From Ulota crispa (taxonomy: Eukaryota; Streptophyta; Bryopsida; Orthotrichales; Orthotrichaceae), in NCBI GenBank assembly GCA_963920765.1, contig OY987242.1:16020002-16084001 (forward strand): a stretch of 64,000 bases of DNA, read 5' to 3'. Below the pieces are notes generated by a model, which worked only from the letters and a program-made list of their open reading frames with translations, ran no database searches and had not been told where the DNA came from. Below are positions 1 through 64,000 of the stretch, in pieces (position 1 is the first letter of the stretch; each line of letters opens with the position of its first letter). A program made the translations under genes and the position numbers.

Positions 1-215
1 CTTGAAGCAAAAACACATAAAAAAGACAGCAATAGTGCAATAAAAAAATTCAACAAAAAAATTGTATTTGTTCTTTTCTCTTTCAAGGAGGTGATAATAC
101 TGTGATTGAATGAATGATGAACCACTTGCATAAATAAAAAAGCATTAAATTCTCAAACTACATACTCATAGGGGTGTGGTGTTAACAATTTTGGGTGTGG
201 CTTTAGCAATTCCCT
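1..215. mobile_element. MITE end, GGGAAYTGCTAAAGCCACA family (cut by window edge)
   Basis: The right end of an element, closely matching the reverse complement of 62124-62350. Both share the terminal motif CTTTAGCAATTCCC, and inside it GGGTGTGG(C/T)GTTA. The left part lies outside the window. Confidence 0.85.
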
Positions 216-695
216 GAAAATATCTCTGTCTCCCTTGTTTGAGAATAGCGTAGATCACCCTCCCAAAATTGCAAACTGGAATTCGGTTTAGGTTTTCAAA
301 TGTGGGTTTAGCTTTTTCAAATACGCCTTGGTTGAAGCTTTAAAAGGACACAGTAGAAGGGGCGGAGGCACAGAGGTTTAAAAAAAGAGAAGATGCTCAA
401 AATAATTTTGCCCTTTTTGCAAAACCTACTCTGTAATCCACTCTTGACGCCCATGAAGGTTTAATGAGTTTGATGTGATTTGCTCCAAAGGCAGTTGCTA
501 TCACTACTCTCAACCCTTACGCTCTCTTCTTGTAATGTGTAGGAAAGACCTAATCCTAGTGTTGGTGCAAACCTGATCAAAGTTTGATAATTACCATTAG
601 GGCATGTCCAATATTGCCTCCACAGAAGGGCAATTTCCGAAGCTTGCTTGAAAAATTCTACAAAAGGATGAATGCTTTCAAGAGAAATTGTGTTA
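216..695. other. Intergenic, no gene seen
   Basis: AT-rich sequence between two MITEs. Short open frames exist on both strands but none has recognisable protein content. Confidence 0.5.
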
Positions 696-1059
696 GAGCA
701 TCCGCACCCTTGCACGCAACCTGGGGCTCCCAAAAGCAAAGCGTAGAGGGCGCATTCACTACCGCGCAGGCTTGCTCAAATTTCAAATGTCGCACCATTG
801 TCCTTCAGTACAAACTAAGAGCTTATCACAAAGGACAAGTGTTGGGTTTCAATTGTGAGTCTTCATTGCCAACTAATCAGCAAGTTTTTATGTTTTAATT
901 GTCCTAGATTTGGGCGCGCTAATAATTACCCAAACCTTCAACGTTCTGTTCTCAAGCTAGAATTTAGCTAACCCTATCCCATTGGCGCATTTGCAGTGAC
1001 TGAGCGGCTAGGCCAAGTGCTCTAGCGGAGTTAGAGAGCATGTAACAGTGCGGATGCTC
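696..1059. mobile_element. MITE, GAGCATCYGC family, copy 1
   Basis: Terminal inverted repeats GAGCATCCGCACCCTTG and its complement ending GTGCGGATGCTC. The interior matches copies 2-4 (for example TTGTCCTAGATTTGGG). The flanks TTA and GTA fit a decayed 3-bp target duplication. Confidence 0.85.
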
Positions 1060-2315
1060 GTATACCTCAATTTGGGACATCACTTGCAACATACGGAGCA
1101 GCTGACCTGCCTCCCACTAAAAAATTTGCGGAAAAGCAAATGCATAGGAAAATCCATTTGGATCGACAGACTGGAATTAGGCAATTCGGTGCATAAGCTT
1201 ACCTTCGAGAGACACGAGCAGCAGCAGCAGTCTTCCGCTCCAAGCTGTCTTGTTGACATACGACCAAGATTGCAGGCGAACAAGTCTGCAATTCAGCCTG
1301 GTTTGAAATGATGCGACATGGGCAGAGCAACGAGGAAGCCGACATGCTCAGTTGCGTTGCCATAATCATTCAATCACAACCACTTCAAACCCTGGCAATT
1401 CAACTAACAAAGCCTATCTCTCTCCTTGCCACAACGGCGCCGTGATTTTCACTATCTCGACGATAACCCGACGGAGAACTCAAAACGAGGTTCCAAAAGG
1501 TATACTACTAACTTATACTGTAAAGCAAGTGCTGGAGCTAAGAGACTGGTTGAATGGTTTAGGGTTCAAGCATCGCCACCCGTCCTACAAAATGCAAGCC
1601 AATTTGCAAGCCTGTCAATCCAGTTTGTAAGTCATGGAAGAAGGGTCACCCCACCCATAGCCTCTTAAGAGGCCATCTCCACCCAATCGGTTACGTCCAC
1701 ATTCATGGATAAAGTCCTTATTTGTTGGAAAAGTGCAAAAGATGCTTCTCTTATGCAATTTGCAAGCCCATTTGCAAGCCATCCTTTGGCCTGCAAAAAT
1801 CTCAATTTTGCAAGGTACTAGAGGCTTTTTGCTTGGCCTGTCAACAAATTCATCCATATGCAAGACGGGTGGGACAATTTTGCAAGCCGGATCCTCCGTT
1901 TTAGAGGACGGGTGATGATGCTCTAACCGGCTATGGCGAGGATCCAGAATCCCGAAACCCCGCCTGTCACCATCTGTTGGCGCTCTTTTTTTTTACTTTT
2001 AAAAAAACGAGAGGTAAAAAAATCTGACGGCGATGGGCGTTGAGAGCGACACGCCGCGCATTCGCGCGCATACACTTGGCAATCACTGGATTCAAATTCG
2101 AGCATGCCATCATTTTCTTGTGCTCTCCATGCATCCACTCTTGTGCCGTCATCTCTTCTGTTTTCGAGTGGGAGCACTTCACGGTTACGATCTTCTTTTG
2201 TCGAACCTGCTTTCTGTTGTTTGAGAAGAATTTGGTGGAGCGTCTCTTCAGGGACAAGAATAAGCACAGTTGGAAGGATATGAGATTTTGAAGAGCGAGG
2301 AGGAGGGTGTTTGGA
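1060..2315. other. Region upstream of the acylphosphatase gene
   Basis: No gene is supported apart from the possible MITE at 1667-1922. A GC-rich stretch from about 1920 to 2480 precedes and overlaps the start of the acylphosphatase gene and probably holds its promoter and leader. No convincing TATA box was found. Confidence 0.4.
1667..1922. mobile_element. Possible diverged GAGCATC-type MITE
   Basis: The left tip GGCCATCTCCACCC pairs loosely with the right tip, whose complement is GAGCATCATCACCC. The interior repeats the phrase TTTGCAAGCC several times. Weak evidence. Confidence 0.35.
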
Positions 2316-4485
2316 ATGCTCGCAAGCAGGTCTTCGGTGGTGTGGTGGAGCTCCAGAGTGGTTCCCGTTTGGAAGCAGTCGTCGTCGACCTTGCTCTCCT
2401 CCAACAACAACAACAACAACCATTTTCATCGACGACAAACAACACGCAGTAATATTACTGTCGTTTCTACCTCACCAGTTCTGTCTGCCAGTATGGCTGA
2501 TGGCGTTCCCAGTGCAGCTGCCTCCGACTCCAAATCAGTACGTCTGCAAAACTCTTCGATCATCAATACAGTTGCGTTACATCTTGTGACGTAGCACTTA
2601 GGACAAATGTTTGTGTGTGGTTAATTTTGATAAAGTCCACTAAAGATAATCAATGAACTAATATCCACGCATGGAAGTTTGGCTTTTTTTGCAAAAGCAA
2701 GTTTGACAAACGTGGCTGGCATGAATACAACGCCAAAGCTTATGTTGACTGCAAACTTTATTGAATTCGACAGAACAAACTAACTTGCTGTCAAAGGTCA
2801 CCACTGTTATGCAATTTGTTACTCCGTATAATGGACTTTGAAAATTCTGGACCCACCTTTAAATGGGTCGTGGAATGTACCATGGAAAGGAAAGATATTG
2901 TTGAAAGCTTTTCAATTGTATTTCACGCATCCGATTTGGATAAACTTTCTACTTGTGAGACTTGGTTAAAGAATTAAGGGAAAAGTTCATGGATACCCCT
3001 AAAGTTTGCCATATTTACATAGATACCCCTGGTTTTTCAGAAATTACACAAATACCTTTAGTCCATAATTTTCAGGTGTTTGTTATGTGTGCATGCCACT
3101 TCCTTCTCCTTTGTGTGCACACTCCTTTCTGTTCTATTGCACTCCTTGTTTTAACATTGATCATGAAAGAATTAATATGCATAACAAAATAAATGCGTGA
3201 AAATTATGGACCAAGGGTATTTGTGTAATTTCTGAAAAACCAAGGGTACCTATGCGAACATGGCAAACTTTAGGGGTATCCATGAACTTTTCCCACAAAT
3301 TAATGACAACACATTGTGAATTTTAACACATTTCAGATTTTATTTGCAACTAAACAATCTTGCTCTTTTGCTTGTTTCTTATGTATACAAGTGATCAACA
3401 AGATTTTTGTTTAGCAGTGTGAAAATATAGTTTACCAACATTTGTAAGGTAGCCGCACCCATCAACGTGACTGTCCCCATGGGTGTCATTGACATCATCA
3501 TTAAAAAAGCAAATGCTTATGAGTGCAGTGAGTGATGGTTATGGGTGACAAAGTGATGGTTGTGGGTGACTGGTATGACAGTTTTGAGTACCCATCTCAC
3601 TATTTAAGAACCAACAAGCCTTGTTTTTAACATTTCTTACACATGGTTCTTACAATTTCAGTGATTTAGCACTTTGGAAAATATCCACGCACACATGACT
3701 ATGTGGATAACTTCCCAAACTAAACTAATATTTTTTGTTCTATCCTTCCAATCTAAGGAACGCATTATTTGTTAACTTGGGAAAAACAGAGGTCCCATTT
3801 TGTACCCACCTTAAACCCAAAAAGTCACCTTAAACCAGATTTGAAGGTATCAAATTCCATCTAAGCCACTAAGATTTTTTCCCTTGCAAATTCTTCCTCT
3901 CAGGTGAGGACACGTGGACCGGTTTTAGGAGTACTCCTGAAAGTTAGCTAAAACCTTCAGAAATCCGAAAGTCCCACTTTGAAAGTAAATTCCCAAATTA
4001 ACGAATAACGCATTAATGATATAATTTTTGCCCTTGTCCAACTACCCTATCCACGCTAAAGTGCTTAAACTCACGCTTATGGGGGCGGCTACCTTAAACG
4101 CTTTGAATCTTTGCCAGCACATGCAAATCTGCCCGTAGATTGGTTAAGTGGAGTGGACACTGCTGTGGTTTTCACAAAGCTCAGCCAGAACACATTGTGG
4201 TTGTGTGGGAATTTTCAGGTCAATGTGGTGATCAAGGGGACTGTGCAGGGCGTGTTCTACCGGAAGTGGACGGTGGAGGCGGCTCAGAAGCAGGGGCTGA
4301 ACGGATGGGTGCGCAACCTGCAGGATGGATCAGTGGAGGCGGTGTTTGCAGGGCCCTCTAAAGCCGTGAACGACATGATCCAGCAATGCCACTCCGGCCC
4401 TTCCGATGCCCAAGTGGCGTCCGTGGATGTCTCTCCATGGGACCATGAAGTTCCTCAAGGCTTTGAGAAGAGGAAATCTTCGTGA
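2316..4485 (+). CDS. Acylphosphatase, possibly plastid- or mitochondrion-targeted
   Basis: Acylphosphatases (EC 3.6.1.7) hydrolyse the carboxyl-phosphate bond of acyl phosphates. Two coding exons are read: 2316-2537 and 4219-4485. The intron runs 2538-4218, with donor GTACGT and acceptor TTTTCAG, phase 0. From the ATG at 2316 the protein has 162 residues. Exon 2 carries the whole domain: the signature GTVQGVFYRKW, with the family's phosphate-binding Arg at residue 89, then GWVRNLQDG with the catalytic Asn at 107. Residues 1-58 contain no Asp or Glu, many Ser and Arg, and an Asn run from an AAC repeat, as in organelle transit peptides. A second in-frame ATG at 2493 has a better context (A at -3, G at +4) and would give a 103-residue cytosolic form of normal family size. 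An in-frame stop at 2289 bounds the ORF upstream. The intron is more than half MITE sequence. Family assignment is secure; targeting is inferred. Confidence 0.9.
2978..3297. mobile_element. Fold-back MITE in the acylphosphatase intron
   Basis: Two arms of about 105 bases are nearly perfect inverted copies, starting GGGAAAAGTTCATGGATACC and meeting at about 3075 and 3200. AATTAA at 2972-2977 and 3298-3303 may be the target duplication. A related arm sequence forms the outer element at 35638-36510. Confidence 0.88.
3446..4095. mobile_element. MITE, AAGGTAG family, copy 1, with a nested MITE
   Basis: Ends AAGGTAGCCGCACCCAT and, in complement, AAGGTAGCCGCCCCCATAAG. It lies in the acylphosphatase intron and is interrupted by another MITE at 3759-4013. 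Confidence 0.82.
3759..4013. mobile_element. MITE, AACGCCATATT family, copy 1 (nested)
   Basis: Ends AACGCATTATTTGTTAAC and, in complement, AATGCGTTATTCGTTAAT. The interior phrase GCCACTAAGATTTT is shared with the copy at 48563-48843. Confidence 0.82.
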
Positions 4486-5620
4486 TATTCCTCAACTGTC
4501 ACATTCCTTTTATGCCATCTCTCTTTTGCTTTTACTTCGCTTTGTCTTGTATTCTTGCTTCATTCATGCACGCATGCAGTGCCAGTGAGATGAGGTCCTC
4601 TGCTGTAGATGCCTCCTCCGGTACTGAAACTTTATCTTTGCACAGAAATTTCAGTTCTGTGTATGATGGGTTCACCTATCTATATATTTCAAACAATGGA
4701 GTGTTTTTTATGGGAAAATCATTTGTCTGTGAAACAAAAGGCTTTCAAGTTAAACCGGGGTCTTTCTAGTTTGTCTGAGAAGCCAAAGTTTTCATGTTGA
4801 ACGGGGTCTTTCTAGTTTGTTTGTGAAGACAAAGGTTTTCATGTTAAATGGAATATTTCTGGTTTGTTTGTGAAGCCAAAGGTTTATGTGCAACGTGAGA
4901 AGAATTGATATCATGCAACTTCTACTGTGGTATGATGAGTCTAATCAGATTGAAAATTTTGTTTGAGGATTTGATATATGTTCCGTGCGCAAAGCGCAGG
5001 TTCTTTAGACCACTAGTTTGTTTGAGAAAATAGTATGAGTTTGTAGGTTTGTTGTGCCTGTTATTGCAAAAGATTGCAGTCTCATGATTCCGTTTGTAGA
5101 AGGAAGAGCTGCAAATATGTGTTGATTTCCAGGCAGCCCCGAGTTGGAGTATGTATAGTGTGATATTAAGATTGAACGTGGATAATTTTATGGGGCTTAT
5201 GAGACGATTCACGCAATGTTCTACATTTGTAACTTTACTAGTCCTAATTTAATGGCCGATTATAACTTTGTTGGGTTGTGGAGAGGAATAAGAAATATTA
5301 ATGATATGTGAATTAACTATGCAAACTTTCTTGGGACTTAGTTTGTAACTTGGGTTTTGGTTTATGTTGGATGCAATTCGTGGAGAGAATTACAATTTTT
5401 TTTGGTGCCAATTTCTCTCAAAAGTGTTGTTGTGTAGGCATTCCTAAAGAACTTCAGGATTTGATTATGTGTTTAGATACAATTAGAAGATGTAAGTGTC
5501 AACTATTCAGTTTTTTTACTTAAGATCAACCAAATTACAAATGTAGTGACCTTTGAACATGGGATAGTGTGTAAACAACCCATTATAATAAAGCAAAATC
5601 AAATTGTAGAAGGAAGAAGT
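4486..5620. other. Downstream of acylphosphatase, no gene seen
   Basis: Contains the 46-bp tandem repeat and otherwise AT-rich unique sequence with no supported coding region or RNA. Confidence 0.5.
4715..4897. repeat. Tandem repeat, about 46-bp unit, four copies
   Basis: Imperfect units built on TCTTTCTAGTTTGT, GTGAAGCCAAAGG and TTTTCATGTT. They lie just downstream of the acylphosphatase stop codon, so they are probably in or next to its 3' untranslated region. Confidence 0.85.
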
Positions 5621-6751
5621 TTAACCCTTGAAGGACCAATTGTCCCTCTGGGGATGGGTGGTACTTTGGGCATGTACCTTCAAATTATCTAGCTTAAGAT
5701 ACTATTTGCAACTTTTAATGAAGGTGGGGAATTGAGAGACCTATGTGGCCATCCAAATTTTTCTTTATTCCGACATTTAGTGAAGAAGTTATGAAACTAT
5801 TTTTGAAAAAAGGTGGAGATGGGGCAGCAAGGGCAAGAGCTTTCCTTTGTATTGGAGAGTTGGCTCTAAGGTTGGGCAACCATGAGGGGCAAGAGAAACA
5901 TTCATGGTGGGCAAATGGAATCATAGGTTGTGAGGGGCTTGGATTGAATCTAGTTTAAGAGCTTGACAACAGCAAAAGCGGGAAGGGAGGTACTATGGCT
6001 AGAATTGGAAAAAGTGATGCATGAAAACTCCAAAATGATTTGGGAGTTGCAATTTGAAGCAAGGGATTGGAGCATTGAGGTTAGTAGAGAGGGCCAATCA
6101 AGAAGGGGGTAGCTGGTGAAGAATGGGTTGGTTGGAGAGGGCCCATCCTCCTAGATCTTAACCCACCTTGCCCTTTGTTAAAAAAAATTAATTCAATTGT
6201 TTTGAGCAAATATTCCGTGGCTTTAATTTTTTGTTTTTTTAATGTAATAGTACACTAGTATTCTTAGATTTTCGCTGCTTCAATCTCTTTGATTCAAAAT
6301 ATTGAATTTCACATAAAGCATCCAACTTTGCCTAGTGTATTTGCAAATTTCATAACCTTTCGACATCCAAAGATTTTTTGAAGTATGTTATATACAGCCT
6401 TTTGATTTGAAAATTCTCCCACACATACCTAACTTAGCCTTCTATATGGATAAAATAAACTTCAACTTTGTGTAGAGCAATTTTTTTGCTATAAGAGTGG
6501 TCAAAGGCTTTTGAAATTTTTGGGCAGCAGGGAAATTTTTTTTTTTTCTTCACTTCAAATGTTGATATCTCACTTCTCACCATTTGAAATGAGCTAATTT
6601 TTTCCCCACATGTACCTCTCATAGTCCAGGGCAATTCCTGCGGTTGGATCCTCAAAAAAACCTTTTTTCCTACCTTTCTACTCATTCCTCCAAAATTGGC
6701 AGTTTTCAAAAATATTCATAGGAAAAAAAGGCTTGATCCTTTAGGGGTTAA
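5621..6751. mobile_element. TTAA-flanked element, copy A
   Basis: Flanked by TTAA at 5621 and 6748. Tips are CCCTTGAAGGACCAA and, in complement, CCCCTAAAGGATCAAG. The interior is homologous to copies C (inverted), J and the degenerate copy H. No transposase was recognised. Confidence 0.85.
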
Positions 6752-8252
6752 ACATACCACTCAGGCACCCACCCCATGATAGCATGATTAGGTTTTATAT
6801 TATTTAGTACTTATTAAATTTAATATGATATCTAAACAAATCTTACTGTAAATTAGTTGCACAAGTTACACTTGACACATTTAGAGCTAATAGTTGAAAT
6901 GGTCAAATTGGTTCTAAATTGTATGCTTCTTTGGCAATGCATAACTAGGTTTTTTTGAAATTATAGGATATTAGTTGTTCACATATAGAGTAGTAAAGCC
7001 TTAGAGAACTAAGCTTTGAATTTGTCGCTTTATTAGAATGATTGCAAATTGATAATCTAGTAGCATGGGAAGCTCATAAACTTGGAGTTTTGTAAGAAAG
7101 TATTGCTTAAAGAATTACAAACTTGTTTAGAATTGTAAAATTCATGTTTGAACTGTACAAAATTTTGGTTTCTTATGCAAAATACTAGATTATTGTTTAT
7201 GTATAATTTTGGTTTAGCAATAGCTTACTTGAAATAATCCTAAATTATTCAATTTTATTTCATTGTTACATTAATTTCTCTACTTTTTTTCCAAATCATG
7301 TTTATTTCTTTTTTAAAGTTCTTATTCACACTACAATTACTCAAACATGATTTTTAGTTATTTTCTAATAGATCATTTAACATATTAAGAATTTTAAAAA
7401 ATAATTGTGTAGTGGTCTAAGAATATTCAAGCTTGGACAATGCTCTTTTCTAAAGTACATTGTATAGAATTGTTAATTCATGATCGGTTGGAGCAATTTT
7501 CCTCATAATTCTTGCTAAAATTGCTTCTTGTAAAAGATTCTTTTGAATGAAAAATATTACTCAATCATTCTGACTACACTACAGTTTAAATCTTGAGATA
7601 TTGATAGTATAGATTGAAGTTGCCATGACAAAAATCTAGCAAAGTCCATCAACTTCAAAGAAGTGCAGGAAAGAAATTGCACCTTGAAGGACCACTAGAG
7701 CTTAGAATACATTTTGTATTTAATGGTTTTTGTTAGTCACATATAAAGAGCAAAATTAACACAAATACTTAAGGGGATTTTATTTTGCATGCCATATGGT
7801 CTTTTAATTTTTTGAATTGCAACTTAAGTTTTCAAATGCTATTAAAATGTTTATTGACATCAAGACTATTATCAGATTGAAAAATGAAACAAGGACATCT
7901 CAAAATGTCAAAAAGTTGGCATTTTGGACAAGAAAGTGACATTTTGAAACTAGGCATGAGTGCCCTCCATCTAATAGGAGGTTGCAAATCTCAATATAAT
8001 TAAACAGGTGTTTTTCGTTGCTTTTTTGGTTGGAGGAAATTTTGATTTCTCACAATTGGTTTCAAGGCTTGTTTTGTGATTTTCCTCCTTTCTCACACAA
8101 GGGGCCATGCTTCTTTGTTTTCTCAAGCAATAAAGCCTACGCTTACAAATTAACACACTTTGTTAGAGGCACAGGCACAAGAGTTTTTGATCTTCTTGTG
8201 GGAAAAAGTGAGCATGCATGAGAAATCAAACATTTTTATATAAAAAATGCCT
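6752..8252. other. Intergenic, no gene seen
   Basis: AT-rich sequence between TTAA elements. No recognisable coding region, RNA or tandem array. Confidence 0.5.
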
Positions 8253-8512
8253 TTAACCCTTCAGCGCCCCACAGCCCCAAATATTGCTTCTCACAATTGA
8301 AAAAATTTCATGTTTGAATGTTATAGTCTTTTCATCAATAAAGACAAATCAAGACAAATCATGTGTCCTTTTTTCTTGTACTTCTGGGCCTATGTCCCCT
8401 ACCAATCAATACGGCTGGATTTTATGGATCTTGTTTGTCATGACAAATTAGTTGGATTGAGTGTGACTAGGTCTGTATTTTGGTGAATATGGCCTGGGCG
8501 CTCAGGGGTTAA
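8253..8512. mobile_element. TTAA-flanked element, copy B
   Basis: TTAA at 8253 and 8509. Tips CCCTTCAGCGCCCC and, in complement, CCCCTGAGCGCCCAGG. About 252 bases. It shares its right TTAA with copy C. Confidence 0.85.
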
Positions 8513-9564
8513 TCCGTAAAGGACCAAGCCATTTTTTCTCTAAAAATCACTCAAAACTATCACTTTTGAGGGAATGAGTAGAAAGGTAAGAGTTTTTTTT
8601 AAAAGATTCTAACTGTAGGATCTTGCTCTAAACTATGGGAGGTACTTGTAGGACAAAAATCAGCTCATTTCAAATGCTGGAGAATGAGATATCAACATCT
8701 AAAGTGAATAAAAAAAAGTTTTTTCCATGCTGCCTAAAAATTTTAGAAGCCTTTGACCACTCTTAGAGCAAGAAAGTTACTCTACACAAAGTTGAGGTTT
8801 TTTTTCTCATGTAGGAAAACAAGTTAGGCATGTGCGGGAGAATTTTCAAATGAATTGGAAATGTGTATCATACTCCATAAAATTGTTGAATGCCAATAGG
8901 TCTTGTATCTTTTAAATACACTAGACAAGACTAGATTATTTATGAAAAAAACAGAAATATGAATCTCACTAATCCAAGTGGTGAAAACATAGGAATGATG
9001 ATATATTATCATATTTAAAATTAAAAAAACAAAAAAATGTTGTAAAACCTAGTTCAAACAAATAAAAACAAAACTTTTCAATGGGGCAAGTGGAAGGATG
9101 GGTTCTTGATCCCATTGGGACGGGCCCATTCCACCGCCCGCATGCCTCCCTTTTCACTAACCTCACCCCATTGCTTTCCACCCAGGCCCGCCCCTAACAA
9201 CCCACCGCGTTTCCTTCCTTTCCAGCAAATTTGGGATGTTAGGCTAGGGTCTAAAAAAAACCCTCTCCCAAATCTACCCGCCCCAAGTTTATCCTAGCCC
9301 TTTCTAGCTGCCCCTTGGTGGAGTCAACTACCCATACAAAGGGGAGGAGTTGCTCAAGCTAAATCTTCTCACTAGGCAGTAACAAATCTTACATAACTTC
9401 TTTGTAAAATGTCGAAATGAAGAAAAAATAAGATTCTCATGTAGATCTTGTAATTCCCCACCTTCAATAAAAATTTCAGAAAAACATGCAAAGCAATTTA
9501 CCCATAGATACATGCCCAAATCCCAAGCTGTCCCCCAAATGGACAATGGTTCTTTAGGGATTAA
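8509..9564. mobile_element. TTAA-flanked element, copy C
   Basis: TTAA at 8509 and 9561. Tips TCCGTAAAGGACCAAG and, in complement, TCCCTAAAGAACCATTG. The interior is homologous to copy A in reverse and to H in the same orientation. It also holds a GC-richer patch (about 9080-9310) absent from A. Confidence 0.85.
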
Positions 9565-10510
9565 ACATATCTACTTGTACTAGAAAACAATGTAATGAGT
9601 TAGAGAGACTTTTAGATAGAAAAAGGAGCAATTAATGCATGAACCAACCAAAACATTTTCCTTGACACAAACAAAAGTCACAATTTCCTCTAGCACAATA
9701 ACTCTTTCAAATACCACATAATCTTTTACAAAAGTAGGTTGAATAATCAATAATAGAAAATCTATTCGCTTTCGCAAACAAGGAGATTAGTCATAAATTG
9801 AGTATTGATTTGTAGCCAAAGTCCACAACTTGAGCTTTGATTGTGAGCCGTTGCTACTGACCAATCTGCAAGCCTGGACCGTGCATCTTTGTGCAACTAA
9901 TGAAGGAACTAATGAAAAAACCTTCTAGATTTAAACAAACTAGCAAAGTACTCAAACCCTCAACATTTGCATTTTCCAATTGCAATTGAGTAAGCCTTTG
10001 CTTGAATACAACATTGTGAGGCCCAAGGTCTAGGAAGAATTGACAACTAGTACGAAGCTAGCTGGTTGAAATGAGAAAAAATTGTTTATAATTTACATAC
10101 ATCGGTTGAAAAATTGGTTGAAATTTTTTTAAAACTTATAGCATGAAATAGAGAAAATGATATAATTCCTTGATAAACCAGGTCATTAAAAGAATAAAAG
10201 GAAATCAACGGAAAAATCTCAAATACTTCTTAGACCCTAGTGAGCAACCTTTAAATTTTGTTTATTTTGTTGGTCACACAAAAGACACCCAAGAATGCAA
10301 GCAAGTAAGAAATATGTGGATGAAATTGGATAAAATCAATGACTTGCGCATGTGCATCCTTTAAATATACTAATTTTTGTGGCTTTCATCCAAATTTTGG
10401 CAAACAAAGTACTTGCTTAGGGAGGGACTTGACAATTTTATCCATTTTTTGCATTATTTTTCTAGTGTATTGGAAGCCAGCCCAAATTTGAGATAAGATT
10501 TAAGTAAAAA

Positions 10511-10686
10511 CACTAGAAGGAAATAGGGGTATCCACAACTATGCAAATGTGACTTCCATTGTGCCAACTCAACTTCCAATAGTTGCGCCTCAATCATTTT
10601 TGACCAAAAATGACTGGGGCGCAACTAGGCACAATTACTAGAAGTCACGTTTGCGTAGTTGTGGATACCCCCGTTTCCTTCTAGTG
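10511..10686. mobile_element. CACTA-like MITE
   Basis: A near-perfect hairpin with arms of about 46 bases starting CACTAGAAGGAAA and ending TTTCCTTCTAGTG. It is flanked on both sides by AAA, a possible 3-bp target duplication. CACTA tips and 3-bp duplications are typical of the En/Spm superfamily. Confidence 0.8.
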
Positions 10687-10734
10687 AAATTTGCCAGGAT
10701 TTTAAAGGGTGGTGGTGAGGCCAAAACTATCTCA

Positions 10735-11356
10735 GAGCATCTCCACTGGTCCAAGCTCTTTCAAAGTTTTGCATTTGTTTTGACTAGCCTTCAAGCCTTT
10801 TTATCTCCACCCATGCTCTTCAAAAAGGTGGCCTTGCACTCCAACACGTCCCATAACTAATCAATTGACCGCTTATCAAGGAAAGTAGAGGATTAAATCC
10901 ACTAAACTTAGGATCATAATGATGAATAATGACTTGAAGGGCCCTTGCTAGATACAATAGGACAAAGTGTCTTGAGAAGGTTTTGAGAGGGGCCTCAACA
11001 CTTTTCATCCACTTTGAGCCTGTTGGAGACTCCAACAATCCAGGAAGTTTTTAAAGCTTAACCGGCCAATATCCTACATTCTCTTGGGTCAACTGGTTGT
11101 CTAGAGTATACTCCTGGCTAAGCCTATAGAAATATAGAATATTCTCTTGTTATTCCCCTTAAATGGTTGGATTTTTTCCTAAACTTTTGAATTCAATTTG
11201 GTAATTCTCAAAAACAACTGGCTAGCTTGTAACTAAATGCCGGTACTTCCCGTACATTGGTTGGAGTCACCGGTGGAGCTCCTCTCAATGAGACAGAGCG
11301 GGCATGCCAAGTGCTATGCGGGCCTATTTAGCGCTTATCAATGTGGATACTCTCAT
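10735..11356. mobile_element. Possible diverged GAGCATC-type element
   Basis: The left tip GAGCATCTCCACTGG pairs loosely with GATACTCTC at the right. No interior homology to the GAGCATCYGC family was found, so the call is weak. Confidence 0.3.
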
Positions 11357-12467
11357 GTTTCTATATAAAAAAAGTGTCAAATCTATGCCGTGGGACTCCA
11401 AACTCAGAAGTAACCTTGAAACCTACTGTCTCTTTGAGAATGACACCATATTATTGTGAAACTGCCTCTTAATTCACTAATTATCTTGTAATAAACTTCA
11501 AAACTTCAAAAAATTAGCCCACTTCATTTTTGTAGTGAATGTCTATAGCATGTATATGCTACTTACAAAACTAGCACTAGCATGCAATAATTTAATGTCT
11601 CACAAAACCATCATGAAATTTAGCCTTGGCAAAAGGTTGAAAACATCCAACTTTACATTTGTAAAAAACAAATGTAGCCAATCTTGCTACTCAACCATTT
11701 TTTGGTTCAAAAAAAAGCTAAGGCCACTTCATCCAAAACATTTTCACTGCTCCAAAGGCTTGCAATTCCTCCAAAGGCTTGCAACTCCTCCGATAGCCCG
11801 ATGCCCCTGTTGCTAGACGCAACCAAAGCAAAGCTAGACACCAAGTTTCTGACCTTGCGCTCTCTTGCTCTCTCTCTTTGCCAGTCTCACGCCGATGACA
11901 CAATAGTGGTAGTCACGGTTGGTCTGAGATTCAGATTTCAAAAGGCAAAGTGAAAGTACGAGCCAATACGATGGGAGCAGCAACGCGAGATGAATTCAAA
12001 ATTACAAGAAATAAAAGTTCTCTTGCGAAAACCTGGAGGATGTCATTTCTACACGCCTGGGCAAGGATAAACTTTTTTCTCAATCTCCACGAAAAACCTC
12101 TCACACGAGTTGCGGACCGACGGACAAGTTAATTTTCGTGAAGATTGAGAATGATAAAAATCGAACAGTGACTACCCCTAATGCAATATCGCCATGCAAA
12201 TCGACCAACGGAGCACCAGTGCACCACTCGTAACCTGGGCTGACAAAGGCCTGGATCCCGAATCTCCTGGCTCCACACCCTGGTTTGACTATCTGGATTA
12301 GATTCTCGAATCTAAACGACGTTCTTTGATAAACAACCAAGTCGTGCACCAGCAAAACGAACGACCACCTGCATTCACGACGACGACGGCGCTGCCGTCA
12401 CAATCCTACATTCTGCCACTTTTCGTACCTCAAAAAATTGCAGCAATGCGTCAAAACAAAGTACTTG

Positions 12468-12520
12468 CATTCCCATTCGCATTCGCATTCTCATTCGCAT
12501 TTGCATTCACATTTGCATTT
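12468..12520. repeat. Hexanucleotide repeat (CATTCG/CATTTG)
   Basis: About nine imperfect six-base units, about 100 bases upstream of the hydrolase start codon, in the promoter or leader. Confidence 0.85.
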
Positions 12521-12623
12521 GAGGATCGAGATGCCACGGCCGGCGCTCGCACTTGTCGCACCAACACGCGGCTCCTTTGAGGCAACAATCGTGGGGTAGA
12601 TTAGAAGCAGAAGCAGCAGCAGC

Positions 12624-15600
12624 ATGGCCACCTGCAAGTCGTGGATGTCAAGTGTCCTGCTCGGGGACAGAACTCAACGCAATGGTTTGTCATCACGAGT
12701 TGCGCATTTCAGTCCACCGCGAGTTCCGTTCTCGAAGAGAATGACGATCATGGCTGCCGCTACGACGCCATTGAAGCTGGAAAAGGTGATCCTCACCAAG
12801 AGCCAAATCCACGAGGTGAAGACACAGCACTTTTCTTCTTCCTCCATAGCCATGGTTTCAAACCCTAATTGGTGGATGGTTTATTTGATTGATTTTGGAG
12901 TGTCGTTGGTGGAGTTGATTGATGGCAGGCGAGAGAGGCGATGGATGGGTTTGTGGAGAACATTCCGAACCACCCGGAGAAGCGGGACGGAGCATCGCCG
13001 TACTACCTGCTGCACGGCGATGGCGACTCCGTGTATGGGACAGTGTTGATGTTCCATGGATTCTCCGCCTCCACTTGGCAGATGAGCCTTCTTGCGCAGT
13101 ATCTGTATGACAATGGTTTTAACGTTTATCAACCTGGTCTCTGCGGCCATTGCTTAGTGAATCCCGACCAGAACTGGCCTAAGGTAGTAAGCTCTAGTAC
13201 TTCTGCATTCCCACCCTCATCCTCCTCTTCCTCTTCGCTTGCTCGCTTGCTCGTTTGCTTGCTGGCTCGCTTGCTGGCTTAATTGGCTTGATTGTTTGCT
13301 TGCTGGCTTGCTTGTTTGCTTGCTGGTTTGATTTGTTTGCTTGCTGGCTTGCTTGTTTGCTTGCTGGCTTGATTGTTTGCTTGCTGGTTTGATTTGTTTG
13401 CTTGCTGGCTTGATTGTTTGCTTGCTGGCTTGATTGTTTGCTTTGAACGTGAACTTGACGGCGTGTTTGATTTCGGTACACAGCACGACTTGAAGCGTGA
13501 GATTAAGGAGGAATTGACTGCAAAGCTTCTGAGCGATCCAGAGTTGGCTGCATATATTCAGGATTTCGTGTCAATCAGCACCTTGACTCCCGATCAGGTA
13601 GGCCTTGACAAATCTAGCTGCAAATCGGGTTTAGGGTTTACTAGACTGTTTTTTTGGAAGAGCGTTAGAGCATCTGCGCTGTCGCACGCAACCTGGAGCA
13701 CTCAAATGCAGGTGCATTCACTATCACTGGCTTGCTCAAATCTCCAATGCCCCACCCTTGCCCTCAAGCAGGTACAAGCAAGCACTAAGAGTAAGAGTGT
13801 ATCACAACGCATGGCAGCTGTTGAGCTTCAATCGTGGGTCTCTTGTGTTGAGCAATCAACAAATTTCAATTGTCCTAGATTTGGGTGCAGTAAGGATTCA
13901 TCAAACCCTGAATGTTCTAGTGTTCAAGCTACAATTCAGGTAGCCTTGTCTTGTACAGGGTGATGGCGTGAGGCGTGTCAAACATAGTGACCTCGCCAAG
14001 TGCTCTTGCAAGGTTGTTGAGCGTGTGTGGGTGCGGATGCTCTCAGAGAACAGATAGTGTTTAAAGGTTTATTATCAACTTCGGCGTAGCATGGTCCTTC
14101 TCTTTTTCCAAAATACTAACCTGCCCTTGATTGTTTTTTCGAAGCAATTCTGACATCCCCCTATACATAGTTTGCCCCCATTACTAAGAATCCTGTCTAA
14201 GGAATGTTTAGCTGGACCGACGCTTATCTGCAAAGAATCCAAGTGGTAGGCTGACATCCCTATTATTCCTTTTCAGGCGAGCGGAGCAGTGGCACGTTTG
14301 AAGTCACTGAATGAGCCGGAATTGCTTGAAGCACTCTTCGATGAGGAGTTTTCTGATTCTAAGTTTTACAAGTACTTTCCACCCCCCGCCCCTTTGCTCC
14401 TCAACCTTTGATTTTAGGTGCCAGCAGCATAATCTCATCTTAAGGTAGGAGCATTCATTACCAACATTGTGCCTGATGGTGTCACTCTTTACTCAGGGTA
14501 GTCATTCTAGAACTTAAATCTAGGTATGTCGTAGATAGCTTATTGGTGTTGACCAAGATGATAAACTATCTATGACGTACTTAGATTTAAGTTCTAAAAT
14601 GACTACCATGTATAGAGAGTGACGCCATTAAATACAACGTTAGTAATGGGTGCTCCTACCTTCCTAGCAATTGTGTGTATCGTGAATAGGTTTAGCATGA
14701 AACTAATGCCTACTATGCAAGGACTAGAGGTCACCGTTCAGCAACAAAACTTGCTCTAGATTTATACTGATTTAGGGTTGTCAGAGCTCTCGGTTTGTCA
14801 ACTCCTCTTTTCCGGCAACAGCCCAAACTCTTGTTTCCAAATTACTTGCCAAAAATTCCCTTCAGATCACTATTGTCATTTTATCAGCAAGTGTTTGTGG
14901 TTTCGTTTTTTTCCTCCAGATACTACGAATCGGAGCACATGAACTATCTGCATGAGGCGGAGGAGCGGATGAAAGAGGTGGAGGCTCTGCCTGGACCTGT
15001 CTTCACGGTGGGTATGTCAATGGGTGGTGCAACGGCACTCTCTCTCGCAGCTCGACACTCGGACAAAGTTGCCAAAACTGCAGTTTTTGCACCCCTCCTC
15101 AAGGTAGTCTCTCCGAACCACCCATTGGACTTGTTCACCTACTTTTGCAACTGTATTCACACACACTCCAAAAAATCAACAGGCGAAGGTATGTGCTACT
15201 TAATCCGTAAATGCCGCGGCGGACGGATGGATAACAAAAGAAAAAAACTTTGTACCATGGAAAAAGCTGTTTTTCATCTGTTTTTTAGAAGTGATCTAGA
15301 TTGTGAGAAGATTTAGAAACATGGTATTAGGTATTAAGTTCCATGTTGCTGCAACATACACTATTGATTTTGCAACTTTTGGAAACAATATTATAATGGG
15401 TGGGCACTTGCCACACCAATGTATTGCTACAATAAAGGTAGGGGCAACCACGGTTACTAGCCGGGTATTTAACCCTTTAACGACTGGTTGACCAGTTCTT
15501 GGTCGATTTTTATAATTTGTAGAGAGAGCATGTCAAGGAATTTGATGATGTGGCAAAGGGGATGGATCTGGGGAATTGGAAAGTGAAGAGTTTAGGACAA

Positions 15601-18600
15601 TAATCATGCCAATCTAAGGTGGCATGTGGCTAGAGGGTTGAAAAAACTAAAAGAGTACGAAAATACACCAATAAATGCAAAAAAATGGCCATAATAACTA
15701 AAGAGTGAGCATAATTCATGATGCATAACACTAAACGCTGCAAGATACTTCCATTTGTACGGTCAGATTTGTGATAGACATTTGTACTCAATAACCCTAA
15801 AATATCTCCCAAATGAAAATACAAAGGATTGCCCACCCCCAGAATCGACCACGGTCGTTAAAGGGTTAAGGAGAGGAGCCCATTTGTCTTGCTTGGAAGT
15901 GATAATGATCTAGGTTTTTGTCTAGACTTGAAGAGAACACAATTTTTGCTAAGTTTCCAGCTTGGGGGTCACCTGCGTGAATAGAAACCACATGAGAGCC
16001 ACTATAGAGTGGATTCTACCTTTTGAATTTAAAGAACAACAAACATTCTAGGGTGTCAAATAAATATTAGACGATTGATTTTTGTTCACGACAATAGATA
16101 ACTAGATACTTTAGAGTGGAATTAAATGTCAAAAAATAGATGTACATAATGAGTGGCATTGGTTGGTGGGGGTGTTGTGTTGTGTGTTTGTTGTGTTGTG
16201 TGTTTGTTGTGTTGGTGCAGATCATCAATCAGAGCAACTGCCGGTTTTCAAAGCTGGCGGGACCGCTGGGGGCGCAGGAGAAAGGGTGGTACCCGGACAT
16301 GCCGTTCCTGCTGAGCTGCATGGTAGCCGTGGATGTGTTCGGCCATTTTGTGCGGCAGGAGCAGCACGTGCAGGCGCTGGCCAAAGTGCCGACGCTGATC
16401 GTGCAGACGGAAATCGACGACTCCGCCGACCACTCTGTTGGCATGCGCTTCATCGCCGACCTCCAACACCGCGCCGGTACATATACATACATATATACAC
16501 ACTCTCCTCTCTCCCTCGCCCTCCTTATCTCCTTCTCAGAGGAGAGGACACTATATTTTGTGAGCGTAAAACGGTGAGCCATGGGCGGTGAGCCAAGATT
16601 TTATTCTATGAGAAGGAACCGATTGCAAGCTTGAAGTCAATGGAAAAAATATAAAAAAAACAGCAAGTTTTTGAAGAGATAGAAAGTTTAAAATGCACAC
16701 TTATAGGGTCTTATGGACACGTTTATAAATGAACTTGAGTTATTTTGACAAAAAAATTCAGGCCCATGACTCATAGCTCACAGATCCTTGCTCTTGTCCT
16801 ATAGGAAGAATGCTATTTTGTGAGTGTAAAATGGTGAGCCATGAGTAGTGAGCTAAGATTCTATTCTAGGAGTGCAAACCAATTCTAAGCTCAAAATTTA
16901 TTGACCAAAAAAAAAATCAAATTTTTGAAGAGACAGAAAGTTTAAAATGCACATTACAGGGCACATGTTTATAGGTGAAATTTAATACTTTGACAAAATA
17001 ATGTAGGCTCACATCTCATGGCTCACAGATCCTTGTTCACATTATAGCATTCCCCTCTCCCTCCCTTCAATTCTTTGTGCACTTGACTTTCCGTTTCATT
17101 AGAGTATCCGGCACACTTCCCATACACTCGCCTCATACTGTTGTTGCCTGATAGCACATTAGGGGTTTCAAACCTTGCGGAAAACAGAATTTTGTAGAAG
17201 CGTTTTCACATGAGTTGGGGGTTTCAAACCTAGGGGAAAGCAGAATTTTTTTCTACTTTTTGCTGCATGAGAAAATGCAAACAAAGTTTTCTCAGGCAAA
17301 ATGTTTTGCAATCAGAAAGTTTTTGCGTACCTAGTGAGGTGCAGAGAAGCGCAAGGATGCGCTACCTTGGGTGCGAAAATAAGGAAAACAACAAGGAACC
17401 AGCCTCTAAATTATTGTGAGAAGTGAAGATGTTTTTCTCTTGCAAAAAGGGTTAATGGGGAAACCAGGTTTAGTTGGGAAATACACCAAGCTTTGAAACC
17501 CCTTTTTTGTTCCACATTTGAACTAGAGGTCTAGCTAAAAAGATCCACTCCTCACTTAGACACTTTCTATATAGTTGAATCCTTAGCCAAATTCAAAAGA
17601 AAGTACGTATTTTGAAAGCAAGAAAGGAAATAAAAGGTTGCTAAAACTGGAGTTATAAACTATTGTTGCACCATGCTTGCAGCCCCTGCTAAGCGCGCAA
17701 TAGTTTAGGCTTTGGAATGCTCTTTAGAACCTAGAAGTGGTTCAATTCAAACAAGCATCTTGCAGATTGAAAATAGATCAATGATAGATTGGTGATTGAG
17801 TGGTGGTGAACTTCTAAATGACTTCAAGAGCAGTCTCACCGTGCTTTAAATAGGTTTTGCATAAACATTTACTACCGTTTCCCTTTATTCAATAAACCTC
17901 AAAATCTAATACCTTTTTGTGTCCCTTTCTCAGCTAGCTTGCACAATGTGTAGTTAGTTTAAATTTGATGAGGAATTGAGCGTGGGAATGGTATTGATTG
18001 AGGAGTAGTATTTTTGGGCTAGGTCTCATAGTTGCCCGACCCTCATGCTTTATGACAGTTTTGTGCTTTTTTTTAAGATTTTCAATGGAAATACCTATTA
18101 CCGCCTGTGATCTCAAAATTTCTTTTTCGTGTTTGGAAAAAATGCAGGTGAAGATGGCCCCCTACATTTTTCCACATTATATGCTGCAGCTGAAGCTGTG
18201 CCTCATCCCATGGTGCACCCACTGGAGGTAAAAACATGCAAAAAAAGAGAAGAGATTACACTAAAATTCACCAGGCAGTATTTATTGAAGCTTTGTAGCA
18301 TTGTGTGACAATCAATTCGTGGTGCGTGTAAAAATAAGATTTTAGTAAGAGTATCTGGAGTTCTAGATGGTTTTACAACCCTTTTTTCACACTTCGTAAA
18401 CTCTCGTTTTTATCCCCATTTTTGTTTGTAACATTTTTGTGGCATACTGAGTACATAGTGAATTTTCATGTGGGCTCATTGGGTTTTGATGAAAGAATAG
18501 AGGTTTGAACGTTAGAGAAGGTAATACTAAATAGGTGTATGTATAATTTGACATTATAACATTAGACAACTAAGCTTAATTTAATGCTTTACCAAAATAC

Positions 18601-19231
18601 TAGAGATTTTTTTTTGGGTACTTGGTGGTTTCACTTGATTTCATAGAAAGTGAGTTTAAATCATGGCTTATATTAGATTCTAAGGTTTAGGGTTTTTTCA
18701 CAAAGTGCTTAGGGCTTTCCCCATTTCAAAGAAGGCAAAGGGACTCCATTTAGCATTGGTTTACAGTGCATGACACTTGTAACCAACAACTCCTGAAGTT
18801 GAGTGGCTAGTCTATTGTTTTGTCAAGAAAAAACTTAGCAAAAATCTAAGACCACCAGAATGAAGCCTAACTTTTGTTCTTCTTGCTAATGAAATTGCTT
18901 TTGAAGTAATGGATATATGTGTTGTGCTTTAATATTTCTTGTTGCGACGTTAGCTGTTGGTTATAAGTATCATGCACTATATATATATTATGTTATACTC
19001 TAAGGTGGTGGTAGTGTACATTTTTATGTTTATTGATGTGCTTTGATTGTGTGTATGTGTGTGCAGTCTAGCTTAGGCCACACAAACAAGTTTTGGCAAA
19101 GCCTCTACCAAGAAACCTTTCGGTTTTTGACTGAAGGGATTGTGGATGTAGAGCATTTGCATTTGAAGAACCAAGACCCATCTCTCCCTCAAGTCAAGCC
19201 ATTGGAAATTCCAGCTATGATTGTAACATAG
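12624..19231 (+). CDS. Alpha/beta hydrolase fold protein
   Basis: Eight exons are read: 12624-12815, 12929-13183, 13484-13597, 14277-14371, 14920-15103, 16221-16476, 18148-18227 and 19067-19231 (stop included). All introns are GT-AG and the phases fit, giving 446 residues. The fold is shown by an oxyanion-type HGFSAS (107-112), a nucleophile elbow GMSMGG with Ser252, an acidic turn TEIDDSAD (343-350; Asp346 is the likely triad acid) and a late His (His385 or His389 in VPHPMVHP). A charged helical stretch at about 150-238, between the first sheet and the elbow, probably forms a cap. The first 45 residues are rich in Ser, Arg and Ala and could be a transit peptide. The start ATG at 12624 has a good context. 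Substrate unknown: it could be an esterase, lipase or thioesterase. Introns 3, 4, 5 and 6 each hold MITEs. The fold is well supported; the exact start and the first junction are less so. Confidence 0.85.
13236..13445. repeat. GCTT-based minisatellite in hydrolase intron 2
   Basis: Repeats of TTGCTTGCTGGCTTGATTGT and close variants fill most of intron 2 (13184-13483). Open frames across it are low complexity and not coding. Confidence 0.9.
13668..14042. mobile_element. MITE, GAGCATCYGC family, copy 2 (hydrolase intron 3)
   Basis: Tips GAGCATCTGCGC and GTGCGGATGCTC. Flanks TTA and TCA fit a decayed 3-bp duplication. The interior is homologous to copies 1, 3 and 4. Confidence 0.85.
14442..14662. 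mobile_element. MITE, AAGGTAG family, copy 2 (hydrolase intron 4)
   Basis: A long hairpin with tips AAGGTAGGAGCATTCATTAC and, in complement, AAGGTAGGAGCACCCATTAC. The interior arms also pair (GTAGTCATTCTAGAACTTAA with its near complement). Confidence 0.9.
15200..15472. mobile_element. TTAA-flanked element, copy D (hydrolase intron 5)
   Basis: TTAA at 15200 and 15469. The interior is homologous to copy G and, inverted, to M and L. The left tip TCCGTAAATGCCGC is good, but the right tip is diverged. It shares TTAA 15469 with copy E. Confidence 0.7.
15469..15869. mobile_element. TTAA-flanked element, copy E (hydrolase intron 5)
   Basis: TTAA at 15469 and 15866. Tips CCCTTTAACGACTGGTTGACC and, in complement, CCCTTTAACGACCGTGGTCG. 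393 bases. Confidence 0.85.
16541..17054. mobile_element. Two tandem MITEs, GAATGCTATTTTGTGAG family (hydrolase intron 6)
   Basis: Two related units, about 16541-16802 and 16808-17054. The second has clear tips GAATGCTATTTTGTGAG and, in complement, GAATGCTATAATGTGA. Both contain GACAGAAAGTTTAAAATGCAC or a close variant, also found at 44450-44655. Confidence 0.78.
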
Positions 19232-20062
19232 GCAAGTTTCATTACATCATTTTTTCTAGTGTTGGGAAGGTCTTGTCACTTCAAGAGTAAAAAAAGAGCA
19301 ACAAGAACGGAAGAGCAATTGAGCCCAATAATAGGAGTTGCAAAATTGAAGTCAATAGTACAAGTTGATTGAAGTAGTTGCAAAACTGATGTCATGTTGT
19401 GTCCTTGTATTCTAGGTAACATTATTTTTTACATTTTTACCTTGGGGACACATTTGTGGTGTTACATATAGCGTTACAACGAGTTAATATGATGATATTG
19501 TTGCATGATGATATCATTTTGAATTTGTGTTTCTTTTCACAAGATTCATTCCTAAACTCTTACTGTAAGGTACTTAGCAGGTTGCTATTGTGTGAATTTG
19601 AGCTTTAGGGTAGCTCACACTAGGTCATTTTGTTACGCATTAGTGTTAAACTTGTTGCCCAATTGTCATTGATTTGAAAGGAAAGTCTTTTTAGGTATAG
19701 CTTTGGAACGTCTTGGATTGTTGTAATATTTACTAGGTTCTGAAGCCAGCAATGAAACATATGTTTAGTCCAAATTTCACAAGAACTTGAAAAATACATC
19801 GCACTCTTAGGGCTTGTGTAAAAAATAATAACTTGAAAGTTCAATTTCTGTTTTGTTAGAATTAAGAATTTTCCAATGATATGAAAAACACCTCCAAGGA
19901 TGTCTAAATTTACCTCTTAGTTAAATTTTAAATTCAAATACAACAACCTTAGTTAGCAATGACAAAAAGAATAAACAAATAAGCAAGTCTTAATTTTAGT
20001 TTTAACTAAGCTAATAGTATCTTCAAATGTTGAGTCAAAAATTATATTTTTAGTGTTACTAA
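19232..20062. other. Downstream of the hydrolase gene
   Basis: 3' flank of the hydrolase gene. No other gene or repeat recognised. Confidence 0.45.
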
Positions 20063-20339
20063 ACCTTAAATGTCGGGCTGAAAACCGTGGCTTATCTTGC
20101 CCTGTAGCACTACAATGCCATGACAAGTGCCCATCTTATAGTATTGTTTTTAAAAGTTGCAAAAGTCAACAATGCATAATGACCTCATGAAACTTTAAAT
20201 TATCCATTATGATCATTTCCTATTGATGTTGTCCAAAAACAATAGAAACAATCAAACTTTAATAAAAAAAAACTATATTGTGGTGCCAATCAATTAGTAC
20301 AAGGAGTGGCATTATTCATTTGACATTTGGGATTTTTAA
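20063..20339. mobile_element. TTAA-type element, copy M
   Basis: The left flank is CTAA (20059) in place of TTAA and the left tip is ACCTTAAATGTCGGGC. The right end abuts TTAA 20336, which also starts copy F. The interior is homologous to inverted D and to L. Confidence 0.65.
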
Positions 20340-21296
20340 CCCCTAAATGCTTGAGGTACCACATTTTGGTGTTGAAAATACTTTGAAGTTCAATAAAATT
20401 AACTAGATTGCTATTTTTGATTATTTATATTTTTGAACTACTCTTTTTAGAGTCTAGTTTTAGCATCAAAAATCTAGTTTTGAAATTGATTGATTATGAC
20501 TTTCTTATTCAAAATTTTCTGCAAGGGTCTTGACTTTCTGTAATGTTGAGAGCTCTTGGAAATGAGCCTCAAATACACTAGATCTTGGAGAAAAAAATTC
20601 ACTAGAAATTCATTTTAAAAATTTGTAGAAGAGATTTTGAAAATCCGTAAAGTGATTGGAGTTAAGGTAGGAACACCCATAAGCGTCAGTGTCCCCATAA
20701 CCGTCACCTTTGAAATCTTGGAAAATCTGTGGAAGTGAATAGATGTAATGACAAGGATGTACAACATGTGAACATGAAATCTTAAAATGGTTATGCGTGC
20801 AATGGCAGTTAGCTTTTTAAAAATTCACAACTTATTCTCACAATATCCAAATAATACATTTGAAAGTGCAAACTCATTTTTTTTCTGTTCCTAACAAGAT
20901 CCTATAGTTTGCTAATTGTTTATTAATAGCCATCATGTTCAAATCCTTAGTTTGACATTTATGGGTGCTCCTACCTTATAGTATGTATGTTATGTCCTTT
21001 AACCTTGTATTTTTTTGGTAACCAATTTTTTAGATTCAACATGTGAAAAGAGGATTGAAAGACTTCAAGTCATTTTTGCAAGTTTAACACCCTTATGATC
21101 AAACATTAGAATCTTTCAATCCATAAGTGATATTGTTGTATTTTCTTTTCCTATGTGATCTCTAACATGTATAGTTTAAATTTGTATGGTTATGGTTTAA
21201 TAAATTTTGATATAGCTAACTAAAATGTTGGCTTCTTGTTCAATTTAGAGCAAATTCCTAGAAGTTCAAAAAAGGCCTCAAGCATTTAGGGGTTAA
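20336..21296. mobile_element. TTAA-flanked element, copy F, with nested MITE
   Basis: TTAA at 20336 and 21293. Perfect 17-bp tips CCCCTAAATGCTTGAGG on both ends. It is interrupted by an AAGGTAG-family MITE at 20664-20977. Confidence 0.92.
20664..20977. mobile_element. MITE, AAGGTAG family, copy 3 (nested)
   Basis: Tips AAGGTAGGAACACCCATAAG and, in complement, AAGGTAGGAGCACCCATAAA. It lies inside TTAA element F, so it inserted later. Confidence 0.85.
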
Positions 21297-21769
21297 TGTT
21301 TCGGTGTTTGAAGCTTGTAGTTTCCAAAATGTTTTGTCATCTCAAAAGTAGTACACACTATATATGAATTAGTCTCAAATCCTTAGGAGCAAACTAAAGG
21401 GAGGTAGCCTTAGGCTTGATATATGAATTAGCAATTGTATAACAATGTACAAAACTTCTTAGCATTATATAGACAAAAACAATAATCATGATAAATTGAG
21501 TGAGATTTTACAATTCTTGTCATACAATTTTCTTTAAGAAAATTATATTCAAGAAACTTTGGACTTAATGTCAATTGGTTGCCTAATTATGGGTATTTTT
21601 CTTATGCCCACTAGTTGCTGGACACCATTTATAGAATACAAAAGGCACTTTTTTGTTTGATCTTGTTGGTAATGGACAAGCTTATTTTCATTTATGAATT
21701 ACATACTAAGTCTTGCAAGTTGATCTTAGATTGCCAGGTTAAAGACATAGTCCCATTTAAAACAACCAA

Positions 21770-23710
21770 GGTGAATTGATCCCCTCCTTGCCCCTCTCAT
21801 GGATGAACCAAGGATGAGAGGGCCAGCTCAATCAATCTTTTCCTATCCCTCCGTTCCCACGTAGTTAGCTATTCCCAAGCAGTAGAGAAGTTGCCCCTCT
21901 CTTATTCTCTGGTGGCCCTTTTTCTGGAGCTAGAGCTCTTAATTTGCTTGTATTTTTTTATGAGGCTTGGAAAACAGGGTAGCGTGATGTCTATTTTAGA
22001 CTAACTTTTGTCTAAGTATTCAAAAATAACCAAATCGTGAGTCATACCCACATGGTTTAGGATTACTTTTTCCACTTTCTTTTGTTATTAGGCATATAGC
22101 ATTATTAGAAATAAAAAGAAATGGTTGTGACGTACACAGTTTAAAATGAACATTCAAATCTTGTCTTTAGTGAATAAAAATATTATTTTGGGTTTAGGGT
22201 TTGGATGTGGAGGGGGTATAGAAGACATTTGTGTTAATGCAAACCTCCTCTTCTTCATGTGCACAAGGGAGGATGGAATTTATGTGGGCATGTATACTTT
22301 GGAAGAGGTATGTTTTTTAATTTTAATTTTATTGTTCTATGTAGTACCTTAACTTATATTTTTGATATGATGGTGGTTGGGATACAAGAGCATTTAAGAT
22401 ATTAAGCTTTCTAGTTGGGATTATTAAACACTTATATGTTTTTAGCAAATTTTTATTGGAGTATGTGTTATTTTGTTTGCTTATTCAAAATTGAAAATTA
22501 AGCTTTAAAGATATTTTGTATGAGCTTTTAAATGAATGCTAATCCGTTTCAAACAACAATGCACCTTTAGATATAAAGACATTGTCACTAATATTGAAAT
22601 GAAGAAGAAAATAACTTTGAATAGGACATTGCTGATCAACCAATAGCATAAGGCAAATGTTTAATACAGTTGATTTTGTTTAGAATCATTAGAACAATTT
22701 CAATACAAAATCATTGGGACAGTTACAATATTTAGCCCAAGGTTGAATTGGAAATGGAATAAGACATTAGCTTGCAACCCCTCTTGACATACGATTTTTT
22801 AACCCTTTTATACAAAAAAATCCTTCAAGATTTGCATATCATTTTGTCAACCCACGGATATATGGACATTGTTGTAATTCCTATTCCTCCTCAATTTACT
22901 CCATGTTTTGTATACAAATTTATAGGATTAAGCAAAAACGCTAGTCTAAAAGTGCTGATAATTTTATAGTTCATAAATTACAAAAATTATCAATTTTAGA
23001 ACTCGTTTAAGCAAATTTTCATAGTGCAAGAGGAACACCGTGTAGGTTCTAATGACAAATTTGTCCCTAGAAATGGAATGGTAAAGGTAGCAAACTCGTC
23101 TAGTGGAGAGTTCAATGGTGTTCCAATAGCGGAACATGTTAAGCGGTTGCTCAATAATGTTACAACTCGATTAAGTTGTGCAAAGAAAAACACAAGGTAG
23201 CCCCCATGAAGCAATCTACAGTTTACAAAAGCAAAATTTGTCATTTGAAAAGAGCAACCTGAGTACCTTCAAAATAGGCGGGGATGCAATCCTCAAGAGC
23301 AAGAGTAATCTGGAGTGCGCAAGGCTCAACAACGATAGCAATGCAAGAGTACCCACGCCTCAACAACAACGCCAGTTCATGACGACAGCAATCCAGAGGT
23401 GCTTAGAGCTCACAACTAGCAATTAGAACCAACAATGGTCCATGACGACATCAATCTAGAGGTGCTCAAAGCTCACAACAAGCAATTGGAACCCTAAACC
23501 AGCAAGATAAAATGAGAGCTTTGTCACGCCCTTGCAGTGCACAAGCTAGAGTACGAGCAACTCAAGTGAACAATAGAACGTGAGTAGGTCTGATATTCAC
23601 AAAAACGAGAAGAAATAATATGTGAGAAAGTGCACAACGATGGGGTTGGGATTGGCCTCCTCTCACCTTTGGTTCATCCAGGTGATGGGCAATGAGGGGG
23701 TTAGTTCACC
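21770..23710. mobile_element. 1.9-kb non-autonomous element, GGTGAAYT family
   Basis: Inverted ends of about 50 bases: GGTGAATTGATCCCCTCC and, in complement, GGTGAACTAACCCCCTCA, followed in both by GGATGAACCAA. No transposase was recognised inside. A small relative is at 51626-52001. Confidence 0.7.
23378..23503. repeat. Tandem duplication, 63-bp unit, two copies
   Basis: Two copies starting CATGACGACA(G/T)CAATC, at 23378 and 23441, inside the 1.9-kb element. Confidence 0.85.
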
Positions 23711-25341
23711 CTAGCCTAAAACATACACATGCTTGTAAATAATTCCAAAGAACAAGTGGTTGAACAACTTGCAAACAATTTTATACAATGTTCCAAAAGT
23801 AAGAACAAGAATAAGGGCCTCCTTTAACAACATATAAAATGTTGACATCACTAAAAACATAATAATTCTATGGTCATACACCTTGTGTTCAAATCTTAAC
23901 CTTGTAATATATGAAGGATTTGTGGTCTTAAAAAATGATCCAAAATGTAGAATAGAAAATATTCCTTTTGCCAAGTACAAGAAGTTAGTTCCATGAACAA
24001 TCCTATGATCTTACTGATGTATTTTGAAAGAATTCTACAAATTTGAACAAAATGTTCAAAAGATTATAACCTTTGACAAAGTAAATCTTAAATGAACATG
24101 AATATTTTAGTCTTTTATCTTAGTTGTTCTCTTGGTGCTTTTTATGGACTTTTAATCTTTGAAAATTTTCAAGCTATATTGAGCACACTTCGATATTGCT
24201 ATAAATTTTCAAAATTCAGAACTTCAAGAATTTCTAACAAAAATTGATTGAATAATAAAATATAATTCATTACATTTGTAAATTCATATGACAATCATCT
24301 ACATAAAACACGAACTTTGCCTACTTATATAATTGCCAACTCATTACTTAGTATATATGACAAAGTTTGCATGCATGACATAATATAATGGCCAATTGAT
24401 TACATAGTTCATACACAGCTTGACATTTCAAAGTCAATTGAATTTCTCCTGAACTACAGTTGTACTTAAATCCTCCAAAGGTTGAAGCCTCGAGGGTACT
24501 CTAAATTTCTATAAATGCAAAGATTTATTATAAAGTGCAGTTTAGAAGGTTAGTTGAATGCTCGCCTATGATTTCAATGGTCTTCGATTTAGCTATTCTT
24601 CATTCCAAAATCCAAAATTGAACAAAAATTAAGACTCCTTACAAGGAACTCATATACAGCAACAACCACTACTCTAAAATTTCCAAAACCATTATAGCAT
24701 TTCCGAGAGACTAAACGGTAAGGAAGCTGACCCCAAATTTTGTTTTGAAGATACTAGAAAAGGCAGAGCTCCAAAATGAATTGTCATGTCAAGCATAAAA
24801 AGTTTACCATTGCGTATCGAAGTAACCAAAATTTTAAAGAAAAATCCAACTCTTTCTCTGTTTCAGGTGTTCAGAGCACAGAAACATCTGCTCTTTCATC
24901 CAAAACTTGTATGGTACAAATTGTGGTTGTTGATCAGCGACCCACCAGCATAAGAAGTCTGTAATTAATAAGCATGGGCTGTGGTTTAGGCTGCCACGAG
25001 ATCCAAAACTGATGCCAATAGGCATGTGCAAACCTCAAAGTCTCCTTCCTCTCCCTCAAATATTTCAACCTAGACAAATTTTCAATCCTCAAGTTTGCCA
25101 CCAAAGGTTGTCTAGCACAAGATTACGTTGCAAATCTTACTCGGGCTGGACAACCTCTGGCATAGCTGCAGAACTGTGAGTTCACAGCAAATAGACAAAC
25201 GTACTATTTGCAATGCAAAGAGATCTTGTGATGAAGAAGGAAAATTTACCACTTCTGTGTTTGGCATACACCGGGTGTTGCAGTGCTCGTAGTTGAGGGC
25301 TTATCGTCGTTTCAATCGTGAGATTTCAGAAAAGCTCCATC
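23711..25341. other. Region between the 1.9-kb element and SRT1
   Basis: 3' flank of the minus-strand SRT1 gene. AT-rich, with no supported coding region. Confidence 0.45.
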
Positions 25342-28300
25342 TCAAGTTCTGCGCCGTTTTTTGGGAATTTTCTTTTGAGCAGCACCGTTTGGTGTATCAT
25401 GCTTCGGCGAAGCAGGGATTGCTGCTTCCGCTGTCTGCTCTTCCTTCTTGACCTGCTCTTCATTGAAGGTCTCTGGAACCACAGGCACATGGTTCACTAT
25501 TTGCGTCACAACACCGAATTCCATGATGGAACCTTGGCTGGTGTCAGGAAAGGGTTGAGTACTAATCAAGGTTGGCGCCCCGCCTATCCCTTCCTCCACA
25601 GCACGCAATCTCAGACTGTCCAGAGCCTCCGCAGTATCAACCTCCTCTATGGTCTTCTGCTCTGGTGGTACCTTCCATGAGAGAACCAAAAAAAGAACCA
25701 CCTCAGCATGACTCGAATGTCCACCGAATCTTGTAGACATTCATTCTAAACCGCACTTACGATATCTATATAGTTCTTGTACATTTTGCATACTACTTGA
25801 TGATGATATGATATAAAAAGCCATGGATTGGTTCAAAAATGGCATCCAACACCAACTCATGACTCGGTTTTGCCTCACAATGCTTGAAAAAACAAACCAC
25901 TTCGAGCATGCACATGATTGTCACATTCTGCACTAACCTACGGGCTCAAATGGTCAGAAGTGGTCAAATCTATATTCAAAGGAGCAAAGACATATCGTTT
26001 TGATAGGAGGAAGGCAACACGACATATCGTCAGAAGGAAGGTTTGATGTGCTCTGTTTTTGAACAATAGAAACGTACTTAAACTGACTCTTCCAAAATGA
26101 AAATCCTAATTTTTTTTGTTTATCTCTCAGGATAAATAATGATAACATGGCTGTCACGTACCTCAAACGTCAACGTATGAAAAATGTCACTAGTGGTGCA
26201 CATACAGCCTTCCACGAAGTGTAATTTGAGCGCAACATCCAGTTCTTTCAGACGCATGGTTTCCCTGCTCCCATGTTGACGCATACCAAGATACATAAAT
26301 CAATATAAAAGTCATGTTACTTTGAATAGGATGTCTGAAGTCCAACCGCGGATGTTCTTGCATGGAAAAGCAGGTTAAGTTTCCTCATTACAGAAAATTT
26401 TCAGAACAGGCACAATCCTAGATGTGACATACCTGCGAACAAGGCATGGGGGTTTGGTGAATGTGGCCGGCTTGAACTCGGGTCTACCTGGGAACATTAC
26501 CTACATTCACCACATCTTGTGAGTATATAACCCACTTTATATGACAAAAGCTTCTCCCTGCTTCACATCATCACCGCATCTGACTTTGATAGGACACCAG
26601 CTCGTGTTCAACACTGTTGTAGAACAAAAACTTATTCAAACCCTTGAAAAAATTGTTTGTACTGTTTATTTGCTAGTCTAGAAAAAGCAATTGCCAACGC
26701 TTATACATCTAAATGTGAGCATAGCAGATTCAGTCAGTCTTGCTTTAATATGGGCATACTACTGAAACCAACGATATACAGCTTACATGACTCAATTTCT
26801 GCGACATTTATTTCACGCTAGAACTTGAAATTTACCTCAATTGATTTGATAAAAGGTAAAGCCATTTTAGGCCCGTGAATACTTGCAATCCGGAAATACC
26901 ACTTCACACTCTTCTTCTCTGCATCAAAGATTTAGATTCAAAAATATATTCATCTAAAAACTAAAGAAAAAATAAGTACATGCATGAAATATCTACATTG
27001 TGTGGCATATCAAGTTAACAATTATCAACCGACCAATTAAAGCTTCAAGCTCATTCGGAGAGATTTAAAAAATTAAAAAAAACTACTAGAGTGAGTATCG
27101 CGACTAATAACATGAGGTAAAATACTTGACAAACCACAAGTATTACAGTGCGAAAGCTCAGCTTTCTTACTTGTCCAGTAGTAATAATAGCTGAGAAGAA
27201 TGCGGTCAATATGCACGTACGGAGGAATCGTCCGTTGCAGGCGGTTCATCACTCCAGAAATTATCTGCATAGAGCAATCGATGCGGTACTTGCTCAGTTG
27301 AAATGGACAATATATTTTTACTGAAAAAAAGGGATTGCAAGGAGCTTGTCACCATTCAAACACAAATCGTAAGAATTTATGAAGCAAGCACACCATACCT
27401 CGTCAACCCGTCCTCTAATCAGCAAAGCTGCACTCTTATCCTTTGGAGTTGCCTGCCCATGGGTCACAGTTTAGCAAATGTGGAAGACACGAAAGAGTAC
27501 AGCAGCATCCTACGTAACCACAAATGAATGTATGATCCGAAGTAGTACTGTCCAACCTCAGAGCTGGAATGAAACATTCCTAAAAGCATCCCAGGGTTGG
27601 AGATGCTCCCACAAACCAGATGGACTCACTAGCAAGCCTTAAATAAGACCCAAGTCTACTTCAATTCTCTCTTACAGGACGTAGGCAAGTTTAAATTACC
27701 TGTAGATTGACAATAACCATTTTACCTCCTGCTCGCACCGTTCTCAAAGGGAGATTGCATGCAGGGGTAATCTGCAAGCTGCCAAAGTCATACAACAATT
27801 GAGACTAATAAAATCAAGAGTCAGTTCTTAATGCAAGCCAACAATGTAACAAAGACGAAATACAGAGGGAAACATAGAATTCAGCTCCCAATGACATAAT
27901 ACATTTCCAGAAATAACGACGTACTAGGAGAACCACAACGAGCTCCAATGACATTGAAACTTTCTAACTTCACATAGGAAAGCACAGTAAAAATTTAAGT
28001 AACAGATACCTTGTACCCAGACACAAAACCAAGTCAGCCTTTCTTGTATGCTTTTCTGCAGCCCTCAACTCATTAGGAGGCAATGCATCCTGACAGAAAC
28101 AAGAAACATTGATGTTACGTCTCCCGACAACACAAAATACAGTGTCGATAATTCAGTGCGTTTGACCTTGAAATTGGTCACAAAGTACTCCCATTGTTCC
28201 ACAGGATGTAAATGACAGCCCCAAAGGCCACATGGAAACGACAGTTTTGCAAATGACTGCGACAATAGAGTCTCTGCTGTCAGAAGATAAGTAAAAATTT

Positions 28301-30053
28301 CACATGAACATCAAATGTGTAACCACAGAGTATTTCTAATAAGCAAACACACCTCCCAGTCCACAATGGTATCCAGAAGTTTCCCTCCGCATTCGTGTCC
28401 CACACAACGGCGCCCAGTTGGTTTACACCCTAGAGTCTCGATCTCAAAATCTCGAAAATACCTAGAATCACCAAAACCAGGAGTTAGTATAATCAAACAA
28501 GATTTACATGAAATTGGAACACTGTTTAAACCTACAATCGTACACCTCACCCATGATTCATAACGAAAAAGTGAAACATGAATAAGATATCTACAACCAC
28601 CAGCACTTGTTGTATTTGCAAAATGGAACGGGACGTCTTACTCTTTGTCACAGGAATCACAAACTTCACGAAAGCAATTCCCATGGAGCTCCGACAGTTG
28701 CGACCTTGCAATCCCAGACCGTAAATGCAGCCCGTCTATATTCTACTCCAACGAAAAGATAGAAAACAAAGCATCAGCTTCATAAAAGAGCAGCGTCACC
28801 ACATTGAATAACATTCGCACAACGTACGAGGCTCTGGTGATTTGAAAAACTCGAAACATGATTTCAGGATTTGAGATGCATTACTGTCAAACAGAAATGG
28901 TCCCTACATAGAACAAGATCCTTGATAAAAGAATGCAGAGCAAAGGAAGAGAACAATAGAGGTGTCTACGAACAACCATCACGTTCTGGAACTAAACTTC
29001 CTTTGCCAACATAAACAATCACCCATTCAGGAAACTGAACATCAGTTTCACAAAATGGATGTAAGAAAAGGCACTCTTCAGGGCCGTTTCCTTGTACAGT
29101 AAGGACCAAACAAAACAAAAAAAAACCAGCAGGCACCAGAATAATGGACAAGTTAAATACTACTAACGAAAGAGAGCAATTCAAGCAGAATTAAATCCAG
29201 TACCTGACTAACGATGAACTTCAGTATTCCAGCTTGCTGGAGTTCAAACAGCGCCATATGTGTGATGCCCGGTCGAGCTTGGGCAAATGGCACTTCTATT
29301 TTCGGCATGGGCTTTCCTTCATGCTACAAAAAAGATTTTAAATCAAACTTGAGAATTGAAGACAGCTGTGCCCCTTAACAGAATGCTCTAAAAGTGTTTG
29401 AACAAGTGCCCTAATATACTCAAAAGGCGGACAAATAAGATGCATTCATTCTCCAAAAACGAGGAAATATATGACAATAGCATTGCATGTCAAAGAAAGC
29501 CAAATTGAAACCTGCAAAGTCCAGATGCCTTTTGGACCTCGAAAGTCGGGAATGCCGCACGAGGTCGAAATGCCGGCTCCAGTGAAGACTACCAAATGTC
29601 GGCTCTGCGCATTACAAACTCATTAAGAAACACAAACAGCAACTCCAGAGATTTCACATGCAACAACATCATTGCTACTCTGAAAAGCTCAAAAATCCGC
29701 AGTTCCACGAAACCCTAACCCTAAACACTGACAAGCCTGTAATAGAAGGGTCGAGAGATAAACCTACCGTAGATATCAGTTGCGCTAGCTCCTCGATCTT
29801 CGCGTTCCAACATCCGAAACAAATCACGCAATTAGAAAACATGCGAATCGAGTACAATAATTTCAAAGGAACAGAGAAATCTATAAAAAAGGTTAAAATC
29901 CTTGCAGGTTCATTCAATGTGATGTTGCTCAAACGATCGGTCCAATCGTACCTTCGATCGAAGATCTTCAGTTGAGTCAAAGAGCTCCGGCATTCCCACC
30001 GTTCCCACATCCGCCCGATACGACAACTTCTCGGCATATCCAAGCGACGACAT
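25342..30053 (-). CDS. SRT1: SRT1 / SIRT6-class NAD-dependent protein deacylase
   Basis: Class IV sirtuins use NAD+ to remove acyl groups from histone lysines in the nucleus. Fourteen exons, in transcript order: 30053-29952, 29797-29768, 29604-29512, 29323-29204, 28742-28642, 28461-28353, 28089-28010, 27778-27700, 27452-27399, 27264-27171, 26918-26836, 26500-26433, 26264-26162 and 25671-25342. Phases agree throughout and give 481 residues, close to the roughly 470 of Arabidopsis SRT1. Visible motifs are [13 protein letters not shown] at the start, the NAD-binding TGAGIS (52-57) and [12 protein letters not shown] (61-72), QNIDGLH (115-121), catalytic His135 in ELHGN, zinc cysteines 143, 146, 168 and 173, GTSLQI (210-215) and VNLQ (235-238). 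The C-terminus ends in a basic [10 protein letters not shown], a likely nuclear signal. Exon 2 is only 30 nt. No lesion was seen, so the gene looks intact. Confidence 0.95.
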
Positions 30054-32233
30054 ATCGTCCTGGCCTTGCCTTGCCTTCCTCTATCGAGCTCCGTTCAGAG
30101 CAATCTGTGGTCCAGCATGTACATCAAACTAAAACTTGTTCATTTTATTGTAGCTTTGAAAAGTAACACTAAAAGTTGATTAGTTTACAAGATTCCAAAA
30201 ATTAATAATACAGAAATACGCCAGCCAAAGTACAATCACTCTTTTGAAAACAAAGACGACAGGCTTTGTACATAAAAACATGAAAAAGCTTGAAGGATTC
30301 CTTATCTAGGTAGCGCCATAAGGACGAAGCCAGAGTGTGCAAACCCTAAATTTCAGCGAGAGTCCTGAAGACATGCTCATAGAGACATGCCCATGGAGAC
30401 ATGTTCATGGAGATATGCTCATGGAGATATGCCCATGGAGACATGCCCATGGAAATACCCGGAGTGGTACCTCTGGAGGTACACAAGATATCAATCCTCT
30501 CAGTTCCAAAGAAAATGGCCAAAGTACCTTAAGACCAACTAAAAGTTTGTAAAACTTATAAAACGAAAAATAAGTGCGTGAAAAAACAAAGGACATAACC
30601 TAAGAGAAATATAAATTTTAGTAGTAGAAAATGTGCTACCCTTGATGCTGATCTAAAACAATTCAACTTTGAATCTTTGAAAAACTAAGAGATATTTACA
30701 ACTTTGTAAAAGAACCAATGTCAAAATTTAGATGATTTACAATAAGCAACACGGTTAAAGCACAGCAACAATGTGCACTAATTGAATACAAAGCTTACAA
30801 GCTTGGTACAACTTGGTAATGATCCTATTGAGGGATGCTCAATTGAGAATGTTGTAACATAAGTAATCATAAGTTATTTATGTCGGATTTATGCATGTCT
30901 ATTGCAGTGTTTGGAAATTACCCAGTTGTTGATTTACCTTGATTCAATGTCCATGCAATTGGTTTAATCTGGTTTGTGTAAAACAAGGTAGCATCATGCA
31001 ATCATCAAATAACCAACTATTATTTGTCAAATAAGGATATTTCTAAGATTGTGTTTAGCATACATAATTTCTCTTTTGTGGTATGAATCCTCCTACTAGT
31101 TTATTGCTAAGTTTTTTGAGTCTTGCATTTAAAAACCATTGCATTTTCACTCACTGAAAATGACTTATAATTCGATTTGGTAAAAAGGCTTAATATGATG
31201 AATTTTTAGTGATTGCATTATTATAAATGATGCCCAAATTCTGCATGAGGAACAAACTGCTGGCATCATTTCATTATGACTCGTGTTTTAAAACAACGCA
31301 AAAATTCATTCTAACTCCATAATCTTAGATTCTCTGTCACAAAAAAATTTGAATTGTCAAAAGATGTGATTTTTTTTAATGAGCCTAGGTTTAAAAGTTT
31401 GAAATGGAATACGAGCATTGGGACAAATATAGTGCAAATAATTCTAAACAAAGAATGAAACTTTAAATATATAACACAATCTACTACATTAGACCACTAG
31501 ATGAACCAACCATTATTGCTATTCTTCCATTAAGGAATAAACTTAAGTGCTAAAACTTGTAACTTTTGTTAATGAAGAAAACTTAGTCCTCACAAGAATG
31601 GCTGCATTTACACCCAGCAACTTATATAGTGTTTTAAAAAACAATTTTTGTTTTTAGATTTTTTATTTTCACAAAATAAACCTAGAAGCATGTACATATT
31701 TATACATATAGTTTCAAAAATAATTCATGTTTCGTACTGCATTAATTTCAAGACATGCAAATCGAGACCTCTCCACCGACAACACCTCCAAGATTCTCAA
31801 TCTACGCAAATGTGCAAACACTACACCGCAGAATCTGTGGCATATCCAAGATAAGTTGTAAAACCCTAACATCTGAAACCCCAACCCATTGTACGCTTAA
31901 TCCCTTCCATATTCTTAGTATTGCAACATCTTTTGATACAAAAGATGTGGTAATACAAACAGACAAACAAAAAAAACACGGGATTTAAACCAGAACCAAT
32001 AATCCATAAGATTTTCTTATTTTTACGCTTTTAGAAGGTGTGCAAAATCAGGGATCTAGGGTTCACATCCATACTTACATCGAAAACCTTGATTCTACAC
32101 ATGTAAGACTGCTTCAACAACCCATTCTACTAAAGACCAGTAGATTGATAGACCAGTATGAAGATTTAGGGTTTAAAGTTCCTAAGATTTTGTGAACTCA
32201 AATCTGAATATGTCGTTGAATGTTCATTGATAA
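30054..32233. other. Upstream of SRT1
   Basis: Probably the SRT1 promoter followed by AT-rich intergenic sequence. Apart from the 14-bp minisatellite I see no gene or element. Confidence 0.45.
30371..30454. repeat. 14-bp minisatellite, six units
   Basis: Six copies of ACATGCCCATGGAG with one- or two-base changes, about 300 bases upstream of the SRT1 start codon. Confidence 0.92.
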
Positions 32234-32615
32234 GAGCATCCGCACCCTTGCATGCAACCTAATGCTCTCAAAAGCAGGTGTCCAAGGTGCATTCACAACC
32301 ACAGGCTCGCTCAAATCTCTGATGTCCCATTGTTGCCCTCAAGCAGGTACAAGCAAGCATTGAGAGCATGATCACAGATGACAAGTGTCAGAGCTTCAAT
32401 GTGTGTGCCTCTTGTGTCGACCAATCAGCAAGTTTTGATTCTCCGAGATTTGGACGCACTAACAATTCATCGAACCCTAAACATTTCAGTGTTCAAGCTA
32501 CAGTTGAGCAAGCCTTGGCTTGCATACTGCGTTGGAGCGTCCACCCTAAGGCGTGCCAAGCGGAGCAGTCAAGCCAAGTGCTATTGAGGGCCACCATACA
32601 AGGGTGCGGATGCTC
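32234..32615. mobile_element. MITE, GAGCATCYGC family, copy 3
   Basis: Tips GAGCATCCGCACCCTTG and, in complement, GAGCATCCGCACCCTTG. Flanks TAA and AAA. The interior is closely related to copies 2 and 4. Confidence 0.9.
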
Positions 32616-32715
32616 AAAGGAGGTTTACGAACTCTTCCCGGTAAGTAGAAAAGCTTCCCGCTTACAAAGCCGGTGCCATCCAAACACATGAACCGTAACT
32701 TGTGAGAGAAATTAC

Positions 32716-33606
32716 ATGTGGCACAATCACAGATTTTTCTGCAACACTTCAGATTCAAAGCTTGTCCAGGCTCCAGAAATCGAAACCCTAATCACTCCGA
32801 CATCAATGATCCGCAACTTTGTTCATGCGGCATCCACAAAATTCCTACTTCGGGAAAAACCTTCACGATCCACTACCACGCCATCCGCCAAAACGAGTGC
32901 CATTTCGACTGATGCAAACCTCGCAAAACAGCTCACCCATGGATTCCTACTACTTCCACATCAAATCATCCCTTCATTCAGGTCCTACTTGTTCACATTC
33001 ACTCCAATTCACCGCCTCCTCATGACCGTCAACGCTTCCTACCACTCTGGACGACACTCGGACACACCGTTCCACACCATTGACACCAAAAAGAAAGAAA
33101 AAGGTTACAGATCTGGTAGGGAATCCGAGTATTGAAGGCGGAACTCACAATCACAATGGCGTCCGGTCCAGTATCAAGGTCCGCGATTCCACCAAGCTCC
33201 AACGCAATCTGTTGCTCTGCACATCGAAGACCGATTAAAACGGCGACCGCGATGCGAGTCTCGGTTTCTCACAGCGGGTGAGACTCTCCGACAACTCATT
33301 AAGCTGGATGATGTGAGCCTGAACCCTAAATCCAACCCTAAAGGATCGAGATTGCGGGGGATGCATCAGCTCCACCAACTCCACATCACCGAACAGCACG
33401 CGAGATACACACACACACGGCAGCCGCTTCCACCCCCGAGAAGAGGATTGCAATCTCGGGTGGAGCAGTGTCCAGTGCCGGATTCAGGTCCAAAATGGCC
33501 CTGAAAGAGGCCCGGAAACAAGAGCTCTGGAGAATGCGAAATGACAGAAGATGTGATAGAAGCCGTGACAGAAGCCATGAGAGAGACGAGGGTGAAGGCA
33601 AGGAGG
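32716..33606. repeat. Left arm of a large inverted repeat
   Basis: About 890 bases matched in reverse complement by 34204-35490, with a spacer of about 600 bases. The outer part (about 32760-33150) is almost identical to its partner: I count one or two differences over about 380 bases. The inner part (about 33200-33600) differs at roughly 10-20% of positions, with indels. Confidence 0.93.
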
Positions 33607-33888
33607 GGAAACAAGTTACCTGGAGGTAGGGATGTGGAGACCGCCATGCGCCATAGCCAGGGTCGTGATGAGAGCTTCAGCAAGCACAGCACCGCCTGTG
33701 GCGTGGCTCGTTTTCTCTGTTTTCCTTTTCTTCCTGTTGACTGGCCGCGCTGGCTGCCAGTCTTCAGACTCTTCACTCTTCACCCCCCTCCAAGGCTGGA
33801 GCTCTTCATTTCCTCCAAATTTGAAATTGTCTTCCACAGTGTAACCATTTAAAAGCTCCCGTTCTAAATCGGAATACGAATTAAACAT
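33149..33888 (-). CDS. Possible multi-exon gene or gene fragment, unrecognised
   Basis: I do not recognise this product. On the minus strand of the left inverted-repeat arm and spacer, an open stretch from an ATG at 33888 runs to a consensus donor (CCAG then GTAACT) at 33620. It encodes a Lys/Arg-rich patch (NRKKRKTEKT) and ends GGLHIPTS. In phase, an acceptor (CTTTCAG) at 33501 opens a second segment, 33500 downward, that reads AILDLNPALDTAPPEIAILF. A third segment ending at donor GTGAGT (33149) can be read QQIALELGGIADLDTGPDA. I could not join the second and third segments cleanly. An alternative start at 33647 in another frame gives a hydrophobic leader MAVSTSLPPG followed by LLAFTLVSLMASVTA, like a secretory signal. 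It could be a real small gene, a captured fragment, or chance. Confidence 0.22.
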
Positions 33889-34203
33889 TAATGATTTCCC
33901 TACGACTTTTTGCCGCCAGGAGTTTGAAATGCGCACAATAACTATTCCTATAAAAGGCTTCATTACACCTGCCTAACGGTTTTTTGCATGAAAATATGGA
34001 TTTTAGTATGTGCTTGCCTGAAAAAATGCATTATAATTGTGCGAATTGGGCATGTGTAGATAGGCGTTCACTACAGTACTCTTTTTCAACTCACTTTGAG
34101 ATGAAAGTTTTGAATTTTCAATAGTTAGTTTAATCCCCAAAAGGTTACGGTATTATAATAGAAAAATGTAAAGAAAAGACAATTGGTAAGTGACACTTAC
34201 TGT
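33607..34203. other. Spacer of the large inverted repeat
   Basis: About 600 bases without a counterpart in the right arm. The first part (to 33888) holds the putative first exon of the unrecognised locus on the minus strand. The rest is AT-rich and I see nothing else in it. Confidence 0.6.
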
Positions 34204-34223
34204 ACGTCCGCCTCCACGCCTTC

Positions 34224-35060
34224 ACCCTCGTCTCCCTTCACGACTTCTTTCATTCCGGATTCTGCAGAGCTCCTGTTTCCGGACCTCTTTCCGGGGCCAT
34301 TTTGGACCTGAGAGCATCTGCACCCATGCACGCAATCTGGAGCTTGCAAAAGCAGGTGTCCAGGGTGCATTCACATGATCACTGACTCACTCAAATCTTG
34401 GATGCTCCACCTTTGACCCAAGTAAGTACAAGCAAAGCAATCAGTGATCTGAAGAAGCCAAGTGTCCAACTTCCATTGAGGACCTCTTGTGTCAACCAAT
34501 CAACAAGTTTAGATTGTCTTGGATTTGAGAAGCTATCCATTCATCAAATCTTTCATCAAATCTTAAACATTTCAATGTTGAAGATACAATTGAGCAAGCA
34601 CTGACTAACATACGGCTTGCAATGGTTGCGCGTCTGCAATGAGGCGCAGCCGTGCAAGTGCTCTGGAGGGCCTGTTTCGTGTACAAGGGTGTGGATGCTC
34701 TGAATCCGGCACTGGACAGTGCTCCACCCGGGGGTACGATTGCGCGATTGCGGGATTGCAATCTTCTAGGCGGGGGTGGAAGTCGTTCCGGACGACTGCC
34801 ACGCGTGCGTCTCTGTATCTCGCGTGCTGTTCAATGGTGTGGAGTTGGTGGAGCTGATGCATCCCCGCAATGTCGATCCTTTAGGGTTGGATTTAGGGTT
34901 CCGACTCGCATGATCGAGCTTAGTGAGTTATCAGAGAATCTCACCGGCTGTGAGACCCCGAGTAGCCATTTTTAATCCGTCTTCAATGTGCAGAGCAACA
35001 GATTGCGTTGGAGCTTGGTGGAGTCGCGGCCTTGATACTGGACCGCACGCCATTGTGATT
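34224..35060 (+). pseudogene. Degraded inverted copy of the unrecognised left-arm locus
   Basis: This is the right-arm counterpart of the left-arm candidate, in opposite orientation. It lacks the first putative exon. The acceptor CTTTCAG of the left copy reads CTTTCCG here, so the AG is lost. A 389-bp MITE splits the following segment. One base is missing in the segment near 35025 (GTCGCGGCC against ATCGCGGACC on the left), shifting its frame. If the left copy is a gene, this one is dead; if not, both are non-coding duplicates. Confidence 0.35.
34312..34700. mobile_element. MITE, GAGCATCYGC family, copy 4 (with proven empty site)
   Basis: Flanked by TGA on both sides (34309-34311, 34701-34703). 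The left arm of the inverted repeat carries the uninterrupted sequence with a single TCA (GGATTCAGGTCC), so both the ends and the 3-bp target duplication are fixed exactly. Confidence 0.95.
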
Positions 35061-35637
35061 GTGAGTTCCGCCTTCAATACTCGGATTCCCTACCAGATCT
35101 GTAACCTTTTTCTTTCTTTTTGGTGTCGATGGTGTGGAACGGTGTGTCCGAGTGTCGTCCAGAGTGGTAGGAAGCGTTGACGGTCATGAGGAGGCGGTGA
35201 ATTGGAGTGAATGTGAACAAGTAGGACCTGAATGAAGGGATGATTTGATGTGGAAGTAGTAGGAATCCATGGGTGAGCTGTTTTGCGAGGTTTGCATCAG
35301 TCGAAATGGCACTCGTTTTGGCGGATGGCGTGGTAGTGGATCGTGAAGGTTTTTCCCGAAGTAGGAATTTTGTGGATGCCGCATGAACAAAGTTGCGGAT
35401 CATTGATGTCGGAGTGATTAGGGTTTCGATTTCTGGAGCCTGGACAAGCTTTGAATCTGAAGTGTTGCAGAGAAATCCTTGAGTGTGGTCGAACCTCTGC
35501 CGCGCAGGTTTGAGAATTTGGTAAAAGCTTGGGTAATGGGTATAGTCGAGTGCAGCTGTGGGAGTGCATCCATGCTGGTATTGCAGTTTCTCAAGTCTTT
35601 AGGAAGACGGCATCGGCCATATTTTTTTCAGGGGAAA

Positions 35638-36510
35638 TTTGAGAGATGCCACTGTATTTTGCAATATGCAATACTTTGATGGATATTGTTTGATTTTTTA
35701 GAATTTGTGGGATATCATTGTAGGGTTTTGGAGAGGGGGACAAATTGTCAATAAGGTAGACATACCTATTCCCGAGCAGCTCTCAATTTTGTACCCTATA
35801 TTTGAGGTGTTCATCATACACTCTTGAACCCAAAGTGGAGCAGTGAACACTATTTGCACAAGCAAATCTTGTCACATGTCGGTTGCTAAGCTAGTTTGGG
35901 TGGGACTTTTAAGTGTCGTTATAGGAACACATCCAAACAATTTCAAGGTTAGTTTACAATTGCTTTTAGAGTCGTGTGAGTTGTAACTTTGCCCTTTAAT
36001 ATAAAATATTATACAATACTTTTCTCCACAAAAATGACGTTCCATGATAGCTTGTTGAAAGGCTAATCCTACAGATTTTTTTCCTGAATTTTCCAAGACC
36101 TTGCAATACCCCAAACCCTTAAATGCTTGGGTATGGGTCTGTCTACCTTACTCTATTTATCACAACACAAGTTGCTTGCATGCACGTCATGGTGCTAGCT
36201 TGGTACAATTGCAAGAGTTACTTGAGCTGCACTATTTGCCACAAAACAAGGAGTGCTTGCGCAAAGAATGCAACTTTGACGTAGTGATGCACGTGAGTCT
36301 ATGGTTTGATGCGTACATGCCATTGCTTTTTAGTGGCATACATAAAGAAATTGACAATACTATGGATAAAGATGTCATTGCCAAAATTGCAAGGAGGTTG
36401 TTTGGTGAACTCTTTGCAACCCTTCTATTCTCAAGGGTATCCTTACAATTTTTGAAAACTCATGGATAGTCATCAAAACATTGCAAAATACAAGGGTATC
36501 TATCAAGTTG
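35638..36510. mobile_element. Fold-back element with a nested MITE
   Basis: Diverged inverted arms of about 90 bases (GTATTTTGCAAT near both ends) related in structure to the fold-back at 2978-3297. An AAGGTAG-family MITE sits in the middle. Confidence 0.7.
35753..36149. mobile_element. MITE, AAGGTAG family, copy 4 (nested)
   Basis: Tips AAGGTAGACATACC and, in complement, AAGGTAGACAGACCCAT. Confidence 0.75.
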
Positions 36511-37581
36511 CAAAGCTAATGGAAGAGGAGGTACAGTCTCTCTAGACTTGCATTGTGTATGTATATCTAAAAAAAATCTTCTTTTTTCTAGTAAGACAAT
36601 TCAATAAGTAATGTCACATGTAACTGAATACAAACTATCTGAAGTTTACAAGTAATAACTTGAAAATTGGTTTGATAAGCAAGACATTTGTAAATATTTG
36701 CAAAACATCCAAAAATATGTTCAAATTTGAAAATATACAAAACTTTGAAAAAAAATTCTACGTACAAAAAATCAATGATTGCACAAACACTCCAAAACTT
36801 GTTAAATGTGTCATTGTAGCAGGCACGGTGAGTTTGTCACATATTTGCGAGAGGTTCATTAAAATGTATTTAGATTTTCCAATTAGGAACCATGAACTTA
36901 ATCCAAATGTAAAAACCCATTCTTGCCATTCCAATCTTAGATTTATGCGTATATTTAAACAAGAAAAGGCCCTAGTACTCCTATTTTTTTCCTTTTTTTT
37001 AATTATACTCAAATCAAGGGTGAAATTATAGCTTCTTTGCTCATGTGATCGGATGCAATTTCTAACAATATGAAAATTGCACTAGAGGCAAACATCTACC
37101 AAAAGTTTGGGAAGGTCAATGGTTCTATGGTGCAGGCTATTTGGCTAGAAATATGGCTTTTTAGTTGAATATAGGGAATTGTTAAAGTAACACCCCATGT
37201 TGTTAACAGGATACCATGAGGTGGACACATGACTACTATGAATGTCACCATCATAGCATGCACAAGGGTGTTCATCTTTTTAGTCAAAAGAGCTCAAAAG
37301 TTGGATAGATGGTAAAGATTTGAAAACACGTCATTTGGACTTATTGTGTTAATTCAAAATTTGACAAAAATTTGACAAAAATTAGACAATGTATAATATG
37401 CAACTTTGTCTTGCACCAACTTTCAAAAGCAAACACACTTCTCTCAAAGTTTTGGACATTGTTCTTAACAACAAGAGAAAAGTGGAGAACGGTAGGAGAG
37501 AGCAAGAGCTAACCCATGTACCTCCTTGAATATTGTGTCATTTATAAGCGGAGTTGCTTTAGAAATTCTCCAATTATCTTA
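36511..37581. other. Intergenic, no gene seen
   Basis: AT-rich sequence without recognisable coding content. Confidence 0.45.
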
Positions 37582-37954
37582 TTAACCCTCAAATAACAAA
37601 GCAAACAAAAAACATCTGCTACTTATTGAAAAATAAAATTGTAGAATGGAGAAAAACCAGTTTTTATTTGACATTTTTTAGAAGTGATTATGGAAACACA
37701 CTCTATCATAGAAGGCAAAAAATACCCTCATTGTATGTACACATTTTTTTAGGGAGCCTAAATTGTGAGAAGATCCAGAGACACATTGTTAGGTCCCATG
37801 CTACATGCCTTGCAATTTGAGGTTAACATGCATTGTTGACTTTTGTTATTTTTGGAAACAACACTGAGTGAGTAATTTGCTACACCACTATAGAGCACTA
37901 TAAAGCAACTCTAAAGGGGCAATCATGGTGACCAACGTGACGTTTAGGGGTTAA
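37582..37954. mobile_element. TTAA-flanked element, copy G
   Basis: TTAA at 37582 and 37951. Right tip, in complement, CCCCTAAACGTCACG; left tip CCCTCAAATAAC. The interior is homologous to copy D (for example TTTTTTAGAAGTGAT and TTTTTGGAAACAA). Confidence 0.8.
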
Positions 37955-38234
37955 GGTTTGCAAAGCTTATTTATGAATGAGTCATCATCAATCCAACACT
38001 CTAAACCACTCATCAAATATATTACTACCTTTAGCATGGTGTAAGACTAAAAAGTGTGATTACTATCATTGGAAGCATATACAAAAACTCTTTAAACAAA
38101 TAATATAATATAATTAATTGGAACTTGGACAACCAAAATAAAGGCCATTGCAAAAAAGCTAAAAGATAACCAACATGGCAAACCATGCCTAAAAAAATCC
38201 AAAGTAATAGCACACCAAAATTTGAAAATCACCA

Positions 38235-38526
38235 AATAGTGCATTTAAGTTGCCCCGTACTAATTTCTTGACATTCCACACTATTTAAATACTTACTGCT
38301 ACTACAGTAATTTTCAGCAATAATTATTGTAATAAATCATTTCTAAAAGATTTGGCAAGTACTACAAAGCTGTAGAAAGACAAACTAGCAATATCCAAGT
38401 TGTAAATCAAGTGAAATTTAAACATGTAAAGAGTTGCATGCACTTCTAAGTGGGCAAGTGATGGATCATAAGGTAACTTTCCAAGGTAAGGCAGCCTAAT
38501 TGTTGAGGCAACCTAAATGCACTATT
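38235..38526. mobile_element. MITE, AATATTGCATTTAGGTTG family, copy 1
   Basis: Tips AATAGTGCATTTAAGTTGCC and, in complement, AATAGTGCATTTAGGTTGCC. The interior is homologous to 47098-47400. Confidence 0.85.
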
Positions 38527-40459
38527 TGGTTTGGTGTGTAATTGCTATTGATTTCTCCTTAAAAGCTTGATCTGCTATGTCATTTGTCCTTTAACTTTTT
38601 TGTAATGAACTTTATTTGTATTGTCAAATTTCCAATTCTATTTTATTTGTTTATAAAGAGTTTTTGTATACGCTACCAATGGCAATAATCACACTTCCTA
38701 GTTTTAGTTTTACAAGATAGTAATACACTTGGTGAGTGGTTTCGAGTGTTGGATTAATGATGCTCTCAGGTTGGTTTCCAATGTGTGACACCCTCATCTT
38801 AGGCTTTGGTTGGTTAATTTTTCTAAAAATATCATTGATGTCTTAACACTAAGTGTTAGGGCCAAATTTTAAGAACACATTTTGATATTTAAAAGACACA
38901 ATTCATAATTTTTTCACTAGAGACAATTCTGAAATAATTTATTTAGTATATGTAAGGATTATCTCCTGAATCCCGTCTTTTCCTCTATGTGGACCAAAAG
39001 GTGGAAATACTCCTTCCTAAGTTAACCATGGTAGAGTAATCGATGGTGATTGAATCCAAATACGAATCCAAAGTTTCCCAAGTTTAGCTATTTTGAAAAT
39101 TTTCTAAATTCTAGCTTTTATTTTCCATTTGGAATTTTTGTTTGTCTTTTCATTTTTAATTCCTAGGATTTATTTAAAGGAAAAAGAAATGAAAAGATTA
39201 AGATATTAGGCCTTGCGTTTACAAAAAAAATCACCACTAAATTGTTTCTAGAAAGCGGGCTCTTGTGGTGTGTAACACCAAAATCACTCAATTCCATATT
39301 GAATTATACATCTTAAATTTCTGATTTTTTTTTTCCGCCCTCTTTTAAGTAGAGAAATTACAAGAAGTGCCACATGTAAGCTACGCTCAATGCATGTTCG
39401 TTGTGTTCTTTTGAAATCAATTTCTAAGTTTTGGTGTCAAAATGGTACACACAGCTCCAAAGTTATCCAAGCAAAGAAAAAGTTTGTCATTAATTCCTTA
39501 AAGTTCCCAATATCTACCCATGTTTAAAAGGGTCCCTTTGCATTGTGGGTAGTTTTTGCAGACCCACTTTATTCCAAATTAACAATATAAGAAATTAACA
39601 AGAAACCTCAATGCTAGCTAGCAAAGTCCACATGGTCAAATTAGTAAGAATATCCAATACAGACAGGCTCTTCACGCTATTCATGAGAATGACAACACTA
39701 GAAAACCTCACGTTGTCCCCAACAAAATTCAAATAAAACAATAAAACTAATGAAAATTTTGTACAAATCTTGCCATTTCAAGGGCTTGAGCTCTCCTCAA
39801 TAGAAGTAACCCTAGTTTGAGCAAAACTTTGACTAAGTTTTCAAGTTACTATTAAAAATGAATACATCAAAAAATGAGGAATACCAACTGAAGTGTTGAA
39901 CTTGAGAATTTTTACATTTGGCAATGGTTGTAGCCACTTGAGCTAATTATGAAAGTTATTTTTAGGATCATTGCAGAATGCGTGCATTAGAAGATTTGTT
40001 TTTGTTGTTTCAAAAATTGGTTGGGCAACACACACCTTGGAATGTATGCAAGTAAGTAAAGATTCTTTCGATAGAATTCTCCATGTTTGTAGATTCATTC
40101 ATACAATTTGTTAAGATTAGTAACTTTCATCCAAATTTTGGTGCCCCTAATGTTTTTCGATTGGGGTTTGACAATTTCATCAATAAAATTTTAATTTTTA
40201 ATGTAAACTTAGCCAATGTGAAAGTGAGGTAAAATTGGACCAAAATATCCTAAAACTACTTCTACCTGTTAGCTAGAGTTGGATGGGCTTGTTGGATTGG
40301 CTTTTAGGCTCATAAGGTGTGATGTTCAACTCATACCAATATCCTTAGCCCAAGCTTATAGCCCAGCTTAATCACTTTGTTTGATGGAGGCGACCAAGCC
40401 ACTTGTATGTGTCAAGAAAATTAAATGATGTAAGATTTTTGCAAATTGAAAAAGGTCCT

Positions 40460-40760
40460 TAATGTGCAGCATCCCAAAATAAAAGCGACATAGGCTATGC
40501 TCAAATTAGAGTCTTGGGAGAACCAGCATTCAGTGTATTGTCAAGAGGTTGAAATTGCAAAAAAATGGGTTGAAACTCAAAACTACCAGGTTCAAAACCA
40601 ACTAAATTTCTCAAGAAAGAAAAGTAATTATAGAATACTTCAATATAAGTATATGAAATATCCAGCGCATATCTGTGAAAAACCGGTTGAAGATGGAAAT
40701 ATCAAACTTAGCTGGTGAAGCTAAAATTTCTTTCCAGATTACAATGTTACAGTTTTTGCC
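40460..40760. repeat. Dispersed repeat, also at 51270-51540
   Basis: The two regions share order and wording over about 250 bases (tracts such as GTCAA, GTTGAAATTGCAAAAAA and CTTACAG/ATACTTC motifs). Probably remnants of one transposon type. No protein recognised. Confidence 0.55.
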
Positions 40761-41127
40761 TAGACTTTTTCTCAATAAAAGTGCGGGTTATTTCAACTTG
40801 GCAATATACATGGATTGGGGACTTTGGATTTTGCAAAGTGATATTTAAAAAAGCAAAAAGGAAAAGGAAAAAAGGATTAAGACTTAAGACCTGTCACTGC
40901 ACTGCAAGACTAATGGTGACCAGTTTTTATGGGAGAGAAAAGGAATGGGAACTTAACAAAAGACACATGGGACGGCTACTGGGGCCATGCTCATTGCCCA
41001 CCAGGCCAGCATCAGGCGTTCAGACAGACCCTTTCTCCATGTCCCCATCCCTGCCTCTTGTGCTTTCAATGCCATGGCCTCCTTTCCACACTACCCATCC
41101 CTTTCATTTCTTCCCACTTGCACCTCC

Positions 41128-41699
41128 GGGCGGTTCTACCCATTCCCTAAACATTCCGGGTGGTTCTACTCATGTCCCCAACGTTCCCTGTGATTCTAGT
41201 CATGCTCCCAATGTTCAAGGTGGTTTTTCTCACTGTCCCCAACGTTCCTGGTAGTTTTACTCATGTTCCCAATGTTCCGGGGTGGTTCTACTCATGTTCT
41301 CAATGTTTCAAGTGGTTCTAGCTATTTTTGCAACGTCTTGTGTGATTCTAACAATGCCCCCAGCTTTCTAGGTAGTTCTTGCCATGCCCCTAGCATCTTG
41401 GGTGGTTCTTGCTATATATGCAATGTCATGGGTTAGTTTTGTCTATGGCCTCAATATCCCAGGTGGGAATAGGCATGCCATTAGTCTCCCAGGTGGGTCC
41501 AAGTATGCCTTTGTGTCCCATGTGGTTTTTAGTATGCCCCTCTAATTTGGGTGGTTCTAGCTATGCTCCCAACTTCCCAAGTGGTTCTAGCTATGCCTTC
41601 AACATTCTAGGTGGTTCTAGCTATGCCCCCAACATTATGGGTGGTTCTAGTTATGCCCTCCAATGTCGCAAGTGGTTCTAGCTATGCTTAAAACCTTTA
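41128..41699. repeat. 30-bp minisatellite, about 19 units
   Basis: Units like GGTGGTTCTAGCTATGCCCC plus about ten more bases, with 1-2 base length drift. In runs without drift the plus strand reads as ten-residue repeats such as GGSTHVPNVP and GGSSYAPNIM. Frame shifts and stops break it into pieces, so it is not a working gene as it stands. Confidence 0.9.
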
Positions 41700-44175
41700 A
41701 GATAATTTTTGCTATGTCCTCACAATTTGGTCTTGTGAACTATTAAGCTTAAGACAAAACTATACCACATAGCAAGATGGTAACCAAGAGATCTTCTAAT
41801 GTCATGCACATAGTTTAGGACTAAATTATCTAAGCACAAATTTCCTCCCTCCTTATTGCAAGAGTTTGTCCACGTAATTTGTAAAGGTCACATATGAGCA
41901 AAGCTTGAAATTTCTTTGTTCCTTTTGTCTTATTTTTTATCTTTGAACATTGTATGTTCTAAAATTAATTAGTTGTTGGGGTTTGGACTTACAAGGTTGG
42001 GGTTCTAAAACCAAATTTTTGAGCACAATTCAATTGTAATAGTACCAACGCTCCCAAATGGTTTAGCCATGATGAGATTTGTAAGTGAAGCAAGACTTGG
42101 AAAATATAATAAATAAATTCTAAATTTGAGCCTCTTGAGCTATAGGATCTTGAAATGCAATGGAACTTAGGACATACTGAAAATCAAACCTACACCAATT
42201 CATCTTATACACCAATTCATCTTATATAGGTGTGTGACACTAGATTATCAAAATGTAAATACATTATTTGTAATAAACTAATAATGAGTGACTTATGGAA
42301 TTCATATTTATTGCATGGGACTAATTTGTACAAAATAATAAGTAGCGTAGATTATTATTTTTATTTCTTTTATGGTATTAGTTGTTTAAGTAATGCTTGA
42401 GACAATTGTAACCTCTTTTGATTTTGTTGTGGCCCTAATGTTGTAACCTAATCGATTTAATAAACCAATTCAAAAAGTAAGAAACTATACCCAATATCAT
42501 GTAAGTTTTAATATTTAAATGTAAAGTTCATTATCAAACTTTCTAATTTTTTGTTGAATCTTGTTGCAATTGCAAAAGATTTTTTTTTAATGTGTTGTAT
42601 TTCAATACTTTTTGAAAAAACTAGAATGTCCACTGAAATTTTATACTGCATGTGTATCCAGTGTCTATCATCTTCTCTTATTTTCAAAAAGGTGCAAATT
42701 TTAGCAAGAATTTAAGTCGATTGTTTTGCAAATACACATTAGCAATTAGGTAAGCTTACCTTATGTTTGTGAGCAGTTAGTTGGTTCCAATTATGAAAGT
42801 GTGTTGGTATTTTATTGAATCTTGTTGACAACAAAAAAAAGTTCCATATTTACTTAACTTGTTTCTTGGACAATATCCATATTGTAAAAAAGTTTGGGTT
42901 GTCATGCAATATTCAGACATTAGAAGTCTAAATTTGTCTATTATAAAGCATTGGATATTAAGTATTGGATGTTTAGCATTGGATGTTTGAGTGTCATCCA
43001 AAATTTGAAATTCAAAAGGGGGGAGGGAAAAGAAAAGACACCAAGAAAGGGAGGGTGAAAAGTCACCCGCAAAGGGCATGCAAGGCATGCATGTATGAAT
43101 ATAGTATAAAGAATGATTTGAAATGGTGATTATATAAGTAAATACAAATTGACCCTTGACTCTCATATTTAGAAAGTGTTCATCATACTCAAGAATTTAG
43201 ATGAGTCAATATGTGGTAGTTTAGAATTAGGTTCCTTTTATCCACAATGTAGTCACAAAATTTGGCCAGATTTTGTATACGATACTTAAAACTATTTTGT
43301 ACTAATATTCAAAAAAGTGAATATTAAAAGTGTAAGTACCAAAACATACGTGTTTGTTGTGTTATAGTTCAAAAAGTACCCTTCTCCATAAGGAATCTTA
43401 TATTTTCCCATCAAGAAAAGGTCAAGTTTGAACATGAAAATCTCAGGTTGATTTTGCACTCAATTCAACTTGACACTTACAAAAAGTCATAAATCTCTCA
43501 TGACTTATCCGCAAAACACATTTGAATGTGTAGACTTTGTCTTTCAATTGCCACCCAAACTGTACTGTCTAACAATTACACAATAAGAACCATGCCTTTA
43601 ATAAAGTTTTAGTCATTTGAGCTAAACACAAAAATCACTGCTCAGCTGATGAACTCACAATCCACTAGAACAAAAAAAGACGTGTTTGGAATGACAATGA
43701 ACTCTTTGCTCACATTGATTGTAAGCAAATCATAGTGGTCATAATGCTTATACTAATGATCATACTAGTTATCAACACCAGGATTTTTTCATTCAAAAGT
43801 TCACAACGCAGACTCACAAATGTAAGTGCTATACATATTTATTGTTGGTTTCAGTATTATTTCAATAAAAATCCAATACACGGTAATAGGGGCCAGAAGG
43901 CCCAGTTTCAGACATTGAACAAATGTCTGGCAATCTCAACAGAATCTGTAACGAACAAAAACCATGGAGATTTCAATGTAATCTCTTTCTATGGAGGGGT
44001 TAGGGTTTTTCTTTTCTTTTTTTTTGCCTTTTTGATTTTTTTGGGGGAGGTTTTCTTGCAGAAATGGATATGGTAACTGAAAAGTTTACTATCTAGACGA
44101 ATTACATGTGTCAAAATCTTTTATCCTATTATCACGAAAACTCAAAATATGGGCTATGTACAGAGCTAAGTGCCT

Positions 44176-46439
44176 TCAGTATAATCCCTGCTGCTGCTGT
44201 TGTTGCTGCTGTTGTTGCTGTGGCTTGGCTTGCTGCCACAACTCAGATGTCTTCTTAACTCGCCGGACGCGCTTGAGAACGTCGTCGGCCTTCACTTTGC
44301 CGTAGACTACGACCTTCCTTTTCCATTGATCGCATAACACAGTCTCCACCCCTGTGCAAAAAAACAACAAACAAAAAACACAAAAATACAGATTGTTAGG
44401 GGAAGTGGAAGATATATGCAAAACATCTAGAGGGACAGTCCCGCAATGAGTCAAGATTTCGTGAGCGGGATCAATTTGAGCTCAAAGTTAATGAATAAAC
44501 TAAAAAATGGTGAGTTTTTCAAGAGATGAAAGTATGAAATGCACAATTAAAGGCCCCTATGTACACGGTTATACGGTTACAGGTGAAACTTAATATTTTG
44601 ACAAAAAAATTCAAGCTCATGGCTAATAGATCCCCGCTCACAAATATAGCATTCTAGAGACTGGTGTTACTCAAATGAACACAACTGCATTGATTTGCAA
44701 AATGTTTGAAAATGTATGCAAAACATCTAGAAATCCTCTTGATGTTTGGCGTAAAGATGTAACTTTTAAAAGGATCTGAGCATGAAGATACTCACCATGC
44801 ATTTTTTCTATGCAAGACCTCACTTTGCGTTCGCAGTTGTCGCAGCAAATGGGCACCCTGAGCTCCACAGGTTTAGGCTGGCTGCTGGATTGCTGCAACA
44901 GGGAATGAAATCTCACATGTTAACTAAAGACTCCAATGAGAAGAAGGAATTCTCCGACATAAAATGGGGAAATACTTCTAGAATTGAAAGCAAAGACAAG
45001 TTCAGAGGAATCGAAAAGTGTGAGCTTTGAGATTTTACCGTTTGCTTTGGCTGAGCGGCATACTGTGTCTGGTAATTAGAAGCCTGGGTGTTGCTGCCGT
45101 TGGAGCTGCGTTTCTGGCTGGAGCCATAGCTCTCGTCCTCGGAGCTTGAACTATCATCATCACTTCTATGGAACCCGAGCAACTTCGAAATCTTGCTTTG
45201 GCTGTTGTTACGTTTGGGAGCACTACCATAGGAGTTATGGGAGTGAGTATTGCTGGACTTCTTGTTGCTGCCAGGCTTAGAGCTGAGCGAGTGAGAAGAA
45301 TTGCTGGTATAACCGTGCGTGGGTTTCGCATTCCAGACCTGACCGTGCTGACTCTTGACCGAGGACCGTTGCCCGCGCTCGTCCTCTGAATCGGAGCTCG
45401 ACGAGGAATCGTAGTGCTTTGTGTTGTGGCTGCTTGTTCGCTTCAACGATGACGTGTTCATGGTGCCCGTTTTCGCAAGAGATTTGCTGGCGTTTCCGTT
45501 CTGGTTACCGGACATGCCCATCTGTTTGGTACTGAGACCGTTGCCGTGGTTGTTACCGTGGCTGTGACCGTGGCTGTTGCTGTGACTGTTCATGTTGCTC
45601 TGCTTGCTCATCGTGTGGCCGTTCACGGGGATGTTCGTCTGCCGGTACTGATCGCCGCCATGGTGCATGGGGGGGTATTGCTGGTTGCCGTTGCCGTTCC
45701 CGAAGTGGGTGGTCATGGCACCTGGTGGAGGCTCCGGCAAGCCGCGGTAGCCCTGGCCATAGCCAGAAGTGGCGGGAGCGCTCATACTGTGGACCCAGGT
45801 GTCGTCTTGCGACTGTCGTCGTAGCGGCTGCCTCATACTCTCAGGATGCATTGCGTCCCTGGAGTAATTGTAGTTGAAGTTGTAAGGGGAGCGCCTGTAC
45901 ATGTCCGCGTACATGTCGTCGCGGACGAGCTCCGGGCGCTTGTACGCCATGAAGTTGTTCTCGCCTTGCTGGGGGATGCACTGCTGCTGCATCACCTCCG
46001 CCCCTCGTCGGCTGCCCATCTGCTTGTTGTGCCCCGGGTAGTAATTCTCCTCGAACGGCATCATTCTCTGATCCATCCAGTAGGGGATGGTCGAGTCGTA
46101 GCGGCCGTAGAAAAGCTGCACCCCACACATGCTCCGTCACAATTCATCTCATAACCAGTCTCCTTAGCTTTCTATGCAAAACTTGGCATGTACAATCACA
46201 ATAACCACATGCACGCACATCGATACCGAATATAACATGGCTATATTACACCATCCGCTGCTTTCTATCAACGTACAACCCACCACACTACAGCAACATA
46301 AACATCGATAACTGCAAACATCATTTTGACAGGAGACGAGCTTTACAAGAGAATAGCTCACCTCATCCATTGGCATCAGTCCAGTGTAGCCGGTGTGGCC
46401 GTAGAAGGGCCGAGGGTCGTAGTAGTAATGCCCCGCCAT
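44176..46439 (-). CDS. HMA-domain (heavy-metal-associated) protein with long disordered N-terminus
   Basis: Four exons are read: 46439-46362, 46115-45039, 44892-44796 and 44351-44176, giving 475 residues. Residues about 392-456 form an HMA domain of the plant HPP/HIPP type: VELRVPICCDNCERKV with the metal-binding CxxC at 402-405, then GVETVLCDQWKRKVVVYGKV and LKRVRRVKK. These domains bind soft metals or mediate protein contacts. The domain lies at the C-terminus after about 390 low-complexity residues rich in Ser, Asn, Gly, His and Tyr. These include a His-rich stretch (NSHSNSHGHSHGNNHG) and two acidic Ser clusters (SSSSSDSEDE, DDDSSSSEDES) that resemble casein kinase 2 sites. The protein ends in eleven Gln and GLY with no CaaX box, so it is not predicted to be isoprenylated. 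A TATA box lies about 520 bases upstream of the ATG. Intron 3 holds a MITE. Confidence 0.88.
44450..44655. mobile_element. MITE, GAATGCTATTTTGTGAG family, copy 3 (HMA gene intron 3)
   Basis: Homologous to 16541-17054 (AGAGATGAAAGTATGAAATG, TTTTGACAAAAAAATTCA, then CTCACAAATATAGCATTC at the right end). The left tip is diverged. Confidence 0.7.
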
Positions 46440-46960
46440 GACAAAATTAAAGCTGCACAACGTTTACACTTTACGTAACAACAATCTCGTGACTGTACAG
46501 ATTAAGCACCCAGGAAAGTAATCAAAGACTGACTCTGGTCACTCCTCGTGCAAGCACGCTTCAGTCGACGAGCTCAAAAACACGCTCTCGAGCACATACT
46601 GTCGTCAACTCAATTGCACTCTAGATCTAGATCATACCGCTTTGCACAGATTTTCACAAATGGCCAATTCCTCACGGAAGTGTCTAGATCACCGGTACTG
46701 CTGCAACTCGCTGCCTGGTGATCGATACTAACAATGTCGTTGCACCATTTCTAGCTCAATATCTGTAATTGTCTGAGTTCTCTCTCTCTCGATCTCTGTT
46801 GGGACTCTAACAATTCTAGCAATTCTAGCAGTTCTAGTGATCGATTCTAGAGACTCGCAGTGACTGGAGTGAAGGGTAGCTGCTGCTGGTGCTACAGGAA
46901 AGGTGGTGACTTGTGGGGGGAGCTGGTGTGTGTGCGAAGGGAAGGCCACTAGGTGGGGCT

Positions 46961-46967
46961 ACTTATA
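46961..46967 (-). promoter_or_regulatory. TATA box of the HMA-domain gene
   Basis: On the minus strand the sequence reads CCCGTATAAGTAGCCCC, a good plant TATA box. Transcription would start about 30 bases downstream, near 46930, leaving a leader of about 490 bases that contains a CT-rich stretch (about 46772-46796), common in plant 5' leaders. No transcript evidence is available. Confidence 0.6.
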
Positions 46968-47097
46968 CGGGTTGCTGAGCTCTCAGCTGTGATGGGTAGG
47001 GTCCCACTCTGTTCACCTCTCGAGTCTCCCGCTTTTGCAAACTGACGCACAGCACAGGAATGGAATGTTTTCTCATACTCCGCTCGCTCCTACACTG

Positions 47098-47400
47098 AAT
47101 ATTGCGTTTAAGTTGCCCCATACGAATTTCTCGACGTTTTACGCTATATAAGTACTTACTATTGCTACAGTGATTTTCATCAATAGTTATCGCATTAAGT
47201 GTTTTTAATGGGCCTCACAACAACAACAAAGTTGCAAAAGAAACAAAATTATGAGCATACAAGATGTAAACCTTGTGAAATCCTAATATCTTGATATTTG
47301 CGTGCACCTCCTGGAGTGGCCAAGTGATGAGGGCATGAGGCATGTGGTAACTTTCAAGTGTAAGGCAACCCAGTAGTTCAGACAATCTAAATGCAATATT
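47098..47400. mobile_element. MITE, AATATTGCATTTAGGTTG family, copy 2
   Basis: Tips AATATTGCGTTTAAGTTGCC and, in complement, AATATTGCATTTAGATTG. It directly adjoins the next MITE, about 130 bases upstream of the HMA-gene TATA box. Confidence 0.82.
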
Positions 47401-47401
47401 C

Positions 47402-47659
47402 AACGCCATATTTGTTAAATTAGGAAAAAGAGTACATTTTGGGACTTTTGAAGGATTAAGGTGACCACCTTAATTTGAGCTCTAGTGTTTTTTTTGGTAC
47501 ACGTGCCCTCACTTGAAAGGAGGAATTTGCAAGGGAAAAAACCTTAGTGGTTCAAACTAAATTTGATACCTCTGAATCTGGGTTTAAGGTGACTATTTTG
47601 GATTAAGGTGAGGTACAAAATGGTACCCATCGTTTTCTCATTTTAATGAATATGGCGTT
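47402..47659. mobile_element. MITE, AACGCCATATT family, copy 2
   Basis: Tips AACGCCATATTTGTTAAATT and, in complement, AACGCCATATTCATTAAAAT. Same family as 3759-4013 and 48563-48843, in reverse orientation. Confidence 0.88.
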
Positions 47660-48179
47660 ATATTTCAGTGTAGCTCGACACTTGAATGTGTAAAAACTTT
47701 AGATTTAGCAGTGTGATTTGTTTGCGTAGCGGTTGAATGTAAGAAAATCCAAAAATCATTTGTGATCTGCCTCAGTCTGACTATTCACGTGTTGATAGTT
47801 TCATGGAGTGCAAGAAGTGGAACCTTTTGATACCGAAGCGACGGTGAGGACTGTACTGTACATAGCTCGGGGAAAGGAGAGAGCTTAATTATATGGTACT
47901 GGCCTGGGACTCTGGGAGTGCAGGAGTACAGTACCGGTGTTGCGGTACTGGGAGGAACACAGCGAGCTGCTTCCACCTTTCAAATATCTCGCAGTCTCGG
48001 CCTGGTGGCACGGCCACTGCTGTGCAGAGCAGCCTGCTCAGCCCTGCTCAAGTCCTGTCGGGGTTTCCATTGGTTTGTTGCTCTTCGAGACTGGAAATTG
48101 GAGGCTGTGGGAGGGTACAGTAGCAGTGTGGGCATCAAACTAGTGTCCTTGCAGAATTTATGAGCAATCACAGAGATTG
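47660..48179. other. GC-richer unique stretch, no gene assigned
   Basis: About 47800-48160 is clearly more GC-rich than its surroundings and open in several frames, but no frame shows recognisable protein content and no splice pattern stands out. Confidence 0.35.
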
Positions 48180-48990
48180 GAGATGTCATATTACATGAGC
48201 AATCATTATACTAAAATCACATGGTGTTTTGTAAAATCATATCTTGACCTTTGTAATACCACGTCTCCAATTTATGATGCCATACTACTAAAATCACTGT
48301 GCCTTTTGTAATATCACATTTTTAGTCTTTGTAATATTAATCATATTATCATACTACAGAACCACAATGACCTTTGTAATATCACATTTCCAATCATTTT
48401 GATGTTACCACTTAGAGTTAGATACGATTTGAAGACTTACTAAAAGTTTTACTTTGCATTCTATTTAACATATGAAAATCCTAATAAAATTTTAATGATG
48501 TATGCGTAACAAAGCAAGTGCCAAACCATCAACAGCTAGTCATACTACTAAAATCACAAGGTAATGCCATATTCATTAAATTGGGAAAGCCTGATTTTCA
48601 AGTTGTACTTCACCTGGCTTAAACCCATTGTTTCTCTTTAAACCGTTTAAACGCCAGATTCAAAAGTATCAAATTCAGTCTGAGCCACTAAGATTTTGTC
48701 CCTTGCAAATTCCTCCTTTCAAGTGAGGGCACGTGTACCAAAAAAAATGCTGCTGAAACCTAGAGCTTGGTTTAACGTGATTACCTTAAACCTAGTTTAT
48801 TCCCAAAATGGACGTTTCTTCCAAAATTAACAAATAAGGCGTTAGGCGCTTTGTAATATCACAACTTGACCTCTATGATATCACATCTCTAATCTGTGTG
48901 ATACTCCAATATTATCATATAAATACAATTTAAGGATTTACTTGAAATTTTCACTTTACATTTTATTTAAGACACAAAATCCTAATAAAT
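48180..48990. repeat. Degenerate tandem repeat, interrupted by a MITE
   Basis: Repeated phrases CATACTACTAAAATCAC and TTTGTAATATCACATTT occur from 48180 to 48560 and resume at 48846 after the MITE at 48563-48843. Confidence 0.7.
48563..48843. mobile_element. MITE, AACGCCATATT family, copy 3
   Basis: Tips AATGCCATATTCATTAAATT and, in complement, AACGCCTTATTTGTTAATTT. It splits the tandem repeat phrase, and TA on both sides may be the target duplication. Confidence 0.85.
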
Positions 48991-50564
48991 TCTCATAGTG
49001 AATGCATAAAGTAGCAAGTGTCAACTGCTAGTCTAATCTAAAGAGACACCAAATTTTTCTTTAAATAGAGTAGATAGGCTAAAACTAAGACTAGGTACGA
49101 ATATGTTACAGTCCAGGAAATGTACACTTAATTTGACACTACAATTCTTGTAAGCATGTAGCTTTGCTTTGGCTTTAAGGGCGCTAAAGACGTTGCATAG
49201 TTTGCTTTATTCCTCAATAAAAGTTGAACTTTTTGATTTTACAATGCTATGCAAATTATTGAATGACTTGTTTCTTTGGATTTTGGGTTATACTGGTATA
49301 TACCCATACCAAGCCTTTAGTGCACAAGACTACCTATTAAACTAATACTTAGAAATATTGTATAAAGTCCACCTTCCAACTCACATCTTCATAAAAAGAA
49401 ATATAACATCTCATAAAATAACCCAAATGATTCCAAACACTAAATCATAGCAACACCAAACCTTGAGCAAGATAGACTACCTTAATTATGCCAAAAGCCA
49501 GCTTAAAACTCAAAAGTAATTGAAGGAGTAATTGCAAGTATATATAATTGCGCATGGAGTTGTAATAAAATATAGAACAAAAGAAAAACCAATACTATCG
49601 TAAAGATTTGTACTCTTGGCATTACTGAGCAAAACCACATGCACAATCACAAACCAACTAATACCCAGTAAAACATCAAACAATGATGTATTATAGATGT
49701 TCATTTATGTAATAAATGAACATCCAATTTTATTCACGAGGTAAACTAAGTGGTGTCACGCTACACAATGTCACTCCTGTCCAAAAAAAGACACATGATC
49801 ATATATTATTCAAGTGAGGTTTATGTAAGCTAAGGGTTCAGTCATGCACAGGCAATCTTATGTTTGCGCCATTGGTTACTTGCACTGTGCCCTTGTTCCC
49901 ATTGGTTTACGCATGAGAATGCCCTTGTGTAAGGCCCTTACCTTACACTGAATTGCAATGAATATTGAATTTTTCACTTGCTAAATCAACAAACACCCCT
50001 AACAATACCTCATTGTGACATGTAAGAGAGTTCATGCTTGCAAAATCAAAAACATTGCTTACTTTGAGCAAAAGTAGATTTTTCACTCTTGAGCAATGTT
50101 TTGTTTTTCATTGTAATATGACCTGCATGCCCTCCCTAGAATGGACAGTTTTGCAAGGGAGGCAACCGCATTGGTTGAATTTCTGACAGGGTGGCCTCAT
50201 GAGACCCAAATATGCTCCTGAGGACACATGCAGAGAGCAGCTTGAGCCGGATGCAAAATAAGCAACGTGGGCATCAAAAGTGGAAAGGATGCACATGAGC
50301 CATTGGAATGTTGTCAGTGGGCTTGTGCAAGCCACACTTTATCACTCCCTTGCAGGGCAAGAATGAATGCAATGGAGGCAGGCAGTGCTGGGGCGGTGCT
50401 GGGCTGACTGAGCTCAGCTGCATGCCTAATTTCCAGTGCAACCGCGAGAGGTTTGAAGTTTGTAGCCGATTTTCTATGTCCACCTGTTTGAACCTGTGTA
50501 GTGTGTACTTGAAAAAGCTGAACCCTGGATCCTCACAAGGACGGACTTGGCAGCTAATTTAGCT
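48991..50564. other. Intergenic, no gene seen
   Basis: Mostly AT-rich. A GC-richer patch at about 50110-50540 has short open frames on both strands without recognisable content. Confidence 0.4.
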
Positions 50565-51271
50565 ACACTGCATTTAGGTTGCTTTACCCTAGAAAGCAGG
50601 GTTTTTTTTTTTTTAATTTTCTGACCAATGGTTGTGTACTTGTGTGGCATTCTTTGATATTGGTTTGTAGCTTGCAAGCTCCATCCTTGTTTTTGGTTGG
50701 AGTTGAAGGTAGCCTCTATGCATGGATTTTTGCAGCATCATGGGATTTGTTTTGTAGGCAAAAAGTATTCATTGGCCTTTTCTTGAAAATATCCAAATAA
50801 TCATTCATTTGGCATTACGTAATTATTGCATGGAATTGGTTTAGATAATACCTCAAATAATTTCAAATTGATGGCATTAGTTTTCAATTTGATAAGAATT
50901 TTATGCAAGCCTAGGGTGCAATGCAATTTTCATCATTGCAATTTGGCATTTATTGAAAAAAAAATCCTTTTTTTTGTGGGTTTAAAAGCTCACCTTTTTT
51001 TCTGAGGAAATTGGGGCCTTTAATTGCCCAAAAAAAACCTTGCTAGAAAGTTACTTCATGACTTATTGCTTGGCCACTTGGAGGTGCATGCAATTCTTTG
51101 GATAGTAGAATTTCACATGATTTATGACCTGGATGTTGTTAGTTTGTTTTTCCATAACTTTGTTGTTGTTGCCAAGTCCTTTGAAATATATATATTGCAA
51201 TAATTATTAGTAAATTTTTATATAATATAAAATGTCAAAAAATATGTGTGGGACAACCTAAATGCAATATT
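50565..51271. mobile_element. Element of the AATATTGCATTTAGGTTG family, copy 3
   Basis: Left tip ACTGCATTTAGGTTG and right tip, in complement, AATATTGCATTTAGGTTGTCC. About 700 bases, longer than the other two copies. Confidence 0.65.
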
Positions 51272-51625
51272 TGTGTACTGTACAATACATGCTTGGAAAC
51301 ATCCCATGCAATGTTTGAGGAGAATTGGCATTTAGGGTTTTGTCAATCAATTGAAATTACAAAAAAGCTCTTTGAATTGGAAACTATCAGCTAGAAAATT
51401 GGTCAACTTTACAGAAAAAAAAAATTAACTATAATACCTTACAGTATAAATATAGTAAAAATCTGGTGCAATCCACTGATAAACTGTTTGAGAATGGGAA
51501 ATGTCATATTTTAGCTTGTGAAGGCAAAGCTTCTCCGCAAATGCTAACCTTTGGTTTGCTTCTCGAGGGAGGCCAAACACACACACTAATAATGTGCTCA
51601 AACATCCATTCTAACAACAGCCAAA

Positions 51626-52001
51626 GTGAACTGACCCCCTTGTTGCTCCCCATTTGGATGAATAGGGTTGGGGCTTTGTCTACCGCACATTCCTGTTTTT
51701 GGCTAGGGTAGAAGAGCTCCACTTTCTATAAGACAAAGATATAAGTAAAAAATTGTCCCTATTTTGGAGTTGGTCAATTTTATCTCCTTTTGGGGTTCTC
51801 TGCACTAAATTAGTGTCTTTGAATCCAAGTGTGAATATAATACTCTCAAATTCAATTTCTCAATGATAAACTTTTAAACTTTTACAAATTTCAGAACTTG
51901 AAAAAGTAGAGATTTTTCACCCTTACCCTACAAACTCATAAATAGATTGAGCTTCAAGCCCCCATTCATCTAAACTGGGGGCAATGAGGAGGTCAATTCA
52001 C
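51626..52001. mobile_element. MITE, GGTGAAYT family, copy 2
   Basis: Tips GTGAACTGACCCCCTTGTTG and, in complement, GTGAATTGACCTCCTCATTG. Related ends to the 1.9-kb element at 21770-23710. Confidence 0.78.
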
Positions 52002-52305
52002 CCGACTTTCTAACAACGAGCTAATTAATTAGCTAAATAAAGATCTAAACACGAATTTTGATGTAAATGGACTCTACCTGTCTACCATGAAAACTGGCCG
52101 CTATACCATGAGAACTAAATTATCCCAAGAAAAAATGAACTATTCCATGAAAAATAGAATCTGATAATTTTGATTACAAAAAAAATTGAGTCCACATTCT
52201 GTAAGTGTTGTAGTCTTCTAAAGTTGTAGTACATCTTCCTCATGCATAACGTAAAGAAATGTTAAAGTTTAACACATTGTTACAAAAGAGTTGTCCATTT
52301 TTTTT

Positions 52306-53235
52306 CACGCCTCAAGGCCCAAGCCCTTTTTTCTGTGAAAGTCACTCAAAACTGCCACGTTTGGAGGAATGAGTAGAATTTTAAGAAAAGAAGTTTTTTT
52401 GGAAATCCAATCGTAAGAGCTTGCCCTAGACTATGGGAGGTACTTGTGGGAAGAAAATCAGCTCATTCTAGATGTAGAGGAGTGAGATATTGACATCCAA
52501 AGTGAAACAAAAAGTTTTTTCCCTGTCTACCCAAAAAATTTAGAAGCCTTTAACAGCTCCTATATCAAAATTGCTCTACTCAAAGTTGCAGTTTATTTTT
52601 TTCATGTAGAATACCAAGTTAGGTACCTGTGAGAGAATTTTCAAATGAAGTGGAGGTGTGAATCATACTTTGTAAAATTCCGCAATGCCGTAAGGCCATG
52701 AAATTTACATATACACTAGACAAAATTGGAGGATTTATGTAAAATTGAGAAATCTGAATTACTTTGATCCAAATGGTAAAAACCAAGGAATCTTGGTTTT
52801 CTACGGCTTGGGAAAAAGGTCAAAAAACAAATACACAAAGAGCTCAAAGAAAGTAAAGCACCAAATTTTACAAGGGGCAAAGGATTGGAGGTTTGGGAGT
52901 CCCACACCAAACAAAACTTCTCACAACTTTCATCTCATCAATCAAAATTGAATGATTCAAAGCTTCCTACATATACATAAATCTAAAGAACCAATTTCAG
53001 TTTTTTATTTTTTTTAAACAAAATGTTTAAAAAAGTTTTTGGGCTACCCACCTTCCCCTGTTTTTTAAAAATTCATGCATAACTTCTTCAATAAATGTTG
53101 GAATGAAGAAAAAATTAAATGCCCATATAGATTTTTGAATTCCACATCTTCAATAAAAGTTTCAGAAAATCACACAAAATAGTTTAGCTGTAAATACATG
53201 CCCAAAACTCCACTCGGCCCCTGAGGGGCCACTTG
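52306..53235. mobile_element. Degenerate TTAA-type element, copy H
   Basis: The interior closely follows copy C (for example CTATGGGAGGTACTTGT and AATGAGTAGAA). The left tip is degraded (CCTCAAGGCCCAAGCCC), and the flanking TTAAs are lost. Confidence 0.65.
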
Positions 53236-56200
53236 GGCCATACGCTTTTCCCAAATATCGAATAACACGTTTAGTGTGTTGAAGATTTTTGCTAATAGGC
53301 TAAATAGCTGATTTAATGGATGAATATGTATATATGATGAACATGCTTTCATCCAAATTTTCCTTACCTCCATACATTCTGGGTGTATGTCACTTTACCA
53401 TTCAAAAATACCCAAATTCCCAAAACAAAAGAACAAAAGAACAAGAGAACAAAAAAAAATAAGATAAATCAAAATCCTTACTTATGAATTCTTTCATGAA
53501 ACACCCCGTAATTTTGAAACAAGCAATGCTCTCTTCTCCCCCAACCCTTGGTAATGTTTTTTTTCCTAGTTTTTTCATACTTGTCATTGGTTTAATACTT
53601 CAAACTCCAAATTATTTGGCTTTCTTTTCTTCTTTTTTCTAATAAAATTAGTTGGAGCTGGACTTGTTATTTTCAAATTAAAAAGTCAACATTGGTTTTA
53701 TCCTTTAATGTCAAGAAACTGTTGCTTTTAAAATTGGAGGTTCTATTGCATCCTTGTCAAGAATTCCAGACAGCATCGCAACGCTCCAACGTAAAAAAGG
53801 ATGTGATCCTCGCAAACTCATCCAAGATTGAGTCAAAATTGATAACAAAAGGTTTGCACGAGAGAAAAAATAACAATAATAAGGTTCAAATCGTGTGTTT
53901 GAGCAAAGTTCATTACTGTTGGCTTAGCCCATAGCCTCAAATGCACTCCAAACCTTGGATAAACAAACAAGAAAGCATTCAGTTGCACACAAAGGATAAC
54001 AAAAAAGTTTTCCACTAAATTATAAGTTTTATTTGCCTATTTTGTTTTCTTCTTTTGTTGTTGTTTTTTTAAGTACAACTTTCAAAATGACAAGGCCAAA
54101 CAAAACAAAATAAAGCAGTTCTGATGTGAAATCTCGAGTGTGAAATTTAAGATGGGCTATGTGAATGTCACTACCAGATCTCATGGTTGGATACCCCACT
54201 CATCTGATTTGTGCTACTTGGCTATACTGAGATTTGTGTACCCTCAAATGAAAACAGAATTAAATTCTCCTCGAACTACAATGAAGCAAGGGTTTCCAAC
54301 TATGACTTTCTTGACCCAAATAGAAAACTAAAAACCTGAAAGAAAACGGAGAGCAAAAGAATGAGAGGTGGGTCTTTGTCTCATAACACATGGGCCGGCT
54401 ACTTCTAACGGGTCCCATCACATAACTACATTTCTGTAGATTTCTCTGTGGACCTCTCCTCCCTGTCTACATGACCAGTCCCTTTCCATGACACTCCCAC
54501 TTGCTCCCACTTGCTATTCACTTCCTATTTAGCTTGTTCCGTGCAAATGTAGCAAAACCTAAAATCATAAGTTGGAAAACGATGCTTGGGAACCAAGCTA
54601 TAGGTGGTTCCCATGGTGCAAGTGGGTACTACAAGCTTGATGCCGAAAGGGGCATGTGGACAATTTAGCTTAAACCCCACGTACCCTACTTTCACTAATA
54701 TGTCATATTTCACTACTTGTGGATTATTTAAAGTTTATAAATAATTCTTCACAAAATAATTTGGTTTACAAACATTGGAAGATACTTGTTGAACTTTGAG
54801 AGGTTTTTGCAAAACTTTGGGAAATACTTGCAAAACATTGTGCTATATTTCTAAAATGTTGGGAGATGTATTCAGATTATAAGGTGCATGCAAAACATGG
54901 GGAGAATTCTATAAGCTTTGTGACACAGAAATTTTGTAACTACTTGAATAGTCCATAAGAAGTTAAAGATGTTATTAGTAAATCTTGTACTGTGAATCTC
55001 ACAACTTATGTTCTAAGAGTATGGAGGAATATTGTAGAATGGGGCTTATACAACACATGTTTCATAATTGGAACAACTTCTAGTTGCTCTCTTCCAGACG
55101 ATAGAGATGTATCCTATCCACTAAAATGTGGATATTTCCTTGTATAGGAGATTAATTGGTTTGAGGTGCAAGAATGACATGGGTCAAACTTGGATGATAC
55201 CATATTATTGATATAAACTCTTCAAGAATTGTCTCTTCTCATACAACTTTATGAGACACTTGATGGGTGGGTAGTTGAGGTAATCTTAACATTTAGAGAT
55301 ATGAACACAATATTCATTAATCTAGGAAAAAACCCAATTTTTGGGACTTTTGAATTTTGTTTTCTTGAGAGAGTATTCACTAAATACTCTACTAAGGATG
55401 TAAAAACCCAAAAATCCCAAAATTAAGTTTTTTCCAAACTAATGAATAAAAAACAATAATGGCTCTTTGAGGAATAATTGATTAATGAAAATCAATGAGA
55501 TGGTGTCTCTTGTCATTGTTTGGTTGTTATCAATATATACAAAATGCTTGACGGCTTCTTTTTCTTTGAGGTAGATCAATTTACTAGCTTGTTTTTTTTT
55601 TGTTTCTAACAAATGCGATTGGAATTTCTTGACTCGGGATTTGTGACCAAACCTCTTTCTTTAAAACTATAATGATTGTTCCAGACTGCAAACTTAGCAG
55701 TTTTTGCTTTATAAAAAAATTCCTTGGTTTTCTTATTAGTTGAGAAAACTGGAAACTTTGTGAATTAATAAACTCACTTTAGACCTATTTTATATAGATT
55801 GGAGATAGGAAGTATGCTGAGTATAATAATATATGTATTTTGAATTCAAAAAATGGACTCCAAAAACGTTTTGCACAAGCTGTTCTTCAAAATTTATCCA
55901 TGGTTTCTTTATATATCTAAGATATGACAGTTATAGACTCATTGCCACCAGTTTAACTCTAAAGTCCTCAATCTTCAAGATGCAAATTTATATATAGTAT
56001 TTTCAATTCAAACTTATAAGTTCAAAATTTACTAATTAACCCATACCGACTCAATTAGTCTAAGTTGCTGTTCAAAATTCATTATTGTACAATGTTCACT
56101 CCAAATCAAAAGATAAGCCATGGCTTTTAAGACTTTTGAAATAATCTACACAATGTAAAAAATCAATGATGCAATGTGCATACAAAATTTAAGCATCTTT

Positions 56201-56396
56201 CTGTTGGCATAGTTTTTTTATAAGCTACTGCAATAAACTTTCTTTCAAAAAAATTTAAACCAACCAATGGTCGCAACTCACAGTGGCAAAAATGCAATGA
56301 TATTCGATCAAAAAAGTTTGCAATTTTTGCAAGAACTAGTATAAAGATTTGTACTACATACCAACTAAAAAGGTCTCAAAAGGTCAAAGCACATAA
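53236..56396. other. Intergenic, no gene seen
   Basis: AT-rich. No supported gene, RNA or clear element. Confidence 0.4.
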
Positions 56397-57333
56397 TTAA
56401 CCCCTCAAGTTCTAAGCTAAATTTTCACCAAAACCGCTCTATAATTGCCATTTTTAGTATAAGTTCCAAATTTTAGAAAAAAAAACATTTTTTTGACAAA
56501 TGTAGCCATAAGATCTTCTACTACACTAGTATCAAAAGATGTCAAAAAATTTCAGAAATTTTCAAAATGTAGATTGTAAGATATTTGAGTTTGAATTGAC
56601 AAAAAGTCATTTTTTTGTCTATGCAAAAATCTAGGCAGCTACATTTGATGAGGTCATATACTCATATTTGTATAATTGTTTTTGAAAATGGTTGTAATTC
56701 TTAAGATTTTTTCTTCAAAGCAAGTTGGATACACACTTGAAAATTTTCAAATCATTTGGAATTGTGCAACACATGGAAAAAAAATAGTAAGTAAAAAGGA
56801 GTAGAGAATAATTCAAACCACTAAATTGTTAAGGACTTAATTATGGAAATGAAAAATTCTAATTTCAATGGTTGTAATGTTGTAATAAAAATTCTAAATC
56901 CTCAAGTTTTATTTTTTTCTAAAATATTGAGGATTGAGTAAAATAAAGGACTTCAAAGTTTATTTTAGAGTACAAAATCCATAACTACCCGCAAACAAAA
57001 TCTCCTCATAACTTTCATCCCAATACCCAGAATTGAATTATTTATTGTTTCCCATGTACATATAAATCTAAAGAACCAATTTATAAAAAAATAAAGTTTA
57101 AACTGTAATTTTTAAAGAAATATTATGTTTGCCCAACAAGCAAAGAAAACAACATATCATGCAATAACTTTTGAATTATGAAGTCAAAAGTTATGAAAAT
57201 TGTTGGGCCTTAAAGCTACTCCTTGAATACATCATGTGTGAAATTTTAAAAAAAAAATGAAGAACCCATTGGTAGTGAGCTACCCAAAATCGCTATATTG
57301 CCAGAAAAGGGTGTTTAGGACTTTAGGGGTTAA
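56397..57333. mobile_element. TTAA-flanked element, copy I
   Basis: TTAA at 56397 and 57330. Tips CCCCTCAAGTTCTAAGC and, in complement, CCCCTAAAGTCCTAAAC. Confidence 0.85.
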
Positions 57334-57557
57334 GTTCCTTTTACCACCAAATTGTCTCATATGATGTGGCAAAAATTTGTGATCAAAATCCTACAATCCT
57401 ATTTGAAAAACAAGGATGTGAAACATGCCACATTTTTATGCTAATTAGACCAAATTCACCTAAACCAATATGAAGCAATTTTGGGTTATTCAAAGTCTTG
57501 CAGTAGGTGAAATAACTTGCGTAGTTTGTATGGTTTTCAATTTAAATTTGATTTTGA

Positions 57558-58479
57558 TTAACCCCTAAAGGACCAAAGTCCCCTCAAGGGACAAATGGGA
57601 TTTTGGGCATGTACCTATGGCTAATATACTTTTTATGATTTTCTGAAACTTTTATTGAAGATGGGGATTTTAAAGATCTACGTGGGCATCTAATTTTTTC
57701 TTCATTCCAAATTTGATGAAGAAGTTATGCATGAATTTATGAAAAATGGTGTTTGAGGGGCAGCCAAAAACTTCTTAAAAAATTTCATTTGTTTCAAATA
57801 AAAATCTGAAATAGGTTCTTTAGACTTATATAGAGGTGGGAGCTTTGAATTGTTCAATTTTGATAGATGAGATGAAAGTTATGATGAGTTTTTGTTTGCG
57901 GACAGTTCTAGATTCTCTACTCTAAAATAAACTTTGAAGTCTTTTATTTTACTCAATTTTCAATATTTAAAAAAAAAACCAAATGATGTAGATTGTTTAT
58001 CACAACATTTTAACTGTTGGAATTTGCATTTTTCATTTTAATAATTAAATTCTTAATAATTTAGTGTTTTGACTCATTCTCTACTTCTTTGTACTTACTA
58101 TTTTTTCCCATGTGTTGTATAATTCCAATTGATTTGAAAATTCTCCCACACATACCTAAACTTGGTCTCCTACATGGGAAAAATAAACCTCAACTTTGCG
58201 TAGAGTAATTTTTTGCTCTAAGAGTGGTCAAAGCCTTCTGAAATTTTTGGGCAACAGCAAAAAAAAACTCATTTCCGCAATTCAAATGTAAATATCTCAC
58301 TCATTTTTGTGTAGATTGAGCTGAATTGTTTACCACGTGTACCTCTTGTAGTCTAATGTAAGATCTTATGGTTGAATTCTTGTAAAAAACTTTTTTTCTT
58401 ACCACTGTACTTGCTTCCCCAAAACTGGCAGTTTTCTGTATTTTTCATAGAAAAAATGGCTTGGTCCTTTAGGGGTTAA
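57558..58479. mobile_element. TTAA-flanked element, copy J
   Basis: TTAA at 57558 and 58476. Perfect 15-bp tips CCCCTAAAGGACCAA. The interior is homologous to copy A in the same orientation. Confidence 0.92.
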
Positions 58480-59192
58480 TGCTTTCTACTATCCACTCAA
58501 AAAGGCCAACCACCTGACTCAGGAAGAATAAAAATAAAAGACTCCCCCCCCCGGGCGTCTTCCAGTTCCAATCCTCGATGCTGGGGGTTAAAAATAAATT
58601 CCCACCCCTCTCCAATGCCATTTCAAATATCGATATCCCATACTGTTTGTAAGCGAAACTAATGTCACAAAAATTCAAATATGAGGAGGGTGATGGTGAA
58701 TCCCACACAGTTGCCTCATTTTCAGCCAATGACACAATGACACATGTACCCCTTTCAATTGTTTTTGAAAAAGTTTAACCACGAATGGCTGAATGACATG
58801 TGTACCTCGTAATTTTTTCTTGTATGGGTTTCACAAGAGCTATCCACTCGACTCACTATCCACTACTTAATTTTCAAAACAATGACGCATGGTTGGTATT
58901 TTTCTTAAAAGAGTTTGTGATGGATGGACTCTTGGTTAGTGCTGAAGTCATGTCACAACAAGCACGTTGTCGTTGTCACAGTGACCATCCATTGTGGGTA
59001 CCTACCCCGATAATCATCCACTATGGGTACCCATCACGATACTTTAAAATGGGATGAAAGGTCAAGGACAATAAGGAGGGGTGGTGGCACTGTGTGCCTC
59101 TAAGACTTGGTCTTTGGTTTAGTGGCACATTTGATTTTACTTTGGTTTTCATGTGTAGTAGCATTCCCTTTTACAATTTCCAGTTACCAACT
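58480..59192. other. Intergenic, no gene seen
   Basis: Contains a homopolymeric C run (about 58543-58552) and short repeated phrases (ATCCACTATGGGTACC-like at about 58985-59035). No gene supported. Confidence 0.4.
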
Positions 59193-59423
59193 AAGGTAGG
59201 AGGCTCAAATTCTGACCATGTTCTAATTGCATTTCTTACCTAAGAAAGAATGATATATTTTGTGAAATATTTGTTATTGTTATTGATGAATTAGATAGGC
59301 TTAAATGATCAATAAGTCTACCTAACTCATCAATAACAATAATAGATATTTGAAGGAATATGTCATTCATTCCTAAAAAAAGAACGCAATTAGAACATGA
59401 TCAAAATTTGAGCCTCCTACCTT
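59193..59423. mobile_element. MITE, AAGGTAG family, copy 5
   Basis: A hairpin with tips AAGGTAGGAGGCTCAAATTC and, in complement, AAGGTAGGAGGCTCAAATTT, followed in both arms by ATGTTCTAATTGC. Confidence 0.9.
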
Positions 59424-60322
59424 AGTGTTCATCTTCCTAAAGTTTCCATCAATGCTTAGGTAAAATTGACCATGGCTGCAGTGTTAGCCAATGAAATACA
59501 AAAAATCCAATTGAGGTTTTAAAGTATAGGAAAAAAAAATCCAAAAAAAGATACCTAACCCTAGTATAAGCATAGTAAATATTTGGTATAGGCTTGTAAA
59601 AATTGTTGGAAATGAGAAATGGAGCCAGTAAGTGAAAAAATACAAAAATAACAACCTTTTCTATACAATGAAAATGTTGGGTGTCTTTTTTTACCAATTA
59701 TTATGCGTCTTTGCTTTTTCAATGTGACTTAAACAAACAAGAGTAGGAATTTAGTTTTAGTTTGGAAAATTTTTGATTGATCTGTTTAATCTAAATATGC
59801 ACATTGAAGAAAGTGACATCACTAGACTATTCTACCTTATAGTGGTTTGAATGTGGTCCTTTTTCTTTCTAATCCCTAAATGCTTGAGGCACCAAGTTTT
59901 GGTGTTCAGGAAACTTTGAGATCTTGCTAAAGGTAAAGATTCAAATGTTTATTTTAAAAAAACTTGAGAATTTATGGTCTTAAGTTAGTCTTAATGTTCA
60001 ATTTGAATATTTGGCATATTACATTCTAATTTTTTGGTGAAAGCTAAACCATAGGCATGCGTGTTGCGCACTAAAAAGTGTGTTGAAAATTTTAAGCAAA
60101 GAACCTATGACAAGCTGCCACATTGGAAAAATAGGCATCAAGTTGAAAATAAAGTCAAGATCTACTCTTCCGCAGTGAGGGCCCTTGTGATTGAATATTC
60201 ATCCTCTAATAAAATCAACTTTTTTGTGCATTGATTTCACTTGGAATGTCTCTCTTATTGGAATTAGAATTCATCCACCATTGAATCCTCTTTATTCATA
60301 ATGATTTTTGGCCAATAACTAT

Positions 60323-61057
60323 AGGGTAGTTGCAAGAATGACCTGCCAGTTTTGTCTCAAACACCCTTGGTACTATGTAGTACTTTGAAGTACTATGAGT
60401 TTTTGAAATAATTTTTTTTAAATAAAATAAAATATAGAAAATTTGTAAAGCACTTAAAATAGCATATTTGTGAAAATTCAAACCTAGAAAATTTTTATTC
60501 TAAAAATTATGCACAAAACAAAATCACCAACAAAAAGCCAATTACTTTCTTGCTTTTTAGAAAATAGTAAAATAACTCAATAAAATAAAATAAAATAATG
60601 GCCATTTGAGAAGCCATCAAACACATTCACATGGTACAATTGCTTTGCTGAGGAATTTCTTTGCATTTTGCCAATGAAGGGAGATAGGATGCCCACTTTG
60701 AGACAATGGAGATGCCATGGAATTTATAATTTTGCAAAATCCTTCTACAAATGCATGTAAGAATGCTCCATAAATGACATCCTTGATTTATAGCCCTAGA
60801 AAAGCTTTTTTGGACCCAAAATAGTACTAAAAACCCCCCAAAATGGCCAAGATAGACACTTATCTAGGGGCTGCTTTAAAATAGCAAAATAACTTAAAAA
60901 AACACCAAAAAATCATGGAATGTCAGTAACTTGCATGTTCAAGTTACTCTAAAAGGACAAGTCAATATGACTTCTTTTGCAAAAGTTACAAGCAAAAAAT
61001 AAGCCGCAAAAGGTGACGGGGACAAAATGTAGTACATGTCATTCTTGCAATCACCCT
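60323..61057. mobile_element. Nested element with AGGGTRRTTGCAAGAATGAC ends
   Basis: Left tip AGGGTAGTTGCAAGAATGAC and right tip, in complement, AGGGTGATTGCAAGAATGAC. About 735 bases. The superfamily is not determined. Confidence 0.78.
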
Positions 61058-61392
61058 ATAACAAAAAAAAATCTTTGTGTTAGATATTAGCTTTTTGGCT
61101 ATTGCATTATTGTCTCACTCATAAAACTATAATCATGGATTTGGAAGGGAATTCATTAATTTTGAAATAACAACAACAAATACTAAATCATCATAAGTGT
61201 TTGTTTCCCATTTTTGTACACAAAAGTTACCATTTTGGCTCATCATGTTTTGAGCAGCTCCAAAAAATTGGCAAATTTTCCACATTAAGTCAAAAATATT
61301 GTAACATCCGCATGACTTTTTTGAATTTTTTTGGCAACACCTCCAAAAATCTTGAAATTCAAGATCCTATGATTACAATTTGGTTTTGGTGT

Positions 61393-61768
61393 TTAATCCT
61401 TAAGCGTTGGGTGGGTCACTGTGGCCTGCCTTGACTTTAACTTCTACAATATTTTTGCAGTTGGGTATCAATAATATTGCCTCAAAAAGTTGCAAAAGTC
61501 AACAGTACATGCTGAATCCATGAAAATTGCAATAAGGGTAGCTTGGGACCCAATAGAGTGATTCTGTTTTTTCTCACAACTTGGAATACCTAAAATTATG
61601 GGTGTAATTGATGATTTTTTTTTTTTTTTTTGCCTTCCATGATGCACTAAGCATTTATGATCACTTCTAGAAAAAAAATTAGATCAAAATCAGTTTTTTT
61701 TCTAGGATACAGAGTCCTTCTTTGGAGCCAAAAGACGTTTTTTGTCTGTGCCGACATTTAGGGGTTAA
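61393..61768. mobile_element. TTAA-flanked element, copy L (nested)
   Basis: TTAA at 61393 and 61765. Tips TCCTTAAGCGTTGGG and, in complement, CCCCTAAATGTCGGC. The interior is related to copies D and M (AAAAGTTGCAAAAGTCAACA). Confidence 0.8.
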
Positions 61769-62123
61769 CAATGATCATACAAGGATAGTTCAAAAACTTT
61801 AAAACGTCTTCTAAAATCAAGAAAAACACCCTTGAGCATTTAAGGATTAAGTTTGTTATCAAGCAGTGCAAAGAGTAAATGATATCACATATTTTGGTAG
61901 AACTACCCATCATGTAAAATGGACTATAACAAACAAAGTTCAAAAAATGTGCCTAATTTGTAGAGTTTGTATCAAACAAATTTTCCCACTACAAAAATGT
62001 GCTTACAATTGTGTTAATGTTTGGATAATTGACACATTCATGTGTCTTTCCATTTATTTATATTATTGGTTTGAAGCAATGAAGCTAGTTTTATATATTT
62101 GTATTTATATACACATATATATA

Positions 62124-62533
62124 GGGAACTGCTAAAGCCACATCCAAAATTGCTAACGCCACACCCCTATGCGCATGTAATTTGAGAATTTAATGGTATC
62201 ATTTTTTTATTCAATTGGTTCATCATTCATTCAATCATGGCATTACCACCTCCTTGAAAGAAAGATGAACAAATATAAATTTTGTTGAACTTTTATTGCA
62301 CCATTGCTCATTTTTTTATGTGTATTTGCTTTAAGTAATTCAAAAGTCTTATACTTTTAGTTTCAAGTTCAAGCACCTCCAATTTTTTTTGAATGTAGCC
62401 TTAGAATGGTAGAGGTGAAACAAATCTTTTAATCCAAATCAAAAACATTAGCATTAAATTCTCACATTTCATGCTCAAAGCACACCTTGGAGGTATGGTG
62501 TTAGCAATTTTGGGTGTGACTTTAGTAATCCCC
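62124..62533. mobile_element. MITE, GGGAAYTGCTAAAGCCACA family, complete copy
   Basis: Tips GGGAACTGCTAAAGCCACAT and, in complement, GGGGATTACTAAAGTCACAC. It sits beside a TA microsatellite and is the complete relative of the partial copy at 1-215. Confidence 0.85.
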
Positions 62534-62535
62534 TG

Positions 62536-62540
<5 letters not shown>

Positions 62541-62566
<26 letters not shown>
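62541..62566. repeat. (TA)n microsatellite
   Basis: About a dozen AT units next to the MITE; a shorter ATAT run also lies on its left side, which suggests insertion into a TA tract. Confidence 0.9.
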
Positions 62567-62575
<9 letters not shown>

Positions 62576-64000
62576 AATAATAGGCTTGGTTTCATTAGTT
62601 GGGTAGTTGGGTGTTTGTAATAGAATAAAAAATTTGTTAGTTGGGTAGTTGGGTGTTGCTCCAAGAAGATTAAATGGCGGTTATGTGGTGGTTATTCTTT
62701 TTTCTATAGTTATGTGGCGGTTATGGTTGTCCTTGGGGATGGGGTATACATGGAAATAGGGTATACATGGGAATAGGGGGTGGACGCTTAGGAAAGGAGG
62801 CAAAGCACGTAGGTAGGCATAGTACAAGTAAGCTCATTGTAACGGAAAGGAGAAGAAGCTTACAAAAAGTGATTATGAAGAAAATCATGTTAATATTTTT
62901 GCACGGACCCCTCTAGTGATGACCCTCTGCCAAAACGGCGGGTACAAAGATCCACTAGTATATATGTATATAAAAGCAAGGCCCTTTTCATGGTGACACC
63001 CCCATTTACCTTCCATGCCCAACTCTTCATGACTTCTATCATGAATAGAGACACCATCATTTTCCGTGGCCATTGCCTATTCAAAATATGATCCTTTCTT
63101 AATTTTATAAGTTGTTCGAGGTGAGAGTGTTACACATCAAGCTTGGATGATATCATTAATTTCAAAATACGTCTCGCTTGTATTTTTTGCACACATTTTC
63201 AACAAGTATTTTCGCAAAAACCTTCCTCCTTTTTGGGACTTTGTACATGGATTTCACTTTTGATCTAAATAAAAAATCACCACTATGACCATTCCTTTTG
63301 TAAAAGAAAATATCTTTGTATTGTAATTTAAACTTTGATTTTATTCGTTTTTAATTTTCTTCTTAAACTTTCTTTTCTTCTCTTAAACTTTTTTTTTTTC
63401 GTTTTATCGGGCAAGGAGGTAGCCTGAAAACAAGCTTGGAGCATGTGAGACTTGGTCCATGGCAGAGCTAGTGTTTCAGACACAGCAGGCTTTCTAGAGT
63501 CCATGGTACCTTCAGCAAATACAATCATGCCCTCAAAACAAATAAAATCTGCAGCCGTTAAAAATCAAGGTTGGCCCAAAGCCAAGGTCCGAAGCCAAGG
63601 TCTCAGTGAGTACACCACTTGAGACAAAACATTTGGGTTTTTCTAGTTCTCATGAAAAGAAGGGCAAACAGAGCAGTTATAACCACTTGGAAGATTATTA
63701 GAACCCCACAATCTGAGGGCCCTTGGTCCTAAATCAATTTGTACTCACTACTTATACACAACAACATGGGTGAAGGAATTTTTAGCATGGAACTTCCTAG
63801 CAACAATTGCAATCCTTCTTTTCAACATTTCAAGATGGAGGCCAGGGTTTAATTTTTTGGCAAATTTTCGCCAAAATCTTACCTCCGAAAGCCTCTGGGT
63901 CCTAGTACATTGTAAAATTTGTGTGAAAATCCTGATGAAATTGCCAGATCCCGCCTTGAGCAACAACATAGTTTGCCAGATGTTGGATGAAATTAGTTTA
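62567..64000. other. Intergenic to window end, no gene assigned
   Basis: Short minus-strand open frames near 63330-63530 and 63750-63970 could be pieces of a gene running out of the window, but they show no recognisable domain and I found no clear splice pattern. Confidence 0.35.

Follow-up and report, generated by a model that had tools for sequence, protein, structure and literature searches.

Which transposons lie behind the TTAA-flanked repeats in this part of Ulota crispa chromosome 1, and what could have moved them? piggyBac transposons, well known from animals, target TTAA and have CCC tips. The window, by which we mean the whole stretch of 64,000 nucleotides analysed, is crowded with short, old, non-coding piggyBac copies. 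The initial annotation called the sequence plant-type, which fits a moss host, and named elements A to M by letter. Coordinates were assigned to the letters in this analysis, and the assignment agreed with the subfamily groups. Ten of the elements, A-G, I, J and L, are flanked by TTAA at both ends, which confirms the reported count. Together the elements cover 9,497 of the 64,000 bases, or 8,446 after removal of two nested foreign repeats; the statement that they dominate the window was overstated, as their share is 13-15%. An Rfam scan of the window gave no matches.

Within the A/C/H/J group, A (5621..6751; 1131 bp, tips CCCTTGAAGGACC and CCCCTAAAGGATC), C (8509..9564; 1056 bp, TCC tips) and J (57558..58479; 922 bp) are intact at both TTAAs, and H (52302..53236, borders approximate) is degenerate, as annotated, and has lost both TTAAs and intact ends. 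The left TTAA of C is also the right TTAA of B (8253..8512; 260 bp). The D/G/L/M group includes D (15200..15472), which has a decayed right tip, shares a short stretch of similarity with M, and adjoins E (15469..15869; 401 bp, CCCTTTAACGAC tips) with one TTAA common to both. M (about 20062..20339) is degenerate, with its left TTAA gone and its left border approximate, and adjoins F (20336..21296; 961 bp), again with one TTAA in common. G (37582..37954; 373 bp) represents an old family, the other matches of which have 66-84% identity. L (61393..61768) is nested at a TTAA in K (59869..61850, minus strand; no strand is assigned to the other features), and the left TTAA of K reads CTAA, so that K and M each have one altered TTAA, as had been described. 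In G and L, tip pairing extends for only about 7-11 bases, and CCC-type inverted repeats are weak there. I (56397..57333; 937 bp) has an 81% relative within another element, at locus L005. A TA-flanked, high-copy repeat that is not piggyBac is nested in F (20663..20978), and a second foreign repeat is nested in K (60324..61057).

B, E and J belong to high-copy families, and the ends of their copies were inspected across the genome. TTAA was present at 100 of 104 ends: 50 of 52 in the E family (26 copies, window copy included), 31 of 32 in the B family (16 chosen copies) and 19 of 20 in the J family (10 copies), the B and J samples having favoured complete copies. The best 40 scored matches of E included 37 that extend to both ends, counting the window copy; the best 40 matches of B and the best 40 candidates of J were also scored. 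Flanks were unrelated from one E copy to another. The copies examined showed TTAA duplication and CCC-type tips, two features of piggyBac membership. Empty sites were sought by joining flanks, and 5 of 16 tests gave a match across the junction; 11 of 16 gave no spanning match, and all empty sites found were paralogous. For three insertions one or more relatives read TTAA, and for one insertion each the near variants TTAT and TTCA were read, which bears out the TTAA target proposed in the initial annotation. The insertion of L in K has its empty site, with a single TTAA, in a transposase-bearing element at locus L031. For the empty site at L005, the 11 spanning relatives read TTAA (1), ATAA (8), GTAA (1) and ACAG (1).

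The genome contains many decayed transposase genes. DDE_Tnp_1_7, the piggyBac transposase family, had at least 120 matches (116 scored of 528 candidates), and 10 of the 120 were stop-free, among scored candidates. When open frames were submitted to a domain search, 8 of 9 matched DDE_Tnp_1_7 only and 1 of 9 matched nothing. All three transposases compared with PDB matched only piggyBac (6x67/6x68, which we take to be that of Trichoplusia ni) and piggyBat (9c0f). Among 21 aligned copies, with pairwise amino-acid identities of 27-81% (median 35%), the catalytic Asp was kept in 19, 14, 18 and 17 copies at the four columns; individual transposase copies lack at least one of these residues. A Cys-rich tail pattern was found at 11 of 20 loci and at 0 of 20 in the antisense control, and no Pfam model matched a C-terminal Cys-rich tail among the open frames submitted. 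The domain and PDB matches, Asp columns and tail pattern indicate that the transposase-bearing relatives encode a piggyBac-type DDE_Tnp_1_7 protein and no other superfamily. No fully preserved autonomous element turned up among the transposase loci fetched. A search with PF13843 gave no match in 14 control genomes, which says little.

Longer members with such a transposase, for which the initial annotation had proposed a genome search, were found. The L031 element is 5,746 bp long and has TTAA on both sides and CCCCTAAATGCC tips, 15 of 16 tip bases being inverted. K aligns with it in four collinear blocks that cover both ends, and the foreign repeat nested in K is also present beside the L031 element; K is an internally deleted relative of the L031 element. 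When 20 transposase loci were taken with flanks of 1.5 kb, no ends were found; the elements are probably too long for flanks of this size. Among 8 loci of 7.1-7.5 kb, a convincing end pair was present in L031 and L029 only; L030 had a weak pair (10/16), four loci had one end only, and L032, which has a stop-free frame of 389 aa, had none. In L051 and L052, the last ~600 bp on the transposase 3' side match C, and shorter parts match A, H and J: the first 626 bp of C match L051 at 73%, and the right ~450 bp of A match one end of L051 (~360 bp for L052). L051, L052 and L030 are related transposase loci of one branch, each with one A/C/H/J-group end, on the 3' side only. An autonomous-type element with the same ends as non-autonomous copies was thus found for K at both ends and for A/C/H/J at one end. 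The tie of the E family to a transposase is the tip of L033 only, matched by eye at 14 of 16 bases.

The elements combine TTAA duplication, CCC/GGG tips and empty sites with decayed piggyBac-type transposases and terminal sequences in common. We interpret the window elements, with a probability of about 0.97, as MITE-type transposons of the piggyBac superfamily in a moss, probably moved in trans by several distinct transposase lineages encoded elsewhere in the genome. Each transposase lineage would bind the ends common to it and its MITEs, cut the MITEs out and join them at TTAA as known for piggyBac. Copies may later have been silenced through methylation of cytosines at CG and CHG sites before they decayed.

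Two alternatives concern the nature of the elements. One is that TTAA words and the C-rich sequence beside them came together by chance, in a sequence lacking mobile elements, which would account for the finding that tip similarity in the window does not exceed that of all control words. Of 7,586 TTAA pairs, 20 agree in at least 11 of 16 tip bases, and 9 of these have YCC at the start of the left tip; the twelve control words, which differ in pair numbers, gave 0 to 37 pairs at the same threshold. Because some control words give as many matching pairs, tip similarity by itself is weak evidence, and matching of all TTAA pairs is not decisive. YCC/GGR-type neighbours at TTAA do exceed chance: the 407 TTAA words have 36 such neighbours ([CT]CC after or GG[AG] before), and the 2,142 words made up of two T and two A in any of the five remaining orders have 69, a word with both forms being scored twice. 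The decisive evidence for elements is genome-wide repetition with TTAA borders. With about 40 scored copies in each of the E, B and J families, mostly TTAA-bordered, unrelated E flanks, and empty sites, chance is refuted, with a negligible probability that is the lowest among the explanations considered. Kolobok transposons also duplicate TTAA, and the duplication in E, B and J copies would suit them. However, the elements with window-type ends encode DDE_Tnp_1_7 proteins nearest piggyBac and piggyBat (L031 for K; L051 and L052 for A and C). The Kolobok transposase contains a THAP domain. The THAP-domain search had no match in the genome, and none in any control genome either. A Kolobok origin is contradicted by the transposases at L031, L051 and L052 and is very improbable.

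A further alternative concerns age. The initial annotation took the perfect tips of F and J as a sign of recent activity, and the two ends are indeed identical over the first 21 bases in F and over 19 in J, TTAA included. Scored J copies of up to 93% identity (the best are at 90-93%) and the stop-free transposase matches point the same way. Against this, the best full-length relatives, among the 40 best-scored candidates of each family, have identities of only 81% (F), 91% (B), 92% (E) and 93% (J), and E copies differ pairwise by 5.6-14.6%. Recent activity is accordingly unlikely, and the inference from the tips was not supported. C-to-T decay in E and B copies was concentrated at CG and CHG sites.

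The Ulota elements resemble piggyBac and piggyBat in having CCC tips, a TTAA target and DDE_Tnp_1_7-type proteins whose catalytic Asp motifs align, and differ in their moss host, decayed copies and large MITE families. The iMITEdb and Helicoverpa papers reportedly describe insect piggyBac MITEs as short TTAA-flanked derivatives, which the moss copies resemble. Some public moss proteins carry piggyBac-derived names, and a Physcomitrella paper mentioning piggyBac reportedly, by its title, concerns tool use. In excerpts from a study of beetles, CCCT is the most prevalent piggyBac tip and intact elements measure 2,074-3,465 bp (PMC12732532); the best-bounded moss elements, L031 and L029, are longer, at 5,746 and 5,027 bp, lengths that may include nested insertions. 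Among the literature matches listed, no title or abstract opening described piggyBac as native to a moss. The main texts of the Sphagnum and Climacium genome papers lack 'piggybac', words starting 'transpos' are absent from the Ulota genome note, and in the excerpt of a Niphotrichum paper the term occurs as 'piggybacking'. The annotated view that land plants have yielded few descriptions of such elements is a fair one for the literature searched, but they had been named before at low level: in the excerpted texts, piggyBac is one plant DNA-transposon superfamily in a review (PMC10794571), an angiosperm MITE superfamily (PMC10004981) and a trace-level annotation in the fern Ceratopteris (PMC6890710). 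The Ulota elements are, like those, assigned to piggyBac in land plants; unlike those cases as excerpted, Ulota crispa shows transposase genes, common ends and empty sites in one genome. It is an unusually rich case of a transposon kind known before in plants at low level.

We suggest, tentatively and with more doubt than confidence, that mosses kept a diverse, long-resident piggyBac fauna, with at least six transposase lineages in one genome and several of these having their own MITE families. If this is true, piggyBac would have been ordinary in early land-plant genomes, or would have entered mosses by repeated horizontal transfer, and would then have been lost from most other plants. TTAA insertion sites are possible markers, and the elements a possible plant-derived source of piggyBac ends. 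The finding raises the question of how far piggyBac extends in bryophytes, and why there is so little of it in flowering plants.

Nine of the piggyBac-like elements in the window, A (5621-6751), B (8253-8512), C (8509-9564), E (15469-15869), F (20336-21296), G (37582-37954), I (56397-57333), J (57558-58479) and L (61393-61768), carried CCC or TCC at both tips and TTAA on either side. TTAA also flanked both sides of D (15200-15472), whose right tip was decayed; K (59869-61850, minus strand) had CTAA at its left border, and M (about 20062-20339) and H (about 52302-53236) were degenerate. The element and TTAA counts of the initial annotation were correct. YCC/GGR neighbours numbered 36 for the 407 TTAA words of the window, compared to 69 for 2,142 control words, the other five arrangements of two T and two A. 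The elements covered 9,497 bases (14.8% of the window), or 8,446 bases (13.2%) without two nested foreign repeats, and the earlier description of the family as dominating this sequence is therefore too strong. Adjoining tips shared a single TTAA at B/C (8509-8512), D/E (15469-15472) and M/F (20336-20339) and, by eye, in the fetched copies L067, L074, L076, L106 and L107, as expected if insertion can occur at any TTAA, including those that border older elements.

The window lies at G000:C1:16020002-16084001, and 274.8 Mb in 157 contigs were searched; the Ulota crispa genome note gives assembly cbUloCris4.1 as 275.00 Mb in 408 scaffolds (PMC11803377). The best 40 candidates per search were scored, and copy counts are lower bounds. 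For E, 37 of the best 40 (from 722 candidates, self included) reached both ends, and the scored matches other than self were 88-92% identical. At least 40 matches were found for B (self included; the others 87-91% identical, best 40 of 556 candidates), and the main matches of J were 90-93% identical (best 40 of 9,688, self included). G belongs to an older family, with non-self matches of 66-84% identity. The E tip pattern occurred 34 times with at most one mismatch, and its reversed control was absent (0 occurrences). Ends were inspected for the 26 top-listed E matches out of 40, window copy included. TTAA bordered 25 of 26 five-prime ends and 25 of 26 three-prime ends, and both ends in 24 of 26; the five-prime end of copy L076, where the match begins at an internal TTAA, was scored as lacking it. 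E copies had unrelated flanks, whose identity across 30 bases averaged 27-28%. TTAA bordered 31 of 32 ends in 16 B copies and 19 of 20 ends in 10 J copies, upper figures since both samples leaned to complete copies.

Empty sites were sought by comparing 16 joined-flank sequences, of which those of B, C and B+C overlap one another, with the retrieved DNA. Five had spanning matches and 11 had no junction-spanning match in the DNA compared. TTAA was present in some relative for three: the site of L within K was empty in the transposase-bearing locus L031 (TTAA) and in L062 (TTGG), that of the E copy at L060 was empty in L035 (TTAA), and an I-type copy at L005 had 11 spanning relatives, with TTAA in window element A, ATAA in eight, GTAA in one and ACAG in one. 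The remaining two, of E copies at L061 and L063, read TTAT (in L055) and TTCA (elsewhere within L063). The empty sites found are paralogous, not orthologous.

At least 120 matches to DDE_Tnp_1_7 (PF13843), all above the cut-off, were found in the genome (116 scored of 528 candidates). Of nine open frames compared with protein families, eight matched DDE_Tnp_1_7 exclusively, and one, lying upstream in L031, had no family match. For all three transposases searched against solved structures, piggyBac (6x67, 6x68) and piggyBat (9c0f) were the sole matches. The DE, DN and GVDxxDQ-type motifs aligned with those of piggyBac and piggyBat, not all being covered by one alignment in every protein. The four Asp columns were conserved in 19, 14, 18 and 17 of 21 aligned copies, the third position being Asn at locus L033, and a C-terminal Cys pattern was detected at 11 of 20 loci versus 0 of 20 antisense controls. 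Pairwise identity of the 21 had a median of 35% (range 27-81%), and their tree suggests at least six deep branches, with poorly supported branching order in places. Only 10 of the 120 matches were stop-free; stops comprised 157 TGA, 252 TAG and 61 TAA.

Eight transposase loci of 7.1-7.5 kb were read for ends. L031 was TTAA-bounded over 5,746 bp with tips inverted at 15 of 16 bases, L029 spanned 5,027 bp (12 of 16), and tips of L030 were inverted at 10 of 16; one end each was detected at L033, L034, L051 and L052. K matched L031 in four collinear blocks (69-85%) covering both ends, allowing for nested L and a 734-bp foreign repeat. The last ~600 bp of L051 and L052 matched C at 69-73%, with shorter parts shared with A, H and J (73-76%), and the last ~57 bp of L030 were 78-85% identical to A, C, H and J. 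The transposases of L051, L052 and L030 (L025, L026 and L011 in the tree) formed one branch. That of L031 (L012) lay on a distinct branch and that of L033, whose tip resembles E, on a third. A long ACAT-type microsatellite directly follows the L030 frame (L030:4473-5093). At L032:2914-4080 (C2:34594948-34595949) lies a stop-free 389-aa frame with the Asp motifs and Cys tail; no element end was detected in the sequence read there, TTAA-CCC tips being absent within about 3 kb, and it is possibly a truncated copy or a domesticated gene.

These results establish target choice, ends and type of enzyme. By analogy with piggyBac biochemistry for cutting, joining and mobilization in trans, each transposase lineage most likely recognized CCC-tipped ends, and would have excised its own and deleted copies at TTAA and inserted them into new TTAA sites.

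Decay was counted with the commonest base as reference. C-to-T changes in E copies affected 105/465 CG, 170/736 CHG and 164/3,192 CHH sites (comparison changes: T-to-C 37/2,431, A-to-G 21/3,555), and in B copies 12/101, 50/288 and 61/1,307 (T-to-C 23/1,392, A-to-G 13/950). Observed/expected CpG was 0.23 in elements and 0.50 in the window. Together with the stop counts above, this is a pattern that CG and CHG methylation would be expected to leave. E copies differed mutually by a median of 9.4% (range 5.6-14.6%) and B copies by 9.1%. The perfect tips of F had been taken to suggest recent activity; its best full-length relative is 81% identical, and the tips are therefore not proof of youth.

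Nested in F (20663-20978) is a ~317-bp, TA-flanked, high-copy repeat with ends AGGTAGG...CCTACCT, which shares 92-94% identity with the best-matching copies elsewhere. The composite of F and this repeat recurs at L054 (C8:8070324-8071290; 81%), and since its flanks there are unrelated, it seems to have moved as one unit. Also present are a ~800-bp inverted duplication (32722-33487 and 34700-35487; 89% identity), a degenerate 600-bp tandem repeat of ~30-bp units (41118-41727), and short tandem arrays at 13214-13455 (GCTTGCTG-rich) and 30349-30460 (14-bp unit). An inverted pair of ~260-280 bp repeats (47402-48844; 73% alike), found also near L029, is perhaps a long-TIR element of a different kind.

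The host is a moss (Bryopsida, Orthotrichales), and the genome contains the land-plant markers SAM_LFY domain and chlorophyll a/b protein; the best single-stretch match of the latter among solved structures was 8htu, presumably from the moss Physcomitrium.

On the sequence features tested here, the elements belong to piggyBac. A review names piggyBac among plant superfamilies (PMC10794571). In other plant reports piggyBac counts among the MITE superfamilies of angiosperms (PMC10004981), has a trace entry for one fern (PMC6890710) and a single 75-bp match in Stipa (PMC8319324), and is credited with 'occasional occurrences' in plants (PMC12732532). No moss case was found among the titles and abstract openings listed for a mostly open-access literature. 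The notable points are the moss host and the abundance of piggyBac elements.
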